Assembly: GCA_028712895.1 (NCBI GenBank)
Contig: JAQTPL010000015.1
Location: forward strand, 1-39,309
Direction of reading: 5' to 3'
DNA length: 39,309 nt
Source: a bacterium
GTDB taxonomy: Bacteria > CAYTYR01 > UBA6262
Shown here: piece after piece, positions 1 to 39,309 of the stretch
How positions within the stretch are numbered: the stretch's first letter is position 1
Layout of the letters: each line of letters begins with the position of its first letter
Translations under genes and position numbers: made by a program
Notes under the pieces: generated by a model
The model's input: the letters and a program-made list of their open reading frames with translations, nothing else
What the model was told of the DNA's origin: nothing
The model's database searches: none

Positions 1-20
1 TTGGTGTGCCCCTTATAGAC

Positions 21-57
21 AAAAAGACCCGAGGGCTGCCGTTAGGCAATCTCGGGT
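21..57 (-). terminator. Rho-independent-like terminator
   Basis: On the minus strand a 7-bp stem (27-33 with 51-57, ACCCGAG/CTCGGGT) encloses a 4-bp inner stem (37-40 with 45-48). A five-T run at 25-21 follows about one base later. It lies about 190 bases beyond the last minus-strand gene, so it may end that transcript. The AT-rich stretch 61-246 between the gene and the hairpin holds nothing else I can recognise. A riboswitch was considered and not supported. Confidence 0.6.
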
Positions 58-246
58 ATCAAAATTTATCGATTTTGAAGAGCTATATATGAGTCATACA
101 AAACGGTATTACGCATATATAAACCTTCCTAATACTAATTTTGCTGCTATTCAGTTATTAGATTAGTCAGTCTACATAATTATATAGCAGGAAATTTAAG
201 CTTTGTCAATGTATTAATAATTTAATATATACGATATTATACGGAA

Positions 247-1308
247 TTATGCTTCCCTATCGCTTACCGTACAAACATCAACTATCTCTGGAATCTGTAA
301 GAGTTTCTGTATAATCGCGGCTTTTTCAGTTTCCGAAACAACTGTACGCACAAATTTCATAATTGTATCCGAAAACCACGAAAAATCAAGATTGGAAAGA
401 CCCTGACCCTCCAGGATACTGCGCGCTTCCTGCATGCTCACTTCATCTTTGAATTTAATTAAGATTTTGCCGGTAAATCCGCTAAGATCGCTCGGCCTGA
501 TCATTAACTGTTTTGCCGCACTTTTAGTAAACACGCCTAACTCGGGATGCAGTTCATAGCCCAGCCCTATAGCCGTAAGTGAGTACGTACCATGAGCAAC
601 AATATTGCCTTGATTATCCCGTCCATCCCAGGTCTCAGTATGGGTCCAGGTTTCTCCAGGGTCAAGAACATCGTGTCCCACCATACAGATAAAACCCATA
701 TGGTGAAGGGAAAACCAAACTTCCTGGCCAGTGCTGTCGGTCAAAATAAAATAAGGATGCCAATTGCCGTAAGGGAATCCAATAGTCAAGGGGAAGTCTT
801 TAGGATTGGTCAAAGTCAGGGTCAAGGTAATTTTCTCACCTTGAGAATAATAATCCTTGGAAACGATTAAATCAGTGATTAATTCTTGATAATTCTGTGA
901 GTAATTCGGCGGTTCTATCGGCACTAACGGCGGGGATTCCGGTAATTCTTTTGTTCCTGGTGATTCTGGAGGTGAAACCGGCGTAAGGATTATATTTACT
1001 TCATTAACCTGATCGGCGGTGATAGTCAATTCCTGACTGAACGTTTGAAAATTAGGAGCTTCCACCAGTATTTTATAAGAACCTGGGGTAAGCGCAGGGA
1101 TAAAGAAAGCGCCATTCTGGGGGATGGAATCAATTTGTTGTATACCTTTTTGCTCTTGTAATAATGTAAGCGCGACTTGGGTTGCTGGGATTATGGTCCC
1201 CTTTAACTCGCCATATTTTTCTAGATCAGCAAGTCTTTGGGCCTTGGTACAGCCCAGGCCATACATTAATAAGAAAATAATGAGAACTACATCCTTTGTC
1301 TTCCGCAT
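247..1308 (-). CDS. Exported BsuPI-domain protein with CarboxypepD_reg-like domain
   Basis: A probable exported or lipid-anchored protein of unknown function. The N-terminus is MRKTKD, then a hydrophobic stretch, then GLGC, which is a poor but possible lipobox. From about residue 33 comes a beta-rich domain like the carboxypeptidase regulatory fold (the PALTPGSYKILVEAPNF stretch), then a Pro/Glu-rich linker. Next is a domain resembling BsuPI (intracellular proteinase inhibitor family), with alternating beta strands and the DPGETWTHTETWDGRD stretch. The last 70 residues resemble an I9/fervidolysin-type propeptide fold. An upstream ATG at 1335 adds nine residues but has no visible ribosome site, whereas the chosen ATG is preceded by AAAGAGA. 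It is the last gene before the terminator. The domain calls come from pattern, not from a search. Confidence 0.6.
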   Translation of the reverse strand: MRKTKDVVLIIFLLMYGLGCTKAQRLADLEKYGELKGTIIPATQVALTLLQEQKGIQQIDSIPQNGAFFIPALTPGSYKILVEAPNFQTFSQELTITADQVNEVNIILTPVSPPESPGTKELPESPPLVPIEPPNYSQNYQELITDLIVSKDYYSQGEKITLTLTLTNPKDFPLTIGFPYGNWHPYFILTDSTGQEVWFSLHHMGFICMVGHDVLDPGETWTHTETWDGRDNQGNIVAHGTYSLTAIGLGYELHPELGVFTKSAAKQLMIRPSDLSGFTGKILIKFKDEVSMQEARSILEGQGLSNLDFSWFSDTIMKFVRTVVSETEKAAIIQKLLQIPEIVDVCTVSDREA

Positions 1309-1338
1309 ACAGGTCTCTTTCTGATCAGTATTCATATC

Positions 1339-1382
1339 TTGCTGCTACAGTTATTTACCGGATGTTATAAAAATAGCAGCAA
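1339..1382. other. Intergenic stem-loop
   Basis: A perfect 9-bp inverted repeat (1339-1347 TTGCTGCTA with 1374-1382) with a 26-nt loop fills the gap between two genes. No T-run follows on either strand, so it is not a classical terminator. It may affect mRNA processing. Confidence 0.35.
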
Positions 1383-1408
1383 AATACTATTTGTCAAGGG
1401 AAAATTCT

Positions 1409-3466
1409 TTAAATGACCTGGTAAATCCCTACATCATCTTTATAATATAATTTGCGGCTGTGTTTAGACCAGAACTCAGACAGCAGTTGCAGATCCCTCG
1501 AGCTAAAATCATAAATTTTATATTGTATCTGCAACCGCCTTAGTTCCTTTTCGTTTAATAATATATAGTTAATGCCGTCTTGCCGCAACCTGGTTACTAA
1601 TTCAGCCGCTGTTTTGGCACTCTTAAAATATTTCTGGAACGTTGGCACATCAAAAGCAGAATTGGCAATAACTTGCCGTTGTGCATAATAGCTTCTTTCT
1701 TCTCCTATAAATAAAATTTTACTATCTTGCCCTAAATTTTTATTGATATACTCGATCGCCGGATAGGAAGGAGCTGGATACCAGGGATGATTCCGGGAAA
1801 GATAATCAGTTTTTGTTTCCTCCCCAGCCACTACGGCAAAAGGCTGTTTCAGGACCAAAGCAGACAAGGTCATGCCCAGATTGCAGAATAAGATTATCAA
1901 TACAGTTATTTGGAGCAGAATCCGCTGATACCTGATAACTTTTTGGCTATAAGCCAAAGAGCTCAATAGCAACCCGGCGAGCGGGAAGATCGGCAACAGG
2001 AAACGCATAATTTCAGTCTGGGTCCACCAGACAAAGATGTATACTCCTAAAAAAACAGCCAGGGCAATAACGACAGGGTCACCCCTTGATCTTATTAAGC
2101 TGATTAAGATAAAGGGTAAAGAGAACAAGAACAAGGGACCGATAAATGAATTTTGTGAATTTTCCTGAAACACGCTCTGCCAACGTCTTAATATCTCTGT
2201 TGGCCAGATAGTTAAGCTGGTTTGGCCGGGTTTCTCACATTCGCGCTCATAAATACTGCCTCGCCAATCCAGGTCAATACTGTTTTTGCCAGTATAAAAC
2301 GGCGCCAAAGGAGAACCTGCGGTTAAAGTATTCTTCAACAGCCAGGGAGATACTAACAAAAAAACAATAGCTATAAAAATAAAACCCGGCACCACCACCT
2401 GTCGCCAGGGTAATTTTTTCTTAGCTTGGACATAGCCGATAATAAGTAAAGCTCCTATTAATACCGGTACACTTACATACTTGATACCAAGGGCAAAACC
2501 GCAAAATGCAGCAGCTAAGAAAAACTCGGAGGTACTCCCTTTTTTCAACCAATTAATAACACAAAGGATCGTTAATAACACATAGAAAGATAAACCAAGA
2601 TCATTTAAGGCGGCCCAGCTTTCCAGGGCTACTAACGGCATCAGGTAAAAAATAGCGCTGCTTAGCCAGGCGACTGAACGGGAAAAATATTTCCGGCCCA
2701 AGACAAAGATTACCAGCACGCAGCCTAAACCAGCGCTAAAATGAAGCAAACGCGCCAGCAAATCTCCGGAAACAAGCAGGGATAAAGTATACAACATCTC
2801 CATGTTTTGAGGGAAATAGGAAAATCCCAGCGGCGGGAAATTAATTATCCGCCCATTATATATATACATATTGGGAAGCGCCAGGTGATAAACCATGGCA
2901 TCGTAATAGATTTCCGGGGCTAAAACACCAAATAGATTCACTATCGCCGCAATACCTATTAATACTAAAGCAATTTTAGCGGCCAAGCTTGAAGGTAATA
3001 TGCTGCTAAAAGAAATAATTTTCCAGCTTTTTAATTGCGGCCAGTAATACCAGGAACATAAAACAAACCATAGGAGAAGAAGGACCTTAATAAAAACCGG
3101 ATTGAGCCAGCCGATCATTCCCAGCGCAAACATCAGGTAACTAAGTGCTGCTAAACCAAGGCCGCAGCTGATCACTACTCGCTCCAAAACGGCCTGGGCG
3201 GCGATCCTGATCTGGGCCAATAAAAATGTGCCAGTGACCATACTACAAATTAAGATAACAGCTAAATAGAAAAAGGAACTGGCATAGCCAAGGAAAACAG
3301 TTGGATGCTTCCAGAGCGCTGACAAAACCAAGGCCTCGTTAGAAAACTGATATACTGAGGTCAAATCTGATAGCTGGTAAAAAGACCTGACTATATAAAA
3401 AAACCAGGCCCCGGCAAGCACCACCAGGAGAAAATTAAAAATATTCTTTTTTTCTAAATTCAGCAT
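1409..3466 (-). CDS. GT-C family membrane glycosyltransferase
   Basis: An integral membrane protein of about 685 residues with roughly a dozen hydrophobic segments spread over the first 540 residues and a soluble C-terminal part of about 130 residues. The sequence PEIYYDAMVYHLALPN after an early membrane segment fits the acidic first periplasmic loop of GT-C enzymes (ArnT/PMT-like), which use polyprenyl-phosphate sugars as donors. The product and acceptor cannot be told. The open frame extends to a TTG at 3481, but the ATG at 3466 is the more likely start, and neither has a strong ribosome site. Nothing next to it suggests a sugar pathway. Confidence 0.65.
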   Translation of the reverse strand: MLNLEKKNIFNFLLVVLAGAWFFYIVRSFYQLSDLTSVYQFSNEALVLSALWKHPTVFLGYASSFFYLAVILICSMVTGTFLLAQIRIAAQAVLERVVISCGLGLAALSYLMFALGMIGWLNPVFIKVLLLLWFVLCSWYYWPQLKSWKIISFSSILPSSLAAKIALVLIGIAAIVNLFGVLAPEIYYDAMVYHLALPNMYIYNGRIINFPPLGFSYFPQNMEMLYTLSLLVSGDLLARLLHFSAGLGCVLVIFVLGRKYFSRSVAWLSSAIFYLMPLVALESWAALNDLGLSFYVLLTILCVINWLKKGSTSEFFLAAAFCGFALGIKYVSVPVLIGALLIIGYVQAKKKLPWRQVVVPGFIFIAIVFLLVSPWLLKNTLTAGSPLAPFYTGKNSIDLDWRGSIYERECEKPGQTSLTIWPTEILRRWQSVFQENSQNSFIGPLFLFSLPFILISLIRSRGDPVVIALAVFLGVYIFVWWTQTEIMRFLLPIFPLAGLLLSSLAYSQKVIRYQRILLQITVLIILFCNLGMTLSALVLKQPFAVVAGEETKTDYLSRNHPWYPAPSYPAIEYINKNLGQDSKILFIGEERSYYAQRQVIANSAFDVPTFQKYFKSAKTAAELVTRLRQDGINYILLNEKELRRLQIQYKIYDFSSRDLQLLSEFWSKHSRKLYYKDDVGIYQVI

Positions 3467-3518
3467 TTTTAATCTCGGCAAATATAAGTTAGATTGTTTA
3501 TGATGGATTTACAGCTGA

Positions 3519-4034
3519 TTATTCTGTTTTGAGGTTTTTCCCCGGCAAGCAAAAGTCAGCGCCGCCAATGTGGAGCAGGGGCTTCTCATCTTTCTGTTCA
3601 TCGCTTTCCGCTAAGACAATATCTCCCAGGATAATCAAATGGTCCCCGCCTTCGAGCTCCGCGCGCAGTTTGCATTCGTACCAGGCGATGGCTTCTTTGA
3701 TTCGTGGACTGGACACTTTTTTGGCTCTTTCTTCAGTCAAGCCGGATTCCTTTATTTCACTGACTCCTTTTGGTAAGGGTTTCCCGCAGGCCCAGAGTTG
3801 GGCCAGTATTTTTTCGCCGGGAATATTGACCACAAAATCACCTGTTTCCCTGATATTGGCCAGGGTATGCCTGGTAGAAACCATGGCCATAGCAATAACC
3901 GGGGGATTGGTTGATACAGGCATGACAAAGCTGAAAGGCGCGGCGTTAGAATTCCCTTTTTTATCAATAGTTGAAACCAGCACAGTAGTGCGCGGCGCCA
4001 AAGTCCGATACCATTTGGATAGATCGAGTAGCAT
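3519..4034 (-). CDS. Flavin reductase-like FMN-binding protein
   Basis: A 171-residue protein of the flavin reductase/flavoredoxin split-barrel family, which binds FMN and often serves as an NAD(P)H:flavin reductase or electron carrier. The opening (WYRTLAPRTTVLVSTIDKKG) and the NAAPFSFVMPVSTNPPVIAMA segment are typical of the FMN pocket. The later GDFVVNIP and GDHLIILGDI motifs also fit. Length is normal. The start is set by a GGAGG box five bases upstream of ATG 4034. Partners and exact substrate are not visible. It follows the SAM adenosyltransferase gene across a hairpin spacer. Confidence 0.8.
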   Translation of the reverse strand: MLLDLSKWYRTLAPRTTVLVSTIDKKGNSNAAPFSFVMPVSTNPPVIAMAMVSTRHTLANIRETGDFVVNIPGEKILAQLWACGKPLPKGVSEIKESGLTEERAKKVSSPRIKEAIAWYECKLRAELEGGDHLIILGDIVLAESDEQKDEKPLLHIGGADFCLPGKNLKTE

Positions 4035-4047
4035 AATTCCTCCAAAA

Positions 4048-4150
4048 AAGTTGATAGTTCATTGTTGATAGTTGATAGAAAAAGCTTATAGTATTTTCTA
4101 CCAACTACGAGCTCCGATGCTAAATCGGAGCGGACTATCAACGATCAACT
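4048..4150. repeat. Heptad-arm inverted repeat (word TAGTTGA)
   Basis: The left arm 4048-4078 is AAG plus four 7-nt units (TTGATAG, TTCATTG, TTGATAG, TTGATAG), 31 nt in all. The right side at 4135-4149 is complementary to 4064-4078 at 14 of 15 positions, then decays into the end of the next gene. The loop contains a second perfect 8-bp hairpin (4111-4118 with 4124-4131). It fills the gap between the flavin reductase and SAM adenosyltransferase genes. Confidence 0.75.
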
Positions 4151-4153
4151 GTT

Positions 4154-4942
4154 TTAGCCGACTGTTATTTCTATTTCCGTGCCTTCCTTGGCTTTCATAA
4201 CCTGGCTGGCATTCCCCTGGTTTATAGCTATTTCCAAACAGTCATTAGAGCCAACAACAGCCAGGATTTGCCCCGGTTCACTATCAGTATAATTGGCGCT
4301 TAATTTCTCGATCTTATGATCTTTGATCTTAATGACCATTTTACGGAGCGACAATTTTTGTACCATCCCACCGCTGATATTAGTCACCAGGTTGCCAAAA
4401 TGGTCAATGTATATGACCTTGCCTGATACCCCGTGACGGTGGATACGCGGGCTTAAGATCGTGAATTTTTTGTATTCTTTAGTCAGTTCGCCAAACCGGC
4501 TGATCGGCACGCCTTTGGATAATTGCGCTGCCACCGGCGCAAAAATATCCCGGCCATGAAAAGTATTGCTGACATCCTGCAAAAAATATTTTTTATTGGT
4601 CAGCTCCACTATTTTTTTAATCTTTTCATTTTCCAGGGCGATACTGAGGGCCCCGTTGTCCGGGCCGATAAAGAAATATTTCTCTGTTTCTACCAGGATA
4701 GACCGGCGGGTACTACCTACGCCTGGATCGATCACGACCAGGAAAATAGTCCCTTTAGGGAAAAAATGATAGCTGGTGCGCAGGACAATGGATGCCTCGA
4801 GAGTGTTATGCGGGCTGATCGTATGAGTCAGGTCCACTAATACAGCATGGGGATTGATCGACAGGATAACCCCTTTCATGGTCCCGACAAACCCATCTTT
4901 ATAACCGAAATCAGTCATTAAGGCAATACTTCTTTTTTTCAT
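4154..4942 (-). CDS. SAM hydroxide adenosyltransferase (DUF62 family)
   Basis: A protein of about 262 residues of the SAM-dependent chlorinase/fluorinase (DUF62) family. Most members hydrolyse S-adenosylmethionine to adenosine and methionine rather than halogenate it. Family features are the N-terminal TDFGYKDGFVGTMKG, the VDLTHTISPH segment, FLVVIDPGVGS, and the GPDNG and GRDIFAPVAA motifs, followed by a C-terminal beta domain. A GTG at 4948 overlaps the previous stop, but the AAGGAGG box is only two bases from it and nine from the ATG at 4942, which I prefer. It is tightly coupled to the upstream GAF-GGDEF gene. Confidence 0.82.
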   Translation of the reverse strand: MKKRSIALMTDFGYKDGFVGTMKGVILSINPHAVLVDLTHTISPHNTLEASIVLRTSYHFFPKGTIFLVVIDPGVGSTRRSILVETEKYFFIGPDNGALSIALENEKIKKIVELTNKKYFLQDVSNTFHGRDIFAPVAAQLSKGVPISRFGELTKEYKKFTILSPRIHRHGVSGKVIYIDHFGNLVTNISGGMVQKLSLRKMVIKIKDHKIEKLSANYTDSEPGQILAVVGSNDCLEIAINQGNASQVMKAKEGTEIEITVG

Positions 4943-4944
4943 AT

Positions 4945-6102
4945 TCACATTCCTCCTTGGGCCACGGCTACGCGGTCGCGGCCATCTCGTTTAGCTTGAT
5001 AAAGGGCAGTATCTACATTTTTTAAGAGCTGCTCATAATTTGAACCATGCTGGGGGAAAACCGCTACTCCCAGGGATAAGGTAACGCCTTCAGTCTTGGG
5101 AAATTGCTCCCCCAGTTTCAGGTTTTTTACATCCTGGCATATATGTTCGGCACGCTGCACTGTTTCTTCCAGTGATGTTTCCGGGAAAACAATAATAAAC
5201 TCTTCTCCGCCATAACGGGAAGCAATGTCTTCCCCGCGTACCAGCGTCCTTAAAAATACACCCAGCTCGCGTAATAAATAATCACCGGCAGCATGCCCGA
5301 AACTATCATTGAAATGCTTGAAATGGTCAATATCCATCATGATGATCCCCAGGGGTACTCCTTTGCGCGCGGACCGTCTTAGTTCCCGTTCCAAAGACTC
5401 TTCCATATACCGGCGGTTAAAAAGACCGGTCAGGGGATCGCGGATAGCCTGGCTGCGCAGAGATTCACGCAATTTTAAATTGGCTAAAGCCAGGCCAATA
5501 TTCTCGGATACGGTTAAAGCCAGCTGCCATTTCGACTCAGCAGTGCGAATAGGCTGGTCCAGTATTTCACTGTCCCCCCAGGGATTACTGCGAATATGCA
5601 AAATCCCCAAGGTTTCTCCCTGGGCGATCATCGGGACACAGATATAACTCATGGCGGCGGGCGGCCCTACATGCTTGCAAATTATCCCGGTAGTGGCATC
5701 ACCAACACTGAACAATTGCCCGCGGCGCAACGCCCAGCAATCTCCCGGAGCGAAAACCCGTTCGCCGGTATTCCCCTCACCCCAGGCCACTACCGTGTCC
5801 ACGAGGTTTTTATCCTGATCCAGGACGCATAACGCTCCTGATTCCTGGTCGAACAATTGCTGTACGGTATGATCAACGACGGTATAGGCTTCATTCAGGG
5901 TCAGGCAGGTCTGCAATAATTCACTCATCTCACTCAATAAGGCAATTTCCCGGGCATGAAGCTCTAACTCATTCTTGGCATTCTGCAGGACAGTCTGGGC
6001 CTTTTTATGCTCATTCTCCAGGATCCTTAATTCCAATACCTGGGTACGGGCTTCGATGAGTTCCTGGATCAACTCTTCTTTTGATTTATCTTCATCTCTC
6101 AT
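4945..6102 (-). CDS. GAF-GGDEF diguanylate cyclase
   Basis: A cytoplasmic diguanylate cyclase of 385 residues that should make c-di-GMP. Residues 1-55 are charged and helical, probably coiled coil. About 55-205 is a GAF-like sensor. The GGDEF domain starts at DPLTGLFNRRYMEE (about 222) and carries the active-site motif GGEEF at 298-302. The product-inhibition I-site is present (R289-x-x-D292), so feedback control is expected. There is no membrane segment. Its start overlaps the exonuclease stop by four bases (ATGA) and its stop abuts the SAM adenosyltransferase gene, so the four genes are translationally coupled. Confidence 0.85.
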   Translation of the reverse strand: MRDEDKSKEELIQELIEARTQVLELRILENEHKKAQTVLQNAKNELELHAREIALLSEMSELLQTCLTLNEAYTVVDHTVQQLFDQESGALCVLDQDKNLVDTVVAWGEGNTGERVFAPGDCWALRRGQLFSVGDATTGIICKHVGPPAAMSYICVPMIAQGETLGILHIRSNPWGDSEILDQPIRTAESKWQLALTVSENIGLALANLKLRESLRSQAIRDPLTGLFNRRYMEESLERELRRSARKGVPLGIIMMDIDHFKHFNDSFGHAAGDYLLRELGVFLRTLVRGEDIASRYGGEEFIIVFPETSLEETVQRAEHICQDVKNLKLGEQFPKTEGVTLSLGVAVFPQHGSNYEQLLKNVDTALYQAKRDGRDRVAVAQGGM

Positions 6103-6956
6103 GCTAGTTCCTGTACCGGAGCTACCGGCAGGATTTTCATTTCCATAATCTGGTCCAGCCTGATCACCAGTTCCATTTCCCGGAACTGGCAGGTAGCGAC
6201 CAGGTAAATATCCTGCCCTTCAATTTTAACCTGCAGCGGTTCAACAATACGCTGGATCTCCTCGTCATATTCATTTTTATACCTGACAAATACCGGCGTT
6301 TTATTTTTTAAAGCCTCACTAAGAGCAGTCGGCAATACTGGTTTATACAGTGACGGGACCGTGATCTCCCCGCCTTGCAACTCAATAAGCTGGCCTATCT
6401 CACTGATATTTTTACCCTGGAAATCCTGCATAAACCTGGTGAATATATCCTTGGTCAAGAGGGCATCGTCAAGAGCGCGGTGCTGGGCCTGGATCGGCAA
6501 GGTTAAGGCCTTGGCTATATTGCCCAGGCTATTGGACGGGAAATTATAGCAGCGCCTGGCCAAAGCCAGGGTATCAAGCACGGTATTATCTACTTCCGGC
6601 AGGTCGATATTGCGTAAATGAGAATTCAGGAAGCTCAAATCAAAGCTGACATTATGACCGACGATAATGGTCTCCCTGATAAAACGCAATATATCCCCGG
6701 CTACTTCGTGAAAATAAGGCGCCTGTGCTACCATGCTGTCAGTAATACAGTTAATAGCGCTGGCTGCCGGCGAGATGGGGCGGCCGGGGTTGATCAAGGA
6801 ATGAAAGGTAGCCACAACTTTGCCCCCCTGCCACTGCACCAGGGCTAATTCGCAGATACGGTGCCCGCAGGCCGGGCTCATCCCTGTAGTTTCCACATCA
6901 AAAAACACAAAAGTGGACTCACTTATTTTTTTAGTCACGTCTTTCATCTTTAACAT
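6099..6956 (-). CDS. DEDDh 3'-5' exonuclease fused to WYL-like domain
   Basis: The N-terminal 175 residues are a DnaQ/epsilon-type 3'-5' exonuclease. Catalytic residues visible are D20 and E22 (FFDVETTG), D106 (HNVSFDLSFL), and H159 with D164 (HRALDD). Residues about 212-277 look like a WYL domain: VRYKNEYDEEIQRIVEP, then IYLVATCQFREMELVIRLDQI. WYL domains bind ligands, often nucleic acid or cyclic nucleotides, and are usually found in transcription factors and defence proteins. Without a polymerase nearby, a repair or signalling role is as likely as proofreading. It overlaps the upstream REC-GGDDF gene by 26 bases and the downstream GAF-GGDEF gene by four. ATG 6947 is an alternative start. 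Confidence 0.75.
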   Translation of the reverse strand: MLKMKDVTKKISESTFVFFDVETTGMSPACGHRICELALVQWQGGKVVATFHSLINPGRPISPAASAINCITDSMVAQAPYFHEVAGDILRFIRETIIVGHNVSFDLSFLNSHLRNIDLPEVDNTVLDTLALARRCYNFPSNSLGNIAKALTLPIQAQHRALDDALLTKDIFTRFMQDFQGKNISEIGQLIELQGGEITVPSLYKPVLPTALSEALKNKTPVFVRYKNEYDEEIQRIVEPLQVKIEGQDIYLVATCQFREMELVIRLDQIMEMKILPVAPVQELA

Positions 6957-7872
6957 AATTACTCATATCTTTCAGTTTGGCTTTTTCTTTCAATTCAGCG
7001 GCGATACTGGAGATCTGGCCCAGAGATACCAGGTTCCTCTTCTGGTTACTGACGACAGCGATCCGCAGGCGCATGATCGGGAAACGCATCAGCTCACCTT
7101 GCCGATTCTTAGCCAGGATATACCCTTTTTTGCTATCCACCGGATCATACATGGTGCCAATAAAAATATCAAAACGACTGATCAGCTCGATACAAAAATG
7201 CTCGGCATATCCGGCCGGCATGACCGCGATAAAATCATCTCCCCCGATATGCCCCAGAAAACAATTCTGGATATCAGCATCTTCCACTACCCGCCGCATC
7301 AGTTTGGCTAATTCATTGATCACCCGGTTGCCGGATTCAAAACCATAGCGGTCATTGAACGCCTTGAAATTTCCCAGGTCAGCATAACAAAAAGCAAACT
7401 TTTCACCGCTTTTGATACGCAGGTCAACTTCCTTGGCAATAGCAGTATTGCCGGGCAATTTGGTAATACCGTTTACATCAGTACGTAGCTGGTTAGCGCG
7501 CCGCAATACTACTTTGACCCTGACCAATAGTTCTTCCAGGTCAAAAGGCTTGACGATATAATCTTCAGCTCCTGCTTCCAGCAGCTGAACTTTTTCTTTC
7601 ACATCAGCCACGGCTGTTACCATGATGATGGGGACATGCTTGATCTTGTCATTTTCCTTAACCTTGCGGCAAACCTCCGGCCCGTCCATTTTGGGCATCA
7701 TATAATCCATAATGACCAGATCCGGGACCAATCGCTCTATTTTGGCTAAAGCCTCTTCTCCATCGACTGCCTTTTCGATTTTATAACCGTCGCTAATAAG
7801 CGCTTCACAAATGATGTTATTAATGAAGGGATCATCATCAACGACCAATACTGTCTTTTTATCGTCAGCCAT
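6931..7872 (-). CDS. Response regulator with GGDDF domain
   Basis: A two-component receiver fused to a GGDEF-type domain, 313 residues. The receiver has the acidic pair D12/D13, phospho-acceptor D56 (DLVIMDYMMP), and the IVKPF lysine near 108. The output domain has ADLGNFKAFNDRYGFESGN and a variant signature GGDDF at 210-214, with no RxxD I-site before it. Cyclase activity is possible but uncertain, and the domain may act as a sensor or binding module. No histidine kinase is adjacent. ATG 7872 follows a GAGGTT box. It is first in a four-gene overlapping string with a second GGDEF protein. Confidence 0.82.
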   Translation of the reverse strand: MADDKKTVLVVDDDPFINNIICEALISDGYKIEKAVDGEEALAKIERLVPDLVIMDYMMPKMDGPEVCRKVKENDKIKHVPIIMVTAVADVKEKVQLLEAGAEDYIVKPFDLEELLVRVKVVLRRANQLRTDVNGITKLPGNTAIAKEVDLRIKSGEKFAFCYADLGNFKAFNDRYGFESGNRVINELAKLMRRVVEDADIQNCFLGHIGGDDFIAVMPAGYAEHFCIELISRFDIFIGTMYDPVDSKKGYILAKNRQGELMRFPIMRLRIAVVSNQKRNLVSLGQISSIAAELKEKAKLKDMSNYVKDERRD

Positions 7873-7887
7873 GAGAACCTCATTTAC

Positions 7888-7960
7888 TAGCGTATAGCGG
7901 GTAGCGTTTAGCGTATAGATCTTGTTTTCCTATCCGCTCTACGCCATACGCTTAACGCTA
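7888..7960. repeat. Heptad-arm inverted repeat (word TAGCGTA)
   Basis: The left arm 7888-7918 is exactly 31 nt: TAGCGTA, TAGCGGG, TAGCGTT, TAGCGTA, TAG. The right arm 7930-7960 is also 31 nt and complementary at 23 of 31 positions. The loop is 11 nt. It occupies almost the whole spacer between the alcohol dehydrogenase stop and the response regulator start. It is the same element in size and word as 27542-27614. Confidence 0.85.
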
Positions 7961-9124
7961 TTAATAGGCTTTCTTTAGTATACTGACCACGTCAGCTTCC
8001 GTGACCACCCGTGGATTAGCTTTCAGGGAACCAGAAGGCATACTATCCTTAGCCAGTTGGGGAAAATCCTCTGGTTTGACCCCAAGCTCCCGTAAACGCC
8101 AGGGAAACCCGACTTCTGTCAGAAGTTGTTTTGTTTTATCGATGCAGATCTTAGCCGCGCGCTCTTTATCCAATCCCCGCAATAAACCGCCCATTACTCC
8201 GGCAATAGTTGAATATTTAGAGGTGGCAAAATTAAGATTAAATTCGATCACATAAGGCAATAAGATACCGCAAACTAAACCATGCGGCAGATTATATTTC
8301 AGTCCTATAGGATGGGCCAGGCCATGCACCGCACCCATACGCGCGTTAGACAAGGCAATACCGCTTAGTAAAGCGGCATACAACATATTCTGTCGGGCTT
8401 GTATATTAGCACCATTCTTGTACGCTACCCGGAGATTCATGCTAACCATGCGGATCGACTGCAAAGCAATAGCATCGGTTAATATATTAGCCCCGGTGGA
8501 AACATACGATTCAATAGATTGGCAAAGAGCATCAATCCCGGCATAAGCCGTCAATTTAGGCGGTAAGCTCACGGTTAATTCTGCATCAATGATGGCTATT
8601 TTCGGATAGAGAAAAGAATGGCGCAAGCTTTCTTTAACTTGCCGTTTTCGGTCAATCAATACAGAGTTAGGCGTAACTTCAGCACCGGTGCCAGCCGTAG
8701 TAGGAATAGCAACACAAGGGATGCCGGGGGATAATAGTTCCCGGCCAGTCATGAACTCTTCTACCGGGTTCCCTTTATTAGCCAAAGCTGCGGCGGCCTT
8801 GGCGACATCGAGCACACTTCCGCCGCCAATACCAACTACGAGATCACAACCTTTTTCCCTGGCTACAGCGATGGCTTGATTGACATTGTCACAGGTTGGT
8901 TCAGGATCCACCTGGTCAAAAACCGTGAGCCGGATCTCAGCAGTGGTTGAAACATTTTTCACGATCCGGTCCAGCAAACCGCTTTGCCGGACGCTATTTT
9001 TCCCGGTAATCAGCAGTACATTATCCCCAAATCCGCGGATATGGGCGGCAAGATCATTAACGCTGCCCAAGCCGGCGATTATCTTTGTCGGCAGATTGAA
9101 TTCAGTAATCTTGTTATCAACCAT
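7961..9124 (-). CDS. Iron-containing alcohol dehydrogenase
   Basis: A 387-residue group III (iron-dependent) alcohol dehydrogenase, which interconverts alcohols and aldehydes with NAD(P). The N-terminal dinucleotide half has GLGSVNDL and GIGGGSVLDVAKAAA. IPTTAGTGAEVTPNSV follows. The metal-binding half contains DALCQSIESYVS, then GAVHGLAHPIG and LPHGLVCGILLPYV, with the expected histidines. Length is normal for the family. The substrate cannot be deduced and no pathway genes adjoin it. It stands between two repeat-bearing spacers and may be a separate transcription unit. Confidence 0.85.
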   Translation of the reverse strand: MVDNKITEFNLPTKIIAGLGSVNDLAAHIRGFGDNVLLITGKNSVRQSGLLDRIVKNVSTTAEIRLTVFDQVDPEPTCDNVNQAIAVAREKGCDLVVGIGGGSVLDVAKAAAALANKGNPVEEFMTGRELLSPGIPCVAIPTTAGTGAEVTPNSVLIDRKRQVKESLRHSFLYPKIAIIDAELTVSLPPKLTAYAGIDALCQSIESYVSTGANILTDAIALQSIRMVSMNLRVAYKNGANIQARQNMLYAALLSGIALSNARMGAVHGLAHPIGLKYNLPHGLVCGILLPYVIEFNLNFATSKYSTIAGVMGGLLRGLDKERAAKICIDKTKQLLTEVGFPWRLRELGVKPEDFPQLAKDSMPSGSLKANPRVVTEADVVSILKKAY

Positions 9125-9133
9125 GTAAAGCCT

Positions 9134-9166
9134 CTAATTACTCGAATGACAGCGAATGGCTCGAAT
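9134..9166. repeat. 33-nt dispersed repeat with three CGAAT cores, copy 1
   Basis: This 33-nt stretch matches 15258-15290 at 30 of 33 positions. Both carry three CGAAT cores spaced 10 and then 9 nt. Both lie in short intergenic gaps, here between the HIT gene and the alcohol dehydrogenase gene. It does not follow the 7-nt period of the other spacer repeats. Confidence 0.7.
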
Positions 9167-9180
9167 AAAACAATCAATAT

Positions 9181-9675
9181 TCATTTGCTAATTTCTTTCT
9201 TCAATATCTTATAGACTTCAGCGAGTGTTTGGGGCATGACCCTGGTGGCGCCGATCACCGGCATAAAATTATGATCGCCGTGCCAGCGTGGTACAATATG
9301 GATATGTACATGGCCAAGAACACCGGCTCCGCCAACTTTACCGATGTTGATACCCACATTAAAGCCTTCCGGTCGCATTATTTTCTTTAAGACTTTGATC
9401 ATTTTCTGGGTCAATTGCATCATCTCAGTAAGAGTGGCAGTATCCAGTTTTTCCAGGTCCTTGATATGTTTGAGCGGAGCGACCATGAGATGGCCGTTGG
9501 TATAGGGATAAAGATTTAACATGACAAACGCTCTCTGGCCCCGGTAAAGCACCAGATTTTTCAGACTGTCTTTCTTTTTTAGTTTTTTACAAAAAACGCA
9601 ACCAGGTTCATTGACTTTCTTAATATAAGCCATCCTCCAGGGCGCCCAAAGTATGTCAAACTTTTTCGTAGTCAT
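9181..9675 (-). CDS. HIT family nucleotide hydrolase or phosphorylase
   Basis: A 164-residue histidine-triad protein. The signature HVHIHIVPRW is at residues 122-131, with H122, H124 and H126 expected at the active site. A CVFC pair at 26-29 probably binds zinc, as in the Ap4A phosphorylase/Fhit-like branch that begins with LWAPWRMAYI. The likely substrates are dinucleoside polyphosphates or nucleoside phosphoramidates, and the sequence does not decide between them. The start ATG has AAGGA upstream. Its neighbours do not hint at a pathway. Confidence 0.85.
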   Translation of the reverse strand: MTTKKFDILWAPWRMAYIKKVNEPGCVFCKKLKKKDSLKNLVLYRGQRAFVMLNLYPYTNGHLMVAPLKHIKDLEKLDTATLTEMMQLTQKMIKVLKKIMRPEGFNVGINIGKVGGAGVLGHVHIHIVPRWHGDHNFMPVIGATRVMPQTLAEVYKILKKEISK

Positions 9676-9684
9676 AATAAATCC

Positions 9685-9778
9685 TTAAATACAGTTATCA
9701 GTAATAAAGTGGTAGAGTTTAATGAATTTTGTACCGCGGGTTTAACCCTTTATCACCTTATCACTATTTTTTACTGTC
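9685..9778. repeat. Degraded heptad-arm inverted repeat (GTGATAA/AGTGGTA words)
   Basis: The left arm 9685-9715 can be parsed as four 7-nt units plus TAG (including CAGTTAT, CAGTAAT, AAAGTGG). The right arm, about 9748-9778, holds CTTTATCA and CCTTATCA repeats. Pairing is weaker than in the other elements. The right arm runs into the 3' end of the following gene and supplies its last codons (DKVIKG). Confidence 0.5.
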
Positions 9779-10650
9779 TTAAACGCATGTTTCAACGTTT
9801 GCCACACCAGCTTTGGATCCGCTGAGTTCAACTGGTCCACTAAACTGCCACTATCATAACTCCAGGCGGCAATATTGGCAATGCCAGCCCTGGCAGCAAT
9901 CTCTACAGCCTGGCTGATTTCCGGTTCTTTACCCGCGGGTATTTTAAACGCCTGGATCCAAAGCTGTGCTTCTTTATGATGTTCCTGACAAAGATTATAA
10001 ACTTTTTTCGCAAAATCTTCAACAAATTCAAGTTTTTTATTCCATAGCAGCCAATATGGATCCGTCCCAAAAATATCAATAGTCTCAAGCCTTAGTATTT
10101 TTCTCCATATTGCCGCGGACCTGGCATCATCTTGCGGGTAAACACAAATCGCGTTTTTAATTCCCTGCTGTTTAACCAGCCCGGTCATTTCCCCTAAAAA
10201 ATCAATAATCTTACCGACTTCTTCCTGGTTATACTTGAATCCTGTCTGGTGCGGCTCATCCCAGAAAATCACATCCGGTTTCATCGCCAGCGCTATCGCC
10301 AGCCACTCTTTCATGAATTTTTTAAATTTCTTATGGCTAATATCGGCCAGCGGTAAAGGCCGCCCTTTTTTCTTCAGGCAGGCATCAGGATTTTCAGCGA
10401 CAAAAAGGGAAAAAGTTTCGCCGCCAAAAACACCTCCTACTCCCCACGGGTCAAGATATGTGGCCAGACCGCACTCGCGGCTCAGCCTCATTATCTCCTG
10501 CATATTCTGGCGATGATAATAGAGATCTGTTTCACTGAATGTATGCACTACAAAATCACAGCACGTAGCGATCTCTGCCAGATCCTGTTTGGCCTGGGAT
10601 ACGTCCCTGGTTAGAATATAACTGATCCCGGTTTTCAAGGGAGGCTCCAT
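9742..10650 (-). CDS. Uncharacterised TIM-barrel-like protein
   Basis: A 302-residue soluble protein I cannot assign to a named family. Alternating strand-helix pattern and motifs such as YLDPWGVGGVFGGE, MKPDVIFWDEPHQTG, IDIFGTDPYWLLW and IAAWSYDSGS suggest a (beta/alpha)8 barrel of the glycoside-hydrolase type. E (WDEPH) and D (GTDPYW) are candidate catalytic acids. No signal peptide is seen. It overlaps the EcfT gene by 16 bases, so the two are probably co-translated. Its last eight codons lie in a degraded spacer repeat, so the C-terminus may have been extended by that repeat. Confidence 0.6.
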   Translation of the reverse strand: MEPPLKTGISYILTRDVSQAKQDLAEIATCCDFVVHTFSETDLYYHRQNMQEIMRLSRECGLATYLDPWGVGGVFGGETFSLFVAENPDACLKKKGRPLPLADISHKKFKKFMKEWLAIALAMKPDVIFWDEPHQTGFKYNQEEVGKIIDFLGEMTGLVKQQGIKNAICVYPQDDARSAAIWRKILRLETIDIFGTDPYWLLWNKKLEFVEDFAKKVYNLCQEHHKEAQLWIQAFKIPAGKEPEISQAVEIAARAGIANIAAWSYDSGSLVDQLNSADPKLVWQTLKHAFKTVKNSDKVIKG

Positions 10651-11348
10651 AGGTTCCCGGCTATTGAAGCGCTGAACGCCACGACGGCAGCGAGCGCTAC
10701 AGCGTCGCGGACGGTAAATTTTAATTGATACAGACTGGTGCGATGCGGACCAAGATGGAAGCCCCGAGCTTCAATACCCCGCGCCAGTTCATCAGCTTTT
10801 TTCATGATATTGACAAGCAAGGCATATGCCAGCAAGGGAATATTCTTTGGTGAATACCGCACTCCCCGCACCTGCTGTGCCTCCATGATTTTTTGATTTT
10901 CCAGCAGAGCCAGAGGAATGAACCGGATAGCCATGGTAACCATGAAAGCAATACTGGAACCCAATATCTTCTGCAGTCCCATAGCCAGGCTGAAGATAGG
11001 CGTCGTAGAGGTTAAGAGCGCGGCTAAAGACAGCAACAAAATAAAACGGGCTACTACCGCTGCTCCGACCCGCCATCCTCCGGCTGAACCCAGATGCATC
11101 ACTAGGATCAGCCCCAGGAACCAGGCCAGCGGCCGGACGGTACTAAACCAACGCCTAACCGGTACTTTTCCCAAGAGCAGTAAGAGGGCACATATCCCTG
11201 CCAAAGCCGCATATTCCTGCCAACTGTTAAGAAAAAAAATAACCCCAGATAAAATTAACAAACTGATAATTTTAGTTCTGGGGTCGAGGTGGTGGATAAA
11301 GGAATCACCTTCACTATATTGCCCTACTATGTCGGGAATATTGCGCAT
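10635..11348 (-). CDS. ecfT: EcfT-like energy-coupling factor transmembrane protein
   Basis: The T component of an ECF vitamin/metal importer (CbiQ/EcfT family), 237 residues with five or six membrane segments. The opening DSFIHHLDPRTKIISLLILSG is characteristic. The two cytoplasmic coupling motifs are EAQQVRGVRY (about 160) and LARGIEARGF (about 190), of which the second keeps the Ala-Arg-Gly core. No ATPase (EcfA) or substrate-binding S component is adjacent, so the substrate is unknown and partners must be encoded elsewhere. It lies 25 bases downstream of asd and overlaps the next gene. Confidence 0.8.
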   Translation of the reverse strand: MRNIPDIVGQYSEGDSFIHHLDPRTKIISLLILSGVIFFLNSWQEYAALAGICALLLLLGKVPVRRWFSTVRPLAWFLGLILVMHLGSAGGWRVGAAVVARFILLLSLAALLTSTTPIFSLAMGLQKILGSSIAFMVTMAIRFIPLALLENQKIMEAQQVRGVRYSPKNIPLLAYALLVNIMKKADELARGIEARGFHLGPHRTSLYQLKFTVRDAVALAAVVAFSASIAGNLWSLP

Positions 11349-11373
11349 AGGTTTCCAACTAATCCTGTTGTCT

Positions 11374-12387
11374 TTAAACGATTTTTTGTTTAATCAGCTC
11401 TTCCGCGATCTGCACGGCATTCCAGGCTGCTCCCTTGAGCAGGTTATCACTTACGATCCATACATTCAAACCATTACTGATGGATTCGTCCTGGCGTACC
11501 CGGCCGACGAAAGTATCGATCTTGCCTTCGCAATCGATCGCTAAAGGGTACTTTTTATTAGCCGGATCATCTACCAAGATCACACCCGGCGCCTGGGCCA
11601 GCATTTTCCTGGCGTCAGCCGCGCTGAGATGCTTTTCAGTCTCGATATTCACTGATTCAGAATGCCCGCGCATTACCGGCACGCGCACAGTGGTGGCAGT
11701 TAACTGGATCGAATCATCACCCATGATCTTCTTAGTCTCATGGACCATTTTCATTTCTTCCTTGGTATAATCATTTTCCAGGAAGATATCAATGTGCGGA
11801 ATGACATTATAGGCGATCTGATAAGGGAATACTTTGCACTCTGCCGGCTTACCGTCAGCCAATGACTTCACCTGCTCTGCCAATTCAACCATAGCCTTAT
11901 GACCAGCGCCGCTTACTGCCTGGTAAGTGGACACTACTACTCTCTTGATCCTGGCAGCATCGTGGATCGGCTTGAGCACTACAACCATCTGGATGGTAGA
12001 ACAATTCGGATTAGCAATTATCTTTTTGTCCTTTTTCAAATGGTGCGGATTGACTTCCGGTACCACCAAAGGAACATCTTTATCCATGCGCCAGGCACTG
12101 GAATTATCAATAACAAATACACCTTCTCTCGCGGCCACAGGCGCATATTCCTTGGAAATAGACGCGCCCGCGGAAAACAGGGCGATCTCCATGCCCTTGA
12201 AAGAATCCTTATTCAATTCTTCCACCGGGACATCCTGGCCCTTATATTTTAATTTCTTGCCGGCGGAACGTGAGCTGGCCAATAGACGCAAATTGGCCAC
12301 GGGGAAATCCCGTTCCTCCAGCATTTTGATCATTTCATTTCCTACTGCTCCAGTGGCACCAACCACCGCTACATTATACTTCTTCAT
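11374..12387 (-). CDS. asd: Aspartate-semialdehyde dehydrogenase
   Basis: It reduces aspartyl phosphate to aspartate semialdehyde with NADPH, the branch point to lysine, threonine and isoleucine. It has 337 residues, normal length. The N-terminal GATGAVGNEMIKMLEER is the NADP fold. SAGASISKEYAP and VIDNSSAWRMDKDVPLVVPEVN follow. NPNCSTIQM contains the catalytic cysteine, and the later VPVMRGHSESVNIE holds the active-site histidine region. It completes the lysC-hom-thrC route encoded further upstream in the same direction, although accessory genes stand between them. Confidence 0.93.
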   Translation of the reverse strand: MKKYNVAVVGATGAVGNEMIKMLEERDFPVANLRLLASSRSAGKKLKYKGQDVPVEELNKDSFKGMEIALFSAGASISKEYAPVAAREGVFVIDNSSAWRMDKDVPLVVPEVNPHHLKKDKKIIANPNCSTIQMVVVLKPIHDAARIKRVVVSTYQAVSGAGHKAMVELAEQVKSLADGKPAECKVFPYQIAYNVIPHIDIFLENDYTKEEMKMVHETKKIMGDDSIQLTATTVRVPVMRGHSESVNIETEKHLSAADARKMLAQAPGVILVDDPANKKYPLAIDCEGKIDTFVGRVRQDESISNGLNVWIVSDNLLKGAAWNAVQIAEELIKQKIV

Positions 12388-12412
12388 CTCTTTTCCTATT
12401 CCTCCAGAATCA

Positions 12413-12496
12413 GTTATGAGTTTTGAATTTTGAGTTTTGAATTAAGGTAAAAAGCTTTTCACCTAAACTCAAAACTTATAACTTATAATTTAAAAC
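12413..12496. repeat. Heptad-arm inverted repeat (word GTTTTGA)
   Basis: The left arm 12413-12443 is GTTATGA, GTTTTGA, ATTTTGA, GTTTTGA, ATT (31 nt). The right arm 12466-12496 is 31 nt, complementary at 22 of 31 positions. The 22-nt loop carries its own near-perfect inverted repeat (GGTAAAAAG with CTTTTCACC). It lies between leuB and asd. Confidence 0.8.
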
Positions 12497-12501
12497 TGTT
12501 T

Positions 12502-13584
12502 TTAAATCAAGCTGGCGATCAGGTCACCCATTTCCGTGGTGCCCAGGCCCATTTTCCCGGCAGCCAGACTCTTGATCTTGCCGCTCTCCAGAGCTTTGAA
12601 CACTGCTTGCTCTATGGCTTGTCCGGCTTTAGTTTCTCCTAATGTTTCCAGCATCATGCCTCCGGCGCAGATCGCCGCCAGCGGGTTAATGACGTTCTTG
12701 CCGGTATATTTGGGAGCTGAGCCGCCGATCGGCTCAAACATGCTGACCCCTTCAGGATTAATATTGCCGCCGGCAGCAATACCCATACCGCCCTGGATCA
12801 TCGCACCCAGGTCAGTGATGATATCGCCGAACAGATTCTCGGTCACGATCACGTCAAACCACTCTGGATTTTTCACAAACCACATTGTAGTCGCATCAAC
12901 GTGCGCATAGTCCCGCTTGAGGTTCTTGTATTGCTTCTCACCCATTTCTTCAAAAGCGCGGTACCAAAGGTCACCGCAATAAGTCAGCACATTCCTCTTA
13001 TGTACAAGGTGGATCGGTTTTTCGGCGTATTTTGGATTCTGTTGGTTCCTCTTAGCTTTAAGTTCATAAGCATATTTGATGCAGCGATCCACGGTGCGCC
13101 GGTCATAGATCATCACCTGCGAGGCAATCTCATCCGGTGTGCCCACCCGGGTAGCTCCGCCATGTCCTGTATAGATGCCGCCCGTGTTCTCCCGCACTAC
13201 CACAAAATCGATCTCTGCCGGCCCCTTATCCTTTACCGGTGTGGCAACATTAGGATACAATTTAACCGGACGCAGGTTGATATATTGGTCCAGTTCAAAA
13301 CGGATGCGCAGCAGGATACCCAGCTCTAAAATGCCTGGTTTGACATCCGGGTGCCCAATGGCGCCCAGGTAGATGGCATCCAGTTTTTTTAACTCCGGGA
13401 TAACTGAATCTGGCACAGTTTCGCCGGTCTTCTTATATCTTTCTCCGCCCAGGTCATAATTGACCAAGTCGTATTTTAAGCCATATTTTTTGCCGACCGC
13501 ATCCAATACCTTTAAGCCTTCCTTTAGTACTTCCGGGCCGGTCCCATCTCCGCCCATTACCCCGATCTTATACGTTTTACTCAC
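12502..13584 (-). CDS. leuB: 3-Isopropylmalate dehydrogenase
   Basis: An NAD-dependent beta-decarboxylating dehydrogenase of 360 residues, third enzyme of leucine synthesis and probably also acting on 3-methylmalate in the citramalate route. Visible motifs are [38 protein letters not shown] (substrate arginines), [13 protein letters not shown], and [19 protein letters not shown] with the metal-binding aspartates. The start is GTG, with AAGGAGG nine bases upstream. The RFELDQY loop and leu-gene context favour LeuB over isocitrate or tartrate dehydrogenase. It lies apart from leuD by three membrane-protein genes and a hairpin. Confidence 0.92.
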
Positions 13585-13657
13585 GTTACTGCTCCTCCTT
13601 TAAAATACTTTAAGTTAGTGATTTTAACACAAAAAAAGGAATCTGTAAACATAATAA

Positions 13658-13686
13658 ATTATGCCGTAACCAGGTTACGGCATAAT
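13658..13686 (-). terminator. 12-bp stem-loop upstream of leuB
   Basis: A perfect 12-bp stem (13658-13669 with 13675-13686, ATTATGCCGTAA) with a 5-nt loop lies between the 98-residue membrane-protein gene and leuB. On the minus strand it is followed by a moderately T-rich stretch, not a clean T-run. It may partly terminate the upstream genes or act as an attenuator for leuB. Confidence 0.55.
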
Positions 13687-13738
13687 CATACTTACGGAGA
13701 AATGCTGCTTTAGTGCCTAAGTTAAACTTTTTCTTTCT

Positions 13739-14035
13739 TCAATTCTTGCGGCTGATCAAAGTATCGATCATGGTGCCAATGATCCACCCCAGCACTATAT
13801 ACATAACTGAACCACCGATGGCAAAAAATAAATTATATAACCATTTGGGTGCCTGCAGTTTGAGCATATCCCAGAGGAAAAAGAGCGGAGCATCATAGGT
13901 CACCACGCCAAAATTATCAGGCAGCCCTTCAAGTGGGTAAAAATACAGGGACTCAACGACAAATCGGAAATGGAAAAGGCTAAAAATCAAGCCAAAGGCA
14001 ATGCGAAATATATTTTCCCTGATCTTCAGCTTCAT
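13739..14035 (-). CDS. Small membrane protein, paralogue of the 111-residue protein at 14397-14732
   Basis: A 98-residue protein of unknown function with about three hydrophobic segments (around 8-27, 48-66 and 70-90). It shares a layout with the protein at 14397-14732: an N-terminal ENIFRIAFGLIFSLFHF, then VVESLYFYPLEGLPDNFGVVTYDAPL, and a C-terminal GxxMYxxxGxxIGxxxD. The two are therefore tandem paralogues with a small exported protein between them. It ends about 50 bases before the stem-loop upstream of leuB. I see no named family. Confidence 0.7.
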   Translation of the reverse strand: MKLKIRENIFRIAFGLIFSLFHFRFVVESLYFYPLEGLPDNFGVVTYDAPLFFLWDMLKLQAPKWLYNLFFAIGGSVMYIVLGWIIGTMIDTLISRKN

Positions 14036-14052
14036 CGGATCTCCCCCTCAAT

Positions 14053-14400
14053 TTATTCGGTAGTATCAATTAAAACTGCCGTTTTGGGATTATCTACTTT
14101 ATAGATGTATTTGAAATCACTGTTCCTGGTATGCACAAAAGTAACTTTCCAGGCCCAAACAGATGTGTCCCTTTCTTTAAAAGCATTTGTATACATTACC
14201 GAGACCAGGATAAAATTATTAAATTTAACATAAGGATTGGTTTCCTTGGATATTTCCTTTTTAAAAGCATTGGTTGCTAATTTTATGGCAATACTAATAT
14301 CTACTTTAGGCTCTGGTATCGGGGGCCCAACATCAGCCGTGACCGCTAACGGCACTATCGCCAAAAGCAACATAAGCGCTATTACTTTTAAGCTTTTCAC
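14053..14400 (-). CDS. Small exported protein of unknown function
   Basis: A 115-residue protein with a clear signal peptide: MKSLKV, a hydrophobic core, and VTADVGPP, with cleavage likely near residue 22. The mature part is about 93 residues and shows alternating strands (FNNFILVSVMYTNAF, VWAWKVTFVHTRN), like a small lipocalin- or NTF2-type domain, but I cannot name it. Its start overlaps the stop of the 111-residue membrane protein by four bases (ATGA). It sits between two paralogous membrane proteins, so the three probably work together at the membrane. Confidence 0.7.
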   Translation of the reverse strand: MKSLKVIALMLLLAIVPLAVTADVGPPIPEPKVDISIAIKLATNAFKKEISKETNPYVKFNNFILVSVMYTNAFKERDTSVWAWKVTFVHTRNSDFKYIYKVDNPKTAVLIDTTE

Positions 14401-14732
14401 AAGCGTATTTCCTCCTTTTCTTTTTCTTCTTCTTCTTTGATCTTTTTAAGCAACCGGTCGAACAAAGAACCGATAAAGGCACCGATAGCCAGGTACATCA
14501 GAGTGCCGAACAGGGTAAAAAACCCGCGATAAAAACTTAATGACGCTTTTTTAATGAACAAATTATAAACCAGGATCAATGGCGCGTCAAAAGGATATAC
14601 CCCAAAATCCAGAGGCAAACCTTTCACCGGCGGAAAATACATCGCTCTCACTACAAAAAAATAATGGATCAAGGCAAAGATCAGCGCGAAGAGCAACCCA
14701 ATAATATTTTCTTCCATTTTAAATTGTTTCAT
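14397..14732 (-). CDS. Small membrane protein, paralogue of the 98-residue protein at 13739-14035
   Basis: A 111-residue protein of unknown function with about three membrane segments and a highly charged Lys/Glu tail at the C-terminus. Shared features with the 98-residue protein are ENIIGLLFALIFALIHYFFVVRAMYFPPVKGLPLDFGVYPFDAPL and a C-terminal GTLMYLAIGAFIGSLFD. It lies 17 bases downstream of the leuD stop and overlaps the following exported-protein gene, so it should be transcribed with leuD. Confidence 0.7.
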   Translation of the reverse strand: MKQFKMEENIIGLLFALIFALIHYFFVVRAMYFPPVKGLPLDFGVYPFDAPLILVYNLFIKKASLSFYRGFFTLFGTLMYLAIGAFIGSLFDRLLKKIKEEEEKEKEEIRL

Positions 14733-14749
14733 TGGCCCAACACTTTCTT

Positions 14750-15238
14750 TTAGATCTTCTTTTTGACGTATTCCATTAAACCGCCGGCATTGATCAGCTC
14801 TTGCATGAACGGCGGGAAAGCAGTGGCATTATATATTTTATTGGTAGTAATATTCTTGATCTTGCCTTTTTCCAGGTCCACTTCGATCGTATCGCCTTCT
14901 TCAATACCCTTGCTGGCTTCCACGCTTTCCAGGATAGGCAGGCCGATATTAATAGCATTGCGGTAGAAGATCCTGGCAAAGGTTTCCGCGATCACGCAGG
15001 ATACTCCGGCGCCTTTCAGACAGATCGGGGCGTGTTCGCGCGAAGAACCGCAGCCAAAATTCTTGCCTGCCACAAGAATATCCCCGGCTTTAACCTTTTT
15101 CGGGAAATCCTTGTCCGCGTCTTCCATACAGTGCTTGGCCAGCTCTTTTTCATCAAAAGTATTTAGGTATCTCGCCGGGATAATCTCGTCAGTATTAATA
15201 TTGTCCTTGAATTTCCATACTTTACCCTTAAGCTTCAT
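14750..15238 (-). CDS. leuD: 3-Isopropylmalate dehydratase small subunit
   Basis: The small (swivelling) subunit of isopropylmalate isomerase, 162 residues, normal for the archaeal/short LeuD class. Motifs are [16 protein letters not shown], then [41 protein letters not shown]. It pairs with LeuC to convert 2- to 3-isopropylmalate and probably handles citramalate too. LeuC and LeuD genes usually adjoin. Here about 6 kb of accessory genes separate them. Upstream is the 33-nt repeat with three CGAAT cores. Confidence 0.92.
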
Positions 15239-15257
15239 GCACTACTCCTTTTGATTG

Positions 15258-15290
15258 CTAATTACTCGAATTATAGCGAATGTCTCGAAT
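15258..15290. repeat. 33-nt dispersed repeat with three CGAAT cores, copy 2
   Basis: It matches 9134-9166 at 30 of 33 positions with the same 10- and 9-nt spacing of the CGAAT cores. It lies between the PspC gene and leuD, at the low-coordinate edge of the accessory block. Confidence 0.7.
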
Positions 15291-15297
15291 TTAAATT

Positions 15298-15498
15298 TTA
15301 TATGTTTGGTGGTAATGCGCTTTTATTCGGGACTGCGATCCAGCAAATGCTATAAAGGATCAATCCCCAACCCCACAGCAAAATCAAAGCAACAAATATT
15401 ATTCTCACGATGGCCGGATCGATAGTGAAGTATTCTGCTATCCCGCCGCATACCCCAGCGATCTTCCTATCTGTCTCTGACCGGTATAATCTTTTCAT
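15298..15498 (-). CDS. PspC-domain small membrane protein
   Basis: A 66-residue protein almost entirely made of a PspC domain: MKRLYRSETDRKIAGVCGGIAEYF, then IDPAIVRIIFVALILLWGWGLILYSICWIAVP, with one or two membrane segments. Family members act in envelope-stress systems or are of unknown role. It is not next to other phage-shock genes. Its position just inside the leuD edge of the accessory block leaves open whether it belongs to the backbone. Confidence 0.85.
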   Translation of the reverse strand: MKRLYRSETDRKIAGVCGGIAEYFTIDPAIVRIIFVALILLWGWGLILYSICWIAVPNKSALPPNI

Positions 15499-15533
15499 AA
15501 TCTCTTCCTATATCATAGTCTAGCTATAATCTA

Positions 15534-15929
15534 TCACTTGTGTAATTGCGAAAAATCACCTCTTAATACATCTTGCCCGTACTTTTTTAGCACATCAGCA
15601 AATTGAAGATAGGCTTCTTCCTCGTTTGCAGAACCATAATTAACTTTCGCATTAGGAGCTATTAAAGCTTGCAATTTATAAAAACGAATTGTATCCATAT
15701 ATTCATTTGTATTAGTGAAATAGTGACTAATAGTACAGTCTTGCCAACGATCCCTAATATCAAACCAGATTTCCACCTTTGTTTTGCTTGTTTCATTAAT
15801 AAATCTAGAGTAATATCCAAACCCAACTTTTTCTGTTTTTTCAAGTTTATAACCATACTCTTTAACTAAAAAATCAAATACTGTCTTAGACATATTATCA
15901 AAATCATTTGCGGAATAAAAAGTATACAT
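15534..15929 (-). CDS. Probable orphan immunity protein
   Basis: A 131-residue acidic soluble protein with no family I can name. It starts MYTFYSANDFDNMSKTVFDFLVKEYGY and contains strand-like segments with WFDIRDRWQDCTISHY. Size, composition and position just downstream of a toxin-like C-terminal remnant suggest an immunity protein of a polymorphic toxin system. That is inference from context. The gene begins four bases after the remnant's stop, the usual toxin-immunity spacing. It is AT-rich compared with the leu genes. Confidence 0.55.
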   Translation of the reverse strand: MYTFYSANDFDNMSKTVFDFLVKEYGYKLEKTEKVGFGYYSRFINETSKTKVEIWFDIRDRWQDCTISHYFTNTNEYMDTIRFYKLQALIAPNAKVNYGSANEEEAYLQFADVLKKYGQDVLRGDFSQLHK

Positions 15930-15932
15930 AAA

Positions 15933-16034
15933 TTATGGCCTTTTTACTTTTTCTACTTGCAAGTAGGGATTCTCATTATAACCATGTTCCGCATCCGAGG
16001 TAGAACGACGATCTATTATTTTGTTTTCAGAGTC
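15933..16034 (-). pseudogene. C-terminal remnant of a polymorphic-toxin-like protein
   Basis: In one minus-strand frame the stretch reads DRRSTSDAEHGYNENP then YLQVEKVKRP and a stop, with protein-like composition and no start of its own. The frame continues upstream into the end of the DUF3795 gene, which lies in a different frame, so the original gene is cut there. The HGYNENP-type ending resembles C-termini of RHS/polymorphic toxins. The family is inferred from memory of such tails. Confidence 0.4.
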
Positions 16035-16366
16035 ATGGCCTTGTGAGCAGCCATATCTTTGGCAAATTCATCATAACCTTTAACCTTGATCATTTGAATG
16101 CAGGCATTCCGGTCAGATTTAAACAAAACCTTGAACATTTTCGAAAAGAAATTATTGAATTTGCCGCATTCCATGATATCGCCGAACATTTTGCAATCAG
16201 CGCAACTGCTATAATTATTCTGTATGGCGCACAACCGCACATTGCACCATGAGGCCTTCTCATTTTTGTGGCATCCGGGACACTTCTCTTTCAAATACTT
16301 CTCGCAAGCTCCACAGTAAAGTCCACAATATGCCACCAGCTCTTTATCCACAACAATTTCTTTCAT
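16016..16366 (-). CDS. DUF3795 cysteine-rich protein
   Basis: A protein of about 116 residues with a cysteine-rich, probably zinc-binding DUF3795 fold: YCGLYCGACEKYLKEKCPGC, then WCNVRLCAIQ, CADC, MECGKFN. Its function is unknown. I chose the second ATG (16366) because two nearby remnants start at the equivalent MKEII position. It lies 12 bases downstream of the hepT stop. The 5' end of a related gene recurs at 17349-17393 and 18189-18242. Confidence 0.8.
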   Translation of the reverse strand: MKEIVVDKELVAYCGLYCGACEKYLKEKCPGCHKNEKASWCNVRLCAIQNNYSSCADCKMFGDIMECGKFNNFFSKMFKVLFKSDRNACIQMIKVKGYDEFAKDMAAHKAMTLKTK

Positions 16367-16378
16367 CATTCAATCCTT

Positions 16379-16723
16379 TTATAATAATTCTTTTACGATT
16401 TTAGCAAGCTGCGGTTTCGCTTTTGGAATTTCCTCTTTTACAGCCCGCCAAACTACTTTTATAACAATACCGAAATATTCATGAACAAGAACATCTCTCA
16501 TTCCAGCCATCTGTCTCCAAGGAACGTCTGGATATCTGTTTCTAATAACAACTGGGATATGTTTTGAAGCCTCTCCAATAATTTCCAAGCTTCTTATAAC
16601 TGCATATACTGTTTTTTTATCTTTAGAAAACTTGTCAAAAGTACATCCCTTCAGAAACTTTTCCGCCATCTCCATATTTTCCAGGATATCTTGCAGATAC
16701 AGCTTATAGTCTCTCTTGGTCAT
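16379..16723 (-). CDS. hepT: HepT-like HEPN ribonuclease toxin
   Basis: A 114-residue HEPN-domain protein (DUF86). The RX4HXY motif is intact as R76, H81 and Y83 (RDVLVHEYFG). In the characterised family HepT is an RNase toxin, silenced when its partner MntA adds AMP residues to the motif tyrosine. It is all-helical, with a conserved VIRSLEIIGEASKHIP helix. The start overlaps the mntA stop by four bases, the usual arrangement for this pair. Confidence 0.85.
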   Translation of the reverse strand: MTKRDYKLYLQDILENMEMAEKFLKGCTFDKFSKDKKTVYAVIRSLEIIGEASKHIPVVIRNRYPDVPWRQMAGMRDVLVHEYFGIVIKVVWRAVKEEIPKAKPQLAKIVKELL

Positions 16724-17028
16724 ATATACTTAACCTCTTTAATGATATATCTCTTTAGGCTAGGTTTTAAGGCATCTCTCATAACCAAGTCCACTTTTAC
16801 CCCGGCAATTTCTGATAGATAGTCTCCTATTTCAACGAACTTAAAAAGTCCGGGGATTTCACTAAAATCTACCAGTAAATCCAGATCACTCCCCTTTTTA
16901 TAATCTCCTCTAATATAAGAGCCGAATATACCTAATTCCTTGATCTTATATTTTTTCTTAAGGATAGGCTTTTGCCTTTTTAGTATTTTCTCAATTCTTT
17001 CCAATTTTGTCATCGTCATTTCCTTCAT
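16720..17028 (-). CDS. mntA: MntA-like nucleotidyltransferase antitoxin
   Basis: A minimal nucleotidyltransferase of 102 residues. The motif GSYIRGDYKKGSDLD starts at G36, giving metal ligands D48 and D50, with the third acid at D80 (VKVDLV). All catalytic positions are kept, so it should adenylylate and neutralise HepT. It precedes hepT and overlaps it by four bases. It is AT-rich, like the rest of the block. Confidence 0.85.
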   Translation of the reverse strand: MKEMTMTKLERIEKILKRQKPILKKKYKIKELGIFGSYIRGDYKKGSDLDLLVDFSEIPGLFKFVEIGDYLSEIAGVKVDLVMRDALKPSLKRYIIKEVKYI

Positions 17029-17046
17029 TGATTGTATCTTTATGGA

Positions 17047-17256
17047 TTACACTTCTTTTAAAGTATAGGGAGAAATCCAAACAACCCTACCATCTTTCCA
17101 GATCGCCAAAGGCCGGCCTGTCTCTCTATGTTGTTTTATGACTCCTCTAACTGCCGCTTTCATGGCTAAAACCGCTTTATCTTGAATTGACATCCTCTTA
17201 TTTCTTTTTGTCTTAGGCTTTTTATGTATCTCTTTCTTCTTAACGGCTGACTTCAT
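17047..17256 (-). CDS. Small basic protein, paralogue of the zeta-partner protein
   Basis: A 69-residue Lys/Arg-rich protein. Its core, AMKAAVRGVIKQHRETGRPLAIW then KDGRVV, is clearly homologous to the 46-residue protein at 17409-17549 (AMKKAVKEVVERHKESGRPLAVW then ENGRVV). The start at 17256 is favoured by GGAAGAGG upstream. An ATG at 17289 lies inside a palindrome and lacks a ribosome site. It is not next to an ATPase of its own, so it may be a leftover or decoy antitoxin. A role in binding the zeta-like ATPase is inferred. Confidence 0.65.
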   Translation of the reverse strand: MKSAVKKKEIHKKPKTKRNKRMSIQDKAVLAMKAAVRGVIKQHRETGRPLAIWKDGRVVWISPYTLKEV

Positions 17257-17283
17257 ATTATCCTCTTCCAAATACCAACCAGG

Positions 17284-17304
17284 TGTCAACCTACGCGGTT
17301 GACA
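17284..17304. repeat. Palindrome with CAACC-N5-GGTTG core, copy 1
   Basis: A perfect 8-bp stem (17284-17291 TGTCAACC with 17297-17304) has a 5-nt loop TACGC. Partial pairing extends outwards (AACCAAC/GTTGGTT). A second hairpin, 7-bp stem TCCGCCA/TGGCGGA, lies at 17322-17344. Both follow the truncated DUF3795 start. The palindrome at 18158-18178 shares the core and most of the loop in the opposite orientation. Confidence 0.6.
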
Positions 17305-17348
17305 GTTGGTTTATTCCCGCATCCGCCACAAAAGCGTTGGCGGACTCC

Positions 17349-17393
17349 CTACGGTCGCGCTACCAATTCCTTATCCGCAATGATTTCTTTCAT
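17349..17393 (-). pseudogene. 5'-end remnant of a DUF3795 gene
   Basis: The frame reads MKEIIADKELVARP and then a stop. The first 12 residues match the start of the intact DUF3795 protein (MKEIVVDKELVA), then homology ends abruptly at hairpin-forming sequence. It lies just downstream of the 46-residue zeta-partner gene. Confidence 0.7.
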
Positions 17394-17408
17394 AATTTTT
17401 CCTTTAGC

Positions 17409-17549
17409 TTATATCTTTTTATGTACTACTCTGCCATTTTCCCATACGGCTAAGGGACGACCAGATTCTTTATGGCGTTCAACGACTTCTTTTACTGCTT
17501 TCTTCATAGCTTCTTCCGCTTTCTTCTCTAAAGTCATTCGTTTTTTCAT
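17409..17549 (-). CDS. Small partner protein of the zeta-like ATPase
   Basis: A 46-residue protein: MKKRMTLEKKAEEAMKKAV, then KEVVERHKESGRPLAVWENG and RVVHKKI. A GAGG ribosome site overlaps the end of the zeta-like gene, and only two bases separate the stop codon from this start, so translation is coupled. It is paralogous to the 69-residue protein at 17047-17256. Many zeta-like P-loop genes have such a small partner downstream. An antitoxin or adaptor role is inferred. No DNA-binding motif is evident. Confidence 0.7.
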   Translation of the reverse strand: MKKRMTLEKKAEEAMKKAVKEVVERHKESGRPLAVWENGRVVHKKI

Positions 17550-17551
17550 CT

Positions 17552-18127
17552 TTACCTCACAGTTCTTTTGATCATTTCGAATAACTCTTTATTAAATACT
17601 TCTATGCTTTCATTTTTCCCTTTTGCTATAACCACAGGTTTCATCTTTGAATTATCAAATAATATCCAAGAATCCAGCAAAGGACAATATAAATTAAAAA
17701 AATTATAAATACTGCGCGTAAAACGCCTGCGGACATCTTCTACCGGAATATTATGCCCACCTTCAATTACCCGCTCCTTGATACGAGCGATTGATAATTC
17801 TGAACTAGGCACCCAGAGAAAGAATAAATATAACCCATATCCTTTAACTTTTAAAGAGCGGAGACGGTCAGCGTAAGACCTACCCGCCAATGTCGTTTCA
17901 AAACCAAAATCAATACCTTGTTTGGCATATTCATCAAGTTGCTGTAACACAAGCCTGCCAGCTTTAATAGCTACATTGTGAGGATTAGAAGGAGCTAGCT
18001 TTTTTGCTATAATATCAGCATTTACAAAATTCGGACAATCAACATAATCAGGAAGAAATTTATCTGCGAATGTAGTCTTACCTGATCCATTCGGCCCGGC
18101 AATTATATATACGTTCTTAGTTTTCAA
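17552..18127 (-). CDS. Zeta-toxin-like P-loop kinase
   Basis: A 191-residue P-loop protein of the zeta-toxin/AAA_33-like group. Walker A is GPNGSGKT at 11-18. NADIIAKKLAPSNP follows, then FGFETTLAGRSYADRL, and an arginine-rich lid (RIKERVIEGGHNIP, VRRRFTRS). True zeta toxins phosphorylate UDP-N-acetylglucosamine. Whether this short family does so is not known to me, so toxin is a family-level label. It is translationally coupled to the 46-residue gene. Upstream lie a palindrome and a DUF3795 remnant. Confidence 0.75.
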   Translation of the reverse strand: MKTKNVYIIAGPNGSGKTTFADKFLPDYVDCPNFVNADIIAKKLAPSNPHNVAIKAGRLVLQQLDEYAKQGIDFGFETTLAGRSYADRLRSLKVKGYGLYLFFLWVPSSELSIARIKERVIEGGHNIPVEDVRRRFTRSIYNFFNLYCPLLDSWILFDNSKMKPVVIAKGKNESIEVFNKELFEMIKRTVR

Positions 18128-18157
18128 TATATTTCCTCATATTACCATTTTCCACTT

Positions 18158-18178
18158 CCTCAACCGGGTAGGTTGAGG
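18158..18178. repeat. Palindrome with CAACC-N5-GGTTG core, copy 2
   Basis: A perfect 8-bp stem (18158-18165 CCTCAACC with 18171-18178) has a 5-nt loop GGGTA. On the opposite strand the loop reads TACCC, against TACGC in the copy at 17284-17304. It follows the second DUF3795 remnant and precedes the zeta-like gene. Confidence 0.6.
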
Positions 18179-18188
18179 TTCGGTTAAT

Positions 18189-18242
18189 TCAATACAACCC
18201 GCAATACGCCACTAACTCTTTATCCGCAATAATTTCTTTCAT
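18189..18242 (-). pseudogene. 5'-end remnant of a DUF3795 gene
   Basis: The frame reads MKEIIADKELVAYCGLY and then TGA. It matches the start of the intact DUF3795 protein through the first cysteine and stops where the second should be. A weak GGGA ribosome site precedes it. A palindrome begins about ten bases beyond the stop. It lies 57 bases downstream of the 883-residue gene. Confidence 0.75.
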
Positions 18243-18299
18243 ATACAGATTCCCTTTTAATTAGTATTGTGTCCCTGGATTTCCATAATTATATCGCTT

Positions 18300-20951
18300 T
18301 TAATGCTCCAATAATTTTATTCCCGAGTGGGATAACGCATCCTTATTTTCCTTATATGCCTTGTTTTTCAAATCAACAGCTTTCTTTTCTACGCTTCTTT
18401 TGAATTCGTTTTCTGAGGTTAAGTAACTAATCTTCCCGATATCTGTTTGACCTATAACCATTATTATATCTTCTATGGATTGATTCATTCTTAGTACTTC
18501 TTTATCTATTTTTCGCGCTATTTCATCAACTTTTTCAAATGAATTTAACTCTATATGACCACCCTGACCTCTTTGAAAAGCGAGTTCCCTAGCTTGCGCC
18601 ACTTCTTTTTCACCCTCTCTTAATATTTCATCCAAATTTAAACTGCTATTAGTAATTTCCCTTTTTACTTTTATCTTGATCATTTCTTTATTGGCTATTT
18701 CATTACCATTCTTAACTTGAATTATATTGTTTTTGATATCTATTTTATTATCTTTAATTAAATCACCATTTACTACATTATCCCCACTAATTGTATTTTG
18801 AGTTTGCGTAACTCCAGAATCTTTTCCGGGGGCGTATATCATTTGTTCTGTTGTACGCTTTTTTGATAATATATTTTCCATTCCGAAGAATAATGTCCCT
18901 ATACCCGCTAAAATACCAATCCAAATAGATATTTTCTTTAATATCTCTGATTTTACATAACCGTATTTATGTGGGGTTCCTATTTTTACCACATTGACTT
19001 TTTCCTGGCTTTTAACAGACAGGTCTTCTTTTTCTAATTTTAGTTCTTTGATTTCTTTAATATAATAATCATTAAACAATCTAGTACGTAATTTATATTT
19101 GGCACTTTTAATTGATAGTTTTATTCCAAAAAAGGATAAAACAGGTAATACATTTGTTAGAATTATATTCCAAGCCTTTTGCAAGCCATATACATTTGCA
19201 ATTTTAGGAACTATATAGTACATGACTAAGGCTATTAAGATAGCAATAAAATATGAACCTATATTTACAGTTTTACTTGCCCTACTTTTACATTTTCCTT
19301 TTATTACCAATTTAATCTCATCCATTTTACCTAAATACTGGTTTTGAGCTGCAAGTTCTGTATTATTAAGCGCTATTCCAAACAATCTTTTTTGTTCCTC
19401 AAGCTTCTGTTGAGTTTCCATATCAATTTTGCCACGTACATTTTTTATTTCCCCAAAAATTAAGCTCGAGGTTATTTGATCTACTTCTGACTCATCATAT
19501 TCAATCAATATGTCAATAATATGATGATTATAAAACAACATTGATATATCTTTGTCTTCAATATCTCCAGCTTTTTTTAAAGCGCTTAATATCTCATAAA
19601 ACTTTTTCCATATTTTGTTATCTATGGCTATTTCATGAGAATGGACAGCAATTATTGATTTTAAGGGTATTTCTTTATCAAGAGAAGGATTTTTTATCCA
19701 TAATATGTTTGTTAATAATCTATCACTAATAACTTCACATATCGTAACTTTTTCCCTATGTTTCATCCCAATAAAATTAAATCTTGCCAACTTAATATCA
19801 GATGTAAGAAAAATTGCCTTAGAACTTTCTATTTCTCTCTTAGTAGTGCCTCGTATCTCTTTGATTTTTTCTATTGCTGCTAAGTCATGATACCTACTTC
19901 TTTCAGTTTGGTACGATTGCAACGGTTTATATTTTATGATTCCTTCAACGTGCTCTTGCTGGGCCGGGAGATAATTACTTAAAGTAATATTTGTAGGCTC
20001 GATCTTTATTCCAAGCTCAACGATTTTTTGCTCAATATTTTGTATAAATTCCATTATGCTAATAGATGTATAGCCTAAAGACTTTAAACTGCTGAAAATA
20101 TGATGAACTCTTACATCAGCTACATATATATATTCTTCTTTTTGATAATTTATTAGGAAATTTACCATTTCCTCAATTGTAAAATCAAATATCTTTAAAT
20201 CAAATCCATTTTTATTAAGCAAATGAAATAGTTCTTTTGCCGCTTGATTCATTTCTGGTAAATTGAATCCAAAAAGACTAAATACAAAATTAGAATCCAA
20301 GAAAAGTTGTATTTCTCTAAATTTTTTATTTACTTCGGCTATGTTTGGCAAAAACAACGATGTGGTAATTATAGAGCCATACACCAATTCCTGTAGCGTT
20401 TTCCAGTAAATTGGTTTTTGCTTACTAGCAACATCAAAATAAACTACCAGTTTGTTTTCATAACCTTTCAATTTAGACTCATGAACAACCAAGTGACCTT
20501 TATTGTCCGGATTAAAAAACTCTACTATTGGTTCAATGTTCTTATTTATAAAATCTAAAAGAATATTATATATATCATCCAAAGGCAACTGCATTTCATT
20601 CAAGAAAATACGGATATCCTCAAGTAAAGCATTTATTTCTCTATTAATATCAGAATCTTTTACAAATCCTTCCTTATATATTACTCCTTTTTCTGAAAGC
20701 CTGAATCGATTCCCTTCTTTTTCTATATAACCATTTCTTTTTGCTCTATTAATAATGGTTTCTAATGTGTGCCTAGGAATAGGCAGACAAAATAATTCTT
20801 TAATTTTTAATTGAATATTACTTAAATCACAAAAACTTCTATTGCTTGGTAAAACACTAATAACAAGAGGGCAAAAGGTATCAATATAATCTTTTTTTTG
20901 TTCATAGATAGCTCTTATTAACGAATATGTGTAAAGCAATTTATCATTCAT
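18300..20951 (-). CDS. HTH-PIN-membrane fusion protein, candidate defence gene
   Basis: An 883-residue protein without a family name I know. Residues about 40-95 resemble a winged helix (IPRHTLETIINRAKRNGYIEKEG, then NRFRLSEKG). Residues about 212-400 look like a PIN nuclease: D219 (QLFLDSNFVFSLFGF), E260 (FDFTIEEMVNFL), D356 (RYHDLAAIEKI), D385 (FLTSDIKLARFN). Three membrane segments lie near 563-584, 593-613 and 673-697. Next is an Asn/Asp-rich linker (ISGDNVVNGDLIKDN) and a charged helical tail. The gene is much more AT-rich than the leu genes and stands among toxin-antitoxin genes. An abortive-infection or anti-phage role is inference. ATG 20951 has AGAAGG eight bases upstream. Confidence 0.65.
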   Translation of the reverse strand: MNDKLLYTYSLIRAIYEQKKDYIDTFCPLVISVLPSNRSFCDLSNIQLKIKELFCLPIPRHTLETIINRAKRNGYIEKEGNRFRLSEKGVIYKEGFVKDSDINREINALLEDIRIFLNEMQLPLDDIYNILLDFINKNIEPIVEFFNPDNKGHLVVHESKLKGYENKLVVYFDVASKQKPIYWKTLQELVYGSIITTSLFLPNIAEVNKKFREIQLFLDSNFVFSLFGFNLPEMNQAAKELFHLLNKNGFDLKIFDFTIEEMVNFLINYQKEEYIYVADVRVHHIFSSLKSLGYTSISIMEFIQNIEQKIVELGIKIEPTNITLSNYLPAQQEHVEGIIKYKPLQSYQTERSRYHDLAAIEKIKEIRGTTKREIESSKAIFLTSDIKLARFNFIGMKHREKVTICEVISDRLLTNILWIKNPSLDKEIPLKSIIAVHSHEIAIDNKIWKKFYEILSALKKAGDIEDKDISMLFYNHHIIDILIEYDESEVDQITSSLIFGEIKNVRGKIDMETQQKLEEQKRLFGIALNNTELAAQNQYLGKMDEIKLVIKGKCKSRASKTVNIGSYFIAILIALVMYYIVPKIANVYGLQKAWNIILTNVLPVLSFFGIKLSIKSAKYKLRTRLFNDYYIKEIKELKLEKEDLSVKSQEKVNVVKIGTPHKYGYVKSEILKKISIWIGILAGIGTLFFGMENILSKKRTTEQMIYAPGKDSGVTQTQNTISGDNVVNGDLIKDNKIDIKNNIIQVKNGNEIANKEMIKIKVKREITNSSLNLDEILREGEKEVAQARELAFQRGQGGHIELNSFEKVDEIARKIDKEVLRMNQSIEDIIMVIGQTDIGKISYLTSENEFKRSVEKKAVDLKNKAYKENKDALSHSGIKLLEH

Positions 20952-21051
20952 TTTTAAAACCTTCTCATATATGATACCTATTCACTATTTAGATTATCGT
21001 CTATTCTTAAACTATACAGGTGAAAATGAACTCGGTGATGACATATGTTTT

Positions 21052-21270
21052 CAGGGAACTGATCATTATTTTGAGCGAGCTTGTCGATTTCAGCCAAAGC
21101 ACGCTTGCAGACAACGAGGGTATCTTTTGGTTGCTGGATGCCGAGCATGTCTGACGCCCTTTAGGGCGAGTTGCGGAGGCACCGAGTTGTCAAAAGAACT
21201 TTGGCGCAGGATTCGCCAAGGGCGGATATGGAAAGCGACACCGGAGCGAACAAATAGTGACAGTTTCCTG
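21052..21270. mobile_element. MITE-like element, copy 1
   Basis: A 219-bp non-coding element whose ends (CAGGGAACT and AGTTTCCTG) form imperfect terminal inverted repeats of about 42 nt. It is a direct repeat of 22766-22998: the outer roughly 60 nt on each side are closely alike, and the centre differs. The centre forms a hairpin (CGCCCTTTAGGGCG). It ends ten bases from the leuC stop codon and marks the edge of the accessory block. No transposase and no clear target duplication are seen. Confidence 0.7.
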
Positions 21271-21280
21271 AAAAAGAACC

Positions 21281-22540
21281 TTATAACTCCTCGGGGCTCG
21301 CGATCCTTCCTAGCACCGCACTCGCCGCGGCAACTGCAGGATTCGACAGATACACTTCACTCTGCGGATCCCCCATCCTGCCCACAAAATTCCTATTAGT
21401 CGTCGCCAGCGCCCTCTCACCCTTAGCCAGTATGCCCATATGCCCGCCCAGGCACGGCCCGCACGTCGGCGTGGAAATAGCTGCGCCAGCATCCATGAAT
21501 ATCTTAAACAGCCCTTCATCCATCGCCTGCCGCCACACTTCCTGCGTCGCCGGGATAACGATGAGCCGAATATATTTATGTACTTTCTGTCCTTTGATGA
21601 CTTCAGCTGCCAGTTGGAGATCCTCTATACGGCCATTGGTGCAAGAACCGATCACCACCTGGTCAATCATAACTTTGCCGACTTTGGATATCGGCTTCAC
21701 GTTGCTCGGCAGGTGCGGGAAAGCCACCATTGGCTCCAGTTTCGTGACATCATATTCTTTAGTCTCTACATATTTGGCAGTTTTGTCGCTTTCATAAGTT
21801 TCATATGGCTCTTTAGCTCTTTTCTCTACATATTTAAGCGTCGTTTCATCGACACCCATGATGCCATTCTTGCCGCCGGCCTCTATAGCCATGTTGCACA
21901 TAGTGAACCTGTCTGACATGGGCAGGCCATCAATAGTATCACCGCAGAATTCCATCGAGCGATAGAGCGCGCCATCTACTCCGATATCCCCGATAGTGTG
22001 CAGGATGAGGTCTTTGCCGCCGACCCACTTCGGCAGTTTGCCGCGGTAAATGAATTTCATAGCTTCAGGCACTTTGAACCAGCACTCACCTGTGATCATC
22101 ACTGCTGCCAAGTCAGTACTGCCGACTCCGGTAGAAAATGCACCCATAGCGCCATAGGTGCAGGTATGTGAATCTGCGCCGATGATCACCTGTCCGGGAA
22201 GGACAATGCCCTGTTCCGGCAGGAGCGCGTGCTCTACGCCCATTTCGCCGACTTCAAAATAGTATTTCAGCTTTTGCTCTTTGGCGAATTCGCGCAGGAT
22301 CTTTACCTGTTCGGCTGATTTAATATCTTTGCAGGGAGTAAAATGGTCAGGGACAAGCACTACCTTATCCTTGTCAAATACTCTCTTGGCTTTGGCTTTT
22401 TTGAATTCGCTGATAGCTATAGGCGCGGTGACGTCATTGCCGAGGGCAATGTCCACTTTGGCCTGTATCAGCTCACCGGCATGCACTTCTTCTTTGCCGC
22501 AATGCGCTGCCAGTATCTTCTCGGTGATTGTCATTCCCAT
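21281..22540 (-). CDS. leuC: 3-Isopropylmalate dehydratase large subunit
   Basis: The large, [4Fe-4S]-binding subunit of isopropylmalate isomerase, about 419 residues (short LeuC class). Visible are [65 protein letters not shown] and a C-terminal [11 protein letters not shown], which give the three cluster cysteines. AAGGAG lies one base from an ATG at 22549 but ten from the ATG at 22540, which I prefer. It should act on both isopropylmalate and citramalate. MITE-like copies lie on both sides, and leuD lies about 6 kb away. Confidence 0.92.
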
Positions 22541-22559
22541 TTTCAACATACTCCTTTAG

Positions 22560-22765
22560 AATTATTATTGTTTTTAAACTAATTGGCTCGCTGTCTCGCT
22601 GCGCCGTTTCGAAAAGCGCGTCGTTTTCCCCTGCGAGGAAAACGCGCTCAATTCTCGCTTGAGTTCCCCAAAGTACGGGGATGAAGAGTCCATGCCAACT
22701 CAAGCTCCGAACGTTTTCTTCACTGGCATCAGCGGCCGCGCTCGCCTATTCTAAACTGTATAAAT
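22560..22765. other. Structured intergenic region upstream of leuC
   Basis: About 200 bases without a gene but with strong pairing. A 9-bp stem (22657-22665 with 22697-22705) encloses a CCCC/GGGG hairpin (22666-22669 with 22677-22680). A separate 8-bp stem CGTTTTCC/GGAAAACG lies at 22622-22644. The direct repeat CTCGCTG occurs near 22586-22600. It is GC-rich compared with spacers elsewhere. It could be a leader structure for leuC or a fragment of a mobile element. No known riboswitch consensus is recognised. Confidence 0.45.
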
Positions 22766-22998
22766 CAGGGAACTCGTCATTATTTTGAGCGAGCTTGTCG
22801 GTTTCAGCCAAAGCACGCTTGAGTCCTTTTCGGAATACCCGCAACCGAAAAAGGGTGGCGAGGATGTTTGAGCGACACCGCTCCGCCGGTGTAGCGAGTT
22901 CCGGAGCCACCGAAAAGACGAAAGATCTTTGGCGCAGGATCCGCCAAGGGCGGATATGGAAACCGACACTGGAGCGAACAAATATTGACAGTTTCCTG
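22766..22998. mobile_element. MITE-like element, copy 2
   Basis: A 233-bp copy in the same orientation as 21052-21270. The terminal inverted repeats are imperfect over about 42 nt, with perfect ends (CAGG) and a perfect inner ten (22796-22805 with 22959-22968, TGTCGGTTTC). AT flanks both sides, possibly a 2-bp target duplication. The central hairpin (ACACCG/CGGTGT) differs in sequence from the one in copy 1. It ends 11 bases from the leuA stop. Confidence 0.7.
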
Positions 22999-23009
22999 AT
23001 AATTTCTAT

Positions 23010-24548
23010 TTATTTACTTTTTACTGCCTTTGGGCTCAGCAGACGGTTCACCGCATTAAGATATGCCTTAGCACTGGCTTCAATAATATCAGTGGAAGCG
23101 CCTTGTCCAGTCACTACATGCCCCTTGGCATCCGCAATCCTGACGATCACTTCGCCCTGCGCATCCTGCCCGCCGCTGACCGCGCGAATCCCGTATTCCA
23201 GCAGTTTGCACTTCAGTCCGGTAATGCGGTCAATAGCTTTGTAGGTCGCATCAACAGGACCATCACCGGAAGAAGCTTCCTGGATAACTTTATCGCCTTT
23301 ACGCAGGCGGATAGTTGCGGTCGGTATGGTCTGGCTGCCGCTGACGGTGTGGATATAGTCCAGCTTATAGACCGGGATCACCTGGGAGATCTCATCCTCG
23401 ACGATTGCTACGAGGTCCTCATCAAAGATCTCTTTTTTCTTATCTGCCAGGACCTTAAATCTCTCGGATATCTTATCTAGGTCTTTCTCCTTGAACGTAT
23501 AGCCCAGGGAATTAAGCCGCTGCTTCAGGGCATGCCGGCCGGAATGTTTGCCCAGTACCAGTCCTGAACCCTGCCAGCCGATACTCTTGGCATCCATGAT
23601 CTCGTAGGTACTTTTCTCAGCCATGACCCCGTGCTGGTGAATGCCAGCCTCATGCGCGAAAGCATTAGCTCCGACAATAGCCTTGTTCGGCTGAACCGGT
23701 ATGCCGGTCAGCGTACTCACCATCCGTGAGGTTTTGTAAATCTCTTTGGTCTCAATATCGGTATGCACATTGAACAGATCTTTCCTGGTCTTGATCGCCA
23801 TGACGATCTCTTCCAGGCTGGCATTGCCGGCTCTCTCTCCCAGGCCGTTAATGGTGCATTCTACCTGGCGCACCCCGGCAGCAACAGCTGCCAGTGAATT
23901 AGCTACAGACAGGCCAAGATCATTGTGGCAATGCACGCTGATGACTGCTTTATCCACATTAGGGACCTTATTGAAAATATTCATGAGCATCACAGCGAAT
24001 TCAGCCGGAATACTGTAACCAACTGTATCCGGGATATTGACCGTAGCCGCACCGGCTTTAATGACTGCTTCTACTACCTGCCACAGGAATTCCTGGTTGG
24101 AACGTACCGCGTCTTCAGCGCTGAACTCCACATTATCGCAGAAACGGCGCGCGTATTTCACGGCGCTTACCGCGCGGGCCAGTGCTTCTTCGCGGGACAT
24201 TTTCAGCTTATGCTTCAGGTGTATATCACTAGTGGCCAGGAATATATGGATCCGCGGCCTCTTGCTGTATTTCACCGCGTTCCAGCAGGCGTCAATATCT
24301 TTCTCTATAGCTCTGGACAGGCCGCAGATCTGCGGACCTTTTACTTCCTGGGCAATTAGTTTTACAGCTTCGAAATCGCCGGGTGAACAAATCGGGAAAC
24401 CGGCTTCGATCACATCTACTTTCATTTTGGCTAGTTGCCGGCCAATCTCGATCTTTTGCGCTGTATTCAGGCTGGCGCCCGGCGATTGCTCACCATCGCG
24501 CAGCGTAGTATCAAATATTATTATTTTATTTTTATCATTATTTTTCAT
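23010..24548 (-). CDS. leuA: 2-Isopropylmalate synthase
   Basis: It condenses acetyl-CoA with 2-oxoisovalerate, the committed step to leucine. It has 512 residues, the normal long form. The catalytic barrel has DTTLRDGEQSPGASLN, VEAGFP, and the metal-binding SVHCHNDLGLSVANS. The C-terminal regulatory domain (about 380-512) has DGPVDATYKAIDRIT and GQGASTDIIEASAKAYLNAVN, so leucine feedback is expected. Its start overlaps the pssA stop by four bases. The related enzyme at 31690-33246 is citramalate synthase, distinguished by its own signature. Confidence 0.93.
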   Translation of the reverse strand: MKNNDKNKIIIFDTTLRDGEQSPGASLNTAQKIEIGRQLAKMKVDVIEAGFPICSPGDFEAVKLIAQEVKGPQICGLSRAIEKDIDACWNAVKYSKRPRIHIFLATSDIHLKHKLKMSREEALARAVSAVKYARRFCDNVEFSAEDAVRSNQEFLWQVVEAVIKAGAATVNIPDTVGYSIPAEFAVMLMNIFNKVPNVDKAVISVHCHNDLGLSVANSLAAVAAGVRQVECTINGLGERAGNASLEEIVMAIKTRKDLFNVHTDIETKEIYKTSRMVSTLTGIPVQPNKAIVGANAFAHEAGIHQHGVMAEKSTYEIMDAKSIGWQGSGLVLGKHSGRHALKQRLNSLGYTFKEKDLDKISERFKVLADKKKEIFDEDLVAIVEDEISQVIPVYKLDYIHTVSGSQTIPTATIRLRKGDKVIQEASSGDGPVDATYKAIDRITGLKCKLLEYGIRAVSGGQDAQGEVIVRIADAKGHVVTGQGASTDIIEASAKAYLNAVNRLLSPKAVKSK

Positions 24549-25345
24549 TTTTTATCTCCCGCTCTTCTTAAATTAGATGGATTATTATTTCCTGCTCTTT
24601 TTAACTTGCTCCAGTTATTCAATCGATAAAATACATCGAATAGTCCGCTTAAAATATACGCGATGAACATGATCAGGATCATGTTTTCCGGATACAACCA
24701 AACCAGCGCGGCGAACAGGATTATAAACACAAAATACTGGATCGGTTTGCGTTTGCCGAATTTCAATCGTTTAAAGCTGGTATAGCGTATATTAGAGATC
24801 ATTAAATAGGCTAAAATAACCATTAATACCGGCATGAATCGCAGCATTAATGGCATATTCTTAACTACCATCGGGATGGTTCTAATGGTGACATCTTGAA
24901 TAAATGCATTATAACTTAAAACAAAAGCCGCTAATATACCCGCCGCACCCGGGACAGGTAAGCCGGTGAAAAATGCCGCAGGCGTACCGCCATCTACTTT
25001 TACATTAAAACGAGCTAAACGCAAAGCAGCCGCAATAATGAACAGGAACGTAATCACTCCACCCAAGTTCCCGTAATGATGCAGTACTACCTGATACACC
25101 AGTAAGGCCGGAGCGATACCAAAGCTGGACAGGTCTGCCAGGGAATCCAGCTCAATCCCGAACTTGCTCTCGGTTTTGGTAATACGCGCGATCCGCCCAT
25201 CCAAAATATCACAGACAATTCCAGCCAGGATGGCAAAAGCTGCCTTGGGATAGCGCCCATTAATGCTGAGGATAATACTATAAACGCCAGCGCCCATATT
25301 GCCGAGCGTAAAAAGACTGGGCAGTAAATATAGTCCTTTTTTCAT
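24545..25345 (-). CDS. pssA: CDP-diacylglycerol-serine O-phosphatidyltransferase
   Basis: A CDP-alcohol phosphatidyltransferase of 266 residues that makes phosphatidylserine from CDP-diacylglycerol and serine in the inner membrane. The family motif DG-x2-AR-x8-G-x3-D-x3-D is present as DGRIARITKTESKFGIELDSLAD. Seven or eight hydrophobic segments follow. It overlaps psd by four bases upstream and leuA by four downstream, so phospholipid and leucine genes are translated together. Such a psd-pssA-leuA order is seen in several bacterial groups. Confidence 0.9.
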   Translation of the reverse strand: MKKGLYLLPSLFTLGNMGAGVYSIILSINGRYPKAAFAILAGIVCDILDGRIARITKTESKFGIELDSLADLSSFGIAPALLVYQVVLHHYGNLGGVITFLFIIAAALRLARFNVKVDGGTPAAFFTGLPVPGAAGILAAFVLSYNAFIQDVTIRTIPMVVKNMPLMLRFMPVLMVILAYLMISNIRYTSFKRLKFGKRKPIQYFVFIILFAALVWLYPENMILIMFIAYILSGLFDVFYRLNNWSKLKRAGNNNPSNLRRAGDKK

Positions 25346-25983
25346 TTAACTTCTCCTAGGACAGTTAATCCAGCTTTAACTTTTTCTTTAACTTTTACTT
25401 TTATATCTATATTCATTGGGATATAAATATCTACTTGTGAGCCAAGCTTGATCATGCCAAGGCGCTCTCCCTGGGATATTCCTTGCTGCATATTTACCCA
25501 CCACACAATACGCCTGGCGAGTATCCCGGCGATCTGTTTGACCAGTACTTTAACTCTATTGTTTTCTATGCCGATGAGGTTCTGCTCATTCTCTGCGCTG
25601 GCTTTATCCAGATTGGCAGGCATGAATTTGCCCTTTTTATATTCCAGGTACTCGACACGCCCCTTGATCGGAGCTCGCTGGACATGCACATCCAAAGGAG
25701 TCATGAAGATTTTAATGACCATAGCTTGCGTTTTAAGGAATTTGTCTTCAGTGACTTCCTTGATCTCGATCACTTCCCCGTCTGCCGGGGAATAGACTAT
25801 AGCATCATTTTCCTCGGTTTTCCGGTTAGGGTCACGGAAAAAATATACCAGGAAAATAGTGATAAGAACAAAAAATATGCTTAACCGGCCAAAGAATTCC
25901 ACCCAATAGCTTAATATGTATCCAGCTATGGAGAGGATCAGGAATATTTTGATCAAATTAAACCCTGCTTTATTAATTCCCAT
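25342..25983 (-). CDS. psd: Phosphatidylserine decarboxylase proenzyme
   Basis: A short Psd-type decarboxylase of 213 residues that makes phosphatidylethanolamine from phosphatidylserine. Two hydrophobic segments near the N-terminus anchor it. YSPADGEVIEI and MTPLDVHVQRAPIKGRVEYLEYKKGKF are typical. Self-cleavage is expected at the Gly-Ser of KLGSQVDIYIP near residue 185, which would give the pyruvoyl group. The start GGGAAT-ATG lies 17 bases after the stop of the 164-residue gene. It is paired with pssA. Confidence 0.9.
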   Translation of the reverse strand: MGINKAGFNLIKIFLILSIAGYILSYWVEFFGRLSIFFVLITIFLVYFFRDPNRKTEENDAIVYSPADGEVIEIKEVTEDKFLKTQAMVIKIFMTPLDVHVQRAPIKGRVEYLEYKKGKFMPANLDKASAENEQNLIGIENNRVKVLVKQIAGILARRIVWWVNMQQGISQGERLGMIKLGSQVDIYIPMNIDIKVKVKEKVKAGLTVLGEVK

Positions 25984-26000
25984 TGGTTAATCCCTTTGAA

Positions 26001-26495
26001 TCAGAAACTTATATACGTTACTGGTATATAGATATTGTTCGTGCCGATGCGCGCACCGATCAAGGCTAGGGGTATAATGCTCCAGAATTGCCAAAAACCT
26101 TTTTTATAGCCAAACTTTTTAACGATCCAGCGCCACCAAAGGTATCCAGCCATTCCACCAGCTACACTGTAGGCTGTCACCCTGCCAGCACTGATCTCAT
26201 CAGGGAAATGCAACCGATCGACCTGCGACTTAGCCCCGATGTAGCAGCCAACCGCATAGCCGATCGGGAATCCCACCAGCATACCTGCCTGGTCGGTTTG
26301 TTCTTGGTCCAGATCCAGAAAATAACTAGCCCCATAGCCAGCTACGGCGCCCACTACTCCGCCGCTCAAGCCGCCAATCGTAGCTGAGAAGGCTACACGG
26401 TGCTTATCCCATTGCTCCGCGGCACAGCAGATACTTGGAAGCAAAAAGATTATTATCAAGCAATTAATTATTCTTATAATTTTATTGTTTTTCAC
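26001..26495 (-). CDS. Exported or membrane protein with glycine-zipper segments
   Basis: A 164-residue protein of unknown function. A signal peptide (MKNNKIIRIINCLIIIFLLPSICCA) is followed by Gly-rich hydrophobic segments (IGGLSGGVVGAVAGYGASY, GMLVGFPIGYAVGCYIG, AGGMAGYLWW), which could line or span a membrane. The start is GTG at 26495 and lies at the edge of a 31-nt heptad arm, so the arm supplies its 5' untranslated region. No strong ribosome site is visible. It interrupts the ilvC-psd order. Confidence 0.6.
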   Translation of the reverse strand: MKNNKIIRIINCLIIIFLLPSICCAAEQWDKHRVAFSATIGGLSGGVVGAVAGYGASYFLDLDQEQTDQAGMLVGFPIGYAVGCYIGAKSQVDRLHFPDEISAGRVTAYSVAGGMAGYLWWRWIVKKFGYKKGFWQFWSIIPLALIGARIGTNNIYIPVTYISF

Positions 26496-26525
26496 TATAC
26501 GCTATCCGCTATAAGCTACACGCTA
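26495..26525. repeat. Single heptad arm (word TAGCGTA)
   Basis: A 31-nt arm, C plus TATACGC, TATCCGC, TATAAGC, TACACGC plus TA. It matches the right arms of 7888-7960 and 27542-27614 in length and phase, but no partner arm lies within the neighbouring spacer. It overlaps the ilvC stop and the GTG start of the downstream gene. Confidence 0.75.
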
Positions 26526-27521
26526 TTTTTTCTTCAGCCAGCTCATCATGCTACGGAGTTTCGCTCCGACTTTTTCGATCAGCATATCATCGGTGCGTTT
26601 ACGCAAAGCATTAAACGTCGGACGACCAGCCTGGTTCTCCAAGAGCCACTCAGTAGCAAACCTGCCGCTGCGGATCTCTTCGAGAATTTTAACCATTTCT
26701 TTGCGGGTATCTTCAGTGATTATTCTCTTGCCGCGGGTCAAGTCGCCAAATTCAGCGGTATCGCTGACTGAATATCTCATCCGGCTGATGCCGCCTTCAT
26801 AGAACAGGTCAACGATCAGTTTCAATTCATGCATACATTCAAAATAAGCGATCTCCGGCTGGTAACCAGCTGCCACCAAGGTTTCGAAACCGGCATTAAC
26901 GAGCTCAGTCACGCCGCCGCACAACACAACCTGTTCGCCGAACAAGTCAGTCTCGGTTTCTTCGGCAAAAGTAGTTTCAATGACGCCAGCCCTGGTGCCG
27001 CCAATACCTTTGGCATAGGCTAAAGCATATTTCTTCGCTTTGCCAGTCGCATCCTGGTAAATTGCGATCAGGTTCGGCACACCGCTGCCTTCGGTAAATA
27101 CGCGTCTCACTAAATGGCCGGGCCCTTTAGGCGCGACCATGAACACATCCACATTTTTTGGCGGCACGATCTGGCCAAAGTGAATATTAAATCCGTGCGA
27201 AAACACCAATGCTTTTCCAGCCTTCAGGTTTGGCTCTACTGCTTCGCGGTAAATCTTGGCCTGTGTCTGGTCCGGCGCCAACATCTGTATAATATCAGCC
27301 TTAGCTGCCAATTCTGCGGCGCTCAACGGCTTAAATCCATTTTTAACCGCCAATTCATAATTAGGCGTGCCTTTTAATTCCGATACGATCACTTCCACAC
27401 CGCTGTCTCTTAGGTTCTGTGCCTGGGCATGGCCCTGGCTGCCGTAACCGATAATTCCGACCACTTTCCCTTTTAATAATTTCAGGTCCGCGTCTTTGTC
27501 ATAGTACATTTTCACTGCCAT
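26523..27521 (-). CDS. ilvC: Ketol-acid reductoisomerase
   Basis: A class I ketol-acid reductoisomerase of 332 residues, converting acetolactate or acetohydroxybutyrate to the dihydroxyacid with NADPH and magnesium. The Rossmann motif is [22 protein letters not shown], then [13 protein letters not shown]. The knotted C-terminal domain has [31 protein letters not shown] and the SDTAEFGD loop. A strong AGGAGG box precedes ATG 27521. It is third in the ilvB-ilvN-ilvC series, and its spacers on both sides carry heptad-arm repeats. Confidence 0.95.
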
Positions 27522-27541
27522 TGCTTTGTTCCTCCTTTTTT

Positions 27542-27614
27542 TAGCGTATAGCGTATGGCGTATAGCGTATAGTTTTTGTTTTTCTATACGCTTAACGCTA
27601 CCCGCTTTCCGCTA
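27542..27614. repeat. Heptad-arm inverted repeat (word TAGCGTA)
   Basis: The left arm 27542-27572 is TAGCGTA, TAGCGTA, TGGCGTA, TAGCGTA, TAG. The right arm 27584-27614 is complementary at 24 of 31 positions. The 11-nt loop is nearly all T. Arm length, loop length and word equal those of 7888-7960, nearly 20 kb away. It lies between ilvN and ilvC. Confidence 0.85.
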
Positions 27615-27618
27615 TTTT

Positions 27619-28098
27619 TTATTTATTCCCTCTGGCCATTGCTACCACACCGGTGCGCACCATTTCCTTGATGCCAAATGGCCTAATAATTTCTACAAAA
27701 GCTTTGATCTTTTCTTCATTACCGGTCATTTCGATGATCAGCGAACTTGAACCGACATCAACGATCTTAGCCCGGAAAATATCCACGATCTGCATGATCT
27801 CCAACCGGGTATTTTTATCCGCCGCAACCTTGATCAGGGTCAAATCACGCTCCAGGTGCTCGGTTTCAAGAAAATCACTCACCCTGATGACATCGACCAG
27901 CTTATTGAGCTGTTTTTCGATCTGCTCCAGGATCCTTTCATCACCGCGCACAATAATAGTCATGCGGGAAATGCTGGGATCCTCAGTTTCTCCGACAGCT
28001 AAACTATCAATATTATAACCACGGGCACTGAACAGGTTGGCTATACGCGCCAGGACCCCGGCTTTGTTCTCAACCAAAACACTTATTGCATGTCTCAT
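27619..28098 (-). CDS. ilvN: Acetolactate synthase small subunit
   Basis: The regulatory subunit of acetohydroxyacid synthase, 159 residues. The N-terminal ACT domain (MRHAISVLVENKAGVLARIANLFSARGYNIDSLAVG) binds the feedback inhibitor, usually valine. The C-terminal half has LIKVAADKNTRLEIMQIVDIFRAKIVDVG and ITGNEEKIKAFVEIIRPFGIKEMVRTGVVAM-type motifs. It works with the IlvB subunit encoded just upstream, from which a heptad-arm repeat separates it. Confidence 0.94.
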   Translation of the reverse strand: MRHAISVLVENKAGVLARIANLFSARGYNIDSLAVGETEDPSISRMTIIVRGDERILEQIEKQLNKLVDVIRVSDFLETEHLERDLTLIKVAADKNTRLEIMQIVDIFRAKIVDVGSSSLIIEMTGNEEKIKAFVEIIRPFGIKEMVRTGVVAMARGNK

Positions 28099-28115
28099 AT
28101 TGCCTCCAATGAAAA

Positions 28116-28199
28116 TAGCTCATAGCTCTTAGTTCATAGCTCGTAGGCCAATGGTAAAATACCTTTACCTATCAGCTATGAGCTATCAGCTTCGAGCTG
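28116..28199. repeat. Heptad-arm inverted repeat (word TAGCTCA)
   Basis: The left arm 28116-28146 is TAGCTCA, TAGCTCT, TAGTTCA, TAGCTCG, TAG. The right arm 28169-28199 is also 31 nt, complementary at 23 of 31 positions. The 22-nt loop includes GGTAAA/TTTACC pairing. It lies between ilvB and ilvN. Confidence 0.85.
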
Positions 28200-28204
28200 C
28201 TTTA

Positions 28205-29881
28205 TTATGCCACTCCCTGTAATATTTCATCCAGTGCTGCACCTGCCGGCACCATCGGAAACACGTTTTCTTCCGGCTCGATCCTGAAATCAAGAAACAC
28301 CGGCTTATCTATCTTGATGGCTTTCTGGAGAGCAGCTTTCACGTCACTTTTCTTTTCCACACGAATACCGACAGCCCCATAAGCTTCTGCCACTTTGACA
28401 AAATCAGGATTACCAGAAAGTACTGTGCCGGAATACCGTTTTTTATAGAAAAGTTGCTGCCACTGCCGGACCATTCCCAAATAACCATTATTCAGGATCG
28501 CCACTTTCACTGGAATTTTATTCTGGACCGCAGTTGCCAGCTCTTGAATGTTCATCTGGATACTGCCGTCACCGGCAATATCAAACACAACTTTATCCGG
28601 ACAGGCAACTTTGGCTCCGATCGCTGCCGGGAAACCATAACCCATTGTCCCCAACCCGCCACTGGAAATAAAAGTTCGCGGCGTTTTGCTGTTAATAAAT
28701 TGCGTGGACCACATCTGGTTCTGGCCCACTTCCGTGGTGATAATGCCATTGCCCTTAGTGATCTCACTGATCTGTTCAATGACATACTGGGCCCGCAATT
28801 TATTGTCCTTTTTATAGGTCAGCGGAAAATCTTTTTTCCAGATCTCTATTTGCTTGTGCCAATCAGTCATCTTGGTTTTCTTCGCCACATACTTGACCAT
28901 TTCTTCAACAATGACCCGGGCATCTCCCACGATCGGCACATCCACCTTGATGTTCTTGGAAATACTGGTCGGATCAATGTCAATATGAATAACTTTGGCT
29001 CCGGGAGCAAATTTATCCAGTCTCCCGGTCACGCGGTCATCAAACCGCGCTCCCACGGCAATGATCAGATCTGATTTCTGCGTAGCATGATTTGCGCTAT
29101 ATGTCCCATGCATTCCCACCATACCTAAAGATAGGTCATGGACACTCGGGAAAGCGCCAATACCCATGAGGGTCCAGATAACCGGCAGTTGCGCTTTCTC
29201 CGCCAGGGCCAGGATCTCCTTATGCGCACCGGAAGTAATAACCCCGCCGCCGATATAGAGCACTGGTTTTTGGGCATGATTAATCATTTCCGCGGCTTTT
29301 TTGATCTGGCCGGGATGCCCCTGGTAATTGGGACGGTAACTCCTGATATCCACTTGCGCAGGATAAGAAAAATCACACTCTGCTTTCTGCACGTCAACCG
29401 GCAAATCGATCAACACTGGTCCGGGACGCCCGGTCTGGGCAATATAAAAAGCCTCTTTAACGATCCGCGCCAAGTCACGCACATCTTTCACTAAATAATT
29501 ATGCTTGGTCACTGGTCTGGTAATGCCGGTAATATCCGCTTCCTGGAATGCGTCATTGCCGATCAGGTTAGTAGCCACCTGGGCAGTGATCGCGATCATG
29601 GGAATCGAATCCATATTAGCATTGGCCAATCCTGTCACCAGATTGGTGGCGCCAGGGCCGCTGGTGGCAAAACAAACGCCCACCTTGCCTGATGCCCGGG
29701 AAAAACCTTCAGCCATATGGGCTGCTCCCTGTTCATGCCTGGTTAAGATAAACCTTATCGGAGAATCGTACAGCACATCGAACGTAGGCAAGAACACCCC
29801 ACCCGGAATGCCGAACACAACCTCCACTTTTTCCTTTAATAGTGATTCAATTAATATTTGTGCACCTGTCTTCTTCATCAA
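28205..29881 (-). CDS. ilvB: Acetolactate synthase large subunit
   Basis: The thiamine-diphosphate catalytic subunit of acetohydroxyacid synthase, 558 residues. VFGIPGGVFLPTFDVL and RHEQGAAHMAEGFSRASGKVGVC hold the catalytic glutamate region. PGPVLIDLPVDVQ and the FAD-binding middle domain follow. The ThDP site is GDGSIQMNIQELATAVQNKIPVKVAILNN, then GMVRQWQQLFY. It makes acetolactate for valine/leucine and acetohydroxybutyrate for isoleucine from citramalate-derived 2-oxobutyrate. A GGAGG box lies before the double ATG. Confidence 0.95.
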   Translation of the reverse strand: MMKKTGAQILIESLLKEKVEVVFGIPGGVFLPTFDVLYDSPIRFILTRHEQGAAHMAEGFSRASGKVGVCFATSGPGATNLVTGLANANMDSIPMIAITAQVATNLIGNDAFQEADITGITRPVTKHNYLVKDVRDLARIVKEAFYIAQTGRPGPVLIDLPVDVQKAECDFSYPAQVDIRSYRPNYQGHPGQIKKAAEMINHAQKPVLYIGGGVITSGAHKEILALAEKAQLPVIWTLMGIGAFPSVHDLSLGMVGMHGTYSANHATQKSDLIIAVGARFDDRVTGRLDKFAPGAKVIHIDIDPTSISKNIKVDVPIVGDARVIVEEMVKYVAKKTKMTDWHKQIEIWKKDFPLTYKKDNKLRAQYVIEQISEITKGNGIITTEVGQNQMWSTQFINSKTPRTFISSGGLGTMGYGFPAAIGAKVACPDKVVFDIAGDGSIQMNIQELATAVQNKIPVKVAILNNGYLGMVRQWQQLFYKKRYSGTVLSGNPDFVKVAEAYGAVGIRVEKKSDVKAALQKAIKIDKPVFLDFRIEPEENVFPMVPAGAALDEILQGVA

Positions 29882-29895
29882 ACTTCCTCCAAAGT

Positions 29896-29985
29896 AAGTT
29901 CATAGCTCGAAGCTCTTAGCTCGTAGTCTATGGATATTTTTATATATTATTTTCCTATCAGCTACCAGCTATGAGCTATGAGCTG
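29896..29985. repeat. Heptad-arm inverted repeat (word TAGCTCG)
   Basis: The left arm 29896-29926 is AAGTTCA, TAGCTCG, AAGCTCT, TAGCTCG, TAG. The right arm 29955-29985 is 31 nt, complementary at 23 of 31 positions. The loop is 28 nt and AT-rich. It lies between ilvD and ilvB, and its word is close to that of 28116-28199. Confidence 0.85.
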
Positions 29986-29987
29986 CT

Positions 29988-31652
29988 TTATTTAAGTACT
30001 GCTCCCGTGCTCGCGCTGGTGACCAGTTTCGCGTAACGCCCCAGTACTCCTTCGCGGGCCTTGGCATTTGGCGCTTTCCATCTGGCCAATCGGGTTTTGA
30101 TCTCCATTTCAGTTAGGCGTATATCCAGTTTTTTCTTGGGAATATCGATCTGGATCATATCGCCGTCCTTAATAATAGCGATCGGGCCGCCTTCTGCTGC
30201 CTCTGGGGAGACATGGCCAATAGCACAGCCGCGGGTCCCGCCGGAAAACCTGCCATCAGTGATCAAGGCAACATATTTGTCGACTCCCAAACCGCACAAA
30301 GCACTGGTTGGGGTCAGCATTTCCCGCATACCGGGACCGCCTTTAGGGCCTTCATAGCGAATAACAATGACATCATTTTTCTTGATCTTATTGCCCATAA
30401 TAGCCGCCACTGCTTCTTCTTCGCTTTCAAAAACCCTGGCTGGCCCGACATGGGTTAGCATATCCGCGACCACACCGATCTGTTTTACGATCGCGCCGTT
30501 GGGGGCTAGATTCCCCTTCAGCACGGCGAGTCCTCCTGTTGCATGCCACGGTTTGTTCAAGGGGCGGATCACTTCCTTATTTTTCACTTCCACCGCCTTA
30601 ATATTATCTTCCACTGTTTTACCAGTCACGGTAATGGGTGTGGTTTTAATAAGTTTTTTCTTGCTTAATTCCTTCATAATCGCCATGACGCCGCCGGCAT
30701 TATCCAGGTCCTGCAGATGGTACGGCCCGGCCGGAGCCATATTGCAGATATGCGGGATCTTGGCGCTCACTTCATTGATCATATTCAGGTCAAATTCAAC
30801 CTGCGCTTCCTTGGCAATGGCTGGCAGATGCAAGGCTGTATTGGATGAACCGCCAAAAGCCATATCCACACAAAAAGCATTATAAAAAGCATTCTTGGTC
30901 ATGATATCGCGCGGACGGATATTGCGCTTCACCAAATCGATTATGCGCATGCCGGCATGTTTGGCCAGCCGGTAACGGGCGGCAAACACCGCCGGTATCG
31001 TGCCGTTACCAGGCAGGGCAATACCTAACGCTTCACAAAGGCAGTTCATGGAATTAGCAGTGTACATACCTGAGCAGGAACCCGCGCCGGGGCAAGCCAC
31101 ATCTTCCAGGTCAGCCAGTTCTTTTTCCGTCATTTTCTTGGCAGCCACGCGGCCGACACCTTCAAACATGCTCTGCACCAGGTCGCAGGCTTTGCCTTCC
31201 GCATCCTTACCAGCCAGCATCGGGCCGCCGCTGATGACAATGCTTGGAATGTTAAGACGTGCCGCAGCCATAACCATGCCAGGGATGACTTTATCACAAT
31301 TGGGAATCAGCACCAGGCCGTCAAAAGGCATGGCTTTGCCGGTGATCTCCACTGAGTCGGCAATAACTTCGCGGCTAGGCAGGGAATATTTCATGCCGCC
31401 ATGATTCATAGCAATACCATCACAAATACCGATGGTCCTGAATTCCATAGGTGTACCGCCAGCCATCCTGACGCCAGCTTTAACTGCTTCACAAATCTTA
31501 TCCAAATGAATATGCCCGGGAACGATCTCGTTCGCGGAATTAGCAATACCGATGATCGGCAGCGCCAGTTCTTCATTCGTGTATCCCATGGCTTTAAATA
31601 ATGAACGGTGCGGGGCTTTCTCTAAACCTTTTTTCATTGCGTCACTGCGCAT
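29988..31652 (-). CDS. ilvD: Dihydroxy-acid dehydratase
   Basis: An iron-sulfur dehydratase of 554 residues that turns dihydroxyacids into 2-oxo acids for valine, leucine and isoleucine. Cluster cysteines are visible in [16 protein letters not shown] and in [18 protein letters not shown]. The C-terminal [28 protein letters not shown] is typical. Length is normal. A GGAGG box seven bases before ATG 31652 decides the start. It follows cimA closely, so 2-oxobutyrate and pyruvate branches share the enzyme. Confidence 0.95.
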
Positions 31653-31689
31653 AACAATGCCTCCATTTCAACTACGATTACACATCCTG

Positions 31690-33246
31690 TTATTTTTTCA
31701 AAAGTTTATACTCAATACTATCAACTAAAGCTTTCCAGCTGGCTTCAATGATATTTTCACTGACGCCAACAGTCGCCCATATTTTGTCCTGATCCTGCGA
31801 TTCGATCAGTACCCGCACTTTCGCCGCGGTAGCAGCGCCGGTGTTTAGGACCCTGACTTTATAATCCACCAGGTGCATCTCTTTTAATTGCGGATAGAAT
31901 TTCCCGAGCCCTTTGCGCAAAGCGCTATCCAGGGCATTGACCGGACCATCGCCCTCTGCCGCGACATGCACCAGTTCGCCGCCGACAATTAACTTGATGG
32001 TCGCTTCGGAAACCAATTCTTCGTTCCTTCTTTCCACGATCACCTTAAATCCTTTTAATTCAAAGAATCTTTTATGATGCCCGGTCGCCTTCTTGATCAG
32101 GATCTCCAAAGAAGCTTCGGCTGCTTCAAACTGGTATCCCTCATGCTCCAGCTCCTTGACTGTCTGTAATATCTCTTTGGTCTCTGGTTTATTGGGATCC
32201 AATTCCAAACCCAGTTTCTGGGCCAGGAAAAGAATATTGCTTTTACCGGATAGTTCAGAAACCAATACCCGGCGGTGATTACCGACCACTTCCGGCGCGA
32301 TATGTTCATAGGTCTCGCTTTTTCTCTCCACCGCGCTGACATGGATGCCGGCTTTATGGGTAAAAGCGCTTAAGCCGACATATGGCTGGTGGTCATTCGG
32401 GACCATATTCGCTACTTCGCTGATATAGCGGGATACAGCGGTTAATTTTGCTAATTGTTTTTGGTTAAGAGCATCCAGGCCCATTTTAAGGTTCAAGGCT
32501 GGGATGATCGAACAAAGATTACCATTGCCGCAACGTTCACCCAGACCGTTTATTGTCCCCTGGACATGCATCGCCCCGGCTTTGACTGCTGACACTGAGT
32601 TAGCCACCGCTGTATCAGCGTCATTATGCGCGTGAATACCCAGCGGCGACTTGACGATCCTGACTACGTTAGCCACTATCTCTTCGACTTCAAACGGTAA
32701 TGACCCGCCATTAGTATCGCACAAAACCAGGCAATCTGCTCCTGCTTCTTCAGCCATTTGCAATGTCTTGATGGCATATTCAGGATTATCTTTGAATCCA
32801 TCGAAGAAATGCTCGGCGTCATAAATAACTTCCTTGCCTTTTTTCTTCAAATATTTCACCGAGTCATAGATCATAGCCAGGTTGTCTTCCATCGATACCC
32901 GCAAGGCATACTTAACATGCAAGTCCCAGGATTTTCCGAAGATCGTCACTACCGGGGTACCGGCAGCGATCAGGGCCTTTAAATTCGGGTCTTTTTCAGC
33001 TTTATTTTTAGCATGCCTGGTACTGCCAAAAGCAGCCACTTTAGCATGTTTCAGTTTCAGTTTTTTAGCTTTCTGGAAATAGAGTATATCTTTGGGATTG
33101 GATCCGGGCCAGCCGCCTTCGACATAATCGATGCCCAACTCATCCAGTTTCTGGGTGATCGCCATTTTGTCTTCGAGCGAATAACTGATTCCCTCAGTCT
33201 GTGCCCCATCCCGTAATGTTGTATCGTATAGATATATCTTTCTCAT
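31690..33246 (-). CDS. cimA: Citramalate synthase
   Basis: It condenses pyruvate with acetyl-CoA to (R)-citramalate, opening isoleucine synthesis without threonine deaminase. It has 518 residues. The signature [20 protein letters not shown], then [16 protein letters not shown], is that of the CimA branch (TIGR00977 type) rather than LeuA. Metal-binding histidines are in [17 protein letters not shown]-terminal LeuA-dimer-type regulatory domain (about 390-518) suggests isoleucine feedback. It lies nine bases downstream of lysC, in a string ending with the ilv genes. No ilvA is seen in the window. Confidence 0.92.
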
Positions 33247-33255
33247 TTTAAACCT

Positions 33256-34479
33256 CTAGTTTTTTTTCTTATCCAGGTTAAAAGCTTTATGGATAACTTT
33301 CACGGCTTTTTCCACATGCACATTTTTGATCACACAGGAGATCTTGATCTCGCTGGTGGAGATCATTTCAATATTAATGCCGGCCCGCGCCAGGGCGCTG
33401 AACATCTTGCTGGCAATGCCCACATGCGAACGCATACCAACACCAACAATGGAAATTTTGGCTACATTCCGGTCATGGATCACTTCCGTCGCCCCTAATT
33501 CCCTTTTTATCTTATCCATTACCTCCAGGGTCTTGAGCAGGTCCTTGTGGCTGACCGTAAAAGAAATATCATTCCGGCCATCAGCGGCGCTGGACTGGAT
33601 GATCATATCCACGTTAATGCCTTTAGACGCCAGCTCGGTAAACATGCTGGCAGCTACACCAGGCTTATCAGGCAGATCAATGATCGATATCTTGGCCTGG
33701 TTTTTGTCACTGGCAATGCCTCTGACGACTACATCTTCCATTTTGCTGACCTCCCTGGTAATGATCGTTCCTTTTTCGTGAGAAAAAGTGGAACGCACAT
33801 GGATATCGATATTAAACTTTTTCGCGACTTCGATCGAGCGGGCTTGCATTACTTGCGCTCCCAGGCCAGCCATTTCCAGCATTTCATCGTAGGAAATAAT
33901 ATCCAGCTTCCGGGCTTCGTGCACAATATGCGGATCAGTGGTATAAACCCCCTGTACATCGGTGAAAATCTCGCAGATATCAGCTTTTAGTACCGAAGCC
34001 AGAGCTACCGCGGTCAGGTCTGAACCGCCGCGGCCCAGGGTGGTAATATCTTCATCCTCAGTAATACCCTGGAACCCTGCCACTACTACAATATTCCCTT
34101 TTCTCAGTTCTTTCCTGATCTTCTTCGTGGGAATATGCACGATCTTGGCCATATTATGGACTTTGTCGGTCAAGATGCCGACCTGAGCGCCAGTCAAGGA
34201 TATCGCTTTATACCCTTTGTCCTTGATCGCCATAGCTAATAAGGCAATAGACATTTGTTCGCCGGTCGAAAGCAGCATATCCATTTCCCGTTCATCCGGA
34301 TCAGCAGTGATCTTTTCTGCCCAGGTGATCAGGTCATCGGTAGTATCCCCAGGCGCGGAAACTACAACTACAACCTTATTTCCCGCATCCCTGGTCTCCA
34401 TGACCCGCCGGGCAACATTTTTAATTTTATCCGCGTCTGCTACGCTGGACCCGCCAAATTTCATCACCACTAAACCCAA
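33256..34479 (-). CDS. lysC: Aspartate kinase
   Basis: It phosphorylates aspartate, the first step to lysine, threonine and methionine. It has 407 residues. The kinase domain has VMKFGGSSVADADKI, VVVVSAPGD, GRGGSDLTAVALASVLKADICEIFTDVQGVYTTDP. Two ACT domains follow from about residue 265 (ISIIDLPDKPGVAASMFTEL; ISIVGVGMRSHVGIASKMFSAL), so feedback by lysine and/or threonine is expected. The start is TTG at 34479, set by AGGAGG seven bases away. The next ATG (34464) would leave only KFGG at the N-terminus. Confidence 0.94.
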   Translation of the reverse strand: MGLVVMKFGGSSVADADKIKNVARRVMETRDAGNKVVVVVSAPGDTTDDLITWAEKITADPDEREMDMLLSTGEQMSIALLAMAIKDKGYKAISLTGAQVGILTDKVHNMAKIVHIPTKKIRKELRKGNIVVVAGFQGITEDEDITTLGRGGSDLTAVALASVLKADICEIFTDVQGVYTTDPHIVHEARKLDIISYDEMLEMAGLGAQVMQARSIEVAKKFNIDIHVRSTFSHEKGTIITREVSKMEDVVVRGIASDKNQAKISIIDLPDKPGVAASMFTELASKGINVDMIIQSSAADGRNDISFTVSHKDLLKTLEVMDKIKRELGATEVIHDRNVAKISIVGVGMRSHVGIASKMFSALARAGINIEMISTSEIKISCVIKNVHVEKAVKVIHKAFNLDKKKN

Positions 34480-34524
34480 TTTAGACCTCCTGAAACAGTG
34501 GTAGAGCCTTTACCTGCTGTACTC

Positions 34525-34555
34525 CTACCACTTTATCACTATTCATTATATTACA
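34525..34555. repeat. Degraded single heptad arm (word TTATCAC)
   Basis: C plus TACCACT, TTATCAC, TATTCAT and a decayed fourth unit. A partial partner (AGTGGTAG, 34497-34504) pairs with CTACCACT at 34525-34532. The rest of the left arm is lost near the lysC ribosome site. The arm overlaps the last codons and stop of the next gene. Its word resembles that at 9685-9778. Confidence 0.45.
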
Positions 34556-35745
34556 AACTTCTCTTTGCTCAAAAACTTTTCAATAAGTTTATATCCCTGG
34601 TTATAAATATTTTTACTTTGTTTCACGGTTAATTCATCAAATTTGCCAACACCGCTGGGCTCGATATCAGAACCAGCTACCACAAATGGCACTGCTTCCC
34701 TGGTATGGGTCCGCAGGGAAACCGGAGTCGGGTGGTCAGGCAATACTAAAATACGGTAATCACTGAATTTCTTGATCCCTTCAGCTATCCTGCCAACTAC
34801 TTCAAAATCAAAATCTTCCACTGCTTTCTTTTTCATCTCTATATCACCGTTATGTCCGGCTTCATCAGGCGCTTCTACATGGACAAAGACAAAATCATTT
34901 TTCTCCAATGACCGCAAAGCGTATTCTGCTTTGCCGCGGTAATTGGTATCAATATACCCGGTAGCTCCAGGGACATCGATCACGTTCAAGCCCGCATACC
35001 TGCCCAAGCCCTTGATCAGGTTCACGGCTGAGATCACAGACCCGGTTAAATTAAACTTTGACTGGAAGGTCGGCAGTTGCGGCCGGCGTCCTTGTCCCCA
35101 TAACCAGATCATATTGCCTGGTTTTTTCCCGGCATTGGCCCGGCGTGTATTGACCAGGTGTTTCTCCAGTAGAGGAACTGAATTAAACATCAGTTCCTGT
35201 ATAAACTCTTGCCCTTTTCCGGCAGGAAGATGAGACCCGATCTTTTGATTCGTGATATCATGTGGCGGCGTCGTCTTTAAACTGTCAAACCCACCCTTAA
35301 TAACAGTCAAGTGACGATAGCTCATACCTGGGTAAAAACGCACCTTGTCCGAGCCCATTTTTCCCTGCAGGTATTCAATCAGGACATTGGCGTCTTCAGT
35401 TGTGATGTGACCAGCGCTGTAATCTGTCATGATGCCATTTTCAATATAAACAAGATTGCAGCGGAACGCGTTTTCTTCGCCTTCCAGGAGCACGCCCATA
35501 TTGGCTGCTTCCAGGGGGCCGCGGCCGGTATAATATTTTTCCGGGTCATAGCCCATCAGAGATAAAGCCGCGACGTCACTGCCAGCCGGCAAATGATCAG
35601 GAATATTACGGGTAAGCCCCTCTTGCCCGATGGTGCAGAGCTTATCCATATTTTCGGTATTGGCTGCTTCCAGAATGGATTTAAAACCCAATTCAGGGAT
35701 AGGATAATCCGCCATACCGTCACCGATCAAAATCGCGTACTTCAT
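34546..35745 (-). CDS. apgM: ApgM-like protein, probable homoserine kinase
   Basis: An alkaline-phosphatase-superfamily protein of 399 residues, like cofactor-independent phosphoglycerate mutase of the archaeal type. The metal site starts at LIGDGMADYP. The phospho-acceptor serine is in PAGSDVAALSLMGYDP, followed by YTGRGPLEAANMGV. HVEAPDEAGHNGD and LPDHPTPVSLRTHT bind the metals. The DHPTP-SLRTHT form and placement between thrC and lysC fit TIGR02535, annotated as a proposed homoserine kinase in genomes lacking ThrB. No GHMP-type thrB is present here. Substrate is inferred. Glycolytic mutase activity remains possible. Confidence 0.85.
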   Translation of the reverse strand: MKYAILIGDGMADYPIPELGFKSILEAANTENMDKLCTIGQEGLTRNIPDHLPAGSDVAALSLMGYDPEKYYTGRGPLEAANMGVLLEGEENAFRCNLVYIENGIMTDYSAGHITTEDANVLIEYLQGKMGSDKVRFYPGMSYRHLTVIKGGFDSLKTTPPHDITNQKIGSHLPAGKGQEFIQELMFNSVPLLEKHLVNTRRANAGKKPGNMIWLWGQGRRPQLPTFQSKFNLTGSVISAVNLIKGLGRYAGLNVIDVPGATGYIDTNYRGKAEYALRSLEKNDFVFVHVEAPDEAGHNGDIEMKKKAVEDFDFEVVGRIAEGIKKFSDYRILVLPDHPTPVSLRTHTREAVPFVVAGSDIEPSGVGKFDELTVKQSKNIYNQGYKLIEKFLSKEKFVI

Positions 35746-35750
35746 CTTTT

Positions 35751-35781
35751 CACCTTTCAGCGGTCAGCGTACAGCGTACAG
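35751..35781. repeat. Heptad arm (word CAGCGTA), left partner of the arm inside thrC
   Basis: A 31-nt arm whose last three units are CAGCGGT, CAGCGTA, CAGCGTA, then CAG. The first unit is decayed. It is complementary at 23 of 31 positions to 35922-35952. It lies between apgM and thrC. Confidence 0.7.
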
Positions 35782-35796
35782 TAAAACACAAACTTA

Positions 35797-36873
35797 TTAT
35801 AAACCAATTTCTTGCTTGATTATATCGATGTTCGCTGCCACAACTTTAGGCTGGGTAGCTACTTTAATCGCGTTATCCGGATCTTTTAAACCGTGACCAG
35901 TTAAAATACATACTACCTTGACTGTCCGCTGACCGCTGTCCGCTGACCGCTGAAAATATCCTTTTTCGATATACTTTTTCAATCCAGCGACACCAGAGGC
36001 GCTGGCTGGTTCGCAGAAAACTCCTTCAGATTTAGCCAGCATCTGATAAGCCTGTACAATTTCATCATCAGTGACCATGTCGATCACGCCGCCTGATTCA
36101 TCGCGGGCAGCTTCAGCCTGTTTCCAGGAAGCGGGATTTCCTATTTTGATCGCGGTAGCCAAGGTTTTTGGATCCTTGACCGGATGACCTAACACAATCG
36201 GCGCTGATCCTGCAGCCTGGAAACCCATCATCTTAGGTGTATTTTTAGCTTTGCCTCTTTCTTTATATTCCTTATACCCTTTCCAGTAAGCAGTAATATT
36301 ACCAGCATTGCCGACCGGCATGAACTGGTAATCGGGTGCATTGCCCAATACTTCAACAATTTCAAAAGCCCCTGATTTCTGGCCCTCAATACGATATGGA
36401 TTAAGCGAATTCACCAGGGTGATGGGATACTTCTGGCTGATCTCTTTGACCAGCTCCAGAGCTTCGTCAAAATTGCCTTGGACTTGCAGTACCTGCGCAC
36501 CATGGATCATAGCCTGGGATAATTTGCCCAAGGCAATGGCTCCGTTAGGAATAAGAACAATGCATTTTATGCCGGCTCTAGCGGCATAGGCAGCAGCAGA
36601 AGCAGAAGTATTGCCAGTGGATGCGCAAATAACTGCCTTGCTTCCTTCTTCCATAGCTTTAGAGATTGCCATGGTCATGCCCCGGTCCTTAAATGAACCA
36701 GTCGGGTTCAAACCTTCATACTTCAGGTATATTTCCATTTTGCCACCCAGGATCCGGCTCAGGTTCTTAGCGGGAATAAGCGGGGTATTGCCTTCCAGTA
36801 AGGAAACTACCGGAGTTTTAGCTGATACCGGCAAATATTCCCTGTATTTTTCAATCAAACCTTGGTAACTCAT
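35797..36873 (-). CDS. thrC: Threonine synthase
   Basis: A PLP enzyme converting O-phosphohomoserine to threonine, about 358 residues. It has LLEGNTPLIPAKNL, KYEGLNPTGSFKDRGMTMAI with PLP lysine K62, CASTGNTSASAAAYAARAGI, PVGNAGNITAYWKGY and EPASASGVAGLKKYI. The start at 36873 is preferred (GAGG six bases before). ATGs at 36888 and 36903 run into a repeat arm. Near the C-terminus QRSADSGQRT replaces the short Lys/Gly/Asp stretch usual before VVCILTG. That segment is exactly encoded by a 31-nt heptad arm, so the repeat was inserted in frame. Confidence 0.93.
   Translation of the reverse strand: MSYQGLIEKYREYLPVSAKTPVVSLLEGNTPLIPAKNLSRILGGKMEIYLKYEGLNPTGSFKDRGMTMAISKAMEEGSKAVICASTGNTSASAAAYAARAGIKCIVLIPNGAIALGKLSQAMIHGAQVLQVQGNFDEALELVKEISQKYPITLVNSLNPYRIEGQKSGAFEIVEVLGNAPDYQFMPVGNAGNITAYWKGYKEYKERGKAKNTPKMMGFQAAGSAPIVLGHPVKDPKTLATAIKIGNPASWKQAEAARDESGGVIDMVTDDEIVQAYQMLAKSEGVFCEPASASGVAGLKKYIEKGYFQRSADSGQRTVKVVCILTGHGLKDPDNAIKVATQPKVVAANIDIIKQEIGL
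35922..35952. repeat. Heptad arm (word CAGCGGA) inside the thrC coding region
   Basis: A 31-nt arm, C plus TGTCCGC, TGACCGC, TGTCCGC, TGACCGC plus TG, is the most regular copy in the window. It is read through in thrC as QRSADSGQRT. Its complement lies at 35751-35781, so the two arms bracket the last 41 codons of thrC. Confidence 0.85.
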
Positions 36874-36893
36874 CTTTTCCTCTTTCATTTTTT

Positions 36894-36924
36894 CTATCAA
36901 CAATCAACTATCAACTATGAACTA
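36894..36924. repeat. Single heptad arm (word TAGTTGA)
   Basis: C plus TATCAAC, AATCAAC, TATCAAC, TATGAAC plus TA, exactly 31 nt. It occupies the hom-thrC gap and ends two bases before the hom stop codon. It shares its word with 4048-4150. No left arm lies nearby. Confidence 0.8.
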
Positions 36925-36926
36925 TC

Positions 36927-38222
36927 TTATTCTTCAATCCTTATATACACGGTATCAGACTGCACTACCGGCAGCCGGTTGATCTCAGCTAAAGCTTTCA
37001 TCACATTCTTTTCCAAAGCTTTATGAGTGATCATAATGATCGGCACCCGGTTACGACGGCCATAACCTTTTTGGAAACATGATTCAATGCTGACCTTGTT
37101 TCTGCCCAGGATACCGGATATCTTGGACAGCACGCCAGGTTTATCCTTAGTAGTAAAACGCATGTAATACTTAGTTTCCAACTCGGCAATATTCCTGATC
37201 TTTAATTTTTTATCCGGATCATAATGCACATAGGGCATGGTACCGGCAGTCTTATAATAAATACCGCGTGACAAATCGATAATATCACTGACCACAGCGC
37301 TGGCCGCAGGCATCTGGCCTGCACCCTGCCCGTAATACATGGTATCGCCAGAGGCATCGCCGCTGATATAAATGGCATTGTACTGGTTGTCCACCGAGGT
37401 CAACAGATGCTCCTTTGAGATCAGGGTTGGATGAACACGGATCTGGATCGCTCCATGGTCATCTTTGGCAATAGCCAGCAGTTTCAGGGCATAGCCAAAT
37501 TCCTCATCGGCATTGACCACATCCTGTAATGATATTTTTTCTATGCCCTGGCAATAAATATCTTCTGGTTTTATCCAGGAACCAAACGCAATGGAAGCGA
37601 GGATCGAGATCTTATGCCGGGAATCAATACCTTTAATATCCAAGGATGGATTACGCTCGGCAAAACCAAGTTTTTGCGCCTGTCGCAAGGCTTTGTCAAA
37701 ATCCATTTTTTCTTCGCTCATTTTAGTCAGGATAAAATTAGTGGTGCCATTCAAGATTCCCAGGATAGATTCGATCTTATTCGCCGCTAATCCTTCATTC
37801 AATGATTCAATGATAGGTATACCACCGCCTACACTGGCTTCGAAATAGATCAAGACCCCGTATTTCCTGGCCTGGACAAAGATCTCATCCCAATACTGGG
37901 ATAGGAGAGCCTTATTAGCAGTGACTACATGCTTGCCTTGCTGAAAAGCCTGCAGTATTATTTTACGGGCAAAATCAACTCCGCCGACCAGCTCCACTAC
38001 CAAGTCAATCTCCGGGTCATGGATGATCTCATCAGGATTTTTACAAAAAATATCCCGGTACCGGGGAGAAACTTTTTCAGCTATCCGCGGATTAAGATCA
38101 CATATTTTCACGATATTGACCGAGGCCCCGACCCTTCTTTCAATAGAGGCCTGGTGTTTTTCCATTACCTTCAAAACACCTTGGCCGACGATGCCGCAGC
38201 CGATCATACCTATATTAATCAT
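36927..38222 (-). CDS. hom: Homoserine dehydrogenase
   Basis: It reduces aspartate semialdehyde to homoserine. It has 431 residues, the long form with an ACT domain. NAD(P) fold: MINIGMIGCGIVGQGVLKVMEK. Then ELVGGVDFARKIILQAFQQGKHVVTANKALLSQYWDEI and GGGIPIIESLNEGLAANKIESILGILNGTTNFILTKM. LDIKGIDSRHKISILASIAFG contains the catalytic lysine. The C-terminal ACT segment (YYMRFTTKDKPGVLSKISGILG) suggests threonine inhibition. It lies 14 bases downstream of the aminotransferase gene and ahead of thrC. Confidence 0.95.
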   Translation of the reverse strand: MINIGMIGCGIVGQGVLKVMEKHQASIERRVGASVNIVKICDLNPRIAEKVSPRYRDIFCKNPDEIIHDPEIDLVVELVGGVDFARKIILQAFQQGKHVVTANKALLSQYWDEIFVQARKYGVLIYFEASVGGGIPIIESLNEGLAANKIESILGILNGTTNFILTKMSEEKMDFDKALRQAQKLGFAERNPSLDIKGIDSRHKISILASIAFGSWIKPEDIYCQGIEKISLQDVVNADEEFGYALKLLAIAKDDHGAIQIRVHPTLISKEHLLTSVDNQYNAIYISGDASGDTMYYGQGAGQMPAASAVVSDIIDLSRGIYYKTAGTMPYVHYDPDKKLKIRNIAELETKYYMRFTTKDKPGVLSKISGILGRNKVSIESCFQKGYGRRNRVPIIMITHKALEKNVMKALAEINRLPVVQSDTVYIRIEE

Positions 38223-38236
38223 GTTTCACCTCAAAT

Positions 38237-39309
38237 TTATTTCAACAATTTTTTTAGGCGTAATAGAGCGTCATGGAACCGGTTATCATGGGTCACCAGG
38301 GCAATGCGCACATACCCTTCGCCATTTTCGCCAAAGCCATTTCCCGGGGCCACCGCTACTCCGGTTTCTTTCAGCAGGAATTCACAGAATTCCAGCGATT
38401 TCATCTGCTTGAATTTCTCCGGTATAGGCACCCACAAATACATAGTAGCTTTAGGCTTGTTCACTTTCCAGCCTATTTTATTCAATCCTTCCACCATAAT
38501 ATCGCGCCGCCGCTGGTAAATCTTGCAGGTTTCCGTAATGCAATCCTGCGGGCCGGTCAAGGCTGCTACGCCAGCCAATTGCAGGGCGGTAAAGACGCCA
38601 TAATCCATATAACTTTTAAACTTTTCCAGGTAACCCAGTATCCGGGCATTGCCTACCGCGAAACCCATGCGCCAGCCAGCCATGTTATAGGTTTTGGAAA
38701 AAGAACCGAATTCAATGGCTATATCCCTGGCACCAGGCACCTGCAGGAAACTCGGCGCTTTATAGCCGTCAAAACAAATTTCCGAATAGGCTAGGTCACT
38801 GCCCACGATAATATCGTACTTCTTGGCAAAAGCCACAACTTCTTCATAGAATTTCAGGTCTTCCACCACTGCTGCCGTCGGATTATTAGGATAGTTGATA
38901 AACATCAACTTAGCCTTACGTGCCACATCTTCCGGGATCTTGGTCAGGTCCGGCAGATAATTATTTTCTTCCAGCAAAGGCATCAAATGCACTTGCCCGC
39001 CAGCCAGGATCACGCCGTTATAATGCACCGGGTAAGAAGGTCCCGGCACCAGGGCAATATCCCCGGCATCAAGTATCGCCGCGGCTAAATGGCCCACGCC
39101 TTCTTTGGAACCGACCAGCGCTAAAGCCTCAGTCTCTGGATCGAAAGTGAGACCAAACCTGTTCTGATAGAATTGGCAAACCGCCTGCCGGAATTTCGGC
39201 ATGCCTTTAGCCTGCGGATAGCGATGCTTATTAGGATGATTCGTCACAGTATCCACCAGCCGGTCGATCACATGTTGCGGGGTCGGCAGGTCTGGATTTC
39301 CCATGCTCA
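38237..39309 (-). CDS. alaC: AlaC-like class I/II aminotransferase, 5' end beyond window
   Basis: A PLP-dependent aminotransferase cut by the window edge. At least 356 residues are visible, and the family has about 395-410. The first visible residues SMGNPDLPTP correspond to an internal position (about 40) in E. coli AlaC. PLP lysine is in FGSFSKTYNMAGWRMGFAVGN. Others are SKEGVGHL, PSYPVHYNG, INYPNNPTAAVV and MYLWVPIPEKF. Overall resemblance is closer to AlaC (glutamate-pyruvate transaminase) than to DapL, but both belong to one subfamily, so LL-diaminopimelate aminotransferase is not excluded. It lies 14 bases before hom. Confidence 0.82.
   Translation of the reverse strand, partial: SMGNPDLPTPQHVIDRLVDTVTNHPNKHRYPQAKGMPKFRQAVCQFYQNRFGLTFDPETEALALVGSKEGVGHLAAAILDAGDIALVPGPSYPVHYNGVILAGGQVHLMPLLEENNYLPDLTKIPEDVARKAKLMFINYPNNPTAAVVEDLKFYEEVVAFAKKYDIIVGSDLAYSEICFDGYKAPSFLQVPGARDIAIEFGSFSKTYNMAGWRMGFAVGNARILGYLEKFKSYMDYGVFTALQLAGVAALTGPQDCITETCKIYQRRRDIMVEGLNKIGWKVNKPKATMYLWVPIPEKFKQMKSLEFCEFLLKETGVAVAPGNGFGENGEGYVRIALVTHDNRFHDALLRLKKLLK

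Follow-up and report, generated by a model that had tools for sequence, protein, structure and literature searches.

What process could give one genome hairpins whose arms keep a common length and phase although their sequence differs between spacers? The question is raised by the window, the whole 39,309-nt stretch of a bacterial contig analysed here. The initial annotation of this stretch proposed that every site uses its own heptamer word, that copying of a single repeat would not give such a pattern, and that a templated or structure-selected origin was possible. We examined these proposals in the source genome (G000), a 1.93-Mb assembly in 75 contigs for which genome-wide counts were made on 818 kb of sampled stretches. 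It was compared with a sister species (G001), with G002 and with G003 of the same family. The closest named relative is a metagenome-assembled genome labelled Elusimicrobia (L053; 95% amino acid identity in ilvC), in which the ilv spacers match the G002 ones exactly.

Hairpins and single arms of the window

Five spacers hold a pair of arms at the positions first annotated (Table 1). Each arm is 31 nt long, 22–24 of the 31 positions are complementary, and lag-7 identity is 16–22 of 24. When the paired-arm criterion was run on the window and on 30 Markov shuffles, the window gave six clusters (the sixth at 35744/35929) and the shuffles none. Both the coordinates and the scores of the five pairs are borne out. 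In the four TAG-word pairs the mismatches lie mainly at unit positions 6, 7 and 1, as had been described, and less often at 2 and 4. An AG-containing core is marginal as a universal rule of 5′ arms, since 19 of 30 oriented families show it where 12.7 would be expected (p=0.0035, uncorrected for the 16 dinucleotides).

Table 1. Heptamer-built hairpins and arms of the window, with one adjoining gene
Feature	Span	Arms	Context or character	RNA fold z	Paralogues
TTGATAG-word element	4048..4150	5′ arm 4048-4078; short 3′ arm 4134-4150	lag 7 19/24; inverted repeats		
TAGCG-word hairpin	7888..7960	7888-7918, 7930-7960	directly 3′ of Fe-ADH stop codon	-4.5	24 (818-kb sample)
Fe-ADH gene	7961-9124		minus strand; adjoins TAGCG hairpin 7888..7960		
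AGTTTTG-word hairpin	12408..12498	12413-12443, 12466-12496	family loop AATTAAGGTAAAA..TTCACCTAAACT	-4.4	12
Lone TAGCG-word 3′ arm	26495..26525		7-periodic		
TAGCG-word hairpin	27542..27614	27542-27572, 27584-27614	between ilvC (26523-27521) and gene 27619-28098	-6.0	21
TAGCTC-word hairpin	28116..28199	28116-28146, 28169-28199	between gene 27619-28098 and TPP-enzyme (ilvB-like) gene 28205-29881	-6.3	
TAGCTC-word hairpin	29896..29985	29896-29926, 29955-29985	ilvB-like/ilvD spacer	-4.7	
CAGCG-word 5′ arm	35745..35781		spacer after PALP (threonine-synthase-like) gene		
CAGCG-word 3′ arm	35922..35952		in frame, inside PALP (threonine-synthase-like) coding sequence		
Lone TTGATAG-word 3′ arm	36894..36924		upstream of PALP gene		

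Seven single or decayed arms had also been listed. Five of them are 7-periodic (4048, 26495, 35751, 35922 and 36894; lag 7 19–21 of 24), and this periodicity is absent from the other two, 9685 and 34525 (8/24 and 9/24), which look 8-periodic by eye. Hairpin families with an 8-nt period, such as TTATCAGG and TCTACACC, seem to coexist with the heptamer ones. Sites of this type were seen at 9685-9780 and 34500-34545 of the window and at L050:18081 (orthologue in L175), L204:18761 and L202:682, and lag 8 is raised in the sister species (7.3 per 100 kb). Another small palindrome is nested between the two arms of the element at 4048; elsewhere a small palindrome, CCCCTGCTGATTTGTCC..GGACAAATCAAAGACGCGGGGACAGG, and its variants are nested in some heptamer elements (L153:5336, L049:1569, the L053 spacer corresponding to window 34479, and L194:3807). 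The PALP loop that carries the arm at 35922-35952 has different heptamer-like inserts in G001 and G002 and is short, with no insert, in G003 (L241, L242, L243).

A common heptamer architecture in several copied families

Periodicity and array length can be observed directly. In the 818 kb of the source genome, the density of lag-7 regions is 19.6 per 100 kb, compared with 0.2–2.7 for other lags; in G001 it is 19.7 per 100 kb and in G003 18.0. The 7-nt period first described in the window exceeds neighbouring periods several-fold to many-fold. Array length was taken from periodic word models, which also catch shorter arrays, together with a reversed-sequence control. It peaks at 29–33 nt for TAGCG, at 30–31 nt for TAGCTC and TAGTTGA, at 32–34 nt for AGTTGCG (in the sister species) and at 35 nt for AGTTTTG. 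Few arrays extend beyond the peak, and the background of short segments is also given by the control. Stem length as defined by pairing spreads more widely (median 31, IQR 23–37). The figure of 31 is a mode with small family-specific offsets and no fixed value: of the constant length and phase first described, lag 7 and a mode near 31 nt are upheld, but the family offsets (35 in AGTTTTG) and the broader stems depart from it. One architecture is nevertheless common to unrelated words, and the description of a constant architecture with changing sequence holds well above chance. One unusually long array, L044:4756-4834, contains about eight to nine CAGCGTA units and is likely to be a slippage expansion.

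Copying within families is likewise seen directly. In an all-against-all comparison of the 818-kb sample, 100 of 134 elements have a paralogue at E<1e-6, and the best alignments span arm, loop and arm at unrelated loci. Window positions 7873-7974, for instance, align with L153:12985 at 90% identity across 83 nt (the best alignment shown), and 12405-12503 with L151:16565 at 86% across 100 nt; the loop of this AGTTTTG hairpin is common to the family copies. For the hairpin at 27542, both G001 and G002 were searched and together contain matching copies by the dozen, many of them almost full length. Arm polarity is fixed in most well-sampled families (27:0, 10:0, 8:0, 7:0). Because paralogues align through arm, loop and arm, because matching copies lie elsewhere and because most well-sampled families keep one polarity, the words label families and not sites. 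Even in the window TAGCG serves three sites and TAGCTC two, and words recur genome-wide, so the notion of a private word at every site has to be given up. The same dispersed, multi-copy alignments, the mostly fixed polarity and the empty sites described below overturn the initial argument against copying.

Word families reach 41 arms. The word counts of G001 and G002 lean to TAGCG, since some G001 and most G002 samples came from contigs with TAGCG matches. TAGCG is common to three congeners; TAGCTC, AGTTGCG and CAAAAAT are each prominent in one. The TTGTTTAGAGTTTAGATATTAGGATTT word family (TTTAG) was found in 17 of 290 genomes, belonging to 15 genera, with 0 for its reversed control in all of them. 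This spread is consistent with broad mobility, convergent assembly of the word order being the alternative. Longer elements were also noted in which TTCTAAA-type arms accompany a TTTAGAG partner (L050:2102-2221, L043:18635, L145:10660, L146:11787), an arm order that recurs in 15 genera. Scattered heptamer arrays, some of them paired, are present in loci labelled Omnitrophica, Phycisphaerae, Tritonobacter and Dehalococcoidia.

Location and turnover of the elements

The location of the elements was observed directly, with gene context drawn from a simple ORF caller. Same-strand spacers hold 94 of the 104 classified intergenic elements of G000, where 75 would be expected by length, and spacers between divergent genes hold 2 against 12 expected. 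Counted from the stop codon, the median distances are 3 and 0.5 nt; the next start follows after a median of 16 nt. A further 23 elements fell within ORFs of the caller, and some of these ORFs are probably not genuine.

Empty sites and word differences are equally plain when orthologous spacers are compared. Among 183 same-strand spacers common to G000 and G001, heptamer arrays occupy both in 23 cases, one in 17 and neither in 143, an overall association with a Fisher value of 9e-16. The consensus word is the same or nearly the same in 7 of the 23 doubly occupied spacers and at least two letters apart in 16, although a few “different” pairs look like a single diverged family and a few “same” pairs are related but distinct words. 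The ilvB/ilvD spacer carries four words: TAGCTC in G000, AGTTGCG in G001, TCAAAAC/ATTTGTC in G002 and TTGATAG in G003. The spacer of hairpin 28116 holds a TCAAAAA-word hairpin in G002, where the spacer orthologous to that of arm 26495..26525 has a lone CAACCAT-word arm and the orthologue of hairpin 27542 is shorter by 14 nt. G003 has no element in the spacers at 27521 and 28098. At window 11348 the G000 spacer is empty, that of G001 holds AGTTGCG and that of G002 TAGCG. Empty and filled orthologues measure, for example, 14 versus 106 nt, 8 and 13 versus 123 nt, and -4 versus 127 nt. No target-site duplication is clearly readable in the compared spacers, which are too diverged. These spacers show insertion and fast turnover, and both repeated insertion at tolerant sites and rewriting in place fit them. 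The high co-occupancy by different words requires insertion hotspots or replacement.

Origin of the hairpins and relation to known repeats

The hairpins are probably several non-autonomous, hairpin-forming mobile repeat families, similar to REPINs or MITEs, made of degenerate heptamers and subject to fast lineage-specific turnover. There would be some ten such families of short dispersed repeats (about 70–120 bp), each copied from one founding hairpin whose arms were runs of about 4.5 degenerate heptamers (five in one family). Copies would insert and persist chiefly between a stop codon and the next ribosome-binding site, in intercistronic spacers of same-strand genes. Families would expand in certain lineages and dwindle elsewhere, leaving sister species with different words in the same gaps. 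Slippage and point mutation would shift the number and spelling of the units, slippage presumably keeping the 7-nt period; the long array at L044:4756 and the 14-nt arm change at an orthologous site are compatible with slippage. The elements may be mostly selfish and tolerated rather than functional. To our knowledge, ordinary MITE families share no internal heptamer architecture. That the word families here do so counts against this explanation, which needs either a common ancestry or a common recognition rule.

An enzyme acting in trans would move the elements by transposition, the first candidate being a Y1 HUH transposase. The transposase search covered Y1_Tnp genes, and such ORFs occur in all four family genomes, two in G000 and one to five in the relatives. 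None of the seven loci scanned has flanking heptamer hairpins; at one, L228, a lone CAGATGG-type array lies about 0.7 kb away. The suggested link to a TnpA_REP (RAYT) gene was not found, the inspected Y1_Tnp genes having no flanking repeats of this kind. The Y1 transposase gene at L051:859-1917 lies between copies of an inverted repeat of its own (TCTTGACATCTTGACAACGTCCCTAAG and variants), itself 8-periodic.

Rewriting in place, in which a hairpin keeps its spacer, arm length and phase and has its word replaced through slippage or homogenisation along both arms or through conversion from another element, would account for the 16 of 23 doubly occupied spacers, among 183, with different words in sister species. 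It has a precedent in the independent replacements of class II by class I words reported for the Nostoc trnL P6b stem-loop (PMC4476775). We consider it unlikely, since empty sites exist, each word has many donor copies and no convincing half-and-half intermediate was seen. The spacer counts also fit independent insertion: by our own arithmetic, about 14 different-word doubles and 17 singles are what insertion would give if it could take place in about a quarter of the same-strand spacers and had filled about 60% of those. Slightly less likely is a genome-wide counterpart of the Nostoc switching, in which a hairpin class would keep its place and its architecture (lag 7, arms of about 31 nt) and have its word rewritten in each lineage by a copying or homogenising process. 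Templated spreading along an operon is rejected, since neighbours share words not significantly more than distant elements do (p=0.30, 0.73).

Function as intercistronic RNA hairpins in mRNA stability, partial termination or the uncoupling of translation, with structure kept and sequence free, seems improbable. The five hairpins do fold better than shuffles as RNA (z -4.4 to -6.3), and elements are placed after stop codons and are rare between divergent genes. However, G-T and A-C are equally enriched among stem mismatches in G000 (112 each against about 80 expected), so that there is no strand-specific G-U excess and nothing to indicate that an RNA stem is under selection. The mismatch types are those of DNA transitions and not of strand-specific wobble. 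Orthologous spacers can moreover be empty, and the window gave no tRNA or Rfam match. With neither local spread nor strand-specific G-U excess, the templated or structure-selected origin first suggested gains no support from these tests. A last proposal, that the arrays are cassettes with stops in six frames because a stop codon repeated every 7 nt recurs in each frame of one strand, with the complementary arm having the like effect on the opposite strand, is very improbable and the rule is largely refuted. Three-frame stops on a strand do occur in 92 of 160 G000 arrays against 54 expected from column-shuffled arrays, but G001 has 56 against 44, only 8% of AGTTGCG and 9% of TAGTCGC arrays have them, and family means are 0.41 versus 0.32 and 0.39 versus 0.31, a weak and family-dependent effect. 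Stop codons in the arrays may help some words to be tolerated near gene ends.

The view that no described family follows such a rule was too strong, as heptamer-built stems and inverted heptamer pairs have been published (PMC4476775, PMC4692102, PMC4679880). The P6b stem-loop of the Nostoc trnL(UAA) group I intron is built of class I (TDNGATT) and class II (NNTGAGT) heptamers and resembles the present hairpins in its complementary arms of degenerate heptamers, two unrelated words at one site, repeated word replacement and unit-wise changes in length (PMC4476775). It is one intron locus with two words, whereas here hundreds of intergenic sites carry about ten words per genome and involve no intron or tRNA gene. 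Intergenic GGGAATC arrays of Xanthomonas form 70–75 inverted pairs per genome able to give stem-loops, and most of them have the same neighbouring genes in two species (PMC4692102). Theirs is a single G-rich word in up to 14 perfect units, read as a G-quadruplex, unlike the degenerate units, arms of about 31 nt and many words found here. TAACTGA repeats of Beggiatoaceae, cyanobacteria and Bacteroidetes are also intergenic heptamers near genes with a patchy distribution across phyla, but they are direct repeats of one word, with 2–6 copies per set in the main genome and no hairpin pairing (PMC4679880). Head-to-tail 7-nt units above chance are shared with these tandem heptamer repeats (LSSR/STRR, TAACTGA, GGGAATC); neither TAACTGA nor GGGAATC is among the leading words of our inventory.

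Like REP/REPIN and MITE sequences, the elements are multi-copy extragenic palindromes, found chiefly downstream of coding regions and in spacers of same-strand or convergent genes (PMC3733652, PMC3116915). They share high copy number with REP/REPINs and insertion polymorphism between relatives with MITEs. Their arms are heptamer runs, and the five window hairpins (5′ ends ACTAGCG, TCAGTTA, TTTAGCG, AATAGCT and TAAGTTC) have no unpaired GTAG/CGTC end tag, GTAG being confined to the interior or the inner end of some arms. Because this tag is absent and none of the seven Y1_Tnp loci scanned is flanked by the elements, they do not belong to the REP/REPIN group. Literature searches turned up no direct description of them, whether as heptamer MITEs or as repeats of this phylum.

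Heptamer simple repeats and palindromic mobile repeats have been treated in separate literatures and are linked here, the heptamer arrays being the arms of dispersed hairpins. An arm length and phase common to so many unrelated words may mean that the architecture, and not the sequence, is what is recognised, be it by an enzyme, through a polymerase footprint or under a folding rule. Spacers that hold different words in sister species offer a natural way of measuring turnover and of telling insertion from rewriting. As one word family is present in 15 genera, the class is broader than a single organism. The hairpins give the impression of very small, rapidly changing mobile DNA elements and not of structures made at their sites.
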